A DNA stretch of 61,555 bases, taken from positions 1-61,555 of the forward strand of contig JAJRXR010000086.1 in assembly GCA_024276195.1 (NCBI GenBank), in the 5' to 3' direction. Under the pieces are notes generated by a model. It was not told where the DNA came from and did not search any database. It worked only from the letters and a program-made list of their open reading frames with translations. This stretch comes from Planctomycetota bacterium. Lineage in GTDB: Bacteria; Planctomycetota; Phycisphaerae; Phycisphaerales; UBA1924. The translations under genes were made by a program, and so were the position numbers. Shown piece after piece: positions 1 through 61,555 of the stretch (positions within the stretch are counted from its first letter, which is position 1; the number at the start of each line of letters is the position of its first letter).

Positions 1-180
1 AGCGCCGGTGTGACGGGCCTCTTCCTCGCCAAGCTCGACGGCACCGCCCGCGGCGGCATCGTCGTCGCCATCCGACAAAGCGTGGACATCCCCGTCAAGT
101 TCGTCGGCGTCGGCGAAACCCCCGAAGACATCCAACCCTTCGACCCCGACGCCTTCATCGAAGCGATGTTCGCGGAATAG
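1..180 (+). CDS. ftsY: Signal recognition particle receptor FtsY, C-terminal end (partial)
   Basis: The gene runs in from the left edge; only the last 59 codons are present and they end in TAG. The residues FLAKLDGTARGG and the later FVGVGETPEDIQPFD are the conserved C-terminal part of the SRP-family GTPase NG domain (the TKLDG...GG guanine-specificity loop and the closing GxGE..DL.PFd motif). FtsY is the membrane-associated receptor that docks the SRP-ribosome complex for co-translational insertion. Ffh shares these motifs but normally continues into an M domain, while this protein stops about 10 residues after the PFD motif, as FtsY does. Only the end of the protein can be seen. Confidence 0.9.
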   Translation, partial: SAGVTGLFLAKLDGTARGGIVVAIRQSVDIPVKFVGVGETPEDIQPFDPDAFIEAMFAE

Positions 181-276
181 CAGGGCATTCCCCCTCTCTA
201 GCCAAGAGCGAAAGCGGGCGCCCTGCCTTGTTCGCTCCGATGCTACACACAGATTTGAGTTTGTCCCAACCTTGTG

Positions 277-306
277 TTGACAGGCGGGGGGGGGGGGGGG
301 TAGCCT
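277..306 (+). promoter_or_regulatory. Putative sigma70-type promoter with a poly-G spacer
   Basis: TTGACA (277-282) matches the -35 consensus exactly. It is followed by an 18-nt spacer consisting of GGC plus 15 G, and then TAGCCT (301-306), a weak -10 (T, A and final T match). The secreted-protein start codon lies 49 nt further on. A G tract placed exactly between the two hexamers is the known arrangement of phase-variable promoters such as Neisseria porA and opc, where tract length sets spacer length. The -10 is weak, so the promoter call is inference; the -35 and the tract are directly visible. Confidence 0.5.
286..300 (+). repeat. Homopolymer tract of 15 G
   Basis: An uninterrupted run of 15 G in the leader of the next gene. 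It is the longest homopolymer in the window; the only comparable one is the run of 13 upstream of the secreted gene near 26.3 kb. Runs of this length slip during replication and are the usual substrate of phase variation. Confidence 0.95.
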
Positions 307-354
307 GCGCGCGTCTCGTGTGATCCTCGTACTTTACTAAGTAAGGAGTGAAGC

Positions 355-1350
355 ATGTCGCGCAGATCAGTGAGTCAAAGGCGTTCGACGATGGCGGGTG
401 TTGCGGTGTTCGCTCTCGCCGCGGGACCAGCCGCAGCGCAATCCGGGGACATATCCTACGTCACGTTCGATACTGTGGACCGGACCTTCGCGCCGGCAGC
501 CACCGCTCAGGGTGTTGTGCTCGGCTTGCTCTCGTACACCGACCCCGCGCTGGCGCAGGGCGCCAATGTGGACGTGCTCTGGCACGAGATGGGCGCCGAC
601 GGCACGTTCGATACCTGGGCCTGGACGGACGACGACCTGGGCATGGCGGCCCGTTGGATCCGGGGCGCCTTTTCAGACACCACGCTCTTCGCCCAGGACA
701 CAGAAATATCCATTGCGATCTACGAGTCAGACCCCGGCGCGACGCCGGAGGACCCGATCAAGTTCATCTTCGGCCTCTTCGAGACCGACCCGCTCCAGCC
801 CGCGCTCCCGGCGGCCTCGGACCCGGGCGGGCTTGTTGAGGTGCTCGCGGGCATCGGGTACGCGGCGGCGCCGACGTACTCGGGCATCGCCGCCGGGGGC
901 GCCGCCTCTGGCGGAACGGGCGGCATCGGCGGGGGCTACGTCCCGGCCGGGTGCCTCGCCGCCTTCGGCAGCGAAGAGGAAGTGCTGTTGCAAGACCTCT
1001 ACCGCCGGGCGACGCTCATCCTCGCGGGAACAGACCCTCAGACGGCCGCGAATGATCCGTGTGCGTGGCCTTGTTTGTGCCTTACCGCCTATACATGCAC
1101 GACAACGCCACCAGGGACATGGACATACGTTGGATCAACGCCGATCTTTGGGGGAGGACAAGTATGTAAATGGGAGCGTCCAGCGACGCGCACCTGGACC
1201 AAGACCGGGTTGAAGTGGCTCTGGTGCACAAACTGTGCAGCGACTGGTACTGGGCCTGGGGGGAGAGAAGTTGTATTTAGTACTGTGGGACCTGGTGTCG
1301 CCTGCCCAGCAACTCCGCCTGCTGGCGGAACCATCCTTTGCTTGAGGTGA
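355..1350 (+). CDS. Secreted protein of unknown function, Cys-rich C-terminus
   Basis: A 331-residue protein. The ATG is chosen because AAGGAG sits 6 nt upstream. Residues 1-30 form a signal peptide (RR-rich start, hydrophobic MAGVAVFALAAGPAAA, cleavage after AQA-type residues near AAAQS), so the protein is exported. The middle part alternates Asp/Thr-rich and Gly-rich segments (about residues 150-200 contain GGAASGGTGGIGGG). The last 130 residues hold about 10 cysteines, including CAWPCLC and LWCTNC. No family is recognised. It lies between ftsY and a zinc-ribbon membrane protein, and its leader carries the 15-G tract, so its expression may switch. A short imperfect palindrome (TTACTAAGTAA) overlaps the ribosome-binding region. 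Confidence 0.8.
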   Translation: MSRRSVSQRRSTMAGVAVFALAAGPAAAQSGDISYVTFDTVDRTFAPAATAQGVVLGLLSYTDPALAQGANVDVLWHEMGADGTFDTWAWTDDDLGMAARWIRGAFSDTTLFAQDTEISIAIYESDPGATPEDPIKFIFGLFETDPLQPALPAASDPGGLVEVLAGIGYAAAPTYSGIAAGGAASGGTGGIGGGYVPAGCLAAFGSEEEVLLQDLYRRATLILAGTDPQTAANDPCAWPCLCLTAYTCTTTPPGTWTYVGSTPIFGGGQVCKWERPATRTWTKTGLKWLWCTNCAATGTGPGGREVVFSTVGPGVACPATPPAGGTILCLR

Positions 1351-1409
1351 GCTGAGTAAAAACTACCTGTCAGTGTATGGTGTTTCAGAAAGGCGCGGAG
1401 GAGGTTGCG

Positions 1410-2399
1410 ATGCGAGCGGGTATTCTCTCTTGGGGGGGCGCTCTTCTCATTGTGGTCGCCTTGTCCGTACTGACCAGCGCATTGCTGATCCAAACATGGC
1501 GATGGGAAGAGTTAGAACGCTCGTCGATTGATCGCATCGCCGCTCCGCTCGCCTCTCATCTCCCCGTCGGCAGGGCGTCTCCGACGATCGAACAGTGGTT
1601 TGCACATCCTCGTACGCACCCGTTGTTCCTTGGAAATCTTGTCAATCAGTGCTTCGTGGTCGAGACCATGCCGGATGGCTCTGTCACTCGTACGTTCGGC
1701 ATGTTTTGGGGGGCGCCCCCCGACGCGACAGAGAATCCCGGTTATATCTGGTCTTTGGTTTCGATCTTCGTGTTGCTTCACGTTGTTGTGGTTGTGTTCC
1801 TTGCCCTGCTCTACCGCCTCGCCGGGTATCCGCCATGGGTCAGGCAACCTCCGGTCGTCCGGCGCGCCCTCCCGAGCGCTCTGGCGATCTCGGCCATCGC
1901 TGGCGCGCTCTGGCCCGCCTTCGGGCAGGTCGTCTGGTCGGTCTGGATCAGAGTCGCCGAGCAGGTCCGCGTGCTCTACATGACCACCGATCCGCTCACC
2001 GGGGAGACGAATATGGTCTCGGCGGACCATTACTACGGCGTCGCCGTCGGCCCGGTCGGGCGCGCCTCAATCCTCGCCGGTGTTGCGCTGGGGTACCTCC
2101 TGACGGTCGCCTGGGTGATTCGCTGGCGCATCGCCGCAGCGAAGGCGGGCGTCGCCGATCCGATCGTCTGCCTCGCGTGCGGGCATGGGCTCGACGAGCA
2201 ACAGGACACGTGCCCAGAGTGCGGGCAGGATCAATCCGGCGCCGTCGCGCGTGTTGCGCTCGGGCGGATCTTGTACCAGGCGTCCAGTTCGCGCTGGCGG
2301 TGGGGTGTGCGAATCGGAATGTTTGCGAGCGTTCTTGCCCTGCTCGCCGGGCCGCTCATCCTCGGGTGGGTGGGGGTCGTCGTGCCCAATGTGTGGTAG
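1410..2399 (+). CDS. Membrane protein with zinc ribbon
   Basis: About 329 residues. GGAGGAGG just upstream favours the ATG at 1410 over an in-frame ATG 33 nt earlier. There is an N-terminal membrane anchor (GGALLIVVALSVLTSALLI), then an extracytoplasmic stretch, then at least three more hydrophobic segments (LVSIFVLLHVVVVVFLALLY; a Leu/Ala-rich one; ILAGVALGYLLTVAWVI) and a last one at the C-terminus. Before the last segment lies a four-Cys zinc ribbon (CLACGH...CPECGQ). The layout (membrane helices plus CPxC/CPECG ribbon) recurs in three other genes of this window. Function unknown. It may be co-transcribed with the secreted gene 60 nt upstream. Confidence 0.8.
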   Translation: MRAGILSWGGALLIVVALSVLTSALLIQTWRWEELERSSIDRIAAPLASHLPVGRASPTIEQWFAHPRTHPLFLGNLVNQCFVVETMPDGSVTRTFGMFWGAPPDATENPGYIWSLVSIFVLLHVVVVVFLALLYRLAGYPPWVRQPPVVRRALPSALAISAIAGALWPAFGQVVWSVWIRVAEQVRVLYMTTDPLTGETNMVSADHYYGVAVGPVGRASILAGVALGYLLTVAWVIRWRIAAAKAGVADPIVCLACGHGLDEQQDTCPECGQDQSGAVARVALGRILYQASSSRWRWGVRIGMFASVLALLAGPLILGWVGVVVPNVW

Positions 2400-2499
2400 C
2401 GAGCGAGGGGTTGGATCGAGGCCGATGCGGGCATGAGTATGAGAAGATGGGTGCATGCGCTTTGGGTGAAGACGCCGCCCCATTCCCGTTGCACCCGCG

Positions 2500-4398
2500 C
2501 TACCGCCCCCCGTCTCCATCCTCACCCGCCGCGTCGCCCATCGCGTCGCCCAGGATTGCCCCCGGCGCCCCAGTCGGCGACGGGCTCGAGCCGAACACCA
2601 CGCCCCCGGGCTTGATCTCCTGCCAGGGCTGGTCGCCCGTCAGCTCGCGGGCCGCGAGGACGCCCTCGCGGATGGCCCGCATCTCCGCGTCGTGGTCCGG
2701 GCTCGGCATCGGGGTGTGCTCGCGCCCGTGCTCCTCTTTGAACAGGTGGATCGTCTGCGTCGGGAACGCGAACTCCACGCCCAGGCGGTCGGCCAGGCGG
2801 ATCACGTCGAGCATGAACCGCTGACGCTCGCGCAGCTCCACCGACCAGTCCGGCGCCTCAAAGAAAATATACACCAGCACGTCCAGGCTGTGCGCCCCGA
2901 ACTCGTTGAGCCAGACGTGGTAATAGTCTTTCCGCGTGAACGGGTGCTGGCGGACGATCTCGCGCACGCCCTCGCAGAACGCCTCGATCTTCTCGGGCGG
3001 CGTCGAGTACGCCAGGTTCACCATCGTCTTGTAGCGCCGGAACGAACGCCGCCCGTAGTTGTCCACCGTGGCGCGCACGAGCGACGCGTTCGGGAACGTC
3101 ACGACCGAGTTGTAAAACGTCCTGATCCGTGTCGAGCGGAAGCCCATCCACTCGACGGTGCCCTCGATCTCGCCCGTGACGATCCAGTCGCCGACCTCGA
3201 ACGGGCGGTCCAGGATCACGGCGATCGAGCCGAAGAAGTTCTCGATCGTGTCCTTGGCCGCGAACGCCACCGCCAAGCCCCCGATGCCCAGCCCCGACAG
3301 CAGCGGCACGATCGGAACGTCGAACGCGTCGGCGATGTACACCAGCCCGATCGCGACGATGAAGATCTTCACGCTCCGCTCGACCAGCGGCACGAGCAGA
3401 TCATCAATCTTCGTCTCCGTCTGCGCGGCCTTGGTCGCGAACACGTCCGCGATCAGATCCACCAGTCGCCACGCCGACCAGACACCCGCGATGCTCAGGA
3501 TCACCTTCACCGCGACAAGCAGCGCGGACGACGCGAAGCTCGGCAGCCCCCCGACCTGGAGCATCGCGTACCACAGAATCCCCGCCGCCAGCAGCCCGAA
3601 CGGGCGGACCGCCCGGCGCAGCACCGCCCGGTCCGTCTTGCGCCCGCGATGGCGCTCGACCCGCCTCCACGACAGCTTGAGCAGGCTCCGCACCAGCAGA
3701 TCCAGCGTCAGCCCGAGGAGGATCACGAGCAGAATCATGAGCCACTGCCAGTACTCGACCGTCAGCAGTTGCCCGCTGCGCAACGACTTGGGCACGAGCT
3801 GGCGCAGGCGCTGGCCCAGCGTCGCGGCCACGTCCCGCTTCGGTCCGGCTCCGATGTCGAGCTCTTCCCACTCGCGCCAGCGCGTGCCGACCTCAGCCAT
3901 GGTCTCTTTCGAGAACCGCCACTCACCGATCTCATCGCGCACCAGCTCAATCCGAAATCCCGGCACCAGGCGGGCAAGGCGGGCGTGCTTATCGACCTGG
4001 TCGCTCGGGAAGTAGACGTACCTGCTCTCATCGATCACGGGCGGAAAGTGCCATTCTTTGACCGTCCCGATGCGGTTGAGGATGTTGTACAGGTTGGTGG
4101 TCAGCTCCTGGCGGACGGCGCCGATGTCCACATCTTCAAACCGGCAGGTCGCGACGGCTTCCTCAAGATCGCGCTTCTCGCCCGACGTGACGAACTGCTC
4201 CATCGCGGTCAGGAACGTCTCCATCGTCTTCCAGGGCGTCGCGTACCGCTCGTCCGGCGCCGGGATGACCTCGGTGCTCGTCGTCTCGGGCGAGCCGCCC
4301 TCGTCCTGGGCCGAGGCGGGCGTTGCCCACAGCATCGGCGCCAGCGCCAGCATGAACACCCAGATGCGCATCGAGCGGATTCGTTTCAGGCCTGTCAT
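2500..4398 (-). CDS. MscS-family mechanosensitive ion channel
   Basis: About 632 residues, longer than minimal MscS (about 290). An N-terminal signal peptide (IWVFMLALAPMLWATPASA) is followed by a roughly 200-residue periplasmic domain. Four or five membrane helices come next, and then the MscS pore helix and beta domain: PLLSGLGIGGLAVAFAAKD is the Gly/Ala-packed TM3 and FEVGDWIVTGEIEGTVEWMG the conserved beta-domain motif. The C-terminal alpha/beta domain contains VTFPNASLV. Such channels open under membrane tension and release solutes on osmotic downshock. In-frame starts occur further upstream; the one chosen gives a clean signal peptide. Convergent with the zinc-ribbon gene and divergent from the metal-transport operon. 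Confidence 0.9.
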   Translation of the reverse strand: MTGLKRIRSMRIWVFMLALAPMLWATPASAQDEGGSPETTSTEVIPAPDERYATPWKTMETFLTAMEQFVTSGEKRDLEEAVATCRFEDVDIGAVRQELTTNLYNILNRIGTVKEWHFPPVIDESRYVYFPSDQVDKHARLARLVPGFRIELVRDEIGEWRFSKETMAEVGTRWREWEELDIGAGPKRDVAATLGQRLRQLVPKSLRSGQLLTVEYWQWLMILLVILLGLTLDLLVRSLLKLSWRRVERHRGRKTDRAVLRRAVRPFGLLAAGILWYAMLQVGGLPSFASSALLVAVKVILSIAGVWSAWRLVDLIADVFATKAAQTETKIDDLLVPLVERSVKIFIVAIGLVYIADAFDVPIVPLLSGLGIGGLAVAFAAKDTIENFFGSIAVILDRPFEVGDWIVTGEIEGTVEWMGFRSTRIRTFYNSVVTFPNASLVRATVDNYGRRSFRRYKTMVNLAYSTPPEKIEAFCEGVREIVRQHPFTRKDYYHVWLNEFGAHSLDVLVYIFFEAPDWSVELRERQRFMLDVIRLADRLGVEFAFPTQTIHLFKEEHGREHTPMPSPDHDAEMRAIREGVLAARELTGDQPWQEIKPGGVVFGSSPSPTGAPGAILGDAMGDAAGEDGDGGR

Positions 4399-4463
4399 GG
4401 CCCATGCTAGACCGCCCTCGCACGCGATCCGTTCGCGCCAGGCGCATCGCCCGCCGGCGGGGT

Positions 4464-4492
4464 TTGACATTCGCCCGGGCGATCGCTACCGT
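4464..4492 (+). promoter_or_regulatory. Putative promoter of the metal ABC operon
   Basis: TTGACA (4464-4469), a 17-nt spacer, and TACCGT (4487-4492; T, A and final T match the -10 consensus). It lies 60 nt upstream of the substrate-binding protein start and nothing else separates them. The perfect inverted repeat listed next overlaps the -10. Confidence 0.5.
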
Positions 4493-4505
4493 AGCCAGTG
4501 CTACG
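4490..4505 (+). promoter_or_regulatory. Inverted repeat overlapping the -10, possible metal-regulator operator
   Basis: CGTAGC-CAGT-GCTACG is a perfect 6-bp inverted repeat with a 4-nt centre, starting inside the -10 hexamer. A dimeric repressor bound here would block initiation. Because it precedes a Mn/Zn/Fe importer, a DtxR/MntR or Fur/Zur type regulator is a reasonable guess, but it matches no consensus I can name. Confidence 0.4.
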
Positions 4506-4552
4506 AATCGGCACGGCGATTCGAGCACAGGTCTGGTCACAGGAGTTCGGCA

Positions 4553-5551
4553 ATGGCACGACAGGCAAGGGGTCTCGGGATTTGTGCGCGCGCGATCGCG
4601 TTGCTCGCCGCCGTTCTCCTGCTCGCCGCTCCGGGGTGCGCCGAGGCGGACCCGGAGGCGCCGATCTCGATCGTGGCGACGACCGGCATGGTCGCCGACG
4701 CGGCCCGCGCCGTCGCCGGCGACCGGGCCTCGGTCAGCTCGCTCATGGGCTCGGGCGTGGACCCGCACCTGTACAAGCCGACGCGCGCGGACATCGCCCG
4801 GATGATGAACGCCGAGGTGGTCTTCTACAACGGGCTCCTGCTCGAAGGGAAGATGACCGACGCGCTCGTCCGGGCCGCGACGAGCGGCAGGCGTGTCCAC
4901 GCCGTTTCCGAGCTGATCGACGAGTCCACCCTGCTCGAGCCCGCCGAGTTCCAGGGGCACTACGACCCGCACATCTGGATGGACCCGAGCACATGGTCCA
5001 GCGCCGTCGAGGTTGTCCGCGACAAGCTCATCGAGTTCGACCCCGCGGGCGAAGAGGTCTACCGCGCCAACGCCCGGGCGTATCTGGATGAGCTCGCCGC
5101 CCTCGACGCCTACGCCCAGCGCGTTCTGGCGACCGTCCCCGATCGGACCCGTGTGCTCGTCACCGCGCACGACGCCTTCAACTACTTCGGCGTCCGATAC
5201 AATTTCCTGGTCGTGGGCATCCAGGGCATCTCGACCGAGTCCGAGGCCGGCGTCCGCGATATCCAGCGCCTCGTCGATCTGCTCGTCGAACGCAAGATCG
5301 GGGCTGTCTTTATCGAGTCCACCGTCTCACGCCGCAATGTCGAATCCCTCATCGCCGGCGCCCGCGCCAGCGGGCAGGATGTCGAAATCGGCGGCGAGCT
5401 TTTCTCCGACGCCATGGGCGCCCCGGGGACCTACGAGGGGACGTACCTCGGCATGATCGACCACAACGTCACCACCATCGCCCGCGCCCTGGGCGGGCAG
5501 GCGCCCGCCGGTGGGCGTCTCGGGCGACTCGCAGGCGGAGAAGGGCCATGA
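4553..5551 (+). CDS. Metal ABC transporter substrate-binding lipoprotein (TroA/ZnuA/MntA type)
   Basis: A 332-residue protein. AGGAG lies 7 nt before the ATG. The signal ends in a lipobox (LLLAAPGC), so the protein is lipid-anchored outside the inner membrane. It is a cluster A-I (TroA-like) binding protein: VATTGMVADAARAVAGD at the start of lobe 1, DPHLYKP with the first metal His, HYDPHIWMDP with the second, VTAHDAFNYFG with a His/Asp pair, and SEAGVRDIQRLVDLLVERKI plus FIESTVS in lobe 2. It lacks the long His-rich loop typical of ZnuA, which fits a Mn or Fe rather than a strictly Zn binder. First gene of a four-gene operon with 4-bp overlaps. Confidence 0.92.
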   Translation: MARQARGLGICARAIALLAAVLLLAAPGCAEADPEAPISIVATTGMVADAARAVAGDRASVSSLMGSGVDPHLYKPTRADIARMMNAEVVFYNGLLLEGKMTDALVRAATSGRRVHAVSELIDESTLLEPAEFQGHYDPHIWMDPSTWSSAVEVVRDKLIEFDPAGEEVYRANARAYLDELAALDAYAQRVLATVPDRTRVLVTAHDAFNYFGVRYNFLVVGIQGISTESEAGVRDIQRLVDLLVERKIGAVFIESTVSRRNVESLIAGARASGQDVEIGGELFSDAMGAPGTYEGTYLGMIDHNVTTIARALGGQAPAGGRLGRLAGGEGP

Positions 5552-6381
5552 GCACACTCCCGTCGCACGAGCGCGTCTCGCCCCGCGATCTCTCGGCACG
5601 CCCGGAGCACTCGCCCGACAGCCCGCTCTCGATCCACGCGCTGACCGTTGCCTACCAGCGCAAGCCCGTGCTCTGGGATGTCGAGTTCGAGGCGCCCGGC
5701 GCCCGCCTGATCGCGATCGTCGGCCCCAACGGCGCCGGCAAGAGCACCCTCATCAAGGCCTGTCTGGGCCTTGTCGCCCCCGCCGCAGGTCGCGTCGAGT
5801 TCTGGGGCGGGCCATACCGGCGCTCGCGCATTCGCGTCGGGTATGTCCCCCAGCGCGAGAGCGTGGACTGGGACTTCCCCGTCAGCGCCCTCGATGTCGC
5901 GGCCATGGGGCGATACGCCTTGATCGGCTGGTGCAGGCCCGTCTCGCGCGCGCACAAACGCGCCGCCATGGACGCCCTCGAATACGTTGGCATGGGCGAG
6001 CTGAGCAAACGCCAGATCTCACAGCTCTCGGGCGGGCAGCAGCAGCGCGTCTTCCTCGCGCGGGCGCTGGCCCAGGACGCGGACCTGTACTTCATGGACG
6101 AGCCCTTCGCCGGCGTGGACGCCGCGACGGAGCGCGCGATTATCGAGGTCCTGCGCTCCCTGCGCGCCAAGGGCAAGACCGTGATCTGCGTCCACCACGA
6201 TCTCCAGACCGTCCCCGAATACTTCGACGACGTGATGCTCTTGAACATGCGCGTCGTCGCCTCCGGCCCCGTCGGCGACGTGTTCACCCGCGAGAACCTC
6301 GTCGCGACCTACGGCGGGCGCCTTACTCTTCTTGACGAGGCCTCCGAGGCCCTCGCCCGGGCCGCTCGGGGCGGCGGGTGA
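5548..6381 (+). CDS. Metal ABC transporter ATP-binding protein
   Basis: A 277-residue ATPase. Walker A is GPNGAGKST, the Q-loop follows PQRESVDWDFPV, the signature is LSGGQQQR, Walker B is DLYFMDEP and the switch His lies in VHHDL. It is closest to the MntB/TroB/ZnuC family; the QRESVDWDFP wording is typical of manganese/zinc importers. Its ATG overlaps the stop of the binding-protein gene (ATGA), so translation is probably coupled. It energises import through the two permeases encoded next. Confidence 0.93.
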   Translation: MSTLPSHERVSPRDLSARPEHSPDSPLSIHALTVAYQRKPVLWDVEFEAPGARLIAIVGPNGAGKSTLIKACLGLVAPAAGRVEFWGGPYRRSRIRVGYVPQRESVDWDFPVSALDVAAMGRYALIGWCRPVSRAHKRAAMDALEYVGMGELSKRQISQLSGGQQQRVFLARALAQDADLYFMDEPFAGVDAATERAIIEVLRSLRAKGKTVICVHHDLQTVPEYFDDVMLLNMRVVASGPVGDVFTRENLVATYGGRLTLLDEASEALARAARGGG

Positions 6382-7748
6382 ACGCTCCGCTCGCGTCAAT
6401 CTCGGATGCCGCGTCCCAGGCGCCCACACTGACCGAGATTGTGCGCACACTCACGCTCACCGCGGGTTTCAACGCGAAGGTTGTCGTGCTCAGCGCTGCG
6501 CTGCTGGGCATCAGCGCGGGCCTGGTCGGGTGTTTCGCCCTGCTGCGCAAGCGCGCTCTTATGGGCGACGCCCTCGCCCACGCCACGCTCCCGGGCATCG
6601 CGCTGGCGTTCATCATTGGGGCGGCGTTCGGGCTCGAGGCCCGGTCGCTGGCGGTCCTGCTGCCCGGCGCCGCGATCGCCGGGATCGCGGGCGTGGTCTG
6701 CGTCCAGCTCCTCGTCCACCACACCCGCCTGCGCGAGGACGCCGCGATCGGCATCGTCCTCTCGGGCTTCTTCGGGCTGGGTGTTGCGCTGCTGTCGTAC
6801 ATCCAAGGCGGGAACTACGCGGACGCAGGCGGGCTCAATACCTTCATCTACGGGCAGACCGCCGCGATGCTCCCGCGCGACGCGGCCCTGATGGGCGCTG
6901 TCGCGCTGCTGACCATCCTCGCGAGCGTCCTCTTCCACAAAGAGTTCGCAATCGTCGCGTTCAACGAGGATTACGCCAGAACCCAGGGCTGGCCCGTGCC
7001 CAGGCTGGATCTGCTGATGATGGGCTTGGTCGTTCTTGTCACGGTCGTTGGGCTCCAGGCGGTGGGGCTGCTGCTGATCGTGGCGTTGCTGATTATCCCC
7101 GCCGCCGCCGCGTCGTTCTGGACCAGGCGCCTGCGCACGATGGTGATCCTGTCGGGGTGCATCGGCGGGTTCAGCGGGTATCTCGGGGCGAGCGTGTCGG
7201 CGCTGACCCCGCGCATGCCCGCAGGCGCTGTGATTGTGCTGACCGGGGGCGTGGTCTTTCTCCTGTCCATGCTCTTCGCGCCGCAGCGGGGCCTGCTCGC
7301 CGAGCAGATCCGCACGTTCGCCCTGCGACGGCGCGTTGCGCGCGAGCACTGGCTCCGCCGCTTGTACGAGGCCCAGGACCGGGGCGGCGCCCCGGTCTCA
7401 ATCCCGACGCATGACCTCGTCTCGCGCGGGCTCGGGCTGGGCTCGGTGCTGGCGCGGGTGGACCTGCGCCTGTCGGGCCTGATCGAGGTTTCCGGCGCCG
7501 GCGCCAGCCTCACCGAGCGGGGTACGCGCGAGGGCGCCCGTGTGACGCGCAACCACCGCCTCTGGGAGCAGTACCTGATGACCTACGCCGATCTCGCGCC
7601 CTCGCACGTCGATCTCTCGGCGGACCTCGTCGAGCACGTCCTGAGCCCCGAACTCATCGACGAGCTGGAAACAGCGCTGCGCGAGCGCAAGGCCCTGCCC
7701 GAGCGCCTGCCCGACCACACCGAGCGAGAGGCGGGGGGGCGCCCATGA
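6378..7748 (+). CDS. Metal ABC permease fused to an MntR/DtxR-like dimerization domain
   Basis: 456 residues; the GTG start overlaps the ATPase stop (GTGA). Residues about 30-300 form an ABC-3 family permease with about eight helices and the conserved LMGDALAHATLPGIALAF. Residues about 315-440 are extra to the usual permease of about 280. They contain a winged-helix-like piece and then a segment like the metal-sensing/dimerization domain of MntR/DtxR: LTERGTREGARVTRNHRLWEQYL, then SADLVEHVLS. His393 and the Glu419-His420 pair occupy the positions of MntR metal ligands; the equivalent of MntR Glu99 is Asp416. The domain should lie on the cytoplasmic side and could let metal inhibit import directly. 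Confidence 0.88.
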   Translation: MNAPLASISDAASQAPTLTEIVRTLTLTAGFNAKVVVLSAALLGISAGLVGCFALLRKRALMGDALAHATLPGIALAFIIGAAFGLEARSLAVLLPGAAIAGIAGVVCVQLLVHHTRLREDAAIGIVLSGFFGLGVALLSYIQGGNYADAGGLNTFIYGQTAAMLPRDAALMGAVALLTILASVLFHKEFAIVAFNEDYARTQGWPVPRLDLLMMGLVVLVTVVGLQAVGLLLIVALLIIPAAAASFWTRRLRTMVILSGCIGGFSGYLGASVSALTPRMPAGAVIVLTGGVVFLLSMLFAPQRGLLAEQIRTFALRRRVAREHWLRRLYEAQDRGGAPVSIPTHDLVSRGLGLGSVLARVDLRLSGLIEVSGAGASLTERGTREGARVTRNHRLWEQYLMTYADLAPSHVDLSADLVEHVLSPELIDELETALRERKALPERLPDHTEREAGGRP

Positions 7749-9115
7749 GCCCGCAGATGGAAACGTTCATCTCGCTGGACCTGCCCGCGATGCTCGCCGG
7801 CACGCTCGCGGCTCTCGCGTGCGCCCTGCTGGGCAACTTCCTCGTGCTGCGCCGCCAGGCGATGATGGGCGACGCGATCTCGCACGCGGTGCTGCCCGGG
7901 ATTGTGGTGGGGTTTCTGATCGCGGGCTCGCGTTCGACATGGCCGATTTTCCTCGGCGCCGGGGTCTCGGCGCTGGTGACGGTGATGATGATCAGCGCGC
8001 TGCGCCGGGTGGCGCGCGTCGAGGCGGGGGCGGCGATGGGGGTGTCGTTCTCGATCATGTTCGCTCTGGGTGTGCTGCTCATCGAGCAGTCCACAGCCCG
8101 GGGTGTGGATCTCGACGCCGGGTGTGTGCTGTATGGGCAGCTCGAGTACATCAACTGGTATCCACCCACGGACTGGGGCGAGTTCTGGAGCGCGGGGACG
8201 CTGGACTTGATCCCGCGACAGGTTGTGGTGCTGCTGGGCGCCGTGGGTGTGATCGCGCTGTTCGTCGGGGTGTTCTTCAAGGAACTCCGCATCACGACGT
8301 TCGACCCCGCCCACGCCTCGGCGATCGGGATCAACTCCGGGCTCATGGGCGCGGTGCTGATGACGCTCGTCGCGGGCGCCACCGTCGCCGCGTTCGAGGC
8401 GGTGGGTTCCATCCTCGTCATCGCGATGCTCATCACCCCGCCCGCGACGGCCCGCCTGCTCACGGATCGGTACTCGACGCAGATCCTGCTCAGCGTCGGT
8501 TTCGCCGTGGTGACGGGGGTGCTGGGCTATCTTGTGGGCGCGTTCCTCCCCTCGGCGCTCGGGTTCGAGGGCATGGCGCTGAACATCGCGGGAACCATGA
8601 CCATCGTCGGCGTGCTCATGCTTATCGGCGCGATCTTCGCCTCGCCCTCGCACGGCGTCATCGCCCGGGCCGTCCGCCGACGTCGCCTGGCGCGCCAGAT
8701 TGCCCGCGACGACATCCTCGCGCTGCTGTTCCGCCTCGAAGAGATCCGCCCGGATCACGCGATGCTCGACGACCAACTCCGCGAAGCGACGGGGCACACG
8801 CAGGCCCGGGCGGCGCTGCGCGAGCTGGTGAGCCGCGGGCACGTCGAGCGGACCAACAAGGGCTTGGCGCTGCGCGATTCCGGGCGCGCCCTGGCCCGAG
8901 GTGTGGTCCGCTCGCACCGCCTCTGGGAGTCGTGGCTTGTCGATACGCTCGGGCTGCGGGCGGACCACGTCCACCAGACGGCCGAGCGACTCGAGCACCT
9001 GCGCGACGCCGGTCGCCCGATCGAACCGGGCGAGCCCGGGCGCGAGTTCGACCCGCATGACCGCCCGATCCCGGACCGGGACGACCCGGAGACGCCCCGG
9101 AGCGGCCGCGAATAA
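7745..9115 (+). CDS. Second metal ABC permease with fused DtxR/MntR-like regulator domains
   Basis: Also 456 residues and overlapping the previous stop by 4 bp (ATGA). The permease core (residues about 10-300) shows MMGDAISHAVLPGIVVGF. After a basic linker comes a winged-helix-like region (REATGHTQARAALRELVSRGHVER) and the MntR-like sensor segment SHRLWESWLVDTLGLRADHV. This is followed by AERLEH, a match to the ExxEH metal-ligand motif of MntR. The tail has DPHDRPIPD, resembling the CPHGxPIP motif at the end of the same domain in DtxR-family repressors. Sensor residues are thus better kept than in the first permease. The pair probably forms a heterodimeric membrane channel with two cytoplasmic sensor modules. 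Confidence 0.88.
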   Translation: MSPQMETFISLDLPAMLAGTLAALACALLGNFLVLRRQAMMGDAISHAVLPGIVVGFLIAGSRSTWPIFLGAGVSALVTVMMISALRRVARVEAGAAMGVSFSIMFALGVLLIEQSTARGVDLDAGCVLYGQLEYINWYPPTDWGEFWSAGTLDLIPRQVVVLLGAVGVIALFVGVFFKELRITTFDPAHASAIGINSGLMGAVLMTLVAGATVAAFEAVGSILVIAMLITPPATARLLTDRYSTQILLSVGFAVVTGVLGYLVGAFLPSALGFEGMALNIAGTMTIVGVLMLIGAIFASPSHGVIARAVRRRRLARQIARDDILALLFRLEEIRPDHAMLDDQLREATGHTQARAALRELVSRGHVERTNKGLALRDSGRALARGVVRSHRLWESWLVDTLGLRADHVHQTAERLEHLRDAGRPIEPGEPGREFDPHDRPIPDRDDPETPRSGRE

Positions 9116-9201
9116 GCGCGTGCTCAGCGTTGGCGCCGGCGTGTAGAATATGCAATGAGCTGACCCGATCTGCTCTGAGCCCTTGCCCAAGAGGAGGCGC
9201 G

Positions 9202-9429
9202 ATGCCACGCTACGAATACCGGTGTGAACAAGCTGACGACCAGACGGTCGAGGTCGAGCACGCGATGAGCGAGCGTCTGGACTCGTGGGGGCAGGTGTGC
9301 GAGCGCGCGGGGATCGACCCCGGGGCGACGCCGCTGGAGGCGCCGGTGGAGAAGATCGTCTCCCTGCCCGCGATCGGGGGCGCCAAGCCAGAGGCTGGGC
9401 CTGGCCCGTGTGGGTCGGGGTGCGGGTGA
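9202..9429 (+). CDS. Small FmdB-like protein with a degenerate zinc ribbon
   Basis: 75 residues behind a strong GAGGAGG site. It begins MPRYEYRCEQ, like the FmdB/CxxC regulatory-protein family (MPIYEYRCxxCG). The second Cys of the first knuckle is missing, and the only other cysteines are one in GQVCERAG and two in the last residues (GPCGSGCG). The middle keeps the SER.D.W pattern and the VEKIVSLPAI segment of planctomycete members. The function of the family is poorly known; a complete zinc ribbon is unlikely here. Confidence 0.7.
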   Translation: MPRYEYRCEQADDQTVEVEHAMSERLDSWGQVCERAGIDPGATPLEAPVEKIVSLPAIGGAKPEAGPGPCGSGCG

Positions 9430-9454
9430 CACCCGCACGGATAAACGCACTCGC

Positions 9455-10087
9455 TTACTCAGCAAGCAGTGATTCGACCGGCGTGATCACGGGCTCTGGC
9501 TCTGGCTCTGGCTCGGGCGGGCGGAGGCCCAGCAGTTCGTCCACTTCGCCATCCCCGCCTCGTCTTCGCGCAGCGAGGTCAATCAGCTCCGGGCCTTTGC
9601 GGATCGTTGAGAGCGTGAGCCAGTCGGGCAGGGAGTAGATGTCGGGCCTGCCGCGCCGCCAGGCGTCGAGGATGTAGGCGCCCTCGGTTGGTTGATCGGA
9701 AAGGACCTGCTGCACTGAGCCGAGCGCCGGGTCAAACACCAGCACGGCGTGGTGCTCGCCCTTGACACCCCGGTTGATCGTCAGGCCCCAAGCCTCCCAG
9801 CCGACATCGGCGCAGTCGCCCGCGACGCCGTCGTAGACCTGGTCGCGCCACTGGTAGCACAACCCCCGGTTCTTGCCCTCGAACCAGTTGACCGCGACGT
9901 TGCCCGTCCAGCCCGCGTGCCAGCGGGCGTTCGGGTCGGCGTAGGCCTCGTCGATCGTGCGATCGAGGGCGCTGGCGATGGTCGCCAGCTCGTCGTGCTG
10001 GATGGTCTTGATGTCGATCGGGCGCGTCGAGGCGCACCCGGTCAGGAGCAGGGCGAGTGCGCACAGGATGAGCGGACGAAAGGGCAT
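9455..10087 (-). CDS. Lipoprotein of unknown function
   Basis: About 210 residues. The signal sequence ends in the lipobox LLLTGC, so it is probably membrane-anchored outside the cytoplasm. The mature part has WHAGWTGNVAVNWFEGKNRGLCYQWRDQVYDG, and a conserved-looking Cys/His/Asp set (GLCYQW; GEHHAVLVFDP; DAWRRG) that recalls papain-like or transglutaminase-like folds; this is only an impression. The C-terminus is a PEPEPEPE stretch. A GTG 6 nt upstream of the chosen ATG is the alternative start. Convergent with the FmdB-like gene. Confidence 0.75.
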   Translation of the reverse strand: MPFRPLILCALALLLTGCASTRPIDIKTIQHDELATIASALDRTIDEAYADPNARWHAGWTGNVAVNWFEGKNRGLCYQWRDQVYDGVAGDCADVGWEAWGLTINRGVKGEHHAVLVFDPALGSVQQVLSDQPTEGAYILDAWRRGRPDIYSLPDWLTLSTIRKGPELIDLAARRRGGDGEVDELLGLRPPEPEPEPEPVITPVESLLAE

Positions 10088-10181
10088 GGGCACATCATGG
10101 GCGAAAACCGGGACCGATGCCAGGACCGAGAACAGGAAACCAGTCCGAGCCCGGAGCGCAAGCGACTTGGGAAAGCATTCT

Positions 10182-10244
10182 CCCGTGGTCGCTGGCGCTC
10201 CCCGGCTCCGAAAGACCGAGCCGGGGAGCGCCAGCGACCACGGG
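10182..10244. repeat. REP-like inverted repeat, 27-bp perfect arms
   Basis: Two 27-nt arms (10182-10208 and 10218-10244) pair perfectly around a 9-nt loop. The right-arm core reads GAGCCGGGGAGCGCCAGCGA. A diverged single copy (GAGCCCGGAGCGCAAGCGAC) lies just to the left near 10147. Related copies occur at 36739 and 37856, and more distantly at 23484. It sits a few bases beyond the stop of the DUF2892 gene and could also end transcription of that minus-strand operon, though no T tract follows. Confidence 0.85.
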
Positions 10245-10250
10245 GGGCCC

Positions 10251-10472
10251 CTATTCCGCCGCTTTGAGTTTGCAGGTGCTCATGCCGCAGATCTTGTACG
10301 CCGGGCAGAAGCCGACGAGGGCGGTGACGAGCAGGACGATGCCGACAATCCCGGCGCCGATGCCGAGGATGGCGCCGTCCATCGCGCCGAGCCAGAAAAT
10401 CGCCGCAGCGATCAGCCCACCGCCGAGGACGAGGCGGATGATCCGGTCGATCGAGCCTTCGTTGGGTTTCAT
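10251..10472 (-). CDS. DUF2892 (YgaP-like) membrane protein
   Basis: 73 residues. The start MKPNEGSIDRIIRLVLGGGL and the tail TALVGFCPAYKICGMSTC are diagnostic of DUF2892, a two-helix membrane module found alone or at the end of rhodanese YgaP. The paired cysteines in the tail may be redox-active. Its ATG overlaps the stop of the upstream zinc-ribbon gene (ATGA). The first 31 codons are repeated almost exactly in the chimeric gene about 0.9 kb away. Confidence 0.9.
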   Translation of the reverse strand: MKPNEGSIDRIIRLVLGGGLIAAAIFWLGAMDGAILGIGAGIVGIVLLVTALVGFCPAYKICGMSTCKLKAAE

Positions 10473-10579
10473 GGTGAGTTTCCTTGTGAGGAGCGTGATT
10501 CTAGACGGGCTCCGTAGCCGCACTCGTGGCAGGTGGGGGAGTCGGCGAGGTCGTAGGCGCATTGGGGGCAGAGGCCGCG
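10380..10579. repeat. 200-bp direct repeat, copy 2 (other copy at 11294-11493)
   Basis: This stretch holds the 5' half of the DUF2892 gene and the 3' end of a zinc-ribbon gene. It is repeated without gaps at 11294-11493, with roughly 10% differences by eye. The left edge of the homology is a CATCGCG shared with phhA, where the other copy switches to phhA sequence. Confidence 0.9.
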
Positions 10580-11233
10580 GCGGCGGCGGAGGGTCCGCCT
10601 TGCAGCGAAGGGGGACCAGATGAGGAGTGTCCAGGCGGATCCGTAGATCAGCGTGTTGAGCGTGAATCCAAGGGGGATCGGTCGGATGGGTAGTGGGATA
10701 GTGACCGGGGCTTGGGAGTACATGATCCCACTGGAGATGCTCCATTGCTCTTCGATCTGGATGCCCGGCGGTGACGGGGCACTGTTCGATGCGCTTTCAA
10801 GAAAGCCCGTCACGTTCGTACGGGACACGAGGGATCGCATCGGGAACCCATACACGCGATAATCCGAGAGCCGAGAGAGCGGGGAATGACTTGGCAATGA
10901 CACGCGCATCCATCCCGGAACCTCAACGGTTCGACTCGGGATGGAGACCTGTCGTCCGCCGTCGAACTTCTCGTACGCCCAATTACGGGCTTGGGCGTGG
11001 ACTTGATAGAAAGCAACTGGTCCTCCAAGCATTCCCTCGCCCCACATGTCTTGTTCGGCAAAGCTGAGGTTGACATGCTCAGAACCGGTGTGCCAGGCCG
11101 TAGAGATCCAGTCGCGACCGTCAGCAACGCAGATACCCCACGCAACAAAGAGAGTTGTCGCCGCTCCCAGAAAGATGAAAAAAGACACCCGCAGCAGCGT
11201 TCGCAGCGGGTGTCTTGGTACCAGCGATATCAC
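10469..11233 (-). CDS. Zinc-ribbon membrane protein, copy 2
   Basis: 254 residues. One N-terminal helix (VSFFIFLGAATTLFVAWGI), a roughly 150-residue extracytoplasmic part, a second helix near the end (FTLNTLIYGSAWTLLIW), and a cytoplasmic tail with the ribbon CPQCAYDL...CHECGYG. The last 35 codons and the following DUF2892 start lie in a 200-bp repeat shared with the next zinc-ribbon gene, while the bodies of the two proteins are clearly different. Function unknown. The body is richer in A/T than the neighbouring core genes. Confidence 0.8.
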   Translation of the reverse strand: MISLVPRHPLRTLLRVSFFIFLGAATTLFVAWGICVADGRDWISTAWHTGSEHVNLSFAEQDMWGEGMLGGPVAFYQVHAQARNWAYEKFDGGRQVSIPSRTVEVPGWMRVSLPSHSPLSRLSDYRVYGFPMRSLVSRTNVTGFLESASNSAPSPPGIQIEEQWSISSGIMYSQAPVTIPLPIRPIPLGFTLNTLIYGSAWTLLIWSPFAARRTLRRRRGLCPQCAYDLADSPTCHECGYGARLESRSSQGNSP

Positions 11234-11245
11234 GGCTTTCTGCCC

Positions 11246-11386
11246 CTACACCGTCGCCTTCGCCTCATCCAGCACCCGCTCGGCGTACTTGGTCATCGCG
11301 CCGAGCCAGAAAATCGCCGCAGCGATCAGCCCGCCGCCAAGGACGAAGCGGATGATCCGGTCGATCGAGCCTTCGTTGGGTTTCAT
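11246..11386 (-). pseudogene. Chimeric ORF: DUF2892 N-terminus joined in frame to the phhA C-terminus
   Basis: 46 codons. The first 31 are the DUF2892 start (MKPNEGSIDRIIRFVLGGGL, ending WLGAM), and the rest is TKYAERVLDEAKATV, matching the end of phenylalanine hydroxylase (AMTKYAERVLDEAKAAV). The switch lies at CGCGATG, 7 nt present in both parents. The stop is TAG where intact phhA has TGA. The ORF keeps a start, an upstream AAGGAG-like site and one hydrophobic helix, so it could be translated, but it is a recombination product rather than a normal gene. Confidence 0.85.
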
Positions 11387-12174
11387 GGTGAGTCTCCTTG
11401 TGAGGAGCGTGATTCTAGACTGGCGCCGAAGCCGCACTCGGGGCAAGTGGGGGTGTCGGCGAGGTCGTAGGCGCATTGGGGGCAGAGGCCGCGCCGGTCT
11501 CTGAACCGTCGTCGAAGCCCTCGGTGTGTAGCACGGGTACCAGAGACAAGCCCCCACCAAGTGGCAGCGAAAACCAACGAGTTCACGAAGAGACCACGCC
11601 AGATCGGCATCATTGGCACTTCATCATCCAGGACAGGGAGGGCTGGCGACCAGCCGAGCCGTTCGACAGGACCGGCGTTGCGATACCTAAAGCTCGGGTC
11701 GTCGAGAGTCCACACTTGGGCCTTCAGTGCGCGAAGCGGCAGTCCTGTCGCGTAGACATCCACCTCGCGAGAGATGGTGACGTCTGGTTCAACGGGGGCC
11801 GTATTGTTGATCGGAATCGGAGAGTGCTGGAGCGTCACTCCATCGGTTAGCGCCAACCGTAGTTCGGTCGATGCCCAAAACGGGATCTGTGCGGTGGGGA
11901 ACGCGCGTCTTTTCATCGCAAGTGGATCGAAAGTTGATGAATGGAAGCGTGAGTTCGATAAGCTGCAACGGGTGAACGCAGGTGAATAGGCGATGCCACC
12001 CCTGATCTCGTCATCCCGCTGAAACTCACGGTTGAATATCTGTATACCACCGAAAGCGAGCCACGAACCAACGGCAACCAGGTAAGTGGTCAGAACGCCG
12101 AGCAAGAGGTAAATGGCTGCTCGTGCCATGTAGCCAGTAGAGTTGCGAGAGAGAAGTCGCATCGTGCTCGGCAC
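11383..12174 (-). CDS. Zinc-ribbon membrane protein, copy 1
   Basis: 263 residues if the GTG directly behind the phhA stop is used; an ATG 12 nt later is the alternative. N-terminal helix (AAIYLLLGVLTTYLVAVGSWLAF), extracytoplasmic middle, second helix (GLFVNSLVFAATWWGLVS), Arg-rich stretch and the ribbon CPQCAYDL...CPECGFG. The tail is nearly identical to copy 2 (ending LESRSSQGDSP against LESRSSQGNSP), while the remaining 220 residues show no obvious alignment. It probably entered behind phhA as a cassette. Confidence 0.8.
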   Translation of the reverse strand: MPSTMRLLSRNSTGYMARAAIYLLLGVLTTYLVAVGSWLAFGGIQIFNREFQRDDEIRGGIAYSPAFTRCSLSNSRFHSSTFDPLAMKRRAFPTAQIPFWASTELRLALTDGVTLQHSPIPINNTAPVEPDVTISREVDVYATGLPLRALKAQVWTLDDPSFRYRNAGPVERLGWSPALPVLDDEVPMMPIWRGLFVNSLVFAATWWGLVSGTRATHRGLRRRFRDRRGLCPQCAYDLADTPTCPECGFGASLESRSSQGDSP

Positions 12175-13080
12175 TCACACCGCCGCCTTCGCCTCGTCCA
12201 GCACCCGCTCGGCGTACTTGGTCATCGCGTCCCGCAGCTGCTCGAAGCTCTCGAGCACGTACAGGATCGGCTGGTACTTGTCGATCTCGAACGTCGTCTC
12301 GCAGACGCGCTCCAGATCGAACGGGCGGCGTTCGACCTGGCCCTTGCCGGTTCCTTCGGGGGCTTCGAGGCAGTGCTTGGCCTCGCCGTGGCTCGAGACG
12401 AGTCCCGAGCCGTAGATCTTGAGGCGGTTGTCTTCCTTGATGAGCCCGAACTCGACGGTGAACCAGAAGAGGCGGGCGAGGCGTTCGATGTGCTTCGCGT
12501 CGTCGGTGTGCAGCGCGGCCTTGCCGTAGGTCTGCAGGAAGTCGGCAAAAACCGGGTCGGCGTGCAGGGGTACATGCCCGAAGACATCGTGGAAGATGTC
12601 CGGCTCGGGCAGGTAGTCCATTTTTTCGCGCGGGCGGATGATGACGGTCGTGGGGAACTCACGCTGCGCCAGGCACGCGAAGAACGCCTTGGCGGGCAGA
12701 TACCCCGGCACCCCCCGGCTCTGCCACCCCGTCAGCGGGCGCAGATACTCGTTGATGCCCTTGATCGTCTTGCCCGGGTCGTTCGGGTCGGGCTGCTCGC
12801 CAAAGAGCATCGGGACGCGATCGGAGACCAGGCGGATCGCCCTGAGCCCGTCGATAAAGGTGTTCGAGGCCTGTTGCTCGAGCACCTCCCAGCGCTGCTC
12901 GTACATCTCCTTCCAGACCGCGTGGTTCTCAGCGGTGTACCGGTCGTACATCTGGGTGACGTAGAAGCCCTCGGTCACGATCTGGTCGGCGGATTGGCCC
13001 TCGGTCGCGTCCGCCGCAGCCTGGGCGCGGTCGAAATCGGCGCCGTCGATGATGTTGTTGTAGCTGATGTCCTTGCGCAC
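12175..13080 (-). CDS. phhA: Phenylalanine 4-hydroxylase
   Basis: 301 residues. GTG start with AAGGAGG 8 nt upstream. It is a bacterial pterin-dependent monooxygenase converting phenylalanine to tyrosine with tetrahydrobiopterin and O2. The non-haem iron site is visible: His164 and His169 in DIFHDVFGHVPL, and Glu210 in FTVEFGL. The pterin-loop region and SSHGEAKHC are also present. The last 18 codons are duplicated downstream in the chimeric ORF (two differences besides the stop codon). It transcribes away from the DUF2470-like gene, which lies upstream in the same direction about 95 nt away. Confidence 0.95.
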   Translation of the reverse strand: MRKDISYNNIIDGADFDRAQAAADATEGQSADQIVTEGFYVTQMYDRYTAENHAVWKEMYEQRWEVLEQQASNTFIDGLRAIRLVSDRVPMLFGEQPDPNDPGKTIKGINEYLRPLTGWQSRGVPGYLPAKAFFACLAQREFPTTVIIRPREKMDYLPEPDIFHDVFGHVPLHADPVFADFLQTYGKAALHTDDAKHIERLARLFWFTVEFGLIKEDNRLKIYGSGLVSSHGEAKHCLEAPEGTGKGQVERRPFDLERVCETTFEIDKYQPILYVLESFEQLRDAMTKYAERVLDEAKAAV

Positions 13081-13174
13081 GGGCCGCCTCCTTGCCTGGT
13101 GGCGTTGGGGCCATCTGGATCTTCCAGTCCAGTATACGAGCGCCGCAGCGTGACGGTTGAAGCGAGATTCTCGC

Positions 13175-13810
13175 TCAGGCGCCCCGGAGCAGGGCCTCTA
13201 TCGTCCTCGCGATCGCGTCGGCGTCCTCCCCGGGCGACTCGAACTCGCCCCGGATCACGCCCACGCCCCCGCGCACGTCGAACCCGCAGGGGTCGCACGC
13301 CACCGCGAGCGGCTCGTCCACATCAAGACCGGTCAGGGCGAGCACGCCCTTTCGCAGTGCCGCGCGGTCGGCGTTGAGCAGGCGGAGCAGGCGCCCCTCG
13401 TCGGCGCGGATCGGGTTGGGCGCCATGAGATCCTCGCCGGGCATCACGCTGTCGCTTGTTCGGGCGGTCTCGATGCGCGCCCTGGCCCAGCGCCCCAGCG
13501 AGCGCCGCCCGTGGGCCGCGATGAAGCGGTCGCACACAAACGCGGTCTCGGGGTCGATCTCTTCGAGCGAGAGCAGCAGTTGCAGCGAGGTGTCCGCGGC
13601 GCCGGGCAGCTCCTCCTCGGGCACATGCAGCACCGATTGCGACGCGCCAAGCTCCGCGGGCGTCAGCTCGAGAATGAGCGAGCCGTCGGCGGGGTCGATG
13701 ATGAATCGCCGGCGATGGACGGCGCCGTCGGTGTCGAGCGCGCCCTCGCGGTACTGGCGCAGCGTCCGCTGCGCTCGGTCGATCGCGGGATGGTCAGTCT
13801 CCTGGCTCAT
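13175..13810 (-). CDS. Protein resembling PNPOx-fold/DUF2470 haem-utilisation proteins
   Basis: 211 residues, no signal peptide. N-terminal HPAIDRAQRTLRQY and a beta-rich middle recall the pyridoxamine-5'-phosphate oxidase-like fold. The C-terminal part (LRLLNADRAALRKGVLALTG, DPCGFDVRGGVGVIRGEF) looks like DUF2470 found in HugZ/HutZ-like proteins and in stand-alone pyridoxamine-oxidase relatives. The haem-binding His of that family is not evident. The family call is moderate and the function unknown. Confidence 0.6.
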   Translation of the reverse strand: MSQETDHPAIDRAQRTLRQYREGALDTDGAVHRRRFIIDPADGSLILELTPAELGASQSVLHVPEEELPGAADTSLQLLLSLEEIDPETAFVCDRFIAAHGRRSLGRWARARIETARTSDSVMPGEDLMAPNPIRADEGRLLRLLNADRAALRKGVLALTGLDVDEPLAVACDPCGFDVRGGVGVIRGEFESPGEDADAIARTIEALLRGA

Positions 13811-13870
13811 ACCCAAGTGTGGGGGCGCCGGGGAGCCGGGGCAAGCGGGTGAGGGGTGTGGACCTCTAAA

Positions 13871-13902
13871 AAGGGCACGGGGCCGGCGCTGTGGCCGGCC
13901 CC
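13871..13902 (-). terminator. Rho-independent terminator of the H1-like gene
   Basis: GGGGCCGG and CCGGCCCC (13879-13886 and 13895-13902) form a perfect 8-bp stem with an 8-nt loop. On the minus strand it is followed after GTGCCC by a run of T. It lies about 60 nt past the stop of the lysine-rich gene. Confidence 0.75.
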
Positions 13903-13964
13903 GAAAGTCAACGATGTTCCGCAGACGGGTCCGTGGACCCGACCGGAGATAAAGAGCGCCCGCC

Positions 13965-14342
13965 TTAGCGGCGGGTCGCACGCCTCCGTGCCTTCTTGCG
14001 GGTGGCCTTCTTGCGGGTGGCCTTCTTGCGGGTGGCCTTCTTGCGAGTGGCCTTCTTGCGGGTGGCCTTCTTGCGAGTGGCCTTCTTGCGGGTGGCCTTC
14101 TTGCGGGTGGCCTTCTTGCGAGTGGCCTTCTTGCGGGTGGCCTTCTTGCGGGTGGCCTTCTTGCGAGTCGCCTTCTTACGGGTGGCCTTCTTACGGGTCT
14201 TCTTGCGAGTCGCCTTCTTGCGAGTCGCTTTCTTACGGGTGGCCTTCTTACGGGTGGCCTTCTTGCGGGTCTTCTTGCGAGTGGCCTTCTTGCGAGTCGC
14301 TTTCTTGCGGCTCGCTTTCTTTCGGGTCTTCTTCTTCGCCAT
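13965..14342 (-). CDS. Lysine/arginine-rich histone H1-like DNA-binding protein
   Basis: 125 residues, nearly all K, R, A and T: MAKKKTRKKASRKK, then about 20 repeats of the pentad KKATR, with two shortened to KKTR. GAGGAG precedes the ATG. Such tails are like the C-terminal domain of histone H1 and bacterial counterparts (AlgP, chlamydial Hc2, planctomycete and myxobacterial H1-like proteins). They condense DNA or tune nucleoid structure. No globular domain is attached, so it is a stand-alone tail. The gene is a 15-bp tandem repeat and is expected to vary in length between strains. Confidence 0.88.
   Translation of the reverse strand: MAKKKTRKKASRKKATRKKATRKKTRKKATRKKATRKKATRKKATRKKTRKKATRKKATRKKATRKKATRKKATRKKATRKKATRKKATRKKATRKKATRKKATRKKATRKKATRKKARRRATRR
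13985..14330. repeat. 15-bp coding tandem repeat (KKATR units)
   Basis: On the plus strand the unit reads GGTGGCCTTCTTGCG with small variants (GGTGGCC/AGTGGCC/AGTCGCC, TTGCG/TTACG). About 20 units plus two 12-bp ones make up almost the whole H1-like gene. Both length classes are multiples of three, so slippage would change protein length and not frame. Confidence 0.9.
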
Positions 14343-14917
14343 GGTGTGGTCTCCTCGGTTGGGTACCAGTGTTGGTCGGTCTCAATCAGAACATCGTGGA
14401 AGTGCCCGTCACAACAAACCGTATCGGTATCTGTTTACACACCGCTTGAGTCAAGCGGGCTGATCTTGCGCGGATCGTTGATCAACATGACGATCACCAT
14501 ACCGAGATCAACCAGCGTGTGCAGCGCACAGGGCGTGCTGGCGCGTGCATGAGGCGCGGTGTGACAGCGCCGATCTGCGCGATGCGCATCGCCAACGCGC
14601 TCGGCGTTCGCGCTCTCACGAACACATGCGCGACTGAATCGGACGCGCCGCGACCGGGCGCGCCGGGTGTGTTGGCGCGCAGACACACCCGGCGCGGTTC
14701 TTGCGCACGATTGCGGGTTTCGTGTGAGATCGCGTGTGTTGCGCGTGTGTTCGGGGCAGTTGCGTCGTGTTTGTTGCGCGCAGTTGGGCGCCGTTGGCGT
14801 CGAGATCATGTCTGAGAGCGCCCAATCGGCATAACCGACAGGCTCGCGCATCGACGTGTGTCGTTCCTAGACTGCGCCCAGATCAGATGCTGATTCGGAA
14901 CAGATCAAGGAGTGATG
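14343..14917. other. Intergenic region with strong CG/GCGCG bias, no convincing gene
   Basis: 575 nt between the H1-like gene and the M16 gene, which are divergent. No ORF here has a coding look. The stretch 14550-14820 is unusually rich in GCGC, GTGT and CGCG steps. It contains a perfect 14-bp inverted repeat at 14659-14672/14683-14696 (arm CGCGCCGGGTGTGT, loop TGGCGCGCAG). No T tract follows, so it is not a simple terminator. A structured leader RNA or protein-binding region is possible. Confidence 0.6.
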
Positions 14918-16156
14918 ATGACCGAACCGACACGACGAGACCTGGCCTGCGGCGTCCCGCTCATTGTGGAAAACATCCCCGCCATGCGCTCGGCGGGCCT
15001 CTGCTGGCTTCTGCCCGCCGGCTCCGTGACCGACGAGCCCAACACTCTCGGACGCTCGCAGGTGATGTCCGAGCTGCTCATGCGCGGCGCCGGCGACCTG
15101 GATTCTCGCTCGCAGGCCGACGCCTTTGACCGCCTGGGCGCCGCCCGGAGCTCGAGCTCGGGCACGACGCACCTGCGACTGAGCGTCGCGTGCCTGGGCG
15201 CCAAGCTGGGCGAAACGCTGCCATTGCTCGTGGATATGGTCCGAAAGCCTGCGCTCACCGACGACGCGCTCGCGCCCACGAAAGACCTCGCCATCCAGGC
15301 GATCGAGTCGCTCGGCGATGACCCGCAAGAGCGATGCGTGCTCGGCGCCCGCGCCAGGCACTACCCGGCGCCCTTCGACCGCTCCGGGCTCGGCACACCC
15401 GAGGGCATCGCCTCGCTCACCAGCGAAAGCGTCCGCAAGGCGTGGACGAGCCTGGGCAGGCCCGGCGGGTCGATCATCACCGCCGCGGGCGATGTGGACG
15501 CAAGCGAGCTGGGCGATCGCCTTGATTCGCTCCTCGATGGCTGGTCCGGGCAGGGCGGCTCGTACACCATCTCGGGCGAGGCGCCCCGCGGCTACGCCCA
15601 CGAAAATGACGACTCGAACCAGGTTCAGATCCTCGTCGTGCATGACGCTCCGCCCGAGCCGCACGAGGATTCCATTCTTGAGCGGGTCGTTGTGAGCGTG
15701 CTCTCGGGCGGGATGTCCGGGCGCCTGTTCACCGAGGTGCGCGAGAAACGCGGGCTGTGCTACTCCGTCAGCGCCGGCTACCGGGCGGACAAAGAGTTCG
15801 CGGGCGTCTCGGCTTACGTCGGCACCACCCCCGAACACGCCCAGGAAGCGCTCGACGTACTCCTGGGCGAGCTCGACCGGATCGCCGCGGGCATCGACCA
15901 GAGCGAGCTCGACCGGACCAGGGTCGGGATGAAGTCTCGCCTGGTCTTCGGGGGCGAGTCCACCGGCGCCCGGGCCTCGGCCCTGGCCGGCGACATGCGC
16001 GTCCTCGGGCGGGCCAGGTCCATGACCGAACTCACCGAGCGGATCGACGGCGTCACGCTCGACCGCGTCAACGACTACCTCAAGCGGCGCACGCCCGGGC
16101 GGATGACGATCCAGACCGTCGGGCCGGAGGCCCTGCGCCCGCCCGCCGGCGTGTGA
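14918..16156 (+). CDS. M16 (pitrilysin) family peptidase homologue, zinc site lost
   Basis: 412 residues. Of three adjacent start codons the ATG 5 nt after AAGGAG is preferred. It has the two-domain M16 layout and keeps the C-terminal-half motif SGRLFTEVREKRGLCYSVSAGY. In the N-terminal half the segment that should read GxxHxxEH is GRSQVMSELLMRG, so both zinc histidines and the catalytic Glu are replaced (Ser47, Met50, Ser51). Non-catalytic M16 subunits normally pair with an active partner, as in mitochondrial processing peptidase and bacterial M16B pairs. No active M16 gene is present in this window. Confidence 0.88.
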   Translation: MTEPTRRDLACGVPLIVENIPAMRSAGLCWLLPAGSVTDEPNTLGRSQVMSELLMRGAGDLDSRSQADAFDRLGAARSSSSGTTHLRLSVACLGAKLGETLPLLVDMVRKPALTDDALAPTKDLAIQAIESLGDDPQERCVLGARARHYPAPFDRSGLGTPEGIASLTSESVRKAWTSLGRPGGSIITAAGDVDASELGDRLDSLLDGWSGQGGSYTISGEAPRGYAHENDDSNQVQILVVHDAPPEPHEDSILERVVVSVLSGGMSGRLFTEVREKRGLCYSVSAGYRADKEFAGVSAYVGTTPEHAQEALDVLLGELDRIAAGIDQSELDRTRVGMKSRLVFGGESTGARASALAGDMRVLGRARSMTELTERIDGVTLDRVNDYLKRRTPGRMTIQTVGPEALRPPAGV

Positions 16157-16257
16157 TTCCGACCCGCACGGACGCCCCGACGCCGGTACGATGCTCCCGC
16201 TCGGTCTCGGGGGTGTTTCCCGCGATCGTGGTCGGGAACGAGTCAGGCGAGATTGTC

Positions 16258-17052
16258 ATGTCAAGCACCGGCGTCAAGCCCGCTCCCGTCGCGATCGAGA
16301 TCGAGGACTCCGCCGTCGCCGGCGCCTCGTCGGCCGAGTTTCTCGCCGACCTCTACGCCGGCCTCGGATCGCACCGAAACGACTTCCGAAACCTCAACCT
16401 CCACCGCCTGATCGCCTCGCTGGTCCGGGGTGAAAGCGTGCTGGACATCGGGTGCGGGTCGGCGACATTGCTGACCATCCTCCGCCGGCGCGGGCACACC
16501 GTCTTCGGGCTCGAACCCAACGAGGCGCTCGTCAAGAACGCCAACGCCCGGGATACCGAGCTGAAGGTCTTCCACGGCACGGGCGAGTCCGTGAACACCC
16601 TCGGGCTCCGGTTTGAGACCATCACCATTATCGACGTGCTCGAGCACATCGAAGACGACCGGAGCCAGCTCGCGCGGATCCACGCCGCCCTGGCGCCCGG
16701 TGGGCAGTTGATCGTCCTCGTGCCAGCCTTCCAGGCGCTGTACGGCAAGCGCGACCTGCGCAACGGGCACTACCGCCGGTACTCGCGCAAGGAGCTGGTG
16801 GGCAAGATGCAAGACGCCGGCTTCAGTATTGATTCTTCTCGACACTGGAACGCGCTCGGGTTTGTGCCGTACTGGTTCTCCGAGCGGGTGCTCAGGCGCG
16901 AGCTCAACGGCGATATCCGCACCGACAAGGCCAAGAGCTGGCCCACGCGCCTGGTCATCCGCGCCCTGCACGCCTGGTACCGCAAGCTCGAGAACAACAT
17001 CAGCCTCGGGTTTGGGCTGAGCCTCATCGTCACCGCGACCAGGCAGGACTAA
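16258..17052 (+). CDS. Class I SAM-dependent methyltransferase
   Basis: 264 residues. Motif I is VLDIGCGSATLL, followed by the acidic VFGLEPNE; motif IV is IIDVLEHIEDDRSQL and post-motif LAPGGQLIVLVPAF. After this comes ALYGKRDLRNGHYRRYSRKEL, a wording common in Methyltransf_11/23 enzymes acting on lipid- or glycan-linked substrates. A hydrophobic C-terminal segment (NNISLGFGLSLIVTA) could give weak membrane association. Substrate unknown. It follows the M16 gene by about 100 nt. Confidence 0.85.
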   Translation: MSSTGVKPAPVAIEIEDSAVAGASSAEFLADLYAGLGSHRNDFRNLNLHRLIASLVRGESVLDIGCGSATLLTILRRRGHTVFGLEPNEALVKNANARDTELKVFHGTGESVNTLGLRFETITIIDVLEHIEDDRSQLARIHAALAPGGQLIVLVPAFQALYGKRDLRNGHYRRYSRKELVGKMQDAGFSIDSSRHWNALGFVPYWFSERVLRRELNGDIRTDKAKSWPTRLVIRALHAWYRKLENNISLGFGLSLIVTATRQD

Positions 17053-17119
17053 GAGCCGGGCTCGGTCCGCCACCGGTCCCCGGGGGGAGCGCCCTTGCCT
17101 CTCCGGCTACACTCGCCCC

Positions 17120-18883
17120 ATGTCCCTGCCCGTTGCCCGACGAACCTGGAGCTACTCGCTGCTCGCGGCGCTGCTGTTGCTGCTCGCCGCGACCCTGCTC
17201 TACCCGATCTACCTCACCGTCCGCGGCGGGTTGGCCCAGGATGTCGCGACCGGGCGAGGCTTCACGCTCGAGCACCTCAGGCTGGTCTTCGAGGATCCGC
17301 TCCAGGTCCGGGCGTTGCTCTCGTCCCTGAAGATCGCGCTGATCACGACGATGCTGTGCATCGCGGTCGCGCTGCCCCTGGCGATGCTCTCGGCGAACTA
17401 TCGGTATCCGGGCAAGACCTTTCTCAACGCCGCCATTCTCGTCCCGCTGATCCTGCCCCCGTTCGTCGGCGCCATCGGCGTCAAAATGCTCCTCGGGCGC
17501 GAGGGCTCGCTCAACACCCTGCTGGGCACGGACTGGGACGTGCTCGGATCCGCCCGATTCTGGGGGGTCGTGGTGGTTCAGGCGCTCCACCTCTATCCCA
17601 TTATCTATCTCAACGCGACGGCATCGCTGGCCAACCTCGACCCCGCGCTCGATGAATCCGCCGAGAACCTCGGCGCCGGGCCTTGGAGGCGGTTCTTCAA
17701 GATCACCCTCCCGCTGATCCGCCCGGGGTTGTTTGCGGGCGGGACGATCGTGTTCATCTGGAGCTTCACGGAGCTGGGCACGCCGCTGATGTTTGATTAC
17801 AAGCTCGTGACGTCCGTGCAGATTTTCGAGAAGCTCAAGGAGGTCGAGAACTCGGGCGAGCCGTACGCCCTGACGCTGGTGCTGCTCACCAGCGCGATTG
17901 GGGCGTACATCCTGGGTAAGTTCGTGTTCGGGCGGCGTGGGTACGAGATGTATTCCAAGGCCTCGCGCTCGTCGGGCGTGGAGACGCTCACGGGCTGGCG
18001 GGGCTTGCTCGCGGGCGGCGCCTTCGGGCTTGTGACAGTTCTGGCGCTGCTGCCGCACGCGGGCGTCGTGCTCACGAGCATCACCCAGCCCGGGAGCTGG
18101 TACAAGTCCGTCTTCCCCGAGTCGATCACGGGCTCTCACTTCGCCGAGGCCCTGACCAGTGACCTCGCGTTCAGCTCGATCAAAAACTCGCTGATGCTCA
18201 GCCTCAGCGCTGTTCTGCTCAGCGCCTTCTTCGGCATCCTGATCGCGTACATCATCGTGCGGACCACGGTCAAGGGGCGGGCGCTGCTCGATGCGCTGTG
18301 CATGCTCCCGCTGGCGGTGCCGGGGCTGGTGATGGCGTTCGGGTATGTCGCCGTCACGCTGACGTGGCCCTTCGAGGGGACGCTGCGGATCTTCGGGCAA
18401 GAGTTCGTGGCCCCGCTGGACGGGTCGTGGCTGGATCTGGAGGTGTTCGGGTCGAACCCGAACCCGTTCCCGCTGCTGATTATCGCGTACGCCGTGCGCC
18501 GATTGCCGTACATCGTCCGCTCGACCGTCGCGGGCCTGGAGCAGACCTCGGGCGAGCTTGAAGATGCAGCCGTGAACCTGGGCGCGTCGCGCGTGATGGC
18601 GGTGCGCAAGGTCATCATCCCGCTGATCATGGCCAACCTGATCGCGGGGAGCCTGCTGGTGTTCAGCTTCTCGATGCTCGAGGTTTCGGACTCGCTGATC
18701 CTGGCGCAGCGGAGCGTCCACTTCCCGATCACGAAGGCGATTTTCGAGTTCTCGAACCGCCTGGGGGATGGGCCGTACATCGCCAGCGCGATGGGCGTCT
18801 GGGGGATGGGGTTGCTGACCGTCACGCTGTTCGGGGCGTCGATGCTGCTGGGCAAGAAGCTGGGGTCGATCTTCAGGGTGTAA
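17120..18883 (+). CDS. Iron(III)-type ABC transporter permease, two fused permease domains
   Basis: 587 residues with about 12 helices and two BPD_transp_1 domains. The EAA-like loops are ESAENLGAGPWRRFFKITLPLIRPGL (first half) and EDAAVNLGASRVMAVRKVIIPLIMANL (second half). This fused arrangement is that of FbpB/AfuB/SfuB iron permeases and of some phosphonate or thiamine importers. The matching ATPase and binding protein are not adjacent, so the substrate is uncertain. The pdxA gene starts 34 nt downstream and may share the transcript. Confidence 0.88.
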   Translation: MSLPVARRTWSYSLLAALLLLLAATLLYPIYLTVRGGLAQDVATGRGFTLEHLRLVFEDPLQVRALLSSLKIALITTMLCIAVALPLAMLSANYRYPGKTFLNAAILVPLILPPFVGAIGVKMLLGREGSLNTLLGTDWDVLGSARFWGVVVVQALHLYPIIYLNATASLANLDPALDESAENLGAGPWRRFFKITLPLIRPGLFAGGTIVFIWSFTELGTPLMFDYKLVTSVQIFEKLKEVENSGEPYALTLVLLTSAIGAYILGKFVFGRRGYEMYSKASRSSGVETLTGWRGLLAGGAFGLVTVLALLPHAGVVLTSITQPGSWYKSVFPESITGSHFAEALTSDLAFSSIKNSLMLSLSAVLLSAFFGILIAYIIVRTTVKGRALLDALCMLPLAVPGLVMAFGYVAVTLTWPFEGTLRIFGQEFVAPLDGSWLDLEVFGSNPNPFPLLIIAYAVRRLPYIVRSTVAGLEQTSGELEDAAVNLGASRVMAVRKVIIPLIMANLIAGSLLVFSFSMLEVSDSLILAQRSVHFPITKAIFEFSNRLGDGPYIASAMGVWGMGLLTVTLFGASMLLGKKLGSIFRV

Positions 18884-18917
18884 TCGGGGAGGCGCGCGCG
18901 CCGGATATCATCCCCCA

Positions 18918-20009
18918 ATGGACGCCGCCCCCAACATCCCAAGTCACCCCGTCATCGGCGTCACCATGGGCGATCCGGGCGGGATCGGGCCTGAGATTAT
19001 CGTCAAGGCCCTGGCCAAAGCGCCCAAAGACGCCCGGTACGTCGTCTACGCCTCGGGCGGGGCCATGCTCGCGGCGGCCGAGCGAGCTTCCATCGAGCCC
19101 GACTGGTGGCGACTCGAAGCCGGCAGCGCCCTCCGTGATGTCACCAAAAGCCACCGCGTCGTGCTGGTCGATTACGACACGCCCGAGGATGACTGGTCCC
19201 GCGCCCGCCCGTCAGCGACCAAGGCGGGCGGGGCGCTCTCGTTCCGACTTGTTGAGGACGCGATCAAGGACGCGGCCAAGCCCCCGGGCGACGCCGAGCA
19301 CATCGACGCGATTGTCACCGGGCCGATCTCCAAGAAGGCGTGGGATCTGGCGGGGCGTTCGCGCTGGGCGGGGCACACCGAGCTGCTGGCCTCGCGACTC
19401 GGCGCCAAGCGCAGCGCGATGATGTTCGCCGGGCCGAAGCTCAACGTCGTGCTCGCAACGGTACACCTGCCGCTGATGGATATTCGCCATGTGCTGACGA
19501 TCGGAAGGGTCTTCGACACGATCGACCTCGGGCGCGAGGGGATGCAGCGCCTGGGCGTCGCCCGCCCGCGGATCGCGGTCTGCGGGCTCAACCCGCACGC
19601 GGGCGAGGACGGGCTGCTGGGTGATGAGGAGACCCGCCTGATCGAGCCCGCGATCGGGCACGCCGTCCGCCAGGGGATCGATGTCTCCGGTCCCTTCCCG
19701 GGCGACACGATCTTCAACGCGGCCCTCGCGGGCGAGTACGACCTGGTCGTCGCGATGTACCACGACCAGGGGCTGATCCCCGTCAAGCTGCTGGCGCGGG
19801 ACGAGTCGGTCAATGTGACGCTGGGGCTGCCGACCGTGCGCACCAGCCCGGACCACGGGACGGCGTTCGATATCGCCGGCGCCGACCGGGCCGACCCGGG
19901 GAGCATGCTCGCGTCGATCGAGATGGCGATCCGGATGTGCCAATCCAGCCCGCCGACCGCTCGCGGACGCTCTTCTGGAAAGCTCCCCGAGACTCGACCC
20001 GCCCAGTGA
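18918..20009 (+). CDS. pdxA: 4-hydroxythreonine-4-phosphate dehydrogenase
   Basis: 363 residues. It catalyses the NAD-dependent oxidation of 4-phosphohydroxy-L-threonine in the DXP-dependent vitamin B6 pathway. Visible signatures are IGVTMGDPGGIGPEI at the N-terminus and three metal-binding His regions (WAGHTELL; CGLNPHAGEDGLLG; AMYHDQGLIPVK). GLPTVRTSPDHGTAFDIAG closes the active site. A tail of about 25 residues extends beyond the usual end. pdxJ is not in the window. Confidence 0.95.
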   Translation: MDAAPNIPSHPVIGVTMGDPGGIGPEIIVKALAKAPKDARYVVYASGGAMLAAAERASIEPDWWRLEAGSALRDVTKSHRVVLVDYDTPEDDWSRARPSATKAGGALSFRLVEDAIKDAAKPPGDAEHIDAIVTGPISKKAWDLAGRSRWAGHTELLASRLGAKRSAMMFAGPKLNVVLATVHLPLMDIRHVLTIGRVFDTIDLGREGMQRLGVARPRIAVCGLNPHAGEDGLLGDEETRLIEPAIGHAVRQGIDVSGPFPGDTIFNAALAGEYDLVVAMYHDQGLIPVKLLARDESVNVTLGLPTVRTSPDHGTAFDIAGADRADPGSMLASIEMAIRMCQSSPPTARGRSSGKLPETRPAQ

Positions 20010-20084
20010 GCAAAGATCCCCGTCCGCGTCGGCAACCTCGCCAGCGCTCGGGCGTAGACGGGTGATCGAGCGGGCGGGAGTGCG

Positions 20085-21704
20085 ATGACAGACCAGGACC
20101 AACACCGCCCCGAGACGCCCGCGCTCAAGGGCGACCCGGTGCGCCACCCGCTGATCGAGATGCTCGTGATCGGGGCGCCGACGGTGGTCACGATGACCAG
20201 CTACACGGTCATGCAGTTCATCGACGCGATGATGGTCTCGCGGATCGAGCCGCACGACCCGGTGTACGTCGCCGCCCAGGGCAACGGCGGGATGTTCGTC
20301 TGGATCGCGCTCGCCTCGATGCTCGGGCTGCTCTCGATCGTCAACTCGTTCGTCTCGCAGAACCTGGGCGCGGGCACGCCCGAGCGCGGCGCCGCGTACG
20401 CCTGGAGCGGGATCTGGCTCAGCGCTGTCGCCTCGATCCTGTTCATTCCGTTCGCCTTTGCGCTCGGGCCGATCTTCAGCGTGATTCACGCCGACGAGCA
20501 CCTCGTCAAGATGGAGACGCAGTACGCGCATGTGCTCATCGGGGGCGCCTTTCTGACCCTGGCCAGCCGCGGGCTGGCGAACTACTTCTTCGGCATGCAC
20601 AAGCCGGGCGTGGTGATGGTCGCGGTGCTGCTGGGCAATCTGGTCAATGTGTGCGCCAACGCCGTGCTCATCTTCGGCCCGGAAGGCCCGCCCGATGGGA
20701 CACCCTTTGCGGGCGTGTTCGGGTCGATCGCCCAAACGCTGGGGATCGGGGCGATGGGGGTGCCCGGCGCCGCGATCGGCACGGTCATCGGGACCGCGTT
20801 CGAGCTGGCGATCCCGATGGCGATTTTCCTTGGCCCGCGCTGGAACGCGAAGTTCAAGACCCGCCTCGCTTGGCGCCCCTCGCTCAAGCCGATCAAGGAT
20901 CTGCTCCGCGTCGGGTGGCCCGCGGGCCTGATGATGGGCAACGAGCTGATCTGCTGGGGCTATCTGATGGCGGTGCTGCTGCCGCTGGGGGGGGCGGCGC
21001 AGGTGGCGGCCCGGTCGGACCTGGTCGGGCCAGTGCTGGCCCAGGCGCAGGCGAGCGAGGCGGTGATCCACAACACCGCCGGGTGGATCGCGCTGCGCTA
21101 CATGCACATCGCGTTCATGCCCGCCATCGGGCTCTCAATCGCGGTCTCGGCCATGGTCGGACGGGCCATGGGCATGCGCCGCCCGGACCTGGCCTCGGCC
21201 CGGGCCTGGCTCGGGCTCAAGGTGACGCTCGCGTACATGGGCCTGTGCGCCCTCGCGTTCATCGTCTTCCGCGAGGATCTGATCGCGGTCTTTGTCCCGA
21301 GCGACATGGACGAGGGCGAACGCCTCAGTGTGCTCCGCGTCGGCGCCTCGGTCATGATCGCCGCGGCGGTCTTCCAGCTCTTTGACGCCATCGCCATCAT
21401 CATGTCCGCGGCCCTTCGCGGCGCGGGCGACACCGTCTGGCCCGGGATCGCGACGGTCGTCCTCTCGTGGACCTTCATCGTCGGGGGCGGGCACGCGATG
21501 ATCTGGCTGTTCCCGGGTCTGGGGTCGATCGGGCCGTGGATCGGGGCAGCGGGCTACATCATCGGGCTCGGGGTGTGCATGGGCTGGCGGTTCATGGGCG
21601 GGCACTGGCGGACGCTGGATCTGGTGGGCGCGGGGGGCGGGGCTATTGATGGCGCCGATCCGGGCGAGGAAGTGGTCGCGGGGATGACGCCCGGCTCGGT
21701 CTGA
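20085..21704 (+). CDS. MATE family efflux transporter
   Basis: 539 residues with about 12 hydrophobic helices in two homologous halves. HPLIEMLVIGAPTVVTMTSY opens the first, with FIDAMMVSR in helix 1-2; LLRVGWPAGLMMGNELICWG opens the second. IAFMPAIGLSIAVSAMVGRAMG and AALRGAGDTVWP are typical MATE wording. It should extrude cationic compounds using a Na+ or H+ gradient. The loop after helix 7 is enlarged (QVAARSDLVGPVLAQAQASE). GGGAG-type site upstream of the ATG; 75 nt after pdxA. Confidence 0.9.
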   Translation: MTDQDQHRPETPALKGDPVRHPLIEMLVIGAPTVVTMTSYTVMQFIDAMMVSRIEPHDPVYVAAQGNGGMFVWIALASMLGLLSIVNSFVSQNLGAGTPERGAAYAWSGIWLSAVASILFIPFAFALGPIFSVIHADEHLVKMETQYAHVLIGGAFLTLASRGLANYFFGMHKPGVVMVAVLLGNLVNVCANAVLIFGPEGPPDGTPFAGVFGSIAQTLGIGAMGVPGAAIGTVIGTAFELAIPMAIFLGPRWNAKFKTRLAWRPSLKPIKDLLRVGWPAGLMMGNELICWGYLMAVLLPLGGAAQVAARSDLVGPVLAQAQASEAVIHNTAGWIALRYMHIAFMPAIGLSIAVSAMVGRAMGMRRPDLASARAWLGLKVTLAYMGLCALAFIVFREDLIAVFVPSDMDEGERLSVLRVGASVMIAAAVFQLFDAIAIIMSAALRGAGDTVWPGIATVVLSWTFIVGGGHAMIWLFPGLGSIGPWIGAAGYIIGLGVCMGWRFMGGHWRTLDLVGAGGGAIDGADPGEEVVAGMTPGSV

Positions 21705-21811
21705 GCTGTCGCGCTCCCCCTCAGAACCGCCCGTCTCGGGGCCTACTATTGAGATCCAACGGTCGGCGCCCCACCTGGGGCTGGCGCCGAGCCTCTGGGC
21801 AGGAGCAACTG

Positions 21812-22831
21812 ATGACGAACGATCCGATGGAGATGGTGATCGGCGCAGCGGCGTCGGGCGATACGCAGGCCGCGTCGGCGCACGTCAGCGAGGGGCGCCG
21901 ACTCGAAGCTGCGGGCGACCGCGAGGGAGCGATCGCCGAGCTTCGCGCCGGGATCAGTTCTGACCCGACCCACGCCGACGCGCTGTTCCACCTGGGCTAC
22001 CTGCTCGACCTGTGCGGCGAGGAGGACGAGGCCCTGGCGCTGTATGAACGCTCGTGCGAGTACCCGCCCGCGCCCATCAACGCGCTGCTGAACTTGGCTG
22101 TTCTGTACGAGGACCGCAGCGACTATTCGCGGGCCGAGCGCTGCCTGCGCCAGGTGCTCGAGACCAACCCCAACCACCCGCGCGCCCGCCTGTTCCTGCG
22201 CGATGTCCAGGCCAGCCGCGGCATGGTTATCGAAGAGGACAACGAGCGCGACCTGCTCAAGCGCAAGGCCATGCTCGATACGCCGGTGACTGATTTCGAG
22301 CTCTCCGTCCGCGCCCGGACCTGCCTCAAGAAGATGAACATCCGCTCGCTCGGCGATCTGCTGCGCATCACCGAGCCGGAGCTGATGAGCTATCGCAACT
22401 TCGGCGAGAGCTCGCTCGACGAGATCAAGCGCATGCTTACGCAGAAGGGCCTCAAGCTCGGCCAGGGCCAGGAGGACGCGCGCCGGGCCGCCAAAAACCA
22501 GATGATGGAGAAGTTCAGAGGCTCGGGCAAGGAGGGCATGCTCAACAAGCCCGTCTCCGAGCTGCAGCTCTCCGTCCGCGCCCGCAAGGCGCTCCAGCTG
22601 CTCAATATCCAGAGCCTGGGCGATCTGTGCAGCCACACCGAGGCCGAGCTGATGGGCGTCAAAAACTTCGGCGCCACCTCGCTCACCGAGGTCCGCGAGC
22701 GTTTGGTTGACGCCGGGCTCGAGCTCCGCCAGCTCGACGAGGACGAGCTGGCCGCGGCCGAGGCCGCCGGGCTGATTCCGCCCTCCCAGGTGCTGCCGCC
22801 CGAAGAGGTTGAACTCCCGACGGAAGAGTGA
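21812..22831 (+). CDS. TPR protein with two RNA polymerase alpha-CTD-like domains
   Basis: 339 residues; AGGAG 6 nt before the ATG. Residues about 20-135 are tetratricopeptide repeats (AIAELRAGISSDPTHADALF; RAERCLRQVLETNPNHPRAR). Residues about 155-218 and 245-305 are two helix-hairpin-helix domains like the C-terminal domain of RNA polymerase alpha: LSVRARTCLKKMNIRSLGDL...NFGESSLDEIK and LSVRARKALQLLNIQSLGDL...NFGATSLTEVR. The equivalent of alpha Arg265 is kept in both, but Asn268 (Thr, Lys) and Lys298 (Ser, Thr) are not. It ends in an acidic tail and is followed by a strong terminator. Confidence 0.88.
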   Translation: MTNDPMEMVIGAAASGDTQAASAHVSEGRRLEAAGDREGAIAELRAGISSDPTHADALFHLGYLLDLCGEEDEALALYERSCEYPPAPINALLNLAVLYEDRSDYSRAERCLRQVLETNPNHPRARLFLRDVQASRGMVIEEDNERDLLKRKAMLDTPVTDFELSVRARTCLKKMNIRSLGDLLRITEPELMSYRNFGESSLDEIKRMLTQKGLKLGQGQEDARRAAKNQMMEKFRGSGKEGMLNKPVSELQLSVRARKALQLLNIQSLGDLCSHTEAELMGVKNFGATSLTEVRERLVDAGLELRQLDEDELAAAEAAGLIPPSQVLPPEEVELPTEE

Positions 22832-22857
22832 GCGCCCGATTTCGCGCGTGAGCATAC

Positions 22858-22890
22858 AAGAGCCCCGGCGTTGTCCGGGGCTCTTTCTTT
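22858..22890 (+). terminator. Rho-independent terminator
   Basis: An 11-bp perfect stem (AAGAGCCCCGG/CCGGGGCTCTT, loop CGTTGT) followed by TCTTTG. It lies 26 nt past the stop of the alpha-CTD/TPR gene. Confidence 0.9.
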
Positions 22891-22924
22891 GCGCGAGCGT
22901 TGTTTGGCGGCAGGTCCCGTGCCA

Positions 22925-23067
22925 CTGACCCGTCCTCGGATCAGTGAATCTGTGGGTGCCGTGGAGACGCCGCTGCGGCTTCTCCACGATCGAGCGCCAA
23001 CCGTGCAGAAGCCGAAGCGGCGTCTGCACGCCACCCTTGCATCGGCACTGACCCGAGGACGGGTCAG
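22925..23067. repeat. Nested palindromic intergenic element
   Basis: The outer perfect 15-bp inverted repeat is CTGACCCGTCCTCGG (22925-22939) and its complement (23053-23067). Each arm also folds on itself (for example CTGACCCG-AGGA-CGGGTCAG). Inside are two hairpins in mirror orientation: GTGGAGA-c-GCCG-CTG-CGGC-t-TCTCCAC (22961-22987) and GTGCAGA-a-GCCG-AAG-CGGC-g-TCTGCAC (23003-23029). The two differ by a paired G-C to C-G change that keeps the stem. It looks like a small non-coding mobile or REP/BIME-type element. Confidence 0.8.
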
Positions 23068-23082
23068 CAGCACGGGGACGTT

Positions 23083-23385
23083 CTATTCCTCTTCATCGTG
23101 CTCGGTGGCGCGTTCAACGACCTGTGCGTCCCGCTCGCCGCTGGTGTGAAAGCTCTTGCGCGCCCCGGCGTAATCGCCCGGGCTGACGCGCAGGTCGGGC
23201 GTCTCGCCCCGCTGGTGCTGGGCGTGCAGATGCTTCAAGAACGGCACGCACCACTGGCACCCCGTCCCCGCGTCGAGACACTCGGAGATCAGCGACGCCA
23301 CCGGCGGGTTCTCCCGCTTGAGGTACGCGCGGATCTTCCGCATCGAGACGCGGAAGCACAGGCAGACATGGTCGTCGGGGTCCAT
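23083..23385 (-). CDS. BFD-like [2Fe-2S] domain protein
   Basis: 100 residues starting MDPDDHVCLCFRVS. The pattern CxCF, about 30 residues, then CLDAGTGCQWCVPFL is the four-Cys site of bacterioferritin-associated ferredoxin domains (Fer2_BFD). These bind one 2Fe-2S cluster and pass electrons to release stored iron, or serve in nitrite reductase and related enzymes. The tail is acidic (ATEHDEEE). No bacterioferritin gene is nearby. A REP-like inverted repeat lies upstream of it. Confidence 0.85.
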   Translation of the reverse strand: MDPDDHVCLCFRVSMRKIRAYLKRENPPVASLISECLDAGTGCQWCVPFLKHLHAQHQRGETPDLRVSPGDYAGARKSFHTSGERDAQVVERATEHDEEE

Positions 23386-23483
23386 CGTGAATCTCAAGAA
23401 GGCGTGAGCATCGGGTCGGGTACGGTATGCGCTGATACGACCCGGCGTTCCCGCTGGACCGATTGGCGGAGAGGTAAGTCCGA

Positions 23484-23549
23484 CCGAGCCGCGAGCGTAA
23501 GCTCGTGAGTGCAACCGTTTGAGTGCGCGAGCTTACGCTCGCGGCTCGG
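23484..23549. repeat. REP-like inverted repeat, 22-bp perfect arms
   Basis: Arms 23484-23505 and 23528-23549 are exact reverse complements; the core reads GAGCCGCGAGCGTAAGCTCG. The 22-nt loop contains two GAGTGC copies. The core resembles the GAGCCGGGAGCGCAAGCGAC family elsewhere in the window. It lies between the divergently read ends of the BFD-like gene and the HAD gene and ends one base before the HAD stop codon. Confidence 0.9.
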
Positions 23550-23550
23550 A

Positions 23551-24306
23551 TCAGAGCGCCCCGTTTTCCAACCTCTCAAGGATTTCAAGCACGCCTTCGG
23601 CTTCCTCTTTCTCCGACACATAATCCGCCAGCTCTTTCAGGCGTTCATCCGCGTTGGCCGGGCAGGCGAACCACGCGACGCGCTCGCGGATGGGCACGTC
23701 GCTCATGGTGTCGCCGATGCCGGCGAGGCGGTCGGGCTTCAGCCCGGTCTGCTCGATGAGGCGGTCGATGCCGGTGCCCTTGGAGATGAACTCGGGCTCG
23801 ATGTTGACGCAGGTCCAGGTCATGGCGGTGCGCAGGGGCCAGCCCCGGCGCGCGATCTCGTCCTTGATCGCGGGCTGGATCTCGTCGCGAAGGGGCTTTG
23901 GCCCGTCGCGATGAAAGACAGTGACAGCCGCCGACTTGCCCGCCTCGAAGAACACGCCCTTGAAGCTCTCGCCCACCCACGCCTGCATCGAGCGGGCCAT
24001 GTCCAGGTGCTCGGGTGTGAGCTGCGGGTCCATGGCCCAGCGGTACGGGTCCATCTCCAGCAGCCACACCCCGCTCTCGCAGACGATCGGCAGGTCGAAC
24101 GCGCCGACCGCCCTGGCCATCGCCTCGGTGAACGGCAGCGGACGCCCCGTACACAGCGTCAACCGCGGGGCATCCCCGTCCTCCCGCGCCCGCCGGTTCC
24201 AGGCCGCGACCTTGCCCAGCGCCGCCAGGTTCATGGCGCCGGGCGCCTCGGGCGAGAGGCACCCGTCGATGTCGCAGAGGATGGCGTCGTAGTTGGAATG
24301 GGGCAC
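23551..24306 (-). CDS. HAD-superfamily hydrolase (phosphatase)
   Basis: 251 residues; no ATG is available near the start, and a GTG directly before PHSNYDAILCDIDG is used. Motif I is DIDGCLSPE (Asp nucleophile plus Asp+2), motif II is LCTGRP, motif III includes the Lys in SKGTGIDRLIE, and motif IV is GIGDTMSDVPI. The cap is of the alpha/beta C2b type, as in phosphoglycolate phosphatase TA0175 and sucrose-phosphate phosphatase. The substrate cannot be told. Divergent from aroC, with 51 nt between them. Confidence 0.88.
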   Translation of the reverse strand: MPHSNYDAILCDIDGCLSPEAPGAMNLAALGKVAAWNRRAREDGDAPRLTLCTGRPLPFTEAMARAVGAFDLPIVCESGVWLLEMDPYRWAMDPQLTPEHLDMARSMQAWVGESFKGVFFEAGKSAAVTVFHRDGPKPLRDEIQPAIKDEIARRGWPLRTAMTWTCVNIEPEFISKGTGIDRLIEQTGLKPDRLAGIGDTMSDVPIRERVAWFACPANADERLKELADYVSEKEEAEGVLEILERLENGAL

Positions 24307-24357
24307 GCGGTGTCTCTCGGTTCGGGGTGAGGGGTCGGTGGTGAGTATCCTTGCACC

Positions 24358-25551
24358 ATGCCAACCCTGGACTATCAGACCGCCGGCGAATCTCACGGGC
24401 CTGTGCTCATCACCACCATCACGGGCCTGCCCGCGGGCCTCGAGCTCGACCTGGACCTGATCAACACCGAGCTGCGCCGCCGCCAGGGCGGGTACGGGCG
24501 CGGCGGGCGCCAGAAAATCGAAACCGACCAGATGGAGTTCCTCTGCGGCGTTCGGCGCGGCAAGACCATCGGCTCGCCCCTCGTCTTCGCGATCAAAAAC
24601 AAAGACTCTCGCCTCGATGATCTTGAGAAGACGCCGCCGGTCTACCGCCCGCGCCCGGGGCACGCGGACCTGAGCGGCTCGATCAAGTGGCTCACCACCG
24701 ACTGCCGCGAAACCCTCGAGCGCGCCAGCGCCCGCGAGACCGCCAGCCGCACCGGCGCCGGCGCCATCGCCCGCTGCCTCCTCCGCCACTTCGGAATCGA
24801 GACCTTTGGCTTCACACGCCAGATCCTCGACGCGCGCACAGATATCGTCGTCCGCGAAGACAACTGGCACGAGGCCAAGAACCTCCGCGACACCTCGGAC
24901 ACCTACTGCCCCGACGAGCAGGTGACACAGCGCCAGCGCGAGATCATCCGCCAGGCCAAGATCGACAAGGACACCGCCGGCGGCAAGGTCGAGACGCATG
25001 TGTTTGGCCTCCCCCCCGGCATCGGCTCGTGCATGGACTGGACCACCAAGCTCGACGCCCGCATCGCCTATGCCGTCATGGGCATCCAGGCGTTCAAGGC
25101 CGTCGAGCTGGGCATGGGCGTGGGCGTCGCGGGCAAGCCCGGCTCCGAGGTCCACGACCCGATCTACTTTGACAGCTCGATGATGAACGACCCCTGCCTG
25201 GGCTTCACCCGTCCGACCAACAACGCCGGCGGCGTCGAGGGCGGCATGACCAATGGGATGCCATTGGTGGTGACCGGGACCATGAAGCCCATCGCCACCC
25301 TGCTCCGGGGCCTGCCCAGCGTCAATCTCAACACCAAGGCCCCCGACGAGAGCCAGTACGAGCGCTCGGACGTGTGCGCCCTGTCCGCCGCCGGCGTCGT
25401 CATGGAGCACGTCGTCGCGTTTGAGGTCGCCCGGTGCTTCTGCGACAAGTTCGCGGGCGACTCGATGATCGAGGCAGAGTCGAACTGGCTGAGCTATCTG
25501 AAGCTGGCCAGGTCGCTGCCGCTGGAGCCGCCGGAGGGGACGATCGCATAA
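24358..25551 (+). CDS. aroC: Chorismate synthase
   Basis: 397 residues. It converts 5-enolpyruvylshikimate 3-phosphate to chorismate with reduced FMN, the last step of the shikimate pathway. Signatures are GESHGPVLITTITGLPAGLE, RRQGGYGRGGRQKIETDQ, GSIKWLTTDCRETLERASAR and RETASRTGAGAIAR. The C-terminal part has GGVEGGMTNGMPLVV, the conserved flavin/substrate loop (NAGGxxGGxxxG), and ERSDVCALSAAGVVMEH. Full length. An accessory secreted gene lies in the opposite direction just behind it. Confidence 0.97.
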   Translation: MPTLDYQTAGESHGPVLITTITGLPAGLELDLDLINTELRRRQGGYGRGGRQKIETDQMEFLCGVRRGKTIGSPLVFAIKNKDSRLDDLEKTPPVYRPRPGHADLSGSIKWLTTDCRETLERASARETASRTGAGAIARCLLRHFGIETFGFTRQILDARTDIVVREDNWHEAKNLRDTSDTYCPDEQVTQRQREIIRQAKIDKDTAGGKVETHVFGLPPGIGSCMDWTTKLDARIAYAVMGIQAFKAVELGMGVGVAGKPGSEVHDPIYFDSSMMNDPCLGFTRPTNNAGGVEGGMTNGMPLVVTGTMKPIATLLRGLPSVNLNTKAPDESQYERSDVCALSAAGVVMEHVVAFEVARCFCDKFAGDSMIEAESNWLSYLKLARSLPLEPPEGTIA

Positions 25552-25614
25552 TAACGTGCCTAGCGTCACGCTCGGCACGCATGGTGTCAGAAATGTTGTG
25601 ATACCCTCGTCGCC

Positions 25615-26289
25615 TTACTCAGGAACCGGCTCTCGGCATGAAAAGCTGCATGTCACTTCAAGGGTCTCTCCATTGCATGTGTAGCTGAATGTTGCCACGC
25701 CATGCTCGCAGGCTTCCTTCGCGGCGTTGAGGCAATCGAGGAGCGACGGTTGGCAGATGCCGCCCCGCATCCCTTCAGAGAGCGAGACCACGGCGCGATC
25801 GAACACGCCAGCGCCGAGCGAATCCGCGTCCTCGACCAGGACATCGACCTCAAGCAACACCATGTTCCGGGTCAGATCCCGTACGCGCACCGTGTCGTAC
25901 CCGTTCGCCCATGGAATGCGATCCACAAGAAGGAGCCGGTCCTCAACCTGATACAGCGAGAGAACGGGGCTCACCAGCAACTCACGCACCTCGGGGTTGA
26001 TCGCAGCTGAAATCTGCACCCGCCCCTGGGGCGCGTCCTCGGATGTCGGGCTTGTCGAGAGATCCGCCTTGATCGTGATCTGCCCGGTGGCGGACTGGGT
26101 GACGCGCATCTCGCCGATCATGTCGGCTCCGATCACGTCAAACCGGGCGTTGAGGTCCGCGACGACCGGAGCCTGTACCTCTTGAGCCGCATCAACATGT
26201 AGTGGCGGTGCGCTCCCGATCGCTGTGGCAACCGGAAGAAGCAGGGTTCCGACCAAGGCGGACAAAGCCGTTCTACGCGGATTTCTCAT
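25615..26289 (-). CDS. Secreted protein of unknown function with Cys-rich tail
   Basis: 224 residues. The ATG preceded by AAGGGGA is preferred over one 15 nt upstream. Signal peptide: basic MRNPRRT, hydrophobic ALSALVGTLLLPVATAIGSA. The mature part is mostly beta-like with no known domain. The tail CLNAAKEACEHGVATFSYTC...CSFSC has six cysteines in a pattern I associate with other planctomycete secreted proteins; this is an impression. Its upstream region contains 13 G, the second such tract in the window. Convergent with aroC. Confidence 0.8.
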   Translation of the reverse strand: MRNPRRTALSALVGTLLLPVATAIGSAPPLHVDAAQEVQAPVVADLNARFDVIGADMIGEMRVTQSATGQITIKADLSTSPTSEDAPQGRVQISAAINPEVRELLVSPVLSLYQVEDRLLLVDRIPWANGYDTVRVRDLTRNMVLLEVDVLVEDADSLGAGVFDRAVVSLSEGMRGGICQPSLLDCLNAAKEACEHGVATFSYTCNGETLEVTCSFSCREPVPE

Positions 26290-26328
26290 GGCGTTCCCCT
26301 TCATCTGTCATGCTCGCAAACCGGGAGT

Positions 26329-26375
26329 ATTTTACGATTCATCGTCAGGCTCCCCCCCCCCCCCGCTGAATGCAA
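26329..26375 (-). promoter_or_regulatory. Upstream region with poly-G tract, possible phase-variable promoter
   Basis: On the minus strand: TTGCAT (26375-26370, 4 of 6 with the -35), TCAGC, 13 G (26364-26352), then AGCCTG. The same AGCCTG follows the 15-G tract near position 300. A better -10, TAAAAT, lies at 26334-26329; if it is used, the G tract covers the -35 position. Either way tract length should affect promoter geometry. The remaining part of the 428-nt gap up to the GIY-YIG gene shows nothing else that I can name. Confidence 0.45.
26352..26364 (-). repeat. Homopolymer tract of 13 G (C on the plus strand)
   Basis: An uninterrupted run of 13, about 60 nt before the start codon of the secreted protein gene. 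Only the 15-G tract near position 290 is longer; other runs reach 8 at most. Confidence 0.95.
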
Positions 26376-26717
26376 TCTGGAATTCTCTAAATTCCCTATC
26401 TTCCCGATCCTGACAAGCTGGAAACTCGTGCTTATTCTGGCGCCTCTCGCCCCGGAATCAGCCCTTGGAGCACGACCAACGCGGGGCGATCCGCCTGATT
26501 GCAGCAACCGGGAGACCACGACCAATACCCCTTGCGGCGTCTGGCGTTGCGCTCGCCCAGGCTCGGCCCACCGTTTGCACCCGTCCCGCTGTGGACAGCT
26601 TGTCGGAAACTCCGGAGCCCCCCCCGCCTCGGCGTACACTCGCCCCGGGTCCAAGGCAGGAATTGCGCGGCCGGAGCCGATGCACGACCCAAAAATATCT
26701 GACAGGAGGCAGGCAGG

Positions 26718-27668
26718 ATGTCAACCCCCCAACGAGGCTTCTCGATCAAGACCTTCCTCGCCGACGGCGAGCCCGACGGTCTGCAAATCATCGAGCATTC
26801 ACAGTGGATCGGGCGCGGGATGATCATCCCGCGCAGCAAGTTCAACGAGCACGCCCACCGGGCCGAGACCGACGGCACAGGGATCTTCATCCTTGTCGGC
26901 CTCTCGACCTCGACCGGGGTCGAGCGCGTCTTCGTCGGCCAGACCGCGCACCTGCGCGAGCGCCTCGACGAGATCCGCACCAAGAGCTTCTGGAACCGGA
27001 TGATCGTGCTGACCGCCGACGGCCAGCGCCTTCACCGCGGGCACGCCGAGTACATCGAGGCCCGCCTGATCCAGATCGCGCGCGACCTCAAGACCTGCGA
27101 GATCGACAACCCCGAGACCGGGCACACGCCGATGCTCTCCGAGCCCGACGCCGCCGACGCCGACTTCTTCTGCGACCAGCTCGTGCTGCTCATGCCGGTC
27201 ATGGGCGTGGACGCGTTCAAGGCGCCCCCAGCGCTCAAGGACCAGGCCGAGCTGCGACTCAGCGGCAAGGGCGTTGTCGCCACGGGCTTCTCCGTCGGCG
27301 GCCAGTTCATCGTCGAAGAGGGCTCGACCGCGACGCGTCAGGACGCCGAGAGCTGCCCCGGGCACATCCTCGACCTGCGCCGCTCGCTGCTCGAGCGCGG
27401 CGTCCTTTCGGAGGACGGCAAGCTCTACCGCTTCACGCAGGACTTCGCCTTTGATTCCGCCGCGCGTGCCGCGACGCTGGTCCTGGCCGAGATGTCCAAG
27501 GGCGGCGCCTGGAAAGATCCCAAGGGCGACCGCGCCCCGGCCGGCGTGATCGACGACATCGAGGAAGAGCACGAGGAGACGGGCGACGCCCGGCGCGGAC
27601 GCGCCCGCCCGCTCAGCCGCTCGACCGAGCTTAAGCCCACCCGCGTCGCGGCCCGGGCTGAGCGATAA
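26718..27668 (+). CDS. GIY-YIG nuclease-like protein with DUF4357 domain
   Basis: 316 residues; ACAGGAGGCAGGCAGG upstream. Residues about 50-135 resemble the GIY-YIG fold as found in DUF4357 proteins: GIFILVGLS (the GIY strand), VFVGQTAHLRERLDEI (the YIGQT..L..R helix), FWNRMIVLT and HAEYIEARLIQIA, with the catalytic Glu in YIEARLI. Residues about 190-260 match DUF4357 (LSGKGVVATGFSVGGQFIVEEGS). The C-terminus is charged and disordered. GIY-YIG enzymes cut DNA; the role of this stand-alone class is unknown. Ends in a strong terminator. Confidence 0.8.
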   Translation: MSTPQRGFSIKTFLADGEPDGLQIIEHSQWIGRGMIIPRSKFNEHAHRAETDGTGIFILVGLSTSTGVERVFVGQTAHLRERLDEIRTKSFWNRMIVLTADGQRLHRGHAEYIEARLIQIARDLKTCEIDNPETGHTPMLSEPDAADADFFCDQLVLLMPVMGVDAFKAPPALKDQAELRLSGKGVVATGFSVGGQFIVEEGSTATRQDAESCPGHILDLRRSLLERGVLSEDGKLYRFTQDFAFDSAARAATLVLAEMSKGGAWKDPKGDRAPAGVIDDIEEEHEETGDARRGRARPLSRSTELKPTRVAARAER

Positions 27669-27725
27669 GCACCGACTTCTTGCGGGTGGCAAGCTCGGCC
27701 GAGGATCGGTCATCAGCTTCGCCCA

Positions 27726-27761
27726 CGCCGGCGGCGTCTTCACGACGCCGCCGGCGTTTTT
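27726..27761 (+). terminator. Rho-independent terminator
   Basis: A perfect 13-bp stem (arm CGCCGGCGGCGTC, loop TTCAC) followed by TTTTTG, about 60 nt past the GIY-YIG gene. Confidence 0.92.
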
Positions 27762-27809
27762 GCGTGCGATTTCTGGTCAACCGCTTAGTCGAGGCCAAAT
27801 CTATTGACT

Positions 27810-28268
27810 ATGACGAATCGAGTTGAACCGGCAGAGGATCAGGACATGGAATGTCCGGAATGCCGGTATGCCCTTAGACGACTTGAGGACCAAACGTGCC
27901 CTGAGTGCGGCTCTTCGATTACGTCTTCAGAACTCGATGAAGCAGAAAGGAGCCGTCGCCATGCGGACTGGTCGATGCGTCTCTTGCCAGCACTCTTTGT
28001 TGGTCCGGTCTCACAACTGTTCTTCGGATCCGTTGCCAGTGCCACTACGCCTTCATCGAATAGCTACCTACTCGTGATTCCTCTCGGTGGAGCACTCTTG
28101 GTGTTTGGGCTCATGGAGTGGGCTAGGGCCCGCCAGAGATCACCGCATCGGCGACGCGTTCAAGCGGCCTGGGTCTTTAACTTATGCTTGGGCGTAGGCG
28201 CGTTTCTCTCCTTTGCAATGTTGATCGGCACAGTCGCCGCCATCGCCGCCATAGCCCTTACCCCCTAG
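27810..28268 (+). CDS. Small membrane protein with N-terminal zinc ribbon
   Basis: About 152 residues. Here the ribbon comes first: MECPECRYALRRL...TCPECGSSI (residues about 13-37). It is followed by three hydrophobic segments (LLPALFVGPVSQLFFGSVA; YLLVIPLGGALLVFGLM; FNLCLGVGAFLSFAMLIGTVAAIAAIAL). Same ribbon family as the proteins near 2 kb and 11-12 kb. Codon use is clearly more A/T-rich than in the neighbours, suggesting recent arrival. A TTG 6 nt upstream is an alternative start. Confidence 0.78.
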   Translation: MTNRVEPAEDQDMECPECRYALRRLEDQTCPECGSSITSSELDEAERSRRHADWSMRLLPALFVGPVSQLFFGSVASATTPSSNSYLLVIPLGGALLVFGLMEWARARQRSPHRRRVQAAWVFNLCLGVGAFLSFAMLIGTVAAIAAIALTP

Positions 28269-28291
28269 TTGTCCAACGTACGGCTGGTGTG

Positions 28292-28903
28292 CTACGGATT
28301 GTGCCCGGATAACCGATCATCAATCCCGGCTCGCACCTCGGGCCAGTCCTCGATCGTGATCGAGTACACCGCCGAGTGGCGGATACGCCCGTCGGGCATG
28401 ACCAGGTGATTCCGCAGCACGCCCTCACGCTTCGCCCCGATATTCTCTATCGCGCGCTGCGATCGAGTGTTCAGCTCATCGGTCTTGAGCATCACCCTGA
28501 TCGCGGGGCCGGAGTCGAAGACATCGGTCTCGAACACATGACCGAGCATCAGACGTTTCATCTCGGCGTTGGCGACCCCGCCGCGATACGCGGGAGAGAT
28601 CCAGGTGTACCCGATCTCCAGCCCGCGGTGCTCGTCGCGGATGTCCGCGTACGAGCTGCTCCCGATCGGCGTGTCGGTCTCTTTGTCGATCAGCACGAGG
28701 GCGAGGTGGTGTTCAAGCGAGAGCAGCGACTCGATGTACCGCTCCATGCCCGGAAGATCCCACGTCGGCGGGCGCCCGGGCATGTACTCAAACGTCGCCT
28801 CATCACCGGCGCCCAGCAGGCCCGGGGCGTGCCTCAGCGCGAGCGGTTCCATGCGAACGAACCGTCCGTCGAGTGAAACGGGTTCACGGGCTTGACCGCT
28901 CAG
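28292..28903 (-). CDS. GNAT acetyltransferase (RimJ/RimL type), probable CTG start
   Basis: 203 residues from the proposed start. Visible GNAT features: HLALVLIDKETDTPIGSSSY (strand 2-4), LEIGYTWISPAYRGG (the acetyl-CoA P-loop in its RimL-like form), VMLKTDELNTRSQRAIENIG (N-x-x-S-x-x-x-x-E-x-x-G), and KREGVLRNH. The first ATG would begin inside the conserved opening strand; the frame extends upstream 17 codons through SLDGRFVRMEPL, the usual start of this family. No ATG, GTG or TTG exists there, but a CTG stands 5-6 nt after GGAGGAG. Likely acetylates an N-terminus or a small amine. Confidence 0.8.
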   Translation of the reverse strand: MSGQAREPVSLDGRFVRMEPLALRHAPGLLGAGDEATFEYMPGRPPTWDLPGMERYIESLLSLEHHLALVLIDKETDTPIGSSSYADIRDEHRGLEIGYTWISPAYRGGVANAEMKRLMLGHVFETDVFDSGPAIRVMLKTDELNTRSQRAIENIGAKREGVLRNHLVMPDGRIRHSAVYSITIEDWPEVRAGIDDRLSGHNP

Positions 28904-28921
28904 CGTTTCTCCTCCATGGCC

Positions 28922-30607
28922 TCAGCCCTCGACGAACAGCTCCATGAAACGCCGGCTGGCTTCGGAGCTGCCGACGAGGATCAACTCCCCCCCGGTCTCG
29001 AGGCGTGTGTCTGCGGGCGGGTTGACGCGCAGCCCGTCTTCCGTGCGCACGCCGACGACCGAGCAGCCCGTCTGCTCGCGCACTGCGGATTCGGCCAGCG
29101 TGCGTCCGCCCAGGCGGGCGGGGGTCGGAAGGCGGAACAGCTCCAGCCCCTCGGCGATGGTGACGATGTTGCTCCGCTGGAGCAGATTGAACAGGTCGGT
29201 CGCCGCCATCGAAGCGTAGGACATCACAAAGTCGGCGCCCGCCCGGTGCATCGAGGCGACGTTCCGCTCGACGCTCGCGCGGCTGATGATCTGGATGTTC
29301 GGGCGCAGCGTCCGGCAGTAGATCGTCAGGTACAGGTTCAGGTCGTCGTCGCGCGACGTGATCAGGACCGTCGGCGCCCGGTCGATGCCGGCGCGCTTGA
29401 GCACCTCGAGGTCCGCCGCGTCGCCGACGATCGTTCGCGCCTCGTCAACGACGAGCGCCGGGTCCAGCTCCACGATCCGCCAATCGACATTGCGCGCGGA
29501 AAGGACTCGGGCGATGGCCTGACCAACGCGCCCGCCCCCGAGGATGACGATCGGCTCGATCGAGACGTTGTAGATAACGAACGCCTCGTCGTAGGCGTCG
29601 AGCTGGACCCGCGTGCCGGCGAGGAGGATGATGGAGTTCTCGTTGATCACGGTCTCGGCGGTGGCGGGGCTGAAGCTGCCCCGCTCCCAGACGCCCAGGG
29701 CGGTCACGCCCAGATCGCGCAGGCCCGCCTCGCGCAGCGTCTTGCCGACCATGGGCGTCCTTGCCGCGTTCGCCTCGGCGATGAGCAGCTCATCGACGCG
29801 CCCGACGACATGCGTGATCGCGTCTCCGCCGACGATGCAGCGCGCCAGCGCCTGGCCCATCTGCTCGCCCGGCTGGAGCACGCGCGTCGCCCCGGCTCCC
29901 TCGAGCACGTCCACCGAGGCCTCGGAATCGGCGGTAGCCGCGATGGGCACGTCCGGCGCCACGGCGCGCACCGTGAACACCACGTGCGTGTTGACAAAAT
30001 CGTTATGCGTTGTTGCGATCAGCGACGCCCTGTCGGCTCCCACACGCTCGTACGTCTCCGGGTCGTCGAAGTCGCCCACGACGACTTTGAGGCCCAGGTC
30101 GTGCAGGCGGGCCGCCTCCTCCGGGTCGGGGACGAGCAGCACATAGCTGTGCCCGCACTGATCGAGCTTCTTGATCAACGCCTCGCTGACCGGGTCGTGA
30201 TGGGTCATGACCACATGCCCCCTCGCGTTCGGGAAGGCGCGGGGCGTGCGCGCGGCGGCCTGGGACTCGATCCACGGCGCATAAAAGAACTGGATGATCG
30301 TGAAAGGCATCAGGATCAGCAGAAAAACGATCCCGGTCAGCAGCACGACGATCGAGAAAATACGCCCGATGTCGGAGTGGAACGTGATGTCGCCGAACCC
30401 GAGCGTGGACATGACCGTCAGCGTCCAGTAGAACCCGGTGACCCAGCTGTACTGCTGGTCTTCGCGCATCATCAGGTAGTGGAAGATCGTGCTGTAGATC
30501 AGCACGAGCGCGAGCAGCACACCCACGAACCGGAACATGGCGCGCATGTTCCGCCGCCCGCCGGGGGTCTTGTACAGCATCCCGAGTTGCGCGGCGTAAT
30601 ACTTCAT
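28922..30607 (-). CDS. Two-helix potassium channel with tandem RCK (TrkA-N/TrkA-C) domains
   Basis: About 561 residues. The N-terminal pore module has helix 1 (FRFVGVLLALVLIYSTIFHYLMM), a selectivity filter (TVMSTLGFGD) and helix 2 (IFSIVVLLTGIVFLLILMPF). A first Rossmann RCK domain follows (HVVMTHHDPVSEALIKKL..GD) and then a TrkA-C-like part. A second RCK domain keeps the nucleotide motif GGGRVGQAIARVL, with another TrkA-C at the end (LRVNPPADTRLETGGELILVG). The first RCK has lost GxGxxG. Tandem RCKs in one chain recall BK/GsuK-type channels. The gene ends 18 nt before the GNAT start. Confidence 0.92.
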   Translation of the reverse strand: MKYYAAQLGMLYKTPGGRRNMRAMFRFVGVLLALVLIYSTIFHYLMMREDQQYSWVTGFYWTLTVMSTLGFGDITFHSDIGRIFSIVVLLTGIVFLLILMPFTIIQFFYAPWIESQAAARTPRAFPNARGHVVMTHHDPVSEALIKKLDQCGHSYVLLVPDPEEAARLHDLGLKVVVGDFDDPETYERVGADRASLIATTHNDFVNTHVVFTVRAVAPDVPIAATADSEASVDVLEGAGATRVLQPGEQMGQALARCIVGGDAITHVVGRVDELLIAEANAARTPMVGKTLREAGLRDLGVTALGVWERGSFSPATAETVINENSIILLAGTRVQLDAYDEAFVIYNVSIEPIVILGGGRVGQAIARVLSARNVDWRIVELDPALVVDEARTIVGDAADLEVLKRAGIDRAPTVLITSRDDDLNLYLTIYCRTLRPNIQIISRASVERNVASMHRAGADFVMSYASMAATDLFNLLQRSNIVTIAEGLELFRLPTPARLGGRTLAESAVREQTGCSVVGVRTEDGLRVNPPADTRLETGGELILVGSSEASRRFMELFVEG

Positions 30608-30669
30608 CTGCGGACCCCTCAGACGCGACACAGAGGCTCACAGGGTACAGAACACCGACGCAGGCGGGG

Positions 30670-32378
<1,709 letters not shown>

Positions 32379-32379
<1 letters not shown>

Positions 32380-34937
32380 CAGCCCCCAGCCCCATCGCCG
32401 GCCCCATCGTCGGTCCCGTTGTCAGTCGCGTTGCTCAGGCGTCCGTCAAGGTCGATCACGGGCGCCGGGGCGCTCGTGTCCACCTCCAGATACTGCGTCT
32501 CGGTCTTGGGCGTCTCACGCCCGGGCGCGGGCGCCGAAAGCGAGCCCGCGGGCGCCCGCTGCATGTCGATCCGCACCGGCTGCATCTCCGGGATGTCGCG
32601 TTCGAGCTCCGCCTCCGACTGAGGCCCGCGGCTGAACAGCTTCAGGTCGTAGAAGTTCGGATCCGTCATGATCCGGGGCGTGATGAACACATACAGCGTC
32701 GAGCTGTTGTTGATCTTGCGCGTGTCGCGGAACGCGTGCCCGATCAGCGGGATATCGCCCAGCAGCGGGACCTTGACGATCGTGTTGCTGATGTTGTCCA
32801 CCTTGATCCCGCCGACGACGATCGTCGCGTCCGACGGGATGGTTACCTGTCCCTCGACGGTGCGCTCCTGGCGCGGCGCCGGGATGCCGTTGGAGCCCGT
32901 GCCGACAAAGTTCGACAGCTCGATGAGATACTGCAGGCTCAGCGACCCCGCCCCGGAAATGGTCGGCGTCACCTGCAGCGTCGTGCCCGCGTCCTCGAAC
33001 CCCTGGAAGCTCGTCTGCGTCGTCGCCTGTCCCTGGTTGACGGTCGTCGTCGGCTGCTGCTCGAGGCTGACAATCCGGGCCTCCTCGTTGTCGTTGACCA
33101 GCAGCGCCGGGCGCGAGAGGATCCGCGAGTTCGCGTCCGTCTGGATCGCGTTGATAATCACGGGCACATACTGGCTCTTGATGATCGCGGTCGTCAGGCC
33201 CGCCAGGTTGGTCGCGACGCTCCGGGCGTTGTTGAAGTTCGTCCCCGGGCTGCTGAGCCCGAAGTTGGTGTTCCCCGACCACTGCCCGCTTGTCAGCTGC
33301 GTCTCGAACGCGATGCGGAAGTCCGAGTTGTCCGCGATCGACACGATCGTCGCCTCGATGTACACCTGCGGGCGGCGCAGGTCGAGACGCTCGATCAGCT
33401 TCGAGAACTCGTCCTGCTGCTTGAGCGGCGCCTTCACCACCACCTGGTTGTTGTCCGTGTCGGCGATCACAAACACGCGGGTCGGGTCGAACACCCCGAT
33501 CTCGTCGTCGCCGACCGGCGGCGTAAAGTTCTGCACCTGCTGCGTCTGCTGGCGCCCCTGCCCGCCCGGCAGCAGCGGCGCGCTCCCCGTCGCGCTCTGA
33601 CCCGAGATCAGACCCGTGATCAGGTCCGCCACCGCCTCCGAGTCCGCATAGTTGAGCTTGTAGTGGCGGATGACGATCCGGTCGTCCTCGGTCTTGAGCT
33701 CCTCCATCAGCATCGCGAGCTGGTCCTGCTGCGTGGGCGTGCCGTAATAAATGATCGACTGACGCACCGGGTCCACGACCATCACCGGCCCGCCTGTCCG
33801 CACTGGCGTCCCCCCCTGGCCCGGGATGTTCTGGTTCCGGGGCTGGAACGCCGGGTTGGTGTTGTTCTGGTTTGACTGCAGCGTGATGACCTCGCCCAGG
33901 CCCTGCTGGCTCGCGATGTCGGCGATCTGCAACGCCGCGCTGCCCGCGAAATAGTTCCGCGGCGCGAGTGTGTTGGGCACGTCGATCACGTCGATGATCT
34001 CGATCACCGTCGCCAGCTCCTCGCGCGTCCCCCGGAAGATCAGCGCGTTGCCCTGCGCGTCCACCGTCAGGCGGTCGCCCAGGTTGTCCAGCCCCGGAGC
34101 GCCCAGACCCCGCGCCCCGGGCTGCGTACCGGGCTGGTTCTGCTGGCGCCCGCCGGGTCGGAGCGGCTGGGTTCCGAACCCCGAAGATGTCCCCCCGACG
34201 AGCTCGATCGCCCGCCTCCGCGCCGTCGGGGCCGCGATGTAGTCCAGCTCGATCCGCGTGAACTCCTGCGCCCGGTAGCGCAGCAAAAACTCGCCGATCA
34301 TCTGTTCGATCCGGTCGAGCTGCAGCGGCGGGGCCGTCGCGACAATCACGCCCAGCTCATCGATCGCCAGGATCTTGTTCGACGAACTCGCCAGCAGCGT
34401 TGTGATCGTGTCCACCAGCAGCGAGGGCTTGATGTTCGGCGTGGGCATCACCCGCGTCGTCCCCCCGGTCACCGGCGCGATCTCGCCCACCGGCAGCACC
34501 GTGAACAGCCCGGGCACGTCCGTCTCGATGATCGTGTAGTCCCACTGCTCGAGCAGCGCCCGCAGCATCGACAGCAGCTCGCTGGCCGGGATCTCCACCT
34601 CCGCGTTGAACGTGATCGACCCCGACAGCGTCCCCTTGATGACGACGTTGATCCCCATCACCTCGCCCACGAAGTCCACGAGCGTTGTCAGCTCCACCGC
34701 CTCCGAGAACTGCCCGAAGCTGATCATCTCCTCGTCCCGCTCGGGCTGAGCGCTTGCAGCGGCGCCCGGGATCTCCGCGCTGAAACCAGCCTCGGCCAGA
34801 CGCCCCCCGCCCCCCTGGGCCATCGAGAGCGTCGTTCCCGCCATCAGGACCAGCAGCCCGCTCGCCAGCGTCAGCCTCGTCCCGGGCGCACACCATGTGC
34901 CGGTCGTTGTCCGGCTCCGTCCGTTCACGATGCGCAC
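32379..34937 (-). CDS. gspD: Secretin GspD (type II secretion outer-membrane channel)
   Basis: 852 residues from a GTG that has AAGGAGG 8 nt upstream; earlier in-frame ATGs lack a site and would disturb the signal peptide (LTLASGLLVLMAGTTLSMAQ). Four N-domains (N0 then N1-N3 with Gly/Gln/Asn-rich linkers such as GRQQNQPGTQPG) precede the secretin barrel domain: VYIEATIVSIADNSDFRIAF, and VPLLGDIPLIGHAFRDTR, the conserved gate/lip motif, then LYVFITPRIMTDP. It forms the multimeric outer-membrane pore. Other gsp genes are absent here, so they must lie elsewhere. Confidence 0.93.
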
Positions 34938-35015
34938 TGGCGTATCCTCCTTCGCGTGGGCGACTTGGGCGATCGCGCACAAGTGCCGCTGCGGGGACCA
35001 TATCCTACCGACTTG

Positions 35016-35075
35016 CCCGACCCCTGCCCCGACCCCTGCCCCGACCACTGTCCCGATCCCTGACCCGACCGCCCC
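35016..35075. repeat. 12-bp tandem repeat, about five units
   Basis: Units: two identical CCCGACCCCTGC, then CCCGACCACTGT, CCCGATCCCTGA and a partial fifth. They lie between the divergent gspD and BtuF-like genes, 80-140 nt upstream of the gspD start and 30-90 nt upstream of the other start, so a copy-number change would alter both leader regions. Confidence 0.85.
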
Positions 35076-35104
35076 AGCGCCTGTGCGTCGGGCCAGACCG
35101 GGCC

Positions 35105-36100
35105 ATGAGCCGAGATCACACGATGCGTGTCGTCAGCCTGCTCCCCTCGGCGACAGAATCTCTCGCCCTTCTTGGCGCGGGCCATCGCCTCGTCGGACGA
35201 TCTCACGAGTGCGACTTCCCCCCGGGCCTGTCCGCCCTGCCCGTCCTGACCGCCCCGCATGGGGTCTACGACACCGGCGCCGAAGCCCCCAGCCGCGATG
35301 TGGACGCCCGGGTCCGCAGCGCCAAAGACGCTGGCGAGCCCCTGTGCATCCTCGACGAGGCCCGCCTTGGCGCCCTCAAGCCCGATCTGATCCTGACCCA
35401 GGACCTGTGCGATGTCTGCTCGATCGACCTCGCCTCGGTCCGGCGCGCCTGCGATCGACTCGACCCGAAGCCCCAGATCCTCTCGCTCAGCCCCGAGACC
35501 ATCGAGGACATGCTCGACGACATCGTGCGCATCGGGCGGGCGATGGGCCTCGAGTCCGAGGCCCGCGCGGCCTCCGTCCGCCTGAGCGAGCGTCTGCTCC
35601 GCGCCCAGGAGCACGTCAACGCCTACGAGCAAGGCCCGGTCGTTGGGTTTATGGAATGGACCGATCCGGTCTTTGTCGCGGGTCATTGGAATGTTCAGCT
35701 GATCGAGCGGGCGGGGGGGAGGCACCCGCTCAACGAGACGGTCGCCGATGACAATGCCGGCGCCGCCTCGGGTCTCCAGCAGGGTCAACGCCGGGGGGGC
35801 AAGTCGATTGCCGTGTCTGCCGAGGTCTTCAGCGCAAGCAAGCCCGAATGGCTGGTTATCGCGCCGTGCGGGCTGAGCCTCGATCAGGTCCGCGTCGAGA
35901 CGACGCGCCTCGCACAGAACGAGTGGTTTCAAGAGCTCCCCGCGGTGAAGAACAACCGCGTCGCGCTCGTCGATGGCTCGCAGATGTTCAACCGCCCCGG
36001 GCCGAGGCTGGTGGACGCGTTCGAATGGCTGGTCGGGTGGGTGCAGGGCAGGGCGGAGCTGATGCCGGAGGAGTTCCCTTGGCAGTTATGGACGGAGTAA
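35105..36100 (+). CDS. BtuF-like cobalamin/ferrisiderophore-binding domain protein without signal peptide
   Basis: 331 residues. MRVVSLLPSATESLALLGAG and LVGRSHECDFPPG open a periplasmic_binding_2 (cluster A-II) domain. ALKPDLILTQDLCDVC, VGFMEWTDPVFVAGHW and PEWLVIAPCGLSLDQV follow. There is no signal sequence or lipobox, as in the cytoplasmic 'cobalamin-binding protein' branch of the family. It may act in corrinoid handling inside the cell. A related ABC ATPase gene lies about 6 kb away but not in an operon with it. Starts at 35105 or at an ATG six codons later. Confidence 0.85.
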   Translation: MSRDHTMRVVSLLPSATESLALLGAGHRLVGRSHECDFPPGLSALPVLTAPHGVYDTGAEAPSRDVDARVRSAKDAGEPLCILDEARLGALKPDLILTQDLCDVCSIDLASVRRACDRLDPKPQILSLSPETIEDMLDDIVRIGRAMGLESEARAASVRLSERLLRAQEHVNAYEQGPVVGFMEWTDPVFVAGHWNVQLIERAGGRHPLNETVADDNAGAASGLQQGQRRGGKSIAVSAEVFSASKPEWLVIAPCGLSLDQVRVETTRLAQNEWFQELPAVKNNRVALVDGSQMFNRPGPRLVDAFEWLVGWVQGRAELMPEEFPWQLWTE

Positions 36101-36106
36101 TTATCC

Positions 36107-36628
36107 ATGTATCAGATTGACGAGAAGGATCGGGTATCTGAGTTGGTTGGCATTCCGCAATCTTCTGTTGGTGCCCCGATGCCGATCATCGTTGCGGAAG
36201 AGGGGGCGGTTGCTGTTGCCTACTACCTGCAACAACAGCAACCGGACTGGGATGGGACAGCGGTCCGCATCGTTGACCACAACGGCACCGATGAGCCGGT
36301 GGCCATTGCCTACTTCTCACTTTGTAAGGCTTATTACTCAGGCTCTCCGAACGATGAGGCGTTCAGCGGGCACCCATTGGCGAGCCGAGGGCTTGAACCG
36401 TACGGGGCGTTCGAGGTGCATGAATCGTCTTGGATTCGGGAGATGGAGCGGCGAAATTCGGTTCATCCGAGCCACCGAGGCAGGTGGTTGGAGTATCTGC
36501 GGCACTTTGTGCTGGCGTTTCATGACAGCGTCTTCGAGTGTGTCGCGAAAGATCTCGATGTGACGAGACACCAGGGCAGCGTCTCGGACGCGGTTCCTAT
36601 CATGACCGAGCGATTGTTCTCTCGGTAA
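36107..36628 (+). CDS. Accessory gene of unknown function (cassette beyond the rnr relic)
   Basis: 173 residues, no signal peptide and no recognised domain. The N-terminal part is moderately hydrophobic (MPIIVAEEGAVAVAYYLQQQ), then VRIVDHNGTDEPVAIAYFSLCKAYYSGSPNDEAF. A Trp/His-rich middle follows (HPSHRGRWLEYLRHFVLAFHDSVFECVAKDL). Codon use is much more A/T-rich than in the core genes, suggesting transfer. It starts 6 nt after the BtuF-like stop and converges on the relic of the rnr 3' end, which begins 3 nt past its stop. Confidence 0.75.
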   Translation: MYQIDEKDRVSELVGIPQSSVGAPMPIIVAEEGAVAVAYYLQQQQPDWDGTAVRIVDHNGTDEPVAIAYFSLCKAYYSGSPNDEAFSGHPLASRGLEPYGAFEVHESSWIREMERRNSVHPSHRGRWLEYLRHFVLAFHDSVFECVAKDLDVTRHQGSVSDAVPIMTERLFSR

Positions 36629-36631
36629 CGA

Positions 36632-36730
36632 TCACTGCCTCTTCCCCTTGTCCTTGCGGTCTTTCCGATGGTCCGCCTTGCCCTTGTCGCGTGACTTGAC
36701 TTAACGCGACCGGCTCTGCAACCAAGGCGC
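36632..36730 (-). pseudogene. Relic: duplicate of the 3' end of rnr
   Basis: Read on the minus strand it encodes SRDKGKADHRKDRKDKGKRQ and a TGA stop, exactly the last 20 residues of the intact RNase R gene 1.3 kb away. Within those codons every difference is synonymous (CGC for CGG, GGG for GGA, CAG for CAA), and the stop is TGA instead of TAG. Upstream of that the match weakens (an in-frame TAA appears) and fades near 36730. No start codon or promoter, so it is a fragment. Confidence 0.9.
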
Positions 36731-36738
36731 CCAAAGCC

Positions 36739-36764
36739 GAGCCGGGAGCGCCAGCGACCAGGGA
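36739..36764 (+). repeat. REP-like element, single copy
   Basis: Begins GAGCCGGGAGCGCCAGCGAC and continues CAGGGA. It is the same core as the inverted pairs at 10182 and 37856. It lies between the rnr relic and the dockerin gene, so the cassette is bordered by REP copies on both sides. Confidence 0.8.
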
Positions 36765-36957
36765 CAAGCACGCCCCACCCCGCAGGCGCCCCAAATACTT
36801 TCCTCGCCATTCTCTGGCGGATTCGATAAAAAACCCGAAACCGGATGAAACCGGCTGGTAAGGTGTGCGGACCGTACCTGTGACTCCCGGCCGGGGAATC
36901 GCTGTCCACCCCCTGGACGGCAGCCGGGAAAGAGAACATCTGACGAGAGGACACCCA

Positions 36958-37794
36958 ATGCGTACCGCCGCACTCACCGCGCTGCTCGTGACCGCTTCCG
37001 CCGCCCAGGCCCAGCCCTTCGGGTCTCTCGTCGCTCGCATGATCGACTCGGAGTACACCATCAGCCGGTTCGTGCAGCTCGCTCCCGACAGCGCGCCAGT
37101 CGTTCGCACACGAGGCGGCGCCCGAGGAGGCAGCGCAAGTTTCAACGCGGACGCGACCGCATCGTCCTACGGCGGGTTCTTCCCCTTCAACCTCGACACC
37201 TTCACCTTTGACAGCCTGATCACCGCAGACCTCGAGGCCCACGTTGGCTTCTCGTCCCTCAACCAGCTCTCCGGCTCCTGCGTCGCCTACCGCTTCGCAT
37301 GGATCGAGGTCCATCGTCCCATCCGATACCGGATTACAGGGGAGATTCAGTCAGATCTGACGCTGACTGATGGCTGGGGATCGGCACAGGTCTTTGTCGA
37401 GATTGTCCCCGAGGTCGGGAACACCGTCGTGCGCGCTGAAGCCAGCGGCGACGAAGGCGTCCAAGTGCTGGAACTCGAAGGTGTGCTGACGCCGTTCGGC
37501 GGTCTGGAGTGGTTCTTCATCACGTTCGAGGCGTCGGCCAGCCTCACCTCGCCCGCCCTTGCGGGCCAGGGCGCCCGGGCGCTGGCGAACGTGAGCATCG
37601 AGCTGCTCCCGATGGGGTGCACCACCGCCGACCTGGCGCTCCCCTACGGCGAGCTCAACTCGAGCGACATCGTCGAGTTTCTCGGGGCCTGGACCGATCG
37701 CGAGCCCATCGCCGACTACGAAGCGCCCGAAGGCGAGTTCGACCTCACCGACGTGATGGCGTTCCTGAGCGTGTTCAACGATGGGTGCCCGTGA
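36958..37794 (+). CDS. Secreted protein with C-terminal GC-type dockerin
   Basis: 278 residues. Signal peptide MRTAALTALLVTASAAQAQ; the ATG is preceded by GAGAGGA. About 190 residues of beta-rich mature protein without a known domain follow (FNLDTFTFDSLITADLEAHV; YRITGEIQSDL). The end is the paired calcium-loop-like motif of planctomycete GC-type dockerins: CTTADLALPYGELNSSDIVEFLGAW, then EFDLTDVMAFLSVFNDGCP. These modules probably hold the protein in an extracellular assembly. The gene sits between the two copies of the rnr 3' end. Confidence 0.88.
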   Translation: MRTAALTALLVTASAAQAQPFGSLVARMIDSEYTISRFVQLAPDSAPVVRTRGGARGGSASFNADATASSYGGFFPFNLDTFTFDSLITADLEAHVGFSSLNQLSGSCVAYRFAWIEVHRPIRYRITGEIQSDLTLTDGWGSAQVFVEIVPEVGNTVVRAEASGDEGVQVLELEGVLTPFGGLEWFFITFEASASLTSPALAGQGARALANVSIELLPMGCTTADLALPYGELNSSDIVEFLGAWTDREPIADYEAPEGEFDLTDVMAFLSVFNDGCP

Positions 37795-37855
37795 CCGGAG
37801 TGGCCGGGGTGGAATGACCGAAAACGGAGCCGGCGACCTCGGGAAATCCATATCC

Positions 37856-37920
37856 GAGCCGGGAGCGCAAGCGACCAGGGGCTGTCACGAAACTCCCTGG
37901 GTCGCTTGCGCTCCCGGCTC
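37856..37920. repeat. REP-like inverted repeat, 21-bp perfect arms
   Basis: Arms 37856-37876 and 37900-37920 (core GAGCCGGGAGCGCAAGCGAC and complement) enclose a 23-nt loop that extends the pairing with one bulge. CGTTTTCG follows on the plus strand, so it could end transcripts from both the dockerin gene and, in reverse, rnr. It borders the intact rnr 3' end. Confidence 0.88.
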
Positions 37921-37932
37921 CGTTTTCGCCTG

Positions 37933-40410
37933 CTATTGCCTCTTTCCCTTGTCCTTCCGGTCTTTCCGATGGTCCGCCTTGCCCTTGTCGCGTGACTTGC
38001 TCTTGCGCGACCGGCGCTGCGAACCCGGCGTCTTCATCGAGCCGAACCCCGCGCCCGCGGACCCGCCCATGCCGCCTGCGCCCTCGCCGCCGATGTTGAG
38101 CCCGCCGACCTTCTTCGCCTTGCCCGCTGCCCGCGAATCACCATCGCTGATCGCCAGGTCCAGCTTCCGCTGCGCCAGGTCCACGCCCGCGATGTAGACC
38201 TTGACCCGGTCGCCGATGTTGTAGCTGCGCCCCGAGTTCGCATCGACCATTCCCCCGGTCCGGTCGTCAAGGAACCACTTGGGAGGCTTGTTCGAGCGCG
38301 TCGTGTCGCCCGGCAGATCCCCCTTGGCGATCATCCCGTCGGCCAGATACTTCTCAAGCTGCACAAACACGCCCCGCGCGATCACGCCCGTGATGATGCC
38401 CTTGAACTCTTCCCCGATGTGCTCGCTCAAGAGCTGGAGCACCAGGAACTGGCGCAGCTCCCGCTCGGCGCTCTCGGCATTCTGCTCCGTCCCGGAACAG
38501 TGGCGCCCGACCGTCAGCAGGTCCGTCTCGCTCGGCAGGATCTCGCGCAGCGTGCGCCCGAGCGCCTTCTTGTCGGGCTCGCTCTTGGGGCGGTCGGCGC
38601 CGTTGTTCGTTTTCTTGAGATATTCCAGCAGCGCCCGGTGGACCGTCAGGTCCGGGTAGCGCCGGATGGGGCTGGTGAAGTGCGCGTACGCCGCCGACGC
38701 CAGCGCATAGTGCCCGATGAGCGCGGGCGAGTATTCCGCCTTGGTCAGCGTGCGCAGCACCGCCATGTGCACGGGCCACGCCGCGGGCGTCCCGCTCGTC
38801 GCGTCGAGCAGCGCCTGGAGCTGCTCGCGGTCCGGGTTCTGCGGGATGGTGAACCCCGCGATCTTGGCCGACTTGCGCATGTCGTCCACGCTGCCCGGCA
38901 CCGGCTCCGGGTGGACCCGCCTTAGCAGCGGCACGCCCAGCTCCTCGAACAGCTTCGCCAGCGACTCGTTCGCCTCGACCATGAACATCTCGATGATCGT
39001 GTGCGTGAAGGCGTCGTCCTCCTCCACCGCGTCGATCACCCGCCCGTCCTCGTCAAACACCAGATCCACATCCGGCAGATCCAGGTTGATCATCCCCGCC
39101 TTGCGCCGCCGATCCCGGATCACCCGCGCCAGCGTGTCCATCTCCTTGACGGTCGCGACCAGCTCGTCGGTGTACGCCGTCTCGGTTTTGGCGTGCTTGC
39201 GCGCCTCGTCCGGGTCGCCATCGATCAGCGCCTGCGCTTCGAGATACGTCATCCGCTTGCGGCTCTTGATCAGCGAACTGCAGAACCCCCGCGACGTGAC
39301 GCTGCCCTTGCGGTCGTACCGGATGATCGCCGTCTTGGCGAACCGGGGCACGCCCTCCTGCAACGAGCAGATCCCGTTGGACAGCACCTCGGGCAGCATC
39401 GGGATCACCAGCCTCGGCAGATAACAACTGTTCCCCCGCTCGTACCCTTCCAGATCCAGCGCCGTGCCCGGCTCAATAAACGAACTCACGTCCGCGATGT
39501 GGATCCCCAGCTCCCACCCCTTGTCCGTGCGCTTGATGCTGATCGCGTCGTCGTAGTCCTTCGCGTCGGGCGGGTCGATGGTGCAGATAAACTCGCCCGT
39601 CAGGTCCGACCGGAGCTCGAGCGCCGCCTCGCCGCGCTCCTCCCACGCCTTGACCGCCTGGTCGAAGTCGCGCGTCGCCTGCCTGGCCTGCTCGACGCAC
39701 GCCTCGGGGAACGAATCCGGCTCGGGCAGCGAGTACGCCGCGATGATCGCCTGCGTCTCGACGCTCGGGTCGCCCGCCTCGCCGAGCACCTTGACGATCA
39801 CGCCCTCGCCCAGCGCCCCGCCCTCGGGGTACTCGATCAGCTCGATGACGACCTTGTCGCCCGCCTTGACGTTTTTGCTCGCCGCGTCGCGCAGGATCAC
39901 GGGGTTGCGCAGCTCCTTACCGTCCGGGTGGAGCATCCAGCGCGAGCCCTGCTGGTACACCTCGCCCGCGAAGCTCGCCCGCTTGCGCTGGGTGATCTCG
40001 AGCACCTCGCCGGCGAAGCTCTTGCCGAACCCGCCGCCAAACTTCTCACGCCTCCGGTCGCGCCGGTAGGCGATGCGCACGGTGTCGCCCGAGAGCGCCC
40101 CGAGCGTGAGATGCTCGGGGATGAAGATGTCGCCGTCGGTGGTTTTGAGCTCGGGCACGACAAACCCGAACCCCTTGGCCGTGCCCCGGAACTCGCCGAC
40201 GATCTCGCCCTCGTCGGGCATCCCGGGCAGCGTGACCCGGTCGCCCGAGCCGATCGCGATCGTCCCCCGCTCGGCCAGCTCGTCGATCGCTCTCGCAAAG
40301 TCGGCGACGTCATCCACGCCCAGCTCCTGGGCCAGCGCGTCCACGGGTTTCGGCTCATAGCTCTCGTGAGCCAGGTGCCTCAAAAGGCGCTTCTCGTAGC
40401 GCAGCGGCAT
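37933..40410 (-). CDS. rnr: Ribonuclease R
   Basis: 825 residues from the ATG of MPLRYEKRLLRHL. An N-terminal winged-helix region is followed by cold-shock domains (GEIVGEFRGTAKGFGFVVPE). The RNB catalytic domain has the four-Asp magnesium site in DPPDAKDYDDAIS, plus HIADVSSFIEPGTALDLEGYERG and HFTSPIRRYPDLTVHRAL. An S1 domain (GVIARGVFVQLEKYLADGM) and a Gly-rich then strongly basic tail (RRSRKSKSRDKGK...KGKRQ) come last. It is a processive 3'-5' exoribonuclease that degrades structured RNA. Its 3' end is copied at 36632-36730 behind the dockerin gene. Confidence 0.95.
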   Translation of the reverse strand: MPLRYEKRLLRHLAHESYEPKPVDALAQELGVDDVADFARAIDELAERGTIAIGSGDRVTLPGMPDEGEIVGEFRGTAKGFGFVVPELKTTDGDIFIPEHLTLGALSGDTVRIAYRRDRRREKFGGGFGKSFAGEVLEITQRKRASFAGEVYQQGSRWMLHPDGKELRNPVILRDAASKNVKAGDKVVIELIEYPEGGALGEGVIVKVLGEAGDPSVETQAIIAAYSLPEPDSFPEACVEQARQATRDFDQAVKAWEERGEAALELRSDLTGEFICTIDPPDAKDYDDAISIKRTDKGWELGIHIADVSSFIEPGTALDLEGYERGNSCYLPRLVIPMLPEVLSNGICSLQEGVPRFAKTAIIRYDRKGSVTSRGFCSSLIKSRKRMTYLEAQALIDGDPDEARKHAKTETAYTDELVATVKEMDTLARVIRDRRRKAGMINLDLPDVDLVFDEDGRVIDAVEEDDAFTHTIIEMFMVEANESLAKLFEELGVPLLRRVHPEPVPGSVDDMRKSAKIAGFTIPQNPDREQLQALLDATSGTPAAWPVHMAVLRTLTKAEYSPALIGHYALASAAYAHFTSPIRRYPDLTVHRALLEYLKKTNNGADRPKSEPDKKALGRTLREILPSETDLLTVGRHCSGTEQNAESAERELRQFLVLQLLSEHIGEEFKGIITGVIARGVFVQLEKYLADGMIAKGDLPGDTTRSNKPPKWFLDDRTGGMVDANSGRSYNIGDRVKVYIAGVDLAQRKLDLAISDGDSRAAGKAKKVGGLNIGGEGAGGMGGSAGAGFGSMKTPGSQRRSRKSKSRDKGKADHRKDRKDKGKRQ

Positions 40411-40467
40411 GGCATCCCTTCCAGCACACGCCCGCTCTTCGAGCAGCACGCGATGCAAACATATTTC

Positions 40468-41478
40468 TTACATCGACGCGGCGTACGCCCGCATCGTCTC
40501 CGTGAACGGCGCCGGCGCAAAGCTCAGGTGCGCAGACGCCTTGTCCAGCCCCGCGACCGAATCCCGCCCGCCCATGATCGCCATCCCCTCATCAAACGGC
40601 AGCGCATCGCGCAGCCCGATCGCCGCCGCCGCTCTCGCCTTCATCGCGGCCACTTCACTCGGCATCCCCACAACCCGCAGCTTCTTCTTGCCCAAGGGCA
40701 GCGCATCGCGAAGCTCGACCATCATCTCGCGCATCGTGATCCGCTCCGCCCCCACCAGGTCGTACACCTCATACTCCGCCGAGTGCCGGTCGAGCGCCTC
40801 GGCGAACGCGAACGCCACATCCTCGACCCAGACAGGCGACACCACCGGATCCTCAAACCTCGGCCGCTTCGGGGGCGCCCACTCCGGGTCCAGGCGCGTC
40901 AGCACCGGGATAAACAGGTGCGGCATCGCCCGACCCTCGCACCACGCCTTGGCCGCCTGCATGAACTCGCCCTCGCGCCCGTGGATCAGCCCGGGGCGGA
41001 ACACCGTCCACGCCAGCGAACTCGCCCGAACAGCGCGCTCGGCGCTCCACTTGGTCCGCTGATACTCGCACAAGCCCTCGTCGCTCACGCCCAGCGCCGA
41101 CATCTGCACAAACCGCCCGACCCCCGCGCCCTCGCACGCGCGGACCAGCGCCCGCGTCGTCAGCGTGTGGACCCGCTTGAACGTCTGGCGCCCGCTCGAC
41201 TCGCGGATGATGCCGATCAGGTTCACGCACGCGTCCGCGCCAGTGACGAGCCTCTCGCAGACACCCTCGTCGAGCGCGTCGCCCTGGACGACGCTCAGGC
41301 GCCCGTCCTCGAACGCCTCCCGCGGCAGCACGCTCCGGGCCTTGTCGCGTGACCGGGCCAACGCCCGCACCCGCCAGCCCCGCCCGAGCAGCTCGCGCGT
41401 CAGGGCTCGCCCGACAAAGCCGGTCGCGCCCGCGACGCAGACCAGCCCGCGTTCGTCTTGTCCGTTCAGATCAGTCAT
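40468..41478 (-). CDS. NAD(P)-dependent epimerase/NDUFA9-like SDR protein
   Basis: 336 residues. The Rossmann start is VCVAGATGFVGRALTRELLGRG, followed by VVQGDALDE and VNLIGIIRES. FVQMSALGVSD and YQRTKWSAERAV provide the Tyr-x-x-x-Lys pair (here Tyr-Gln-Arg-Thr-Lys), and TVFRPGLIHG the substrate loop. This matches atypical short-chain dehydrogenases such as NDUFA9/YfcH-like proteins, which bind NAD(P)H and often have no known reaction. Starts at an ATG; a TTG 24 nt upstream is an alternative. It follows rnr on the same strand by 57 nt. Confidence 0.87.
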   Translation of the reverse strand: MTDLNGQDERGLVCVAGATGFVGRALTRELLGRGWRVRALARSRDKARSVLPREAFEDGRLSVVQGDALDEGVCERLVTGADACVNLIGIIRESSGRQTFKRVHTLTTRALVRACEGAGVGRFVQMSALGVSDEGLCEYQRTKWSAERAVRASSLAWTVFRPGLIHGREGEFMQAAKAWCEGRAMPHLFIPVLTRLDPEWAPPKRPRFEDPVVSPVWVEDVAFAFAEALDRHSAEYEVYDLVGAERITMREMMVELRDALPLGKKKLRVVGMPSEVAAMKARAAAAIGLRDALPFDEGMAIMGGRDSVAGLDKASAHLSFAPAPFTETMRAYAASM

Positions 41479-41573
41479 GGGATCGTGCTCCGAGAGCGTC
41501 AAGGGTAGGGGGCGCCGCCCCGACCCGCCAGAATCACGCCCGGGTGGGGTGGCGCCCGAGATACCATGCCGCT

Positions 41574-42413
41574 GTGACCCTGACCGCTGAAAATCTCACC
41601 TTCGCCTACAAACGGGCCTGCCCCGTCCTCCGGGGCGTCTCGCTGGAGATCGCGCCCGGGCGCATCACCTCCATCGTCGGCCCCAACGGCTCGGGCAAGT
41701 CCACCCTCATCCGCCTCCTGCTCGGGCGCCTCACCCCCAACTCCGGGCGCGTTATGCTCGACGGGCGCCCCATCAGGCGCCTGAGCCCCCGCGCCCGCGC
41801 CCAACGCCTCGCCTACGTCCCGCAGCACGCCTCGCTCGCGTTCCGGTACACCGTCGAGCAGGTCGTCCGCTTCGGGCTCATCGCCTCCGGGCGCTCGGCC
41901 GCCCCGAGCCTGATCCAGCGTGCCCTCGAGCGGGCGGACATCGCCCCGCGCGCCGCCGAGCCCTTCGCCCAGCTCAGCGCGGGCCAGCAGCAGCGCGTCA
42001 CCCTTGCCCGCGCCCTGGCCCAGCTCATGGGCGCCCCCCCAGGCACGCCCCGCGTCCTCCTGGCCGACGAGCCCACCGCCTCGATGGACCCGCGCCACGC
42101 CCTGGACTGCGTGGACCTTTTTCGCGAGCTGGCGTCAGAAGGCGTGGGCGTCGCCCTCGTACTGCACGACCTTTCCCTGGCCCTGCGTGTCGCCGATGAC
42201 GCCCTGCTGCTCGACGCCTCCGGGCGCTGCGCCGCCTCCGGCCCCGCCTCCGACGTGCTCACCCCCGCGACCCTCCGACCCGTCTTCGGCGTCCGCTTCG
42301 CCCGGGTCCACGCCGCAGGCCCCGATTCCGAGCGCCCGCCCGCCCTCATCCCGATTACTACTATTGCAAGCGTCGGCGATCCGACCGACCCTATAGGAGG
42401 GCGAAGCGCATGA
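41574..42413 (+). CDS. ABC transporter ATP-binding protein (BtuD/FecE-like)
   Basis: 279 residues from a GTG. Walker A is GPNGSGKST, the Q-loop PQHASLAFRYTVEQVV, the signature LSAGQQQRVTLARALA, Walker B VLLADEP and the switch LVLHDLSLALRVADD. The ASPHxx/RxxTxAR pattern and the tail (VLTPATLRPVFGV) fit ferrisiderophore/cobalamin importers (HmuV, BtuD, FecE). No permease is adjacent; the BtuF-like gene near 35.1 kb is a possible partner. Divergent from the epimerase gene. Confidence 0.88.
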   Translation: MTLTAENLTFAYKRACPVLRGVSLEIAPGRITSIVGPNGSGKSTLIRLLLGRLTPNSGRVMLDGRPIRRLSPRARAQRLAYVPQHASLAFRYTVEQVVRFGLIASGRSAAPSLIQRALERADIAPRAAEPFAQLSAGQQQRVTLARALAQLMGAPPGTPRVLLADEPTASMDPRHALDCVDLFRELASEGVGVALVLHDLSLALRVADDALLLDASGRCAASGPASDVLTPATLRPVFGVRFARVHAAGPDSERPPALIPITTIASVGDPTDPIGGRSA

Positions 42414-43150
42414 ACTGGCTCATGAATAACATCCAGATTCTGATCTTCCTGCTGATCATTGGCTCGAGCGTCTTCGGCTGGGTGATGAAGCAGCTCCGGG
42501 AACAGGCCGAGCTCAAGCGCATCGAGAACGAACGCCATCGGCGCAAGCGCGAAGAGCTGCGCACGGGTCAAGTCCAGGACGAGCCCGGCGCCGTCCCCGT
42601 GCTCACCCGCACCCCCGCCCGGGTCGCCCCTGCCCAGCCCACCGCCGCCGGTCGGACCCGCCTCGAAGAGATCGCGCTCAAGCGTCAGGCCCAGATCGCC
42701 GAGCTTCGCCGCCGGCGCGCCGAGCAGCTCGCCCGCGCCAAGCAAAGCTCGCAGGGGCGCACCGCCTCGCCTCCAACCCAGCGACAAGCCCCGCAGCAAG
42801 CCCAGCGCCAAACCCAGGCTCAAACCCGAGCACAAGCCCCGCGCCAGACCTCACGCCAGACCCAGCAACCAATTCCCATCCAGCGCCAAGCCCAGCAGCC
42901 GTCCCGCCGCCGGCGCGCCGCGCCCGCTGCGAAGCAAACGCTCGAGCAGCGCATGCTCACCAGGCCGGAGGCGGACGAGCACCTCGCCTCACGCTTCGGC
43001 GCCCACACCGTGCCCGGGCGAGCCCCACGCCCGAAAGCGACGGGCATCCGAGCCGCCCTCGTCGGCGGGCGCCTCCGCGAGGCCATCGTCCTCGCCGAGA
43101 TCATCTCCCCGCCCGTCTCGATGCGAAACGATCACCTCTCCGCGGGCTGA
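42410..43150 (+). CDS. Membrane-anchored coiled-coil protein, unknown function
   Basis: 246 residues; overlaps the ATPase stop (ATGA) and has AGGAGG upstream. One N-terminal helix (IQILIFLLIIGSSVFGWVM) is followed by a charged coiled coil (EQAELKRIENERHRRKREEL). A long Gln/Arg/Pro-rich low-complexity stretch and the end segment LREAIVLAEIISPPVSMR come last. I recall similar 'REAIVxxEILxPPVxLR' ends in other planctomycete proteins with the same N-terminal anchor, so the tail may be a conserved docking motif; a search is needed to confirm that. It overlaps the converging lipoprotein gene by 19 nt. Confidence 0.8.
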   Translation: MNWLMNNIQILIFLLIIGSSVFGWVMKQLREQAELKRIENERHRRKREELRTGQVQDEPGAVPVLTRTPARVAPAQPTAAGRTRLEEIALKRQAQIAELRRRRAEQLARAKQSSQGRTASPPTQRQAPQQAQRQTQAQTRAQAPRQTSRQTQQPIPIQRQAQQPSRRRRAAPAAKQTLEQRMLTRPEADEHLASRFGAHTVPGRAPRPKATGIRAALVGGRLREAIVLAEIISPPVSMRNDHLSAG

Positions 43151-43959
43151 TCGCCCCGGGACGCGCCCGCCAGATCCTCCGCCCACCGAAGGTCTCGCGC
43201 GCGCTGCACCGGGATCCCCATCAGGCTCGACACCCGCGCCGACGATTCGCCCACCACCCCTACGCCCGGGCGCACCCAGACATCGCTCCGCGTCACCGAC
43301 CGGATCGCCCCCATCTTGAGGGCGAACTCTGTGCGCACGCGGAGCGCCTCGACCGGTCCTTGCGCGCTCTGGAGCGTCTGAATCCCGAGATGCTCGATCC
43401 GGCGTGACGCCGTGCCTCTGCGGATCACGTGGGTCTGATCGTCAAGATCGACAACGCGCAGCTCGCAGGTCCCCTCCCAGACATCGCCCGGGGCCAGCTC
43501 CGCCGGCGTCATCACCAGCGCCGGCTCAAACAGATACAACGCGTCCTTCGTGCTTGTTGCGCTCGGCGTGCGCGCCACCAGGCTCACCAGCGCGACCGCG
43601 CCGCCCGGCTGGCGCACCAGCGTGGTCATCCTCGCCCGCTCGCCGCCGCTGCCATCGAGCGCCGCTCCATCGAGCGATTCCAGCCCGCTTGTCCGCGTCC
43701 AGACCCCGCCCGCGTTGGGCGGCGCGTTGCGGACGCGCTCGACCCGCAGCGCCTTTCGCGTGTCCGGGTCAAGCTCGACAAAGCGCTGGTCGCCCGCCGG
43801 GTATAGATCCTGGGCGCGGAGGGCGATCTCGGTCGGGCGCAGCTCGCCCGTAAACCCGGGATTCCCCGCGACTGCGGGCTCAGACGCCGCGCTCTGGCAC
43901 CCGCCCAGCACGCCCAGCAGCGCCATCACAACCCCAACGCTCACCCCTTGCAAGCCCAT
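43132..43959 (-). CDS. Lipoprotein of unknown function
   Basis: 275 residues. Signal MGLQGVSVGVVMALLGVLGGC with a lipobox; GAAGGGGAAC upstream of the ATG. The mature part is beta-rich with no cysteine pairs and no recognised domain (DALYLFEPALVMTPAELAPGD; WEGTCELRVVDLDDQTHVIRRG; WVRPGVGVVGESSARVSSLMG). The last phrases resemble DUF3108-like or LolA-like shells that describe 'loss of function' barrels, but only loosely. Its stop overlaps the end of the coiled-coil gene. Confidence 0.75.
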   Translation of the reverse strand: MGLQGVSVGVVMALLGVLGGCQSAASEPAVAGNPGFTGELRPTEIALRAQDLYPAGDQRFVELDPDTRKALRVERVRNAPPNAGGVWTRTSGLESLDGAALDGSGGERARMTTLVRQPGGAVALVSLVARTPSATSTKDALYLFEPALVMTPAELAPGDVWEGTCELRVVDLDDQTHVIRRGTASRRIEHLGIQTLQSAQGPVEALRVRTEFALKMGAIRSVTRSDVWVRPGVGVVGESSARVSSLMGIPVQRARDLRWAEDLAGASRGDQPAER

Positions 43960-44049
43960 CCGTTCCCCTTCCGCTCGTGCCGAGGCGCCCAGCGTACACA
44001 CGCCATCGGCACAAGGCGCCTGGCGCCTCACACGGGCAGGGCGAGAACG

Positions 44050-44089
44050 TAAAAAAGCGACAGGGCGCCCGTGGGGATCGGGCGCCCTG
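44050..44089 (-). terminator. Rho-independent terminator of the dockerin gene
   Basis: Arms 44061-44071 and 44079-44089 (CAGGGCGCCCG and complement, 7-nt loop) with TCGCTTTTTT following on the minus strand. It is about 75 nt past the stop. Confidence 0.9.
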
Positions 44090-44165
44090 CCGCGAGGGGG
44101 GTGTCTCAACCCAGCGTTCTGCGAGCGCCCGGGCGACCGCCTCGGGCGAGCACGAACGTCTGGTC

Positions 44166-44999
44166 TCAGTTCGAGCAGCCCGTGGTCGCCTCGTTGAGGA
44201 ACACGAGGACATCGTTGAAGTCGTAGCTGGTGTCCCCGTTGAGGTCCGCAGCAGCGTTCTGCGCCGAGAACTCCGCGAGGAACGACACGACATCGTTGAA
44301 GTCGAACAGAGCGACCGGGGCGCCGAACTGGTACGCACGGCACCCGATTGTCGCGACGGTGCCGTCCGAGTTGCTCAGCACGCCGATGTTGATGACAGCG
44401 CGCGACACGAACATCTCGCCGCCACCGCCGCCGCCACCATCACCCGGCGAGCCATCGCCGCCCCCAGCCCCGCGGAGCTGGAAGAACTCGATCACAACCT
44501 CGGCCTGCAGCAGGTTCTCGAAGCCCAGCGACAGCGGATCGGGCAGCGAGCCGGTCGTCTCGAACCAGTCGTTCGTGCCGACGAGCTGGATGCTGACGGA
44601 CCCGAAGTCGTACGCCTCGGTTGTTCCGATGGACAGGTCGATCTCGAAGGCGTCGACCTCGGTGGCGCCTCCGTCGAACGAGACGTTGTCCTGAAGAGCA
44701 ACGATGATGGGTGACTCGATGCTCGAGTCGCCGGAAACGTCCACGTCGCCCAGCTGCGCGTTCATGCTCAAGGCGCTGAACAGGCCGCTGAGGTCTCCTA
44801 CGGGCGAGTCGATCACGGCGGCGTCGAGGTCCAGCACGAACGCGCCGGTCCCTTCCGAGCCGATGCTGACCGCTCCGAAGATATCGAGATCGTCTCGGAT
44901 CTCAATGACCTCTCCGGTGTAGGCGAACGCGGCGACCTGCGCGTTCGCGCTCGTCGCGGCGCCGACCAGAGCGGCAAGAGCCAAGGCTGAGTTTCTCAT
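44166..44999 (-). CDS. Secreted protein with GC-type dockerin
   Basis: 277 residues. Signal MRNSALALAALVGAATSANAQ with AGGAGAATC before the ATG. The mature domain has FAYTGEVIEIRDDLDIFGAV and GSEGTGAFVLDLDAAVIDS, wording common in secreted planctomycete and PEP-CTERM-type beta proteins. A Gly/Asp-rich linker (GGGDGSPGDGGGGGGG) follows. The end has two dockerin-like repeats, LFDFNDVVSFLAEFSAQ and DLNGDTSYDFNDVLVFLNEATTGC. Probably extracellular and assembled through the dockerin. Ends with its own terminator. Confidence 0.88.
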   Translation of the reverse strand: MRNSALALAALVGAATSANAQVAAFAYTGEVIEIRDDLDIFGAVSIGSEGTGAFVLDLDAAVIDSPVGDLSGLFSALSMNAQLGDVDVSGDSSIESPIIVALQDNVSFDGGATEVDAFEIDLSIGTTEAYDFGSVSIQLVGTNDWFETTGSLPDPLSLGFENLLQAEVVIEFFQLRGAGGGDGSPGDGGGGGGGEMFVSRAVINIGVLSNSDGTVATIGCRAYQFGAPVALFDFNDVVSFLAEFSAQNAAADLNGDTSYDFNDVLVFLNEATTGCSN

Positions 45000-45079
45000 C
45001 GTGATTCTCCTGTAAAATGCGCTACACTCTGAAGCGCGGGGTGGGGCGAGTTTGTTTCCCAGAAACATTGCACAGAATC

Positions 45080-46393
45080 ATGCTACGGAAATATCCGACG
45101 AGTTCAAGCTCCGAGACTGGTAAAATCGAACATATTTCCCAACAATCTTCCCCAGAAACACAAACAAAGCCCGATCTTATGCACGCGCTCGCCGAGCTTG
45201 GGCACGCCCTGCAACGGGCGATGACCGATCTGGTCGAGCCGCTCACGGGCCTCACGCCCAAGCCCAACGACATCGGGCACGCCCTGAGCCTCGATCGAAC
45301 CCAGTCGTGGCGTGTCTCGCGGATGATGAGCGACGAGTGCCCGTACACCGTCCTCTATGAGTCGCCCGCGCCCAAGGGGCTGGGGCTGATCATCGACGCC
45401 GCCGAGCGGGCGGGCGCGCCCGCCGAGGCCATCGACCAGGCGCGCCTGATCGTGCGCCAGTATGGGCAGCTTCTCCAGGCGTTCCCCGAGGGGCGGGCCG
45501 GGCTCGAGGTCGCCCTCTCCGCCCGCGTTCCCAAGGCCCGCGATACCGCCAACCGGAAGGCGCGCAAGCAGGTCTCGATCGGCATGTCACAGCTGCTCGG
45601 GCTCCGCGCGACGGTGCGCTACGTCTCGGGCATCCTCGTTCCCTCGGAAAACCTCGACACCAAGGTCGATGTCGTCGCCACGGCGGGCTACATCGGCCTG
45701 CGAAGGCTCCGCTACGGCCCCTCCCCCGTCGTCTTCTCTGGCAAAATCTACACCCGCAAGCCCGGGATCGACGACCCCGCGCTCGAAACGCTCGACGGCG
45801 ACCTCGACCCCGACCCCAGGCTCAGGCTCCTCCACCAGTTCGGCTCCGTCCCCGCCGACGCGCTCACGCTCGAGCCCAGCGGCAACGAACTCCGCCTGAA
45901 GCTCGCCCCCGACTTTCCCGAGATCAACCAGCCCATCACCCTCTTCTTCGGCCAGCGCATCGCCCGCTCCCTCGAACGCTACCGCACCGATACCCGCACG
46001 CACGAGGTGGTCCACCACGCCCCGGTCCTCCCGGCGGACGTCAACATCTTCGACACCATCATCCACAAAGACCTCTACCACTCCGCCCGCCCGCCCCACC
46101 TGACCATCGAACGCTTCGGGTTCGACCCCAGCGTCCAGAGCTACAAGCCCGACGACACGTCCTTCCGGATGAACGACGATCTCCAGGCGTCCCCGCTGGG
46201 CATGGGCGTCAAGAAAATGAACACGCGCGAGGTCCCGCGTCTGGCGGATCTGCTTGGGTCTGTGTTCAGCCGCATCGGGCGTGATCCCGACGATTTCTAC
46301 GTCTTCCGCACCACCATCAACTACCTCCCCCCGGGCTTCGCCGTCACCGTCTGGCTCTCGCTCGACGAGCGGGGCGAGGCGGGACGCGCCTGA
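45080..46393 (+). CDS. Conserved-looking cytoplasmic protein, unknown function
   Basis: Up to 437 residues; the start is uncertain. The region before 45180 is A/T-rich and looks like upstream sequence, so ATG 45179 (MHALAELGHAL) is a good alternative. After that comes LSLDRTQSWRVSRMMSDE, reminiscent of a helix-turn-helix, and an alpha/beta body (LIIDAAERAGAPAEAIDQARLIVRQYGQLL; DTANRKARKQVSIGMSQLLG; LERYRTDTRTHEVVHHAPVLP). No signal peptide. It may be a transcription regulator with a ligand-binding part, but I do not recognise the family. Confidence 0.7.
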   Translation: MLRKYPTSSSSETGKIEHISQQSSPETQTKPDLMHALAELGHALQRAMTDLVEPLTGLTPKPNDIGHALSLDRTQSWRVSRMMSDECPYTVLYESPAPKGLGLIIDAAERAGAPAEAIDQARLIVRQYGQLLQAFPEGRAGLEVALSARVPKARDTANRKARKQVSIGMSQLLGLRATVRYVSGILVPSENLDTKVDVVATAGYIGLRRLRYGPSPVVFSGKIYTRKPGIDDPALETLDGDLDPDPRLRLLHQFGSVPADALTLEPSGNELRLKLAPDFPEINQPITLFFGQRIARSLERYRTDTRTHEVVHHAPVLPADVNIFDTIIHKDLYHSARPPHLTIERFGFDPSVQSYKPDDTSFRMNDDLQASPLGMGVKKMNTREVPRLADLLGSVFSRIGRDPDDFYVFRTTINYLPPGFAVTVWLSLDERGEAGRA

Positions 46394-46457
46394 TCGCTCT
46401 CGCCTGATCGCGAGCCCCCCCGCCCCGGGCGCTCCCGTGTCCATATACTCCTGGCCC

Positions 46458-47272
46458 ATGCGAAGCAGAGCACAGACCGGGGCCTTGATGCTGCTCAGCG
46501 CGATCGCGCTGCTGGTGCTGCCCGGGTGCGGGGCCTTTGGCAACGTCAAGCCCGGCGCCACCTCGCTCTTTCAGGTCTTCGCCCCGCAGGAGTCGCCGGG
46601 CAACGCCGCCGAGATGGCCCTCGATCAGTACGACCCGGACAACCGCTTCACCGGGACGGCGCTGCTGGCCAACGCCCACTTCGGGGGTGAAGATGTCTAC
46701 ATCGAGCTGTACGAGGACGCCGCCCGCGACGAGGATGCCGGCGTCCGCTGGGCGGGCGTCCGCGCCCTGGGCCTACACGGCTCGCCCGAGCACGTCCCGC
46801 TCATCATCGAACGCCTGATCGACGAGCCGGACCGCCTCGTCCGGGCCGAGGCCGCCCGCTCGCTCCAGCGCATCCACAACCCGATCGCTACCGACCCGCT
46901 GCTGCGTGCGTTGGATGAAGAGTTCGAGCCCGAGCCCGACGTCCGCGCCAGCGCCGCCCACGCGCTGGGTCAGTACGCCGAGCCCCGCGTGGTCCAGGCG
47001 CTCATCGCCTCGCTCAACGACCAGGCCCTGGTTGTGAACTACTCGACGATCCAGTCGCTGCGCACGCTCACGGGCCAGGACTTCGGCATCGAGACCCGCG
47101 CCTGGCTCGACTGGTACGACGCGACCGAGGATCTCTTCGCCGCCCGCACGCCCTACACCTACCCCGCCTTCGAGCGCAACAAGCGCCTGCTCGAGTATCT
47201 CCCGTTCATGCCCCCCCCGCCCAACGAGACCGCCTCGACGCCCGTGGGCATGCCCCCGCCCATGGACGGCTA
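46458..47272 (+). CDS. Lipoprotein with HEAT-like repeats
   Basis: 271 residues. Signal MRSRAQTGALMLLSAIALLVLPGC with a lipobox. Residues about 90-215 hold three to four HEAT/PBS-lyase-type helix pairs: VRWAGVRALGLHGSPEHVPLII, VRAEAARSLQRIHNP, VRASAAHALGQYAEPRVVQALIA, and VVNYSTIQSLRTLTGQDFG. They form a scaffold for protein binding. The C-terminus is Pro-rich (PPPPNETASTPVGMPPP). It probably acts as an envelope adaptor; the partner is unknown. Confidence 0.87.
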
Positions 47273-47427
47273 AGCGCGCCCCGCGTCGCCTCCCCCCCCT
47301 CGGCGTGACCCGTCCAGCACCCCGCCCCGCCCGTCCGAGAACGACGCTCCCGCCCGCTTGCCCCGAGCGCCTCGGGCCAGCGAGCCGATGATCCGTCTGC
47401 GTTCGCCCGAGCGCCGGAGGACCACCC

Positions 47428-48423
47428 GTGCGCGCCGTTCGATACGACGGACAACACGTCCTGCTCGACCCGCGAGCCCCCGCGCCCGAGCCCAAGGCGG
47501 GCGAAGCAATCGTTCGCCCGATCCGCGTCGCCCTCGGCCCCATCGAACGCCTGATCTGCCAGGGCCAGACCAGCTTCAAAGGCGTCATCGGGCGCGAGAT
47601 GGTCGGTGTTGTCGAGCGCGTCGAGGGCCAGCCCGGGCACGAACTCGTCGGCGCTCGCGTCGTCTGCGATCCCATCGACGCCCCGCTCGATTCTGACCTC
47701 GCCCGGCGCGGCATGAGCTGGCACGCGCCCGACCGACGCGAGCTGGGCGTCTGCGGACGCGACGGGTGCCTCGCCGAACAGGTCTGCGTCCCGCTCGTGA
47801 GCCTGCGCCGCGTGCCCGACGCGATCGATAACGACCACGCCGTGCTGTGTGTTGCGCTGTCCGAGGCGCTCCGCCTGGCCGGGCTCGTCACGGTCGAGAA
47901 CAAGCCGTACGTCAGCGTCGTCGGCGACGACGCGGTCGCGCTGCTGTGCGCACAGGTGCTGTTCTCACGCAACGCCTCGGTGCGCGTGCTCGGGCGCGCG
48001 CCCGAGCGCTCCCTGCGCTGCGAGAAGTGGGGGATCAGGCGCCGGTGCGTCTCGGAGGCCGGGCGCCTGGGCGATCAGGACGTCGTGCTCGTTGTTGACC
48101 CCACCGATGACTCGCTCGAGGTCGCGGCGGGCCTCGTCCGCCCGGGCGGGAAGGTCGTGATCGGGGGCGGCGTCTCCGGCGCCACCGGGGTCAACCACGC
48201 CGAATCACCCTCGCTCCCCGTCGCGCGATTCATCGAACGCGAGGCGCGCGTCATCTTTGCCCGCGGTGGCAAGGTCGTCGAAGCCCTCGGCGCCCTCTCG
48301 ACCAACGCCGGCGCGCTCGACCTCGCCAGCCTCATCACACGGCGCGCCCGCTTTGACGATTCCATCGCAGCCATCCGCGCCTCGGACAGCGTTGACCAGC
48401 TCAAGGTCGTCATCGACCTCTGA
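47428..48423 (+). CDS. Medium-chain dehydrogenase/reductase (alcohol/threonine dehydrogenase-like)
   Basis: 331 residues from a GTG with GGAGG upstream. N-terminal GroES-like part (KAGEAIVRPIRVALGPIERLICQG; GREMVGVVERVE, where most members have GHE). Then AEQVCVPLVSLRRVPD and a Rossmann part (VSVVGDDAVALLCAQVL; VVLVVDPTDDSLEVAAGLVRPGG). The glycine motif is degenerate (VVGDDAV in place of GxGxxG), and the structural-zinc cysteines are mostly absent, so activity is uncertain. Its last 69 codons and stop are duplicated behind the next gene at 95% identity. Confidence 0.82.
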   Translation: MRAVRYDGQHVLLDPRAPAPEPKAGEAIVRPIRVALGPIERLICQGQTSFKGVIGREMVGVVERVEGQPGHELVGARVVCDPIDAPLDSDLARRGMSWHAPDRRELGVCGRDGCLAEQVCVPLVSLRRVPDAIDNDHAVLCVALSEALRLAGLVTVENKPYVSVVGDDAVALLCAQVLFSRNASVRVLGRAPERSLRCEKWGIRRRCVSEAGRLGDQDVVLVVDPTDDSLEVAAGLVRPGGKVVIGGGVSGATGVNHAESPSLPVARFIEREARVIFARGGKVVEALGALSTNAGALDLASLITRRARFDDSIAAIRASDSVDQLKVVIDL

Positions 48424-48458
48424 ATGTTTCGGGACGCTCGTGCGGGTATGCTCCGGGC

Positions 48459-48968
48459 ATGAGCGATTCCCGACCCGCACCATCGAACGGCCTCGGCATC
48501 GCCGGGTTCATCGTTTCTCTTGTCGGGCTCGTCCTCTGCCTGGGCCTGATCAGCCCGATCGGGCTTCTGCTCTCGTTCATCGCGCTGTTCAAGCGCCCCC
48601 GCGGCTTCGCGATCGCTGGTTTCATCATTGGGCTCATCGGATCGGCATGGATCATCCTGGCAGGTGTTGTGATTTTCAGTATGGGCGCCGGGGTTATAGC
48701 ACTCGGAGCGAGCGGATTTGCGATCGCTGGCGATGTTATGAAAATCAACGAGGCGATCAGGTTGCACCACAGCTCGAACGGCGTGCTGCCCGCCGATCTC
48801 AGCGTGCTCCAGCTCGATCAGGAGACGCTGACTGATCCGTGGGGGACGTACTACAGGCTTGAGGTCGATCCTGATGGGCGCCACTACACGATCAGCACCG
48901 CCGGTCGCGACATGGTCTGGGATACCAACGATGATCTTACATTCGACCGAAACGTTCTCGGGCCGTAG
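48459..48968 (+). CDS. DUF4190-type membrane protein with a GspG-like C-terminal domain
   Basis: 169 residues. The first 75 are a two-helix DUF4190-like module (GLGIAGFIVSLVGLVLCLG; GFAIAGFIIGLIGSAWIILAG). After a third hydrophobic stretch the tail (INEAIRLHHSSNGVLPADLS; LTDPWGTYYRLEVDPDGRHY; GRDMVWDTNDDLTFD) follows the major-pseudopilin GspG pattern (DPWGxxY...D.DG...ST.G.D...TDDD). It is a cassette gene: its stop TAG is directly joined to the relic of the preceding gene's 3' end. Confidence 0.8.
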   Translation: MSDSRPAPSNGLGIAGFIVSLVGLVLCLGLISPIGLLLSFIALFKRPRGFAIAGFIIGLIGSAWIILAGVVIFSMGAGVIALGASGFAIAGDVMKINEAIRLHHSSNGVLPADLSVLQLDQETLTDPWGTYYRLEVDPDGRHYTISTAGRDMVWDTNDDLTFDRNVLGP

Positions 48969-49178
48969 CTCCCCGTCGCGCGCTTCATCGAACGCGAGGC
49001 GCGCGTCATCTTTGCCCGCGGGGGCAAGGTCATCGAAGCCCTCGGCGCCCTCTCGACCAACGCCGGCGCGCTCGACCTCGCCAGCCTCATCACACGTCGC
49101 GCCCGCTTTGACGATTCCATCGCGGCCATCCGCGCCTCGGATAGCACCGACCAGCTCAAGGTCATCATCGACCTCTGA
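48969..49178 (+). pseudogene. Relic: duplicate of the MDR dehydrogenase 3' end
   Basis: 210 nt aligned without gaps to 48214-48423; I count 10 mismatches in 8 codons. Five of these are synonymous and three conservative (Val to Ile twice, Val to Thr). The frame and TGA stop are intact, but there is no start. The lack of frameshifts or nonsense changes suggests both copies were coding while they diverged. This points to import of an allele from a relative rather than decay of a local duplicate. Confidence 0.93.
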
Positions 49179-49231
49179 GCGAGCCGATGAGCGTGCCGGG
49201 TTCGGATTGCGTGCGAGTGTAAGATGTGCGA

Positions 49232-49696
49232 ATGCGGACAGAGTCACCAGATCACACGCAGACCGGACGCCGCTTCCGCGTTCGGCTGCTCGTGCCGGTT
49301 CTGGCGACGGCGGTGCCGGGGTTCCTCTGGTTCGGGGTCGCCGATAGCGTGATCGAGCACCAGAAACGTCCTGAGTTGATGCCACTCTTCGACTTATCTT
49401 TCATAGTCCTGCTCGGTGTGCTTGCGACCATTGTGTGGCTCGTCATTCTCTACGCATACCACATCAGCGGAGTCATACTGAAAGAGGATGGCGTTGAGAT
49501 CACCGGGCTCAGCGGGAAACGAGTTGTTCCATACACCGAGATTATCAGGCTCGACTGGTCGTACCGTGGATACGCGATCCTCCTGCGGGGAAACGATTCC
49601 AAACTGTTGGGCGTGATTTCAATCATGAACAGCGGTATCAGCACGATCGAGCGGGAGCTCTCGATTCGCGCCGGGCTTGATTCGCAAAGTAGTTAG
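49232..49696 (+). CDS. Small membrane protein of unknown function (cassette beyond the MDR relic)
   Basis: 154 residues; the ATG is chosen over a GTG two codons upstream. Two hydrophobic helices (LLVPVLATAVPGFLWFGVA; FIVLLGVLATIVWLVILYAYH) precede a cytoplasmic PH-like beta domain (GVILKEDGVEITGLSGKRVV, YTEIIRLDWSYRGYAILLRG). The arrangement resembles bacterial PH-domain/DUF-type membrane proteins but no family is certain. A/T-rich codon use like the other cassette genes. It lies 53 nt past the relic and converges with serA. Confidence 0.75.
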   Translation: MRTESPDHTQTGRRFRVRLLVPVLATAVPGFLWFGVADSVIEHQKRPELMPLFDLSFIVLLGVLATIVWLVILYAYHISGVILKEDGVEITGLSGKRVVPYTEIIRLDWSYRGYAILLRGNDSKLLGVISIMNSGISTIERELSIRAGLDSQSS

Positions 49697-49725
49697 TACA
49701 AATGCCAACGCATGGGGGTAGCGCC

Positions 49726-50985
49726 CTACCACAGCACCCGCGTCCTGATCGTCTCCGGCACCGTGCGCAGCCCCTCGACCAGTTCCGTCCCTGCCGTCGG
49801 GTCCACGTCCAGCACGACGTAGCCCAGCTCGCCCTCGGTCCGCAGGTACTCGCCCGAGACGTTTGCCCCGCACGACGCGATCACCTCGTGGATGCGCCGC
49901 AGCACGCCCGGCACGTTCCGGTGGAAGTGCAGGATCCGGTGCGGGCGCGTCTCGCCCTGAGCATCGTCGCGCCGCCCCTGGTCGGGCAGGTCCACCTGCG
50001 GCACATTCACCGCCCCGATCGTCGAGCCGTCGTTGATAAACCGCGCCAGCTTCCCCGCGACCTCCTGCGCGATCGACGCCTGCGCCTCGAGCGTGCTCCC
50101 GCCCACATGCGGCGTCAAAATCACGTTCGGCGCCCCGCGCAGCACGCTCTCGAACGCCTCGCCCGCCGAGGCCGGCTCGACCGGGAAAACATCGAGCGCC
50201 GCCCCACCCAGGCGCCCGTTGCGCAGGGCCGCGCCCAGCGCCTCGTTGTCCACCACGCTGCCGCGCGCGTTGTTGATGAGCATCGCCCCGGGCTTCATCA
50301 GCCCCAGGCGGGCGCTGTCGATCATGGTGTTCGTGCCCGTCGTCGCCGGGACGTGCAGCGTGACGATGTCCGATTCGCCGAGCAGCTCTTCGAGCGACCC
50401 CGCCGCCCGCGCGTTGCCCAGGGGCAGCTTCGAGTCCACGTCGTGGTAGATCACCCGCATGCCCAGAGCCTCGGCGAGCACCGACACCTGCGACCCGATG
50501 TGCCCGTACCCGACGATGCCCAGTGTCCTGCCCCGGACCTCGTGCGAGCCAGCTGCGGACTTGTCCCACTGGCCCGCGTGCATCAGGGCCGAGCGGTCGA
50601 ACATCCGCCGGTGCAGCGCGATGACCTCGCAGACGGTCATCTCCGCGACCGAGCGTGTGTTGCTAAACGGCGCGTTGAACACCGGGATGCCCAGCCTCGC
50701 CGCGCCCTCAAGGTCCACCTGGTTCGTCCCGGCGCAGAAGCACCCGATGGCGAGCAACCGCCCGGACCGCTCGATCACGCCCCGGGTGAGCTGGGTCTTG
50801 GATCGGATGCCGAGCGCGTGCGCGCTCGACGCGGTTTCGGCCAGCGCCTCGCCCTCGAGCGCCCCGTCCTGCGACTGGACATCAAACCCCTCGCGCTCGA
50901 GGGCCGAGCGTCCGTCCTCGTGGACGCCTTCGAGCAGCACGAGCCTGATCTTGCTCTTGGGGAAGCTCGTCATCGTTTCAGCCAT
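49726..50985 (-). CDS. serA: D-3-phosphoglycerate dehydrogenase
   Basis: 419 residues, the ACT-containing E. coli-type length. It oxidises 3-phosphoglycerate to start serine synthesis. Substrate domain: LLAIGCFCAGTNQVDLEGA. NAD motif TLGIVGYGHIGSQVSVLAEALGM; catalytic Arg in INNARGSVVD; Glu in ALDVFPVEPAS; His in LTPHVGGST. The C-terminal ACT domain (HRNVPGVLRRIHEVIASCGANVSGEYL) binds serine for feedback inhibition. Its ATG lies 8 nt inside the uppP stop, so translation is probably coupled. Confidence 0.95.
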   Translation of the reverse strand: MAETMTSFPKSKIRLVLLEGVHEDGRSALEREGFDVQSQDGALEGEALAETASSAHALGIRSKTQLTRGVIERSGRLLAIGCFCAGTNQVDLEGAARLGIPVFNAPFSNTRSVAEMTVCEVIALHRRMFDRSALMHAGQWDKSAAGSHEVRGRTLGIVGYGHIGSQVSVLAEALGMRVIYHDVDSKLPLGNARAAGSLEELLGESDIVTLHVPATTGTNTMIDSARLGLMKPGAMLINNARGSVVDNEALGAALRNGRLGGAALDVFPVEPASAGEAFESVLRGAPNVILTPHVGGSTLEAQASIAQEVAGKLARFINDGSTIGAVNVPQVDLPDQGRRDDAQGETRPHRILHFHRNVPGVLRRIHEVIASCGANVSGEYLRTEGELGYVVLDVDPTAGTELVEGLRTVPETIRTRVLW

Positions 50986-51895
50986 TGACCACAGCCTCCG
51001 CCCCGATGCTCACGACGCCCGCGAGTATCAACCCCCCCAGCACGGCGCACAGCGCCAGGCGGTACCACCCGAACACCGACAGCCCGTGCGCGTTGAGAAA
51101 CCCGACCAGCCAGCGCACCGCCAGGGCCGCGCTGAGCGTCGCGACGAGCAGCCCGACCACGATCGAGCCCCACCCGATCACCTCGAACATGTTGGGCGTG
51201 CCCGCGTCGCTCGATTCCTTCAGGTTCTTGCCCAGGGAGTACACGCACGCCCCGCCGAGCGTTGGCAGGCCCAGCAAGAAGCTGAACTCCGCCGCCTGCC
51301 TGGGCTTGAGCCCGACGAGCACCCCAGCCGTGATCGTCATCATGCTGCGGCTCGTCCCGGGGATCATCGCGACCGTCTGCATGAACCCGATGAAGAGCGC
51401 CTGCTTCCAGCTCAGCCCGGTGATGTCGAGCGAGTCGTCTTCGGGCGCCGGGTCGCCCGCGCCGTCTCGGACAAGGTGCTTGCGGATCTTCCAGCGGTCG
51501 AGCAGAATCATGTATACCCCGCCGAGCGCAAGCGCCGCGAGCACCGGCCCCGCGTGGAACAGCGCCCCCTCGATCAGATCGTTGAGAAGCACGCCCAGGA
51601 CCGCTGCGGGGAGGAACGCGATGATGAGATTGATCGCCAGCTTCCGCCCGGCGCTGTCCTTGCCCAACAGGCCCCGGATCATCTGGAGTACCCGCTCGCG
51701 GTACAGCCCGAGCACCGCCAGGATCGCTCCGCCCTGGATCACGATGTTGAACGCATCGACGGCGCTCTTCTGCTCGGGCGTTTGATCGAGGCCCATCAGG
51801 GCCGAGGCCAGGATCAGGTGCCCCGTCGAGCTGACCGGCAAATACTCGGTTATCCCCTCGACCAGCCCCAGGATGACCGCCTGCCAGATCTCCAC
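50978..51895 (-). CDS. uppP: Undecaprenyl-diphosphate phosphatase
   Basis: 305 residues from a GTG with AAGGAG 9 nt upstream; earlier in-frame codons have no site. Family motifs: AVILGLVEGITEYLPVSSTGH (acidic cluster and SSTGH) and MIPGTSRSMMTI (PGxSRS). About eight helices. It recycles the lipid carrier for peptidoglycan and glycan export by removing the terminal phosphate from undecaprenyl pyrophosphate. An inserted loop (VRDGAGDPAPEDDSLDITG) is larger than in E. coli UppP. Overlaps serA. Confidence 0.95.
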   Translation of the reverse strand: MEIWQAVILGLVEGITEYLPVSSTGHLILASALMGLDQTPEQKSAVDAFNIVIQGGAILAVLGLYRERVLQMIRGLLGKDSAGRKLAINLIIAFLPAAVLGVLLNDLIEGALFHAGPVLAALALGGVYMILLDRWKIRKHLVRDGAGDPAPEDDSLDITGLSWKQALFIGFMQTVAMIPGTSRSMMTITAGVLVGLKPRQAAEFSFLLGLPTLGGACVYSLGKNLKESSDAGTPNMFEVIGWGSIVVGLLVATLSAALAVRWLVGFLNAHGLSVFGWYRLALCAVLGGLILAGVVSIGAEAVVNG

Positions 51896-51981
51896 GCCCG
51901 TTCGCTCCTTGGTCGCCGTGCTCTCGCCCGCCCGACGCCGAGTGTAGGGTTCGGCCTCCTCGCCCTCCCCCATGAGAAACG

Positions 51982-52857
51982 ATGCCCCAGTCCGCCCTGA
52001 ATCTCATCCCCATCGACGACCCGGACGACCCCCGCCTCGGGGTCTACCGCGCTCAGAAGGACGCCTGGCTCCGGGCCAGGCACAACCCCGACGCCCCCGC
52101 CAGCGCCCCGGGGACCGGCATGCCCGGGGGCCTGTTCATGGGCGAGTCCGAGCTGGTCGTCCGTGAGCTGATCGGTTCGAGCTATGCCCCCGAGTCTGTG
52201 CTGATCTCCGAGACGCGCCTCGGGTCGATGCGAGACGCCCTGGATGCTCTGGCTCCGGGGACGCCCGTGTACCTGGCCAGCCGCGAGACCATGCGATCCA
52301 TCGTCGGCTTTGACATCCACCGGGGCGTGCTCGCCTGCGCCCGGCGCACCGCCGATCTTGACCCCATGACCCTCGCGCGCGAGTCGGGCGTGATGGTCCT
52401 GATGGAAGACCTGTCCAACCACGACAACGTCGGCGGGATCTTCCGCTCGATGGGCGTGCTCATTGATCCCGCTAGGCACGCCGCCCCCGGGGTTCTGCTC
52501 AGCCCGCGCTGCTGCGATCCTTTGTATCGCAAGGCCCTGCGCGTCTCGATCGCCCAGGCCCTGCGCATCCCCTTCGCGACGCTCGACCCCTGGCTTCCGG
52601 GGCTCCAGTCTCTGCTCGATGATGGCGTGCGCATCATCGCGCTCACCCCCTCGCCCCGGGCGATGCTTGTCCGGGAGATCACCCGGACCCCGGGCGAGCG
52701 CATCGCCCTGCTCGTCGGCGCCGAGGGCCCGGGCCTTTCGCCCGAGACGCTCGCGCTCGTCCCCGAGCACGCCCGGATCGACCAGCGCCCCGGCGCCGAT
52801 TCGCTCAACGTGGGCGTCGCCTGCTCGATCGCCCTGGCCTCGATCCTGGGCTCGTGA
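51982..52857 (+). CDS. SPOUT RNA 2'-O-methyltransferase (TrmH/SpoU family)
   Basis: 291 residues. The N-terminal substrate-recognition part (AQKDAWLRARHNP; LFMGESELVVRELIGSSYAP) is like TrmH/RlmB-type enzymes. The SPOUT core has LMEDLSNHDNVGGIFRSMGVL (motif 1 with the catalytic Asn-Arg region), then IALLVGAEGPGLSPETL (motif 2) and IDQRPGADSLNVGVACSIAL (motif 3, knot). It should methylate a ribose in tRNA or rRNA. Divergent from uppP. Confidence 0.92.
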   Translation: MPQSALNLIPIDDPDDPRLGVYRAQKDAWLRARHNPDAPASAPGTGMPGGLFMGESELVVRELIGSSYAPESVLISETRLGSMRDALDALAPGTPVYLASRETMRSIVGFDIHRGVLACARRTADLDPMTLARESGVMVLMEDLSNHDNVGGIFRSMGVLIDPARHAAPGVLLSPRCCDPLYRKALRVSIAQALRIPFATLDPWLPGLQSLLDDGVRIIALTPSPRAMLVREITRTPGERIALLVGAEGPGLSPETLALVPEHARIDQRPGADSLNVGVACSIALASILGS

Positions 52858-53086
52858 CCCCAGAAACAGGGGTTCCTGCGGGGTAGAGGCGGGCTGCGGG
52901 GCAGTGGGCTTGTGCTGGCGGGCGGTCTCTGGGATCATGATTCTCGGACAGATCCGTGGAACACCGGGGCGTTCGCCTCGGTTGTGCTTAGCTGTGATTC
53001 ATGGCTCCCGCTCCCGGGCGGGTGTCTGGGACCGATTCGAGGGGCATCGGCAAGCGCGGGCATACGACCCGCGGGAGGTATCTGGT

Positions 53087-54796
53087 ATGCGTGGACTGAT
53101 TCTTGGCGCCGCGGCGCTGACACTGGCAGGCGCCGGCGCTCTGGCGGCCCCGGTCGAGCGTGAGGGGCGTGGCGAGCGCCGGGAGGCGCTCAACGCCGCC
53201 GAGGCCAACCCGTTCGACACCTCGCTGCTCGCGTTCCTCCGCGACTGGCGCAACTCCGACGGGATCACGGCCGACGACATTGACTCAGGCGTTGTCGTGC
53301 TCGTCACGCTCGACGTCGCACAGCCCGGCTCGATGATCGTTGCGCCGATGATCAAACGCCTCGAACAGAAGTACGCCGACCAGGGCCTGACGGTCTTTGG
53401 TGTCCACCGCGACGCCGGCTGGGATAAGTTCCAGCAGCACATCGACTCGGGCATGATCCCTTTCCCGGTGGCGCGTGACAGCTACGACCGTCTGCGCAAG
53501 GCGATCCAGGCCGACAACGACCCGGATATCTATCTCATCGACCGGGCCGGGCAGCTCCGCTACGCGGACATCGCCAACGCCTCGGTGAAGGACGCCGTTG
53601 CTGAGTTGATCGACGAGACCGCCGAGCACGCCCGGGGCGAGGCCCAGCGGCGCACCACCACCGAGGGGCGCATCGCAGCGGGCCTCGAGCGGGGCCAGCG
53701 TCAGGGCGCGTCCGAGGCGGGGGACGAAACCAGGAACAGAGGCATCCCCATCCCCGCCGCGATGTACCGCAAGGCGGATTGGCCCGAGCACAACGGGCGC
53801 CTGAGCGCCAGCGACTTCCAGGGCAAGGCGATGCCGGCCCCGCTCGGCTCCGAGAAGTGGCTCACCGACAAGGTCAGCACCCAGGGCAAGGTCATCATCC
53901 TCGATTTCTGGGCCACATGGTGCGGCCCGTGCATCCGCGCCGGGCCGACGCTCGACAAGCTCCAGAAAACCAACCGTGACGAGCTGGCGATCCTCGCGAT
54001 CTCCGGCTCGGGCGAGAACGCCGGCGTCGTCAAGAAATACCTCCGCAAAAAACAGCACTCCTACTCATACCTCCACGACGACAAGCAAACCCTCAACAAC
54101 GCCTTCGGCGTCCGGGGCATCCCCCACACCGTCGTCATCTCCACCGACGGCGTCGTCCGCTGGCAGGGCAACCCGCTCAACCGCGACTTCACCAAAATCG
54201 TCAAGCAGATCATCAAGCAGGACCCCGTTGTCCAGGCCCGCAAGCGCGGGCAGACCGTCGCCTACGACGAGCCCACGACCGCCGAGGGCGACGAGGCGCC
54301 CACGTCCGAGCTCGCCTGGCCCGAGCACAACGCCGGCAAGCTCCACGCCGACAACGACGTCCAGGGTGAGAGGCTCGATTCGCCGCTCTCGGGCCTGCGC
54401 TGGATCGCCGGCTCGCAGCGTCCCAACACCGAGGACAAGGTCGTCGTCCTGGATTTCTGGGCCACCTGGTGCGGCCCGTGCAAACGCTTCAGCCCCAGGC
54501 TCAGCGCGATGCAGAAGAAGTTCAGCGACGACGTTGTCGCCATCGCCATCGCCGGGCAGAACGAGAAGGTCCAGGTTGTTGAGGAGTATCTCGACACCGT
54601 GGACCATGCCTATGTCAACGCGTACGACAGCAGCCAGCGCCTCTACAAGAAGATCGGCGTCGCGGGCATCCCCCACGTTGTCATCCTCAGCTCCGACGGC
54701 ATCGTCCGCTGGCAGGGCTTCCCGGGCAACGAAGATTTCGAGAACATCCTCGAGCAGATCATCATCGCCGATCGCGCCCTCCGCGCGGGCGGCTAA
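53087..54796 (+). CDS. Exported protein with three thioredoxin-like domains, the first without cysteines
   Basis: 569 residues; GGGAGG upstream. Signal MRGLILGAAALTLAGAGALA. Domain 1 (about 55-185): VVVLVTLDVAQPGSMIVAPM has the redoxin strand-helix layout, but the CxxC position is QPGS. Domains 2 (about 220-385) and 3 (about 410-560) are TlpA/ResA-like: ILDFWATWCGPCIRAGPTL and VLDFWATWCGPCKRFSPRL. Each has the cis-Pro segment (GVRGIPHTVVIS; GVAGIPHVVILS) and a GxVRWQG hairpin. It is probably a periplasmic thiol-disulfide reductase. The 229-nt gap before it contains no other gene. Confidence 0.92.
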   Translation: MRGLILGAAALTLAGAGALAAPVEREGRGERREALNAAEANPFDTSLLAFLRDWRNSDGITADDIDSGVVVLVTLDVAQPGSMIVAPMIKRLEQKYADQGLTVFGVHRDAGWDKFQQHIDSGMIPFPVARDSYDRLRKAIQADNDPDIYLIDRAGQLRYADIANASVKDAVAELIDETAEHARGEAQRRTTTEGRIAAGLERGQRQGASEAGDETRNRGIPIPAAMYRKADWPEHNGRLSASDFQGKAMPAPLGSEKWLTDKVSTQGKVIILDFWATWCGPCIRAGPTLDKLQKTNRDELAILAISGSGENAGVVKKYLRKKQHSYSYLHDDKQTLNNAFGVRGIPHTVVISTDGVVRWQGNPLNRDFTKIVKQIIKQDPVVQARKRGQTVAYDEPTTAEGDEAPTSELAWPEHNAGKLHADNDVQGERLDSPLSGLRWIAGSQRPNTEDKVVVLDFWATWCGPCKRFSPRLSAMQKKFSDDVVAIAIAGQNEKVQVVEEYLDTVDHAYVNAYDSSQRLYKKIGVAGIPHVVILSSDGIVRWQGFPGNEDFENILEQIIIADRALRAGG

Positions 54797-54823
54797 GACC
54801 CGCGACATCTGACCGTTCCACTT

Positions 54824-54852
54824 GCGGGCGCCCCATGCGGGGCGCCCGCTTT
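54824..54852 (+). terminator. Rho-independent terminator
   Basis: A perfect 11-bp stem (GCGGGCGCCCC/GGGGCGCCCGC, loop ATGC) followed by TTTGATTT. It ends transcription from the thioredoxin gene and almost touches the next start. Confidence 0.9.
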
Positions 54853-54874
54853 GATTTCCCGCCTACCGTCAGGC

Positions 54875-55393
54875 GTGCCCGAGCCGCTGCTCAACATCGC
54901 GCTGCACCAGCCCGAGATCCCGAACAACACGGGCAGCATCGGGCGCACCTGTGTCGCCCTCGGGTGCGCCCTGCACCTGATCCACCCGCTCGGGTTCGAC
55001 ATCGACGAGAAGGCCTGCCGGCGCGCCGGGCTCGACTACTGGCCTCGATTAGATCTCCGCGAGCACGACTCCTTCGGGGCCTACCTCGCCTCCGTCGCGC
55101 CCGCCGCCAGCGTCTGGATGCTGACCACCCGCGCCTCGCGCAGCTTCTTCGACGTGCAGATCAGGCCCGGTGACCATCTCCTGCTCGGCTCCGAGTCGTC
55201 GGGCTTGCCCGAGACAATCCTGGCCCGGGCGCCCGAGCGGTGCGTCTGTCTGCCGATGATCGAAGGCGAGCGTTCGCTCAACCTCGCCAGCGCCATGTGC
55301 GCCGCAGCCACCGAGGGCGTTCGGCAAATGGTCGGGCGGGGTGAGATCCGCCTCAGCGCCGATGGGCGCCTGCCAGAACCCGGCAAGGCATGA
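54875..55393 (+). CDS. trmL: tRNA (cytidine/uridine-34-2'-O)-methyltransferase TrmL
   Basis: 172 residues from a GTG; a TTG eight codons upstream lies within the terminator tail. It is a minimal SPOUT enzyme with LNIALHQPEIPNNTGSIGRT, LHLIHPLGFDIDEKACRRAGLDYW, LLLGSESSGLPETIL, and CLPMIEGERSLNLASAMC, the TrmL signature with the knotted SAM site. It methylates the ribose of the wobble nucleotide of tRNA(Leu). In E. coli it is also called YibK. Confidence 0.93.
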   Translation: MPEPLLNIALHQPEIPNNTGSIGRTCVALGCALHLIHPLGFDIDEKACRRAGLDYWPRLDLREHDSFGAYLASVAPAASVWMLTTRASRSFFDVQIRPGDHLLLGSESSGLPETILARAPERCVCLPMIEGERSLNLASAMCAAATEGVRQMVGRGEIRLSADGRLPEPGKA

Positions 55394-55584
55394 GGCAGGC
55401 GCGTTCACATCAAAAAGCGCGGCACACATCCGAACTCGGTCTCGGATCGAGCGTACTGACTGGTGGAACAACACTTATCGGCCTGACCCGCCGGTTTCAG
55501 ACCTCATCTCTTCTCTCTCCTCCAGTGGGCCGCTCCGAAAGCTCGGGGCGGTACACTGTTTTTGGACCCTACAGTTCCTTGAAA

Positions 55585-55872
55585 ATGGCCAGCACGAGTA
55601 TGACGAACACCGCACGAATCTCTGGGCGGGCGCCCATCGCCGCCCGAAACCGCTTCCCGCGTCCGTTCCGTCGCCTGGTGCTGCTGGGCCTTGGGGTGGC
55701 GGTTGTCTCGTCGCTCGGCGGGTGCGTGCGGACGGCCCTGCGCCCCGACGACGAGCGGACGCAGTTCAGCCGCTACGACCGGACCCGCAACGAGGACTCG
55801 GCCCCGTTCATCGAGGACGAGTTCGGGCGGCGCACCCCCAACCTCCGCGCCCGCCTGCTCGTCAAAGACTGA
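55585..55872 (+). CDS. Small lipoprotein
   Basis: 95 residues. A basic start, then RLVLLGLGVAVVSSLGGC with a lipobox, then a 48-residue mature part that is polar and charged (LRPDDERTQFSRYDRTRNED, EFGRRTPNLRARLLVKD). No domain. The ribosome site is weak and an ATG 15 nt later is possible. The 190-nt gap before it shows nothing else. Downstream (about 55875-55925) AACGTCCG occurs three times, and CAGACCCGC-AGGATC-GCGGGTCTG (55988-56011) forms a hairpin, possibly a terminator without T tract. Confidence 0.7.
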   Translation: MASTSMTNTARISGRAPIAARNRFPRPFRRLVLLGLGVAVVSSLGGCVRTALRPDDERTQFSRYDRTRNEDSAPFIEDEFGRRTPNLRARLLVKD

Positions 55873-56044
55873 ACGCCAACGTCCGAGCCAACGTCCGAGT
55901 AGGCGCTCAAACGAACGTCCGCGCCAATTCTGCACAGAAACTACAAGAGACCGGGCGGGATTTCCGATCGTTTGGTAGTCTCGATGGCAGACCCGCAGGA
56001 TCGCGGGTCTGACCCGAACGGATTCCTCTCAAGGCAAGGCTGCC

Positions 56045-56716
56045 GTGGCACGGACGCGCCAACAGGCTCCAACTCAGGCTCCACTTTTCTCACGCCGGAC
56101 CAAGGTCGTCTGGGGCGCCCTGCTCGCAGCCATGACCGTCTTCGGCGCCGGGCTCTCTGTCCTGACCGATCGGGGCGTCTCCGCCCTCCAGGGAACCACC
56201 CTGTCCGCGCTGACCAACCTCACCGCCCCTTCCACCGTTGAGTCCGTCTTTCGCACCAACGCCCCGCTCGAGCGGGATCGCTGGCTCTCGATCGTCATCC
56301 ACCACTCGGGCTCGCCCGCCGGCTCGCCCGCCTCGCTCGACGAACAGCACCGCTCACGCGGCCTGGCCGCACTCGGGTACCACTTCGTCATCGGCAACGG
56401 CGTCGGCATGAGCGACGGCGAGATCCACGTTGGAAGGCGTTGGCTCGACCAGCTCCCGGGCGCCCACGTCGCCGGCCCGCAGGGCGACTACTACAACCGC
56501 ACCTCCATCGGCATCTGCCTCATCGGCAACGGCGACCGACGACGCTTCACCAACGCACAGATCCAGGCCCTCGCCCAGCTCACCTCCGCGCTCGCCCGCG
56601 AGCTGGACATCCCCGCTGACCGGGTCCTGCTCCACTCGGACCTGGCCTCGACCCGCTCGCCCGGCGCCTTCTTCCCCGAGGCCCGGTTCCGCGAGCTCAT
56701 CGCCCTCGGGCCCTGA
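56045..56716 (+). CDS. N-acetylmuramoyl-L-alanine amidase (PGRP/AmiD-like), membrane-anchored
   Basis: 223 residues from a GTG. N-terminal helix (VVWGALLAAMTVFGAGLSVL) as anchor. Amidase_2 domain from about residue 80: LSIVIHHSGSPAGSP with the first zinc His pair, ALGYHFVIGNGVGMSDGEIHVGRRW, YYNRTSIGICLIGN, and LLHSDLASTRSPGAFFP (second His; the usual Lys/Thr catalytic region is STRSPG, with Arg in place of Lys). It cleaves the amide bond between muramic acid and L-Ala. Planctomycetes have peptidoglycan, so a cell-wall role fits. Confidence 0.88.
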   Translation: MARTRQQAPTQAPLFSRRTKVVWGALLAAMTVFGAGLSVLTDRGVSALQGTTLSALTNLTAPSTVESVFRTNAPLERDRWLSIVIHHSGSPAGSPASLDEQHRSRGLAALGYHFVIGNGVGMSDGEIHVGRRWLDQLPGAHVAGPQGDYYNRTSIGICLIGNGDRRRFTNAQIQALAQLTSALARELDIPADRVLLHSDLASTRSPGAFFPEARFRELIALGP

Positions 56717-56934
56717 GCCACCCGCCGGGCTGGGGTCCGCCCCTTCTCACGCCCCAAATCAGCGCCTGACACCTCGGGGTGTACCCCGCGCGGGATCATG
56801 CCGACTAAGATCGTGACGCGATCATCGGTCGCCCGGGCTCCCGCCGCCCGGCGCCGCCGACAAGCGTCCCGCCCGGAGCGTTCTCTCCGGGGGAGTGAGT
56901 CAGAGCCTTTGCGGACAGGGTGCGCGCCTCGCCG

Positions 56935-57849
56935 ATGTCAACGCCGCCGACGATCAAAGAGAAGGGCGACCTCGTCGAGGGGTACCGCGTGATGGCCGAA
57001 ATCGGGCGCGGAGCCGCCTCGATGGTCTATCTCGTGCGCGACCCGAAGACCTCGCAGATCTGGGCCCTCAAGCACCTCGAGAAGAACGGCCCCAAGGAGC
57101 AGCGGTTCCTCGACCAGGCCGAGATCGAGTACAAGATCGCCAAGCAGCTCGACCACGAGTCGATCCGCAAGATCCCGCGGATGATCAAGAAGGGCTCGCT
57201 GATCTCGTCGAAAGAGCTGTTCCTGGTCATGGAGTTCGTTGACGGAGCCGCGCTCGACACCTACCGCCCCAAGACGTTCGTTGAAGCCGTGGACCTGTTC
57301 ACGCAGACGGCCCACGCGCTCGAGCAGATGCACGAGCGCGGGTTTGTCCATGCGTACATGAAGCCGCACAACATCATGGCCTGCCCCGAGGGCCAGGGCG
57401 CCTACGTCGCCAAGATCATCGACCTCGGACAGAGCTGCAAGACCGGGACCGTCAAGCCCCGCATCCAGGGCACGCCCGACTACATCGCGCCCGAGCAGGT
57501 CCGACGCGAGCAGATCGTCCCCAAGACCGACGTCTACAACTTCGGCGCCACCATGTACTGGGTTCTCACCCGCCAGCACATCCCCACGGCGTTCTCCAAG
57601 GGCGACTCATCTCTCTCCGGCTCGCTCGACGCCGCCGTGCTCGAGAAGCCCACGCCCGCCAACGAGATCAACCCCAACATCGACTCGCGCCTGAGCGATC
57701 TGCTCATGCAGTGCGTCGAGCCCTCCCAGGCGCAGCGTCCGACGATGCGCGAGGTCGCCGACCGTCTGGAGCTGATCCTGGGCCTGCTGCGCACGCGGGC
57801 GGAGGTTGAGGCGTCCAAGGCGGGGCTGGTGCTCGATGAGGACGAGTGA
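56935..57849 (+). CDS. Serine/threonine kinase-fold protein, probable pseudokinase
   Basis: 304 residues; a GTG five codons upstream is the alternative start. Gly-rich loop IGRGAASMVYL, Lys46 in WALKHL, Glu in AEIEYKIAKQL, DLGQS for DFG, and GTPDYIAPEQ in the activation segment are all present. The catalytic loop reads HAYMKPHN: the HRD Asp is Tyr141 (TAC), and HRD Arg is Ala. Relatives often have HADMKPHN, so one base change (GAC to TAC) would explain it. ATP could still bind, but phosphotransfer is unlikely. A PPP-type phosphatase gene follows within 8 nt. Confidence 0.9.
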   Translation: MSTPPTIKEKGDLVEGYRVMAEIGRGAASMVYLVRDPKTSQIWALKHLEKNGPKEQRFLDQAEIEYKIAKQLDHESIRKIPRMIKKGSLISSKELFLVMEFVDGAALDTYRPKTFVEAVDLFTQTAHALEQMHERGFVHAYMKPHNIMACPEGQGAYVAKIIDLGQSCKTGTVKPRIQGTPDYIAPEQVRREQIVPKTDVYNFGATMYWVLTRQHIPTAFSKGDSSLSGSLDAAVLEKPTPANEINPNIDSRLSDLLMQCVEPSQAQRPTMREVADRLELILGLLRTRAEVEASKAGLVLDEDE

Positions 57850-57856
57850 GGCGCCC

Positions 57857-58744
57857 GTGCCCACGACGATCGACCTGAACGATCCGGACGCTGTTTGCGC
57901 CGCATTCTGCGCCGGGGGTGAGGCCAACCGGGAAAGCGCGTGCCGCACGGGCTCGATCGACGTCATCTCCGCGCCCGGGCGCCTCATCGCCACGGGCGAC
58001 CTGCACGACAACCCGATCCACTTTGCCCGCCTGCTCGAGGTCGCGCGCCTGCGCGATGGCGACGACGACGCCGAGCGGGCGCACCTGACGCTCCACGAGA
58101 TCATCCATCCCGAGCGTCTGATCAACGGCGTGGACTTCTCCTACCGCGCCCTGGCCCGTGTCGCCGCGGTCAAGGCCAAGCACCCCGAGCACGTCCACAC
58201 CCTGCTGGCCAACCACGAGCTGGCGCAGGTGCTCGGCTCTGGCATCATCAAGAACGGCGTCCGCGTTGTTGAGGCCTTCAACGACGGGCTGGACTACGCC
58301 TTCGCGGGCGAGGCCGGGCGCGTCGCCGACGCCATCGCCGACTTTGTGCGCTCCATGCCCCTGGCCCTGCGCGTCCACACGCCCGCCGGCGACATCCTCT
58401 GCGCCCACTCCCTGCCCGGCCCCGCCATGATGGGACGCTTCGACCCCTCCATCCTCTCGCGCGACCTCACCGAAGACGACTATCAGCCCCGGCGCGGCTC
58501 GGCCCACCTCATGATCTGGGGACGCGGCTACGACGACGAGCAGCTCGAAGACCTCGTCGAACGCTGGGGTATCAATCTGTTCATCCTCGGGCACGAGCAC
58601 GCCCCCGACGGCGCCATGCTCGTCGAGCCCAACGCCCTGGTCCTCTCCAGCGACCACGACCGGGGTGTCTACCTCCCGATCGACCTCGACTGCCCCCCCT
58701 CGGTGGGTGAGTGCCTTTCCCGCGTTGTCCCCCTGGGCGACTGA
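57857..58744 (+). CDS. PPP-family metallophosphatase
   Basis: 295 residues if the GTG just after the kinase stop is used; an ATG 21 nt upstream overlapping the kinase gene is equally possible. Calcineurin-like signature: LIATGDLHDNPIHF (GDxH.DN), LLANHELAQ (GNHE with Ala for Gly), LCAHSLPG (H) and ILGHEHAPDG (GHxH). Di-metal phosphoesterase of the PPP/PrpE-ApaH type. It is likely to act on proteins or on diadenosine polyphosphates. The adjacency to the pseudokinase suggests a common pathway. Confidence 0.88.
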   Translation: MPTTIDLNDPDAVCAAFCAGGEANRESACRTGSIDVISAPGRLIATGDLHDNPIHFARLLEVARLRDGDDDAERAHLTLHEIIHPERLINGVDFSYRALARVAAVKAKHPEHVHTLLANHELAQVLGSGIIKNGVRVVEAFNDGLDYAFAGEAGRVADAIADFVRSMPLALRVHTPAGDILCAHSLPGPAMMGRFDPSILSRDLTEDDYQPRRGSAHLMIWGRGYDDEQLEDLVERWGINLFILGHEHAPDGAMLVEPNALVLSSDHDRGVYLPIDLDCPPSVGECLSRVVPLGD

Positions 58745-58818
58745 GCCGCACCCTGCGCCGCCTTGAGGCGTATGAATCTGCACGCGGGCGCCCGGTCGCC
58801 CGCGGGAGGACCGACACC

Positions 58819-60114
58819 ATGCGACCGATTCTGTTTCCGCTGTTTCCGCTGTTTGCACTCGTATTCGCCGCGATGGGCGCATGCGATCAAGAGCCTGTGA
58901 TCGACGATGCCGCCCCGGTGGTCGAGGCGCAATCAGAGCCGGCAAGCGAGCCAGCCTCCGAGCAGGTTCCCGACCCAATCGCCGAACTGATTCCAGATCC
59001 ACTCCCGGAGCGGGTGGCCGAGCCCGCGAGCGAGCCCGAGTCGGCGCCGCCCGTCGCCGAGCCCTCAGAGCCAGTTGCAGAGGCTGTCGCCCAGCCCGCA
59101 GCCAAAGAGCCGGATCGGCGCTCGCGCTCGCGCGTGATCCGCAGGTTCATGCTTGAGGCCGAGGGCCTTATGCCGCTGATGGAGACCGACGCGGCGCGCG
59201 AGTTCCTCGCGGAGGTCCCCGAGCTTCCCGAGATCCAGTCGCGTCTGATCTTTGTCCGCCAGGGCATCGTGCCCGACGCCGTCAGCGAGGCCGAGTTCCA
59301 GATGCTGCCCGACGAGTTCAAGGCCGCGCTCAGGCCTCAGAAGATCGACATAACCAAGTACTACCAGACCATCTACGGCTCGCCCCTGGCCTACGCCAGG
59401 CCGCTCGATGTCATCGCCGCCATCGCCGAGTGGGACTCATTCAACGACAAAAAAATCCTCGACTTCGGGTACGGGCAGATCGGTCAGCTCCGCCTCCTCG
59501 CCCAGTGCGGCGCCGACGTCACCGGCATCGAACTCTCCTCGCTTATCTCCGCCATGTACACCCTCCCGGGCGACACCGGCAAGATGACCGGCGCCTCGGG
59601 GAACACCGGATCGCTCCGCCTCCTCCACGGCGCTTGGCCCGCCGGGCAGATCGCTCGCGAGCGCGTCGCCGGCGCCTACGACCTCATCATGGCCCGCAAC
59701 GTCCTGCGCAAAGGCCCGATGGATCGCGCCAACAAGGACGTCCGCCCCGAACTCCGCGTCCACCTCCGCACCAGCAACGAGATGTTCCTGGCGCGCATGA
59801 ACGAGGCGCTCAAGATGGGCGCCTACGCGCTCGTCTACAACATCGGCGGCGCCGGCCCCGAACTCTGGGAGCAGTTCCCCGCCTCCGACTTCTCCTGCCC
59901 CTTCACCCGCGAGCAGTGGGAGAGCGCCGGCTTCGAGCTCATCGCCCTCAACCAAGTGGACGACGAGCCCATGCGAAAGGCCGCCAAGGCCCTCTTCCTC
60001 GACCGCGGGCCCGACGGCATCAACCTCGAAACCAACCTGTACGCCCAGTACACCATCGCCAAGAAAGTCCGCGAGGCGACCATCCCGGGCGCCGAGATCG
60101 AGACGGACGACTGA
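58819..60114 (+). CDS. Lipoprotein with an extracytoplasmic methyltransferase-like domain
   Basis: 431 residues; GGGAGGA before the ATG. Signal MRPILFPLFPLFALVFAAMGAC with a lipobox, then an acidic Pro/Glu/Ala linker (PEPASEPESAPPVAEPSEPV). From about residue 210 there is a Rossmann methyltransferase pattern: KKILDFGYGQIGQLRLLAQCGADVTGIEL (motif I, GYGQIG in place of GxGxG, and the acidic end of strand 2). YDLIMARNVLRKG (motif IV), ALVYNIGGAGPELW and ALNQVDDEPMR follow. SAM is cytosolic, so an exported enzyme of this type is unexpected. Confidence 0.85.
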   Translation: MRPILFPLFPLFALVFAAMGACDQEPVIDDAAPVVEAQSEPASEPASEQVPDPIAELIPDPLPERVAEPASEPESAPPVAEPSEPVAEAVAQPAAKEPDRRSRSRVIRRFMLEAEGLMPLMETDAAREFLAEVPELPEIQSRLIFVRQGIVPDAVSEAEFQMLPDEFKAALRPQKIDITKYYQTIYGSPLAYARPLDVIAAIAEWDSFNDKKILDFGYGQIGQLRLLAQCGADVTGIELSSLISAMYTLPGDTGKMTGASGNTGSLRLLHGAWPAGQIARERVAGAYDLIMARNVLRKGPMDRANKDVRPELRVHLRTSNEMFLARMNEALKMGAYALVYNIGGAGPELWEQFPASDFSCPFTREQWESAGFELIALNQVDDEPMRKAAKALFLDRGPDGINLETNLYAQYTIAKKVREATIPGAEIETDD

Positions 60115-60149
60115 CGCACAGGACTTCGGGACGCCGATACGGGCCATCG

Positions 60150-60183
60150 AAAAAAGCGCCCCCGGGGACCGTTCCCCGGGGGC
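60150..60183 (-). terminator. Rho-independent terminator of the last dockerin gene
   Basis: An 11-bp stem (GCCCCCGGGGA/TCCCCGGGGGC, loop CCGT) with GCTTTTTT on the minus strand, 47 nt past the stop. Confidence 0.92.
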
Positions 60184-60229
60184 TCTGGTGTTTCAGGCTG
60201 AGACGCTTGAGAGCCGCAGAGAGTCCTGG

Positions 60230-61522
60230 TCAGTTGCCGCAGGCGGCGGAGCTGTAGTTGGTCAAAAAATCGGTGACGTCGGTGAAGTTGCAGTCGGTGG
60301 GTACGCCGCCGGTGGAGAAGTTGAAGTTGCCGATGCCGGGGGTGCAAGGACCAGGAGGGAAGTCACTAAGGAAGGTGATAATATCTGTAAAGTTTGCTGG
60401 CAATGGCGAGCCATCGAAGTTCGCCTGGCAATGGGGCGCAATACGCTCGCCGTAGAGTTCGAGGTAGCTCGATGCGAAGGGGATGCCAAAGTCGCAGGAG
60501 AAGCCGCCGAAGAAGAAGGTGCCGATGTAGGGAGTAGTGGTGGGCGGGCAGGAAGGCCCGGTTGAGTAGACATCCACCGCATCGAAGATGCCAAAGGCGG
60601 GAGCGGAACTGGGCGGGAGATCGCCCGGATTGCCTAGCTTGGGGGCAACGGTGACATACCCGTTAGCGCCCTTGCTGATGCCCGGGGTACCAGAAGTACC
60701 GAGGCTGGACTGATCGAATCGCATGGCGAAAGAGAAGTCGGCGAGTTCGTCGCCGTCCTTGTCCTGGCCTGAGAAGTTCAGGAAACCATTGCTCGGGCCG
60801 TAAAGAGCGGCGCCTGAGAAGCCGGTGCCAGCCTGATCGATGCCGTTCGAGTCGCCCAGCTCGAAGATGAATGTGGGGGCGAGGTCAACAGTGATGATGT
60901 AGATGGCGACGAAGCCGGGGGGGAGGACATCGACGGCGCCGGAGATGGTCGGGATGGTCAGGTCGAGGATGCACGAGCGGCCGGAGAGCCCGGGCAGGTC
61001 AGCCTGGAAGCCGTTGTCGTTGTCGGAGAAGGTCATGGTCAGGTCGTAGCCGACGATGCCGTCACCAATGGAGTCGGAGTTGACGTCGAGGTCGGGCGCG
61101 CTGATGCCGTAGGCGACGACGATGGTGTCGATGACGCAGTCAAAGGCGATGTCGCCCCACCAACTGAGCCACGAGCCTTCGCAAGGGAAGGTACCGCCGA
61201 CGCAGGCGCCGGCGAAGAGGTCGCCGAAGCCGTCGCCGTTGAGATCGACGTCATCGATGATGCCGACGAAGGCGCCGGTGGCGCAGGGGTCGGTGTTGTT
61301 GCTGAGCCAGAGGGCATCGCTGGCGCCGCGGGGCCGGCTGTCAAAGAGGGTGACGACGCGCTCACCGGTGGCCATGTTGTAATAGATATGCCCAACGGGT
61401 ATGCCCTTCATGGTCCGCAGGCTAAGCTGCGCCTGCCGATCGTCGTTCGCGCTGACCGCGCCGGTTGCCAGACATCCGCTGGCCATCGCCACGACCATCG
61501 CCCGAGAGTTCGCATTTGTCAT
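60230..61522 (-). CDS. Secreted protein with GC-type dockerin-like tail
   Basis: 430 residues. GGAGG before the ATG; signal MVVAMASGCLATGAVSA. FVGIIDDVDLNGDGFGDLFAG and the later ADLNGDG-like loops are FG-GAP/EF-like calcium repeats. The body is beta-rich with PxFxx and NGDG repeats (SNGIDQAGTGFSGAALYGP; SGQDKDGDELADF). The tail has two dockerin-like repeats: CQANFDGSPLPANFTDIITFL and CNFTDVTDFLTNYSSAACG. It is variant in the metal loops but keeps the DI/DV..FL frame. The gene is complete; its promoter lies at the right edge and beyond. Confidence 0.87.
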   Translation of the reverse strand: MTNANSRAMVVAMASGCLATGAVSANDDRQAQLSLRTMKGIPVGHIYYNMATGERVVTLFDSRPRGASDALWLSNNTDPCATGAFVGIIDDVDLNGDGFGDLFAGACVGGTFPCEGSWLSWWGDIAFDCVIDTIVVAYGISAPDLDVNSDSIGDGIVGYDLTMTFSDNDNGFQADLPGLSGRSCILDLTIPTISGAVDVLPPGFVAIYIITVDLAPTFIFELGDSNGIDQAGTGFSGAALYGPSNGFLNFSGQDKDGDELADFSFAMRFDQSSLGTSGTPGISKGANGYVTVAPKLGNPGDLPPSSAPAFGIFDAVDVYSTGPSCPPTTTPYIGTFFFGGFSCDFGIPFASSYLELYGERIAPHCQANFDGSPLPANFTDIITFLSDFPPGPCTPGIGNFNFSTGGVPTDCNFTDVTDFLTNYSSAACGN

Positions 61523-61555
61523 CGATCCGCCTCCAAAAAAGGAAACAACCGCACC

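What the first reader, a model, noticed from the sequence alone, without database searches (positions are those of the whole stretch)
11246..49178. Proposed general process: core genes collect accessory cassettes by recapturing their own 3' ends
Three unrelated core genes in one 61-kb window (phhA, rnr, MDR) are each followed by accessory gene, copy of the core gene's 3' end, accessory gene. No integrase, transposase or att site is visible. The cassettes encode short membrane, zinc-ribbon or secreted proteins with A/T-richer codon use. The core gene always stays intact, because the incoming DNA restores the reading frame. It resembles stacking of displaced tips in polymorphic-toxin loci, but here ordinary metabolic genes serve as anchors. 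I know of no description of this, though I cannot search.
Basis: inference. Interest (0 to 1): 0.85.

Follow-up and report, generated by a model that had tools for sequence, protein, structure and literature searches.

The report
Stacked accessory genes behind core-gene tails
In this uncultured Phycisphaerales bacterium, small accessory genes pile up behind ordinary core genes and each extra one follows a short second copy of the core gene's end, probably because differing strain versions of one chromosomal slot were joined in series by recombination; it looks real, but it was seen in this genome and hardly at all in the relatives sampled.

Summary
Three core genes (phhA, rnr, an MDR dehydrogenase) are each followed by accessory gene, partial copy of the core gene's 3' end, accessory gene. 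Copies are 53, 89 and 211 nt at 90-96% identity. A sample of 45% of the genome added three core genes of the same build (uvrC, a beta-CASP nuclease, a methyltransferase-like gene), two of them stacked twice. It is not general: 2 of 1342 tails and 3 of 1288 heads in relatives. The slots vary in the genus, and two co-assembled haplotypes of this bin have a polA slot occupied and empty. Tail copies differ from the core most often at third codon positions (24 of 44), so they look like another strain's alleles. Best reading: slots working like minimal mobile elements, whose strain alleles were joined in series by homology-anchored illegitimate recombination; at two loci the core-gene end also carries the next gene's translation start. 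A strain-chimera artefact is unlikely but not excluded without reads.

The parts
12175..13080 (-). phhA (biopterin-dependent aromatic amino acid hydroxylase), intact anchor gene
   Evidence: PF00351 E 3.9e-55; 84-89% identical in three same-genus genomes
11383..12162 (-). accessory A: membrane protein with C-terminal zinc ribbon (my reading), no Pfam family
   Evidence: 29% identical to B without the last 45 residues; GC3 0.62
11294..11497 (-). repeat copy 1: zinc-ribbon end of A plus first 30 codons of the YgaP-like-TM gene, running into the phhA tail copy
   Evidence: 94.6% of 204 nt to 10380-10583
11246..11300 (-). phhA 3'-end copy with stop codon (TAG instead of TGA); joint shares CGCGATG with both parents
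10469..11188 (-). accessory B: second zinc-ribbon membrane protein of the same family
10380..10583 (-). repeat copy 2: zinc-ribbon end of B and 5' end of the complete YgaP-like-TM gene
10251..10472 (-). complete YgaP-like-TM gene (PF11127) behind the phhA slot
   Evidence: E 7.4e-21
37933..40410 (-). rnr (RNase R), intact anchor gene
   Evidence: PF00773 E 8.8e-98
36958..37794 (+). accessory r5: predicted secreted protein with a dockerin-like C-terminus (my reading), antisense to rnr
   Evidence: C-terminus shared with many genes of the genus; absent from the slot in G002
36632..36723 (-). rnr 3'-end copy with stop codon (TGA instead of TAG) and an in-frame TAA upstream
36107..36628 (+). accessory r4, orphan gene
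   Evidence: no Pfam hit; no other hit in DNA held; unrelated to r5 (Z -0.4)
35123..36100 (+). periplasmic-binding-protein gene that closes the rnr slot; lies about 15 nt behind rnr in G002
   Evidence: PF01497
47428..48423 (+). MDR alcohol-dehydrogenase-like gene, intact anchor gene
   Evidence: PF08240 E 3.8e-7
48459..48968 (+). o1, native membrane-protein neighbour of MDR in the genus
   Evidence: same place in G001, G002, G003, similar C-terminus read by eye
48968..49178 (+). MDR 3'-end copy with stop codon, starting at the o1 stop codon
   Evidence: 95.3% of 211 nt; 10 differences, 6 at third positions
49232..49696 (+). accessory o3, two-TM PH-like protein (fold class is my reading), seen in this genome only
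   Evidence: 1 of 7 genomes has it; no Pfam hit
49726..50985 (-). 2-hydroxyacid dehydrogenase that closes the MDR slot
   Evidence: PF02826; directly behind o1 in G002 and G003

Best explanation
The spaces behind these core genes are polymorphic slots that work like the minimal mobile elements of Neisseria: different strains carry different small gene cassettes between the same two core genes and exchange them by homologous recombination in those genes. At the stacked loci one further step occurred: DNA of a strain with cassette A and of a strain with cassette B were joined by one homologous crossover in a flanking core gene and one illegitimate joint that linked the end of cassette A to a point inside the core gene of allele B (7 shared bases at phhA, the only joint where both parents are visible). 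The result is core - A - core tail - B - next core gene. Core gene and both accessory genes survive; the tail is left as a scar. At uvrC and the methyltransferase-like locus the accessory start codon overlaps the tail's stop codon, so the core tail also carries the next gene's translation start, which may explain why the tail is kept. Shown: anatomy, recurrence, slot polymorphism between haplotypes at polA and, in G002, uvrC, third-position excess in the tails. Inferred: the parent alleles, the recombination route, DNA uptake as the source, and the value of the tail for translation.
For: Recurrence at six core genes in 1.376 Mb, stacked twice at the beta-CASP gene (tails 150 nt 96.7% and 92 nt 87%) and at uvrC (57 nt 94.7%, then an exact 18-nt tail before a third accessory gene; that 18-mer occurs only twice in the sample). 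Homology ends within 4 nt of the core stop codon in six of the seven tails; the beta-CASP third tail runs 14 nt past it. Where the preceding accessory gene is co-directional the tail starts 0, 1, 19, 21, 22 and 58 nt behind its stop, and at phhA 82 nt, inside the cut YgaP-like gene. Synteny: rnr slot empty in G002; MDR-o1-dehydrogenase in G001-G003. Haplotypes in the same bin: polA - 210-codon accessory ORF - amidohydrolase (C71) vs polA - 140 nt - amidohydrolase (C74), polA ends 94% identical, identity breaking at the polA stop (both gene names read by eye). G002 holds an occupied and an empty uvrC slot. Tail differences fall 10/10/24 on codon positions 1/2/3, plus swapped stop codons at phhA and rnr. 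A ComEC family protein is present in 4 of 4 genomes of the genus searched.
Against: Only one genome shows it at this density; 0 strict TAIL rows in 2.32 Mb of relatives, 2 of 1342 by the other test. No strain carrying a single-cassette version of a stacked locus was seen, so the two parent alleles are inferred. At the beta-CASP locus the two accessory genes are 75.7% identical in repeated [tail-spacer-gene] units, which fits tandem duplication as well. The rnr and beta-CASP tails hold a stop or a frameshift, so part of the difference is decay, not allelic. ComEC also rings in 10 of 14 control genomes, so it proves no natural transformation.
Confidence: 0.6

Rival explanations
1. Tandem duplication of [core tail + accessory gene] inside one genome, followed by fast divergence or replacement of one accessory copy.
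Confidence: 0.22
2. Assembly artefact: two strain haplotypes of one slot placed in series in the contig (false tandem duplication).
For: The bin does contain haplotypes at 94-99% identity, the same level as the tails; the layout core-A-tail-B-next gene is what serial placement would give (type described in PMC2864568, passages read). Tail differences mostly look allelic.
Against: Many contig ends share exact 141-nt overlaps, the mark of a k=141 de Bruijn assembly without scaffolding (assembler behaviour recalled); a joint over a few shared bases then needs reads across it. Where haplotypes differ the assembly left separate contigs (polA; uvrC in G002). Tails of 18, 43, 53 and 57 nt are far shorter than k. 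The rnr and beta-CASP tails carry a stop or a frameshift near the joint. In the sample no same-stretch pair of >=88% is longer than 275 nt.
Confidence: 0.1
3. An unrecognised site-specific element that uses core-gene 3' ends as attachment sites and restores the gene on entry.
For: Homology ends at or near the stop codon and the core gene stays intact, as with integrases that target gene 3' ends (recalled).
Against: Tail lengths range from 18 to 211 nt and the tails printed show no common core sequence by eye; 0 of 8 accessory proteins had a Pfam hit. A recombinase elsewhere in the genome was not searched for.
Confidence: 0.04

Closest known systems
Minimal mobile elements (MME) of Neisseria (definition read in passages of PMC3082526, which cites Saunders and Snyder 2002 and Snyder et al. 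2007)
   Same: Different whole-gene cassettes between two conserved genes in different strains, incorporated through homologous recombination; low G+C strain-specific genes.
   Different: As described there cassettes alternate between the flanking genes. Here cassettes are added in series with a partial copy of the flanking gene between them.
Homology-facilitated illegitimate recombination (HFIR; passages of PMC6382021)
   Same: A RecA-dependent homologous anchor combined with an illegitimate joint at microhomology.
   Different: HFIR is documented in laboratory transformation; here it is inferred from scars, and competence of this organism is untested.
Displaced or orphan tips in Rhs/CDI polymorphic-toxin loci (concept recalled)
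   Same: A copied stretch of the anchor gene sits between successive cassettes. In E. coli K-12 rhsA-yibA-yibJ the copy is 471 nt at 94%.
   Different: In rhsA the copied stretch is internal (403 nt before the stop); here the copy includes the stop codon and the cassettes are separate genes behind metabolic or nucleic-acid genes.

Membership tests
Minimal mobile element | different whole-gene cassettes between two conserved genes in different strains | tested here: met
   polA slot in two haplotypes of the own bin, uvrC slot in two haplotypes of G002; for the three window slots seen only between species
Minimal mobile element | incorporation by homologous recombination in the flanking genes | tested here: inconclusive
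   tails look allelic but no donor/recipient strain pair was available
HFIR product | one homologous side and one joint at a few shared bases (3-10, recalled) | tested here: inconclusive
   phhA joint shares 7 nt with both parents; at the other joints one parent is not visible
HFIR product | RecA-dependent recombination after DNA uptake | not testable with these tools
   ComEC family protein in 4 of 4 genus genomes and 10 of 14 controls; function unknown
Polymorphic-toxin displaced tip | anchor is a toxin-carrier gene whose C-terminus is exchanged | tested here: not met
   anchors are PhhA, RNase R, MDR, UvrC, beta-CASP nuclease by Pfam (the methyltransferase-like gene had no Pfam hit); the copied stretch includes the stop codon
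Integrase-mediated element at a gene 3' end | constant attachment core between sites | tested here: not met
   tails of 18 to 211 nt without a common core sequence by eye
Integrase-mediated element at a gene 3' end | recombinase gene | tested here: inconclusive
   0 of 8 accessory proteins had a Pfam hit; rest of the genome not searched

The most novel reading that the evidence does not exclude
Core-gene 3' ends work as portable docking modules: a core tail (homology arm, Shine-Dalgarno and stop/start overlap) plus one small membrane or secreted gene is a mobile cassette without integrase, which adds itself repeatedly behind core genes and builds translation-coupled accessory arrays, active in this lineage now.
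Probability: 0.2. Interest if true: 0.75.

Novelty: new variant of a known kind. Interest (0 to 1): 0.5.

Why it matters
If confirmed, it gives a readable scar for additive cassette gain without mobile-element genes: counting orphan core tails would measure how often bacteria stack rather than replace accessory genes, and would show which core genes serve as slots. It would explain some strings of orphan membrane genes behind housekeeping genes in this lineage.

Tried and rejected
Chance: rejected (20 of 20 shuffles without a pair). Set aside in the own genome: 15 tail-downstream, 16 tail-upstream, 4 and 7 internal, 2 head-upstream. Orphans in relatives: G001 1 tail-downstream, 2 tail-upstream, 1 internal; G018 1 head-upstream; 75 others 1 tail-downstream, 2 tail-upstream, 2 head-upstream.

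Rows dropped by inspection: HEAD rows of L081 (dispersed repeat) and L126 (doubtful start); INTERNAL rows of L072 and L081 (dispersed repeats) and of L110, L126, L136 (near dockerin-like ends); NEAR rows of L081 and L099; TAIL rows of L136 (31 nt) and L140 (contig terminal repeat). The L118 TAIL row is a zinc-ribbon array and not counted among the six core genes. The methyltransferase-like gene is cut by the end of its stretch and so is not; its count rests. At >=75% identity TAIL genes are 17 own, 4 G001, 0 G018, 1 of the 75 loci; most own and G001 extras look like shared dockerin-like ends, not checked one by one. Two NEAR rows in relatives (L253 in G018, a zinc-ribbon array; L216, not examined) are tail-like copies ending 12-16 nt before a stop. 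Inverted copies: two rows, neither an evident core tail. Purely neutral decay of tails: not the main pattern. E. coli control: one 50-kb piece.

Literature: nine answered searches, listings seen only in part (for example 15 of 23, 6 of 200), showed no description of core-gene tails between stacked cassettes; passages of four papers were read. The library lacks most subscription journals; the original MME and HFIR papers were seen only as references.
Full report
What is there. Self-comparison of the window confirms three core-gene 3' ends copied downstream: MDR 211 nt at 95.3%, rnr 89 nt at 89.9%, phhA 53 nt at 96.2%, each copy lying between two accessory genes. At phhA a second repeat of 204 nt (94.6%) carries the zinc-ribbon end of the accessory gene and the first 30 codons of the next gene (YgaP-like TM), so the phhA locus is two versions of [phhA tail - zinc-ribbon membrane gene - YgaP-like gene] in series, the first cut inside the YgaP-like gene and joined to phhA at a shared CGCGATG. 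Shuffled windows gave no such pairs in 20 of 20 trials.

Polarity. The window is contig C78 of a 3.04-Mb, 88-contig genome. So o1 is native and [MDR tail + o3] is added, starting at the o1 stop codon. o3 has no match in 6 of 6 other genomes searched; r4, o3 and two uvrC accessories have no other tblastn hit in the DNA held from L045 on. A and B are 40% identical overall and 29% without the last 45 residues, about as far from each other as from the slot genes of G001 and G002 (22-30%).

Elsewhere in the genome. I sampled 89 stretches including the window, 1,376,418 bases, with a home-made gene finder. The >=85% scan gave 12 TAIL, 3 HEAD, 17 INTERNAL, 4 NEAR, 28 paralog, 17 same-gene and 20 intergenic rows. 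After inspection (dropped rows are listed under Tried and rejected) the TAIL rows hold, besides the window: a beta-CASP nuclease (C39) with two tail copies (150 nt 96.7%; 92 nt 87.0%) around FG-GAP secreted paralogues; uvrC (C64; 57 nt 94.7%); a methyltransferase-like gene (C34; 43 nt 90.7%; function read by eye, no Pfam hit) between two zinc-ribbon genes; and a zinc-ribbon array behind a guanylyltransferase-like gene (C62; read by eye). At uvrC an exact 18-nt tail, found only at these two places in the sample, precedes a third accessory gene of 196 codons.

Relatives. The same test gave tail-downstream orphans in 1 of 258 genes in G001, 0 of 263 in G018 and 1 of 821 in 75 further Phycisphaerales loci (75 of the 80 loci; five records already held were left out), and head-upstream orphans in 0 of 244, 1 of 243 and 2 of 801: no 3' excess. 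The >=85% scan gave 0 TAIL, 3 HEAD and 2 NEAR rows in 2,319,479 bases of relatives. Of 164 family genomes 82 had any match to the beta-CASP end; the two orphan tails of the own genome stand out, short-frame matches in G046 (contig end) and G103 were not followed. For uvrC 158 of 164 matched (listing capped); the short-frame matches followed, G002 C88 and G145 C3, lie at contig ends and look like second haplotypes; G058, G159 and G044 were not followed. So the stacking is a property of this genome in the present sample.

Are the copies strain alleles? Over seven core/tail pairs the 44 differences fall 10, 10 and 24 on codon positions 1, 2 and 3; phhA and rnr tails have a different stop codon from the resident gene. 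Against a purely allelic reading, the rnr tail has an in-frame TAA and the longer beta-CASP tail a one-base deletion, both near the joint. Contig ends of the bin overlap at 94-99% (898, 424, 417, 357, 319, 221, 187 nt), so co-occurring strains differ about as much as tail and core do. One pair of contigs shows a slot in both states: polA - 210-codon ORF - amidohydrolase and polA - 140 nt - amidohydrolase, identity breaking right after the polA stop (names by eye). G002 shows the same for uvrC.

Artefact. Exact 141-nt overlaps between contig ends point to a k=141 de Bruijn assembly without scaffolding (recalled behaviour). Tails of 18-57 nt and a joint with 7 shared bases are hard to produce that way, and where strains differ the assembly left separate contigs. 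Reads were not available, so I keep 10% for this.

Mechanism. Slots between core genes with exchangeable cassettes match the minimal-mobile-element definition as read in PMC3082526 (passages). Addition instead of replacement needs one illegitimate joint, as in homology-facilitated illegitimate recombination (PMC6382021, passages). A ComEC family protein occurs in 4 of 4 genomes of the genus, which permits but does not show DNA uptake. At uvrC (TGATG after GGGGAG) and the methyltransferase-like gene (TGATG) the next accessory start overlaps the tail's stop, so the tail carries its translation start; that this keeps the tail is inference, and at MDR and the beta-CASP gene there is no such overlap. 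The polymorphic-toxin comparison was run on one locus: in E. coli rhsA the copied stretch is internal, 403 nt before the stop.

Verdict. A real-looking, recurrent scar pattern of this lineage; not shown to be general. It works like minimal-mobile-element exchange with an added stacking step; membership in that class is met in part and otherwise inconclusive.

Noticed in passing
L127:11108-11756 and L130:425-563 (own contigs C71 and C74): Two haplotypes of one bin differ by a 210-codon accessory ORF directly behind polA; the downstream amidohydrolase also has different N-terminal residues in the two.
   Followed up: yes
L118:17419-20000 (own contig C62): Tandem array of zinc-ribbon membrane genes behind a guanylyltransferase-like gene, with a 172-nt 93.6% repeat at successive gene boundaries.
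   Followed up: partly
L120:2416-3024: A third membrane gene behind uvrC (2416-3006) is preceded by an exact 18-nt copy of the uvrC end (3007-3024) including Shine-Dalgarno and stop.
   Followed up: yes
L140 (own contig C85, 4622 nt): Exact 141-nt terminal repeat, as a small circular replicon assembled at k=141 would show; the repeat also matches the start of contig C83, so it may instead be a repeat node.
   Followed up: no
window 13965-14342: Lysine/arginine-rich histone-H1-like protein made of 15-nt repeats (ATRKK), conserved in relatives.
   Followed up: no
window 10144-10230, 36731-36772, 37848-37905; L130 about 430-560: A palindromic GGTCGCTGGCGCTCCCGGCTCGG-type intergenic repeat recurs at slots and elsewhere, REP-like.
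   Followed up: no
L081 (own contig C25): Many dispersed 30-114-nt repeats, in and between genes, in one 20-kb stretch, unlike most of the sample; possibly a different genome in the bin.
   Followed up: no
L253:5163-6900 (G018): Tandem zinc-ribbon genes with 87% similar ends and divergent middles in another genus of the family.
   Followed up: partly

What the first reader, a model, noticed from the sequence alone, without database searches (positions are those of the whole stretch)
11246..49178. Proposed general process: core genes collect accessory cassettes by recapturing their own 3' ends
Three unrelated core genes in one 61-kb window (phhA, rnr, MDR) are each followed by accessory gene, copy of the core gene's 3' end, accessory gene. 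No integrase, transposase or att site is visible. The cassettes encode short membrane, zinc-ribbon or secreted proteins with A/T-richer codon use. The core gene always stays intact, because the incoming DNA restores the reading frame. It resembles stacking of displaced tips in polymorphic-toxin loci, but here ordinary metabolic genes serve as anchors. I know of no description of this, though I cannot search.
Basis: inference. Interest (0 to 1): 0.85.

Follow-up and report, generated by a model that had tools for sequence, protein, structure and literature searches.

The report
Accessory genes stacked behind housekeeping genes
In one uncultured planctomycete genome, extra genes of unknown function pile up behind ordinary housekeeping genes, each addition leaving a stray copy of the housekeeping gene's last stretch, which fits DNA taken in from a sister strain without any transposon or integrase.

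Summary
phhA, rnr and an MDR-type dehydrogenase each have a displaced copy of their own 3' end (53, 89 and 211 nt; 96, 90 and 95% identical) in direct orientation beyond an accessory gene. A 40% sample of the same genome holds more: uvrC (two tails, three accessory genes) and a beta-CASP nuclease (two tails, two FG-GAP genes). Core end and tail differ mostly like two functional alleles, while the accessory genes differ far more, so in-place duplication is unlikely. Best reading: a fragment [core 3' end + accessory gene] from a strain about 5% diverged was added by one homologous exchange in the core gene plus one illegitimate joint. This resembles additive single-crossover integration seen in E. 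coli and arrays proposed for Vibrio T6SS, but with housekeeping anchors. Generality is not shown: 2 hits among 1,070 3' ends in three other genomes and 80 named loci, both at one locus and one of them a probable case. Outside the window the 3' bias rests on 3 genes (p = 0.13).

The parts
12175..13080 (-). phhA (Biopterin_H), intact anchor gene; its last 53 nt or so are repeated downstream
   Evidence: Pfam PF00351 E 3.9e-55; 90% identical orthologue in G003
11383..12174 (-). accessory zinc-ribbon membrane protein ZnR1 between phhA and the displaced tail (ORF; start not verified)
   Evidence: ORF; 31% identical to ZnR2
11294..11386 (-). first 31 codons of a YgaP-like gene, fused to the phhA tail through the shared 7 nt CGCGATG (11294-11300)
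   Evidence: sequence; pair with 10380-10583 at 94.6%
11246..11300 (-). displaced phhA 3' tail with stop codon
   Evidence: 96.2% over 53 nt; codon comparison
10469..11233 (-). accessory zinc-ribbon membrane protein ZnR2 (ORF; start not verified)
10251..10472 (-). complete YgaP-like gene (PF11127), downstream neighbour
   Evidence: Pfam E 7.5e-20 on the longer ORF 10251-10745; one copy in the G002 locus
37933..40458 (-). rnr (RNase R), intact anchor gene
   Evidence: Pfam RNB E 9.2e-98
36958..37794 (+). accessory secreted-type protein gene, convergent with rnr; its last 58 residues match those of the FG-GAP proteins
   Evidence: no Pfam match; absent from the rnr 3' side in G001 and G002
36632..36723 (-). 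displaced rnr 3' tail; its 5' edge is decayed, with an in-frame stop
   Evidence: 89.9% over 89 nt; alignment
36107..36628 (+). second accessory gene at the rnr locus, no Pfam match
   Evidence: absent from the locus in G001 and G002
47428..48423 (+). MDR-type dehydrogenase (ADH_N), intact anchor gene
   Evidence: Pfam E 3.8e-7; 82% identical orthologue in G002
48459..48968 (+). accessory membrane protein acc1, ancestral at this place in the genus
   Evidence: DNA similarity behind MDR in G001, G002 and G003
48968..49178 (+). displaced MDR 3' tail; begins at the last base of the acc1 stop codon and ends with the MDR stop codon
   Evidence: 95.3% over 211 nt; a second MDR match appears in G000 only, of 61 genomes
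49232..49696 (+). accessory small membrane protein acc2, orphan
   Evidence: no relative among 5.77e9 proteins except itself; low-confidence model: two helices then six strands, pLDDT 59.7

Best explanation
Each site is an additive import of sister-strain DNA. A fragment carrying the 3' end of a housekeeping gene plus the accessory gene behind it arrives from a conspecific about 5% diverged. One homologous exchange inside the core gene's 3' coding sequence ties it in. The other junction is illegitimate and lies behind the accessory gene: either the fragment circularised first and integrated by a single crossover, or its free end joined by homology-facilitated illegitimate recombination. The product is an intact core gene, accessory gene, truncated core tail, other accessory gene. 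Repeats at one locus stack further units. Shown: the duplications, intact cores, sharp loss of similarity at the core stop codon, absence of the extra units in congeners where that DNA is held, mostly allele-like tails, no integrase among the proteins scanned. Inferred: donor, uptake route, RecA dependence, order of events.
For: Tails and core ends are 90-97% identical (91% for the outer nuclease tail) while the accessory genes between them are unrelated or far more diverged (31% and 70% protein identity at the two loci where they are related). Differences in four tails: 10 synonymous vs 6 nonsynonymous codons against 0.249 expected synonymous under no constraint, p = 0.0016. The MDR core end and tail are equally distant from three congeners (78.5/78.0, 81.4/81.0, 66.7/66.2%), so that tail did not decay in place. 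Congeners lack the extra units: MDR 3 of 3, rnr 2 of 2 with the flank held, nuclease in G002. In a 40% sample: 6 of 800 3' ends vs 0 of 778 5' ends, p = 0.017. Stacking: uvrC tails of 57 and 18 nt, nuclease tails of 149 and 78 nt. The phhA joint shows 7 nt shared by both parents. Joints at MDR, uvrC (2) and the nuclease (2) begin -1, 1, 22, 58 and 21 nt past the accessory stop codon; at phhA 82 nt past it, inside YgaP; at rnr some 230 nt upstream of the opposed secreted gene (my arithmetic on coordinates). ComEC and DprA families are present. In PMC3240628 (passages), 56 of 60 E. coli Lac- clones gave the PCR product of a partial duplication of the homologous end (109-950 bp, 14 sequenced), explained by recircularisation and single crossover.
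Against: One metagenome-assembled genome, no reads. Outside the window, where nothing was picked in advance, the 3' vs 5' contrast is 3 of 754 vs 0 of 733, p = 0.13. Against duplication plus one-sided decay the codon test gives only p = 0.057. At uvrC the core end is closer to congeners than its tail is (96.5 vs 91.2%; 93.0 vs 87.7%), and the 5' edge of the rnr tail is decayed, which also fits decay there. Microhomology could be judged at one joint only; in PMC3240628 itself 3 of 4 E. coli illegitimate joints had none. At MDR the retained inner gene is the ancestral one, so the newest unit is not always nearest the core. No donor haplotype was found. Breadth sampling in relatives is almost empty, and 5'-type repeats do occur elsewhere (G001 L165; a 52-nt pair touching a 5' end in L240).
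Confidence: 0.66

Rival explanations
1. In-place tandem duplication of [core 3' end + accessory gene], followed by divergence of one accessory copy.
For: Explains direct repeats; at phhA and at the nuclease the two accessory genes are related (31% and 70% protein identity); at uvrC the tail is farther from congeners than the core end.
Against: Divergence would be even along the unit, but tails are 90-97% identical and the accessory genes show no similarity at MDR, rnr or among the three at uvrC. MDR tail and core end are equally distant from congeners.
Confidence: 0.13
2. Assembly artefact: two co-occurring strains with different genes behind the core gene were joined end to end.
For: Source is a MAG; four contig-end pairs overlap at 95-99% identity (898, 417, 357, 221 nt), so strain variants are present. 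Several accessory-tail joints lie where a strain-specific path would end (inference). The fused YgaP-phhA peptide is known from this contig only.
Against: Nine contig-end pairs share exactly 141 nt, the mark of a de Bruijn graph with k = 141 and no scaffolding (assembler inferred from recalled knowledge); such a graph should not join at a few shared bases unless reads span the joint. The seven joints printed hold no N. The pattern recurs at five core genes on three contigs, on 3' and in this genome never on 5' ends.
Confidence: 0.14
3. Site-specific integration: a tyrosine recombinase uses the core 3' end as attachment site, as e14 uses icd (recalled), and the recombinase gene has been lost or acts from elsewhere.
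For: 3' ends of genes are classic attachment sites; attachment duplication leaves the gene intact (recalled).
Against: No recombinase among 28 proteins scanned. Tail length differs between units at one gene (57 vs 18 nt; 149 vs 78 nt) and among genes (53-211 nt for the first tails).
Confidence: 0.04
4. Chance and selection of a striking window: isolated duplications of no common origin.
For: 3 of 46 genes in the window vs 3 of 754 outside (p = 0.003) shows how far the window stands out; outside it the bias is not significant (p = 0.13).
Against: BLAST E-values 1e-17 to 1e-92; further cases found without prior choice at uvrC and the nuclease; 0 of 800 inverted controls.
Confidence: 0.03

Closest known systems
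Partial duplication by recircularised fragment + single crossover in E. coli conjugation (Amarir-Bouhram et al. 2011, PMC3240628; passages read)
   Same: Direct partial duplication of the homologous end (109-950 bp in that work; 53-211 nt in this window) flanking non-homologous DNA.
   Different: Laboratory construct at lacZ; here natural, at several housekeeping genes, with the core gene left intact and accessory genes carried.
Homology-facilitated illegitimate recombination in competent bacteria (introduction of the same paper, passages)
   Same: One homologous end, one illegitimate end; 3-10 bp microhomology reported in most cases, 7 nt seen at phhA.
   Different: Typical products carry a deletion of similar size; none is visible at MDR, where the congeners' acc1 and next gene are both kept.
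Immunity-gene arrays in Vibrio cholerae T6SS clusters (Kirchberger et al. 2017, PMC5361080; passages read)
   Same: Successive additions push older 3' ends and genes downstream; the authors propose (with a 'perhaps') homology-facilitated illegitimate recombination.
   Different: Anchors here are phhA, rnr, an MDR dehydrogenase, uvrC and a beta-CASP nuclease, not effectors; no toxin or immunity gene recognised.
Neisseria minimal mobile elements (recalled; search listing only)
   Same: Alternative gene cargo between conserved genes, exchanged by homology without mobility genes.
   Different: There cargo is replaced; here it is added and a core tail is left behind.
e14/phage 21 at icd (recalled)
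   Same: A core gene's 3' end is duplicated and its frame restored by the incoming DNA.
   Different: Integrase-driven with one attachment site.

Membership tests
Additive single-crossover integration of a recircularised fragment | Direct partial duplication of the homologous anchor flanking the insert | tested here: met
Additive single-crossover integration of a recircularised fragment | Duplicate stems from donor DNA, not from in-place copying | tested here: inconclusive
   For: equal distance of MDR core end and tail to three congeners, synonymous excess p = 0.0016. Against or weak: p = 0.057 against one-sided decay, uvrC tail farther than its core end (all)
Additive single-crossover integration of a recircularised fragment | RecA dependence | not testable with these tools
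   Needs a cultured strain
Homology-facilitated illegitimate recombination | 3-10 bp microhomology at the illegitimate joint | tested here: inconclusive
   7 nt at phhA; parental sequences missing elsewhere
Homology-facilitated illegitimate recombination | Insertion coupled with a deletion of similar size | tested here: not met
   At MDR, acc1 and the next gene of all three congeners are kept; other loci not judged
Neisseria-type minimal mobile element | Different cargo between the same conserved genes in different strains | tested here: inconclusive
   Shown between species (uvrC: different genes in G000, G001, G002; rnr); strains not available
V. cholerae T6SS effector/immunity array | Anchor is a T6SS effector with cognate immunity genes | tested here: not met
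   Anchors are housekeeping genes; Pfam shows no effector domain in the 28 proteins scanned
Integrase-mediated island at a gene 3' end | Recombinase gene in the element | tested here: not met
   None in 18 window proteins or 10 from the uvrC, nuclease and manC loci
Integrase-mediated island at a gene 3' end | Attachment site of fixed length and sequence | tested here: not met
   Tails 18-211 nt, variable within one locus
Integron cassette array | attC sites and IntI | not tested
   No attC or IntI search was run

The most novel reading that the evidence does not exclude
In this population housekeeping-gene 3' ends serve as integrase-free, homology-read attachment sites for a shared pool of small orphan membrane and secreted proteins. 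Units are gained and lost by recombination between core ends and tails. Stacking is kept because each orphan is useful on its own, for instance as protection against neighbours or phages.
Probability: 0.25. Interest if true: 0.78.

Novelty: new variant of a known kind. Interest (0 to 1): 0.52.

Why it matters
Where strain-specific genes enter a genome without mobile elements is an open question. Displaced 3' tails are a fossil record of single additive imports, readable from one assembly: they mark the site, the incoming unit, the divergence of the donor and, where stacked, that several events occurred. If the pattern holds in closed genomes, the tails would make integrase-free gene gain countable. 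Accessory genes stacked three deep behind uvrC also suggest that such genes are kept by selection.

Tried and rejected
In-place duplication: weakened by the uneven divergence and, at MDR, the equal distances to congeners. Assembly chimera: searched for contig-end overlaps; judged unlikely, not excluded. Independent proof of a joint by searching the fused YgaP-phhA peptide among 5.77e9 proteins: found only in its own contig. Homologues of two accessory proteins (MDR acc2, uvrC acc1): none; the others were not searched there. Single-sequence structure models of both were too poor for a fold search (pLDDT 59.7 and 52.7), which I therefore did not run. Rfam scan of 9000-52000: nothing.

Rows set aside in G000: mid-gene upstream hits at L115, L122 and L133; pairs at L181 (secreted-type genes with alike C-termini), L116 (internal repeats), and L113, L115, L122 (intergenic) of the 20 pairs at 85% or more; lower-identity rows. 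One L122 pair touches a predicted 5' end, but its copy lies downstream and the start is probably predicted too early. At G002 L154 two tandem CRTAC1-like genes share 89% identical 3' ends and were set aside; the 67-nt, 85% copy of the convergent methyltransferase gene's 3' end was kept as one probable case. The self-repeat scan had missed that locus, so its lists are not complete. In one search (82% or more) 12 pairs were listed; apart from G000's own uvrC they are internal repeats, intergenic pairs or, once (L240), a 52-nt pair touching a predicted 5' end.

In the short-tail scan the two 'up' controls were faulty (slicing error for genes near a stretch end) and are not used; its output was cut, so the G001 rows were not seen; downstream it listed MDR, the nuclease, uvrC and L181 in G000 (one opposite-strand match there), none in G002 or G056, and two GC-rich matches plus one opposite-strand match in the named loci. 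The first count on relatives' loci had wrong orientation for some and was replaced.

Literature: five searches aimed at this pattern or its neighbours and three narrower ones showed no title or abstract start describing housekeeping-anchored stacking; only PMC's open-licence papers are covered. A search for the isolate code OFTM found nothing.
Full report
WHAT WAS CHECKED. 

OBSERVATION. Self-comparison of the window confirms displaced 3' ends of phhA (53 nt, 96.2%), rnr (89 nt, 89.9%) and an MDR-type dehydrogenase (211 nt, 95.3%), all in direct orientation downstream. The cores are open and carry their family domains. Similarity stops at or next to the core stop codon. At MDR the tail begins at the last base of the accessory gene's stop codon. 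At phhA the joint fuses the first 31 of 73 codons of a YgaP-like gene to the phhA tail through seven shared bases, CGCGATG, present in both parents. The duplicated unit there is phhA end + zinc-ribbon gene + start of YgaP. The two zinc-ribbon proteins are only 31% identical overall, although the stretch with their last 37 residues and the following YgaP start is 94.6% identical in DNA.

RELATIVES. In G001, G002 and G003 the MDR gene is followed by a homologue of the first accessory gene and then the next gene; tail and second accessory gene are absent. In G001 and G002 rnr is followed, after about 125 and 15-20 nt, by the next conserved gene; G003's rnr runs off its contig. At phhA, G002 has one zinc-ribbon end and one YgaP-like gene; G003's contig ends too soon, and G001 shows no similar zinc-ribbon gene there. 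Of 30 loci per gene, a displaced copy within 1.5 kb was found in 1 of 29 (phhA), 1 of 30 (MDR) and 1 of 29 (rnr) with enough sequence, each time G000 itself (one locus each dropped for phhA and rnr for lack of room).

MORE CASES IN THE SAME GENOME. I took 74 further stretches of G000. With the window that is 1,236,637 bases, of which 33,333 are masked, and 1,031 genes by a codon-usage gene finder of my own (834 of 450 nt or more). A beta-CASP nuclease on contig C39 has two tails (149 nt, 96.6%; 78 nt, 91.0%) alternating with two FG-GAP proteins; G002 has one such gene and no extra tail there. uvrC on contig C64 is followed by three accessory genes; the second is preceded by 57 nt of uvrC's end (94.7%) and the third by the last 16 nt plus two following bases, exact, directly ahead of its start codon. 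That shortest tail keeps a GGGGAG Shine-Dalgarno-like stretch and the stop codon, which suggests that the core tail can serve as the accessory gene's ribosome-binding site (inference). A zinc-ribbon gene array behind manC on contig C62 shows alike ends and unlike bodies.

For each gene of at least 450 nt, the last 250 nt were compared with 4 kb downstream, the first 250 nt with 4 kb upstream, and the middle with both, at 85% identity and 60 bits or more. G000: 3' ends 6 of 800 (phhA, rnr, MDR, nuclease, uvrC and one zinc-ribbon gene of the C62 array, which is not a housekeeping anchor); 5' ends 0 of 778; middle downstream 0 of 800; middle upstream 3 of 778. Inverted 3' copies: 0 of 800. Fisher test 3' vs 5': p = 0.017. 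Without the window: 3 of 754 vs 0 of 733, p = 0.13. Other samples: G001 0 of 162 3' ends, 1 of 158 5' ends (a pair of prepilin-like genes); G002 2 of 117 3' ends, both at one locus; G056 0 of 241; 80 named loci 0 of 550; no 5' hit in the last three. G000 vs these, p = 0.006 with both G002 hits dropped, 0.027 with one kept. The G002 locus has two tandem CRTAC1-like genes with alike 3' ends; just beyond the first lies a 67-nt, 85% copy of the 3' end of the convergent methyltransferase gene, a probable older case in a second species. A separate scan of 87 relatives' loci (376 kb, 385 genes) found no local repeat at 85% or more. One of 110 loci (1.02 Mb, 932 genes; 82% or more) listed 12 pairs, of which only G000's own uvrC locus is a displaced gene 3' end; 80 of these 110 are the named loci above.

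ORIGIN OF THE TAILS. Counting codons that differ between core end and tail at MDR, phhA, rnr (last 69 nt) and uvrC gives 10 synonymous and 6 nonsynonymous; 0.249 synonymous would be expected without constraint (p = 0.0016), 0.398 if only the tail decayed (p = 0.057). The nuclease tail was left out because of an indel, and the decayed 5' edge of the rnr tail, with an in-frame stop, was left out too. MDR core end and tail are equally far from G002, G003 and G001 (78.5/78.0, 81.4/81.0, 66.7/66.2%). At phhA the core end is slightly closer (90.7/90.4, 92.6/92.3, 95.5/93.2). The rnr tail is closer to G002 than the core end is (86.2 vs 82.6%) and slightly farther from G001 (77.6 vs 78.5%). The uvrC tail is farther than its core end (91.2 vs 96.5, 87.7 vs 93.0) (all). 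Mostly, then, these look like alleles that diverged while both worked, in strains of one species, and met later in one genome; uvrC is the exception.

IS IT AN ASSEMBLY ARTEFACT. Nine pairs of G000 contig ends share exactly 141 nt, and four overlap at 95-99% identity (the '160-nt' rows are runs of N). That is how contigs of a k = 141 de Bruijn graph look when strains co-occur (inference). Such a graph has no scaffolding step that could join sequences at a few bases, so reads should span the joints. Without the reads this stays an inference, and I keep 0.14 for an artefact.

MECHANISM. The structure core-acc-truncated core tail-acc needs one homologous exchange in the core's 3' end and one illegitimate joint behind the accessory gene. 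Two known routes give it. In E. coli, a fragment trimmed at its homologous end recircularised and integrated by single crossover: 56 of 60 Lac- clones gave the duplication product, 109-950 bp in the 14 sequenced (PMC3240628, passages). Homology-facilitated illegitimate recombination is the other; its usual companion deletion is not seen at MDR, and in that paper 3 of its 4 E. coli examples had no homology at the joint. PMC5361080 (passages) proposes it, with a 'perhaps', for V. cholerae T6SS immunity arrays. The ComEC and DprA families are present in G000 and in all 20 relatives searched, as they are in 10 of 14 control genomes each, E. coli included, so uptake by transformation is possible, not shown. 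The 3' bias then has a plain reading: an addition behind a gene spares its promoter, whereas one in front does not (inference).

THE ACCESSORY GENES. The MDR acc2 and uvrC acc1 proteins have no relative among 5.77 billion proteins (the search needs shared 5-residue words). Rough models show two helices followed or flanked by strands (pLDDT 59.7 and 52.7), which recalls small membrane proteins with a PH-like domain, not more. The other two uvrC accessory proteins have no Pfam match and look alike to the eye (two hydrophobic stretches), but show no similarity by BLASTP. GC is 0.54-0.60 for the zinc-ribbon and uvrC and MDR accessory genes and 36107-36628, against 0.65-0.71 for the cores, but 0.65-0.66 for the secreted and FG-GAP ones. 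Function is unknown; a stack of protective proteins is a guess carried only in the novel case.

VERDICT. A real, recurrent feature of one genome, best read as additive import of sister-strain DNA at housekeeping 3' ends. The mechanism is of a known kind; the anchors, their number in one genome and the stacking are the new part. Generality across the phylum was tested on small samples and not found.

Noticed in passing
L178 (G000:C64:1-20000) 2416-5788: uvrC followed by three accessory genes, with uvrC tails of 57 and 18 nt between them.
   Followed up: yes
L136 (G000:C39:1-20000) 12776-18079: Beta-CASP nuclease followed by FG-GAP gene, tail, FG-GAP gene, second tail; about 830 nt beyond the last tail hold no predicted gene.
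   Followed up: partly
L177 (G000:C62:1-20000) 17419-20000 and L326: Array of three zinc-ribbon membrane protein genes and the start of a fourth between manC and a gene that looks like yqgF (named by eye), with alike ends (93-94% DNA) and unlike bodies.
   Followed up: partly
L154 (G002:C2:12001-32000) 11741-11810 and 13712-13780: Copy of a methyltransferase gene's 3' end beyond a tandem CRTAC1-like gene in a sister species (names by eye).
   Followed up: partly
L165 (G001:C19:80001-100000) 3110-3343 and 4657-4891: Opposite case: two prepilin-like genes share 95% identical 5' ends and upstream DNA but diverged bodies.
   Followed up: no
window 10144-10243, 36726-36763, 37848-37922: Dispersed intergenic hairpin-like sequence (GAGCCGGG...GCTCCCGGCTCG type) behind several genes; half a copy abuts the rnr tail.
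   Followed up: no
window 22954-23075: About 120-nt repeat, 89-92% identical, also on two other contigs (L152, L176), with a weaker relation to L132 and L143 through L176; unidentified.
   Followed up: no
window 13945-14372: Long array of a 15-nt tandem repeat near the gene upstream of phhA.
   Followed up: no
G000 sample, many stretches (L136, L181, L137, L188 and others): 43 other ORFs match the secreted-type protein of the rnr locus at E 0.001 or better; for the two FG-GAP genes the match is the last 58 residues.
   Followed up: no
L110 1-898 and L175 897-1; L104/L133, L130/L152, L150/window start: Contig ends of G000 that overlap at 95-99% identity over 221-898 nt, a sign of co-occurring strains in the sample.
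   Followed up: no
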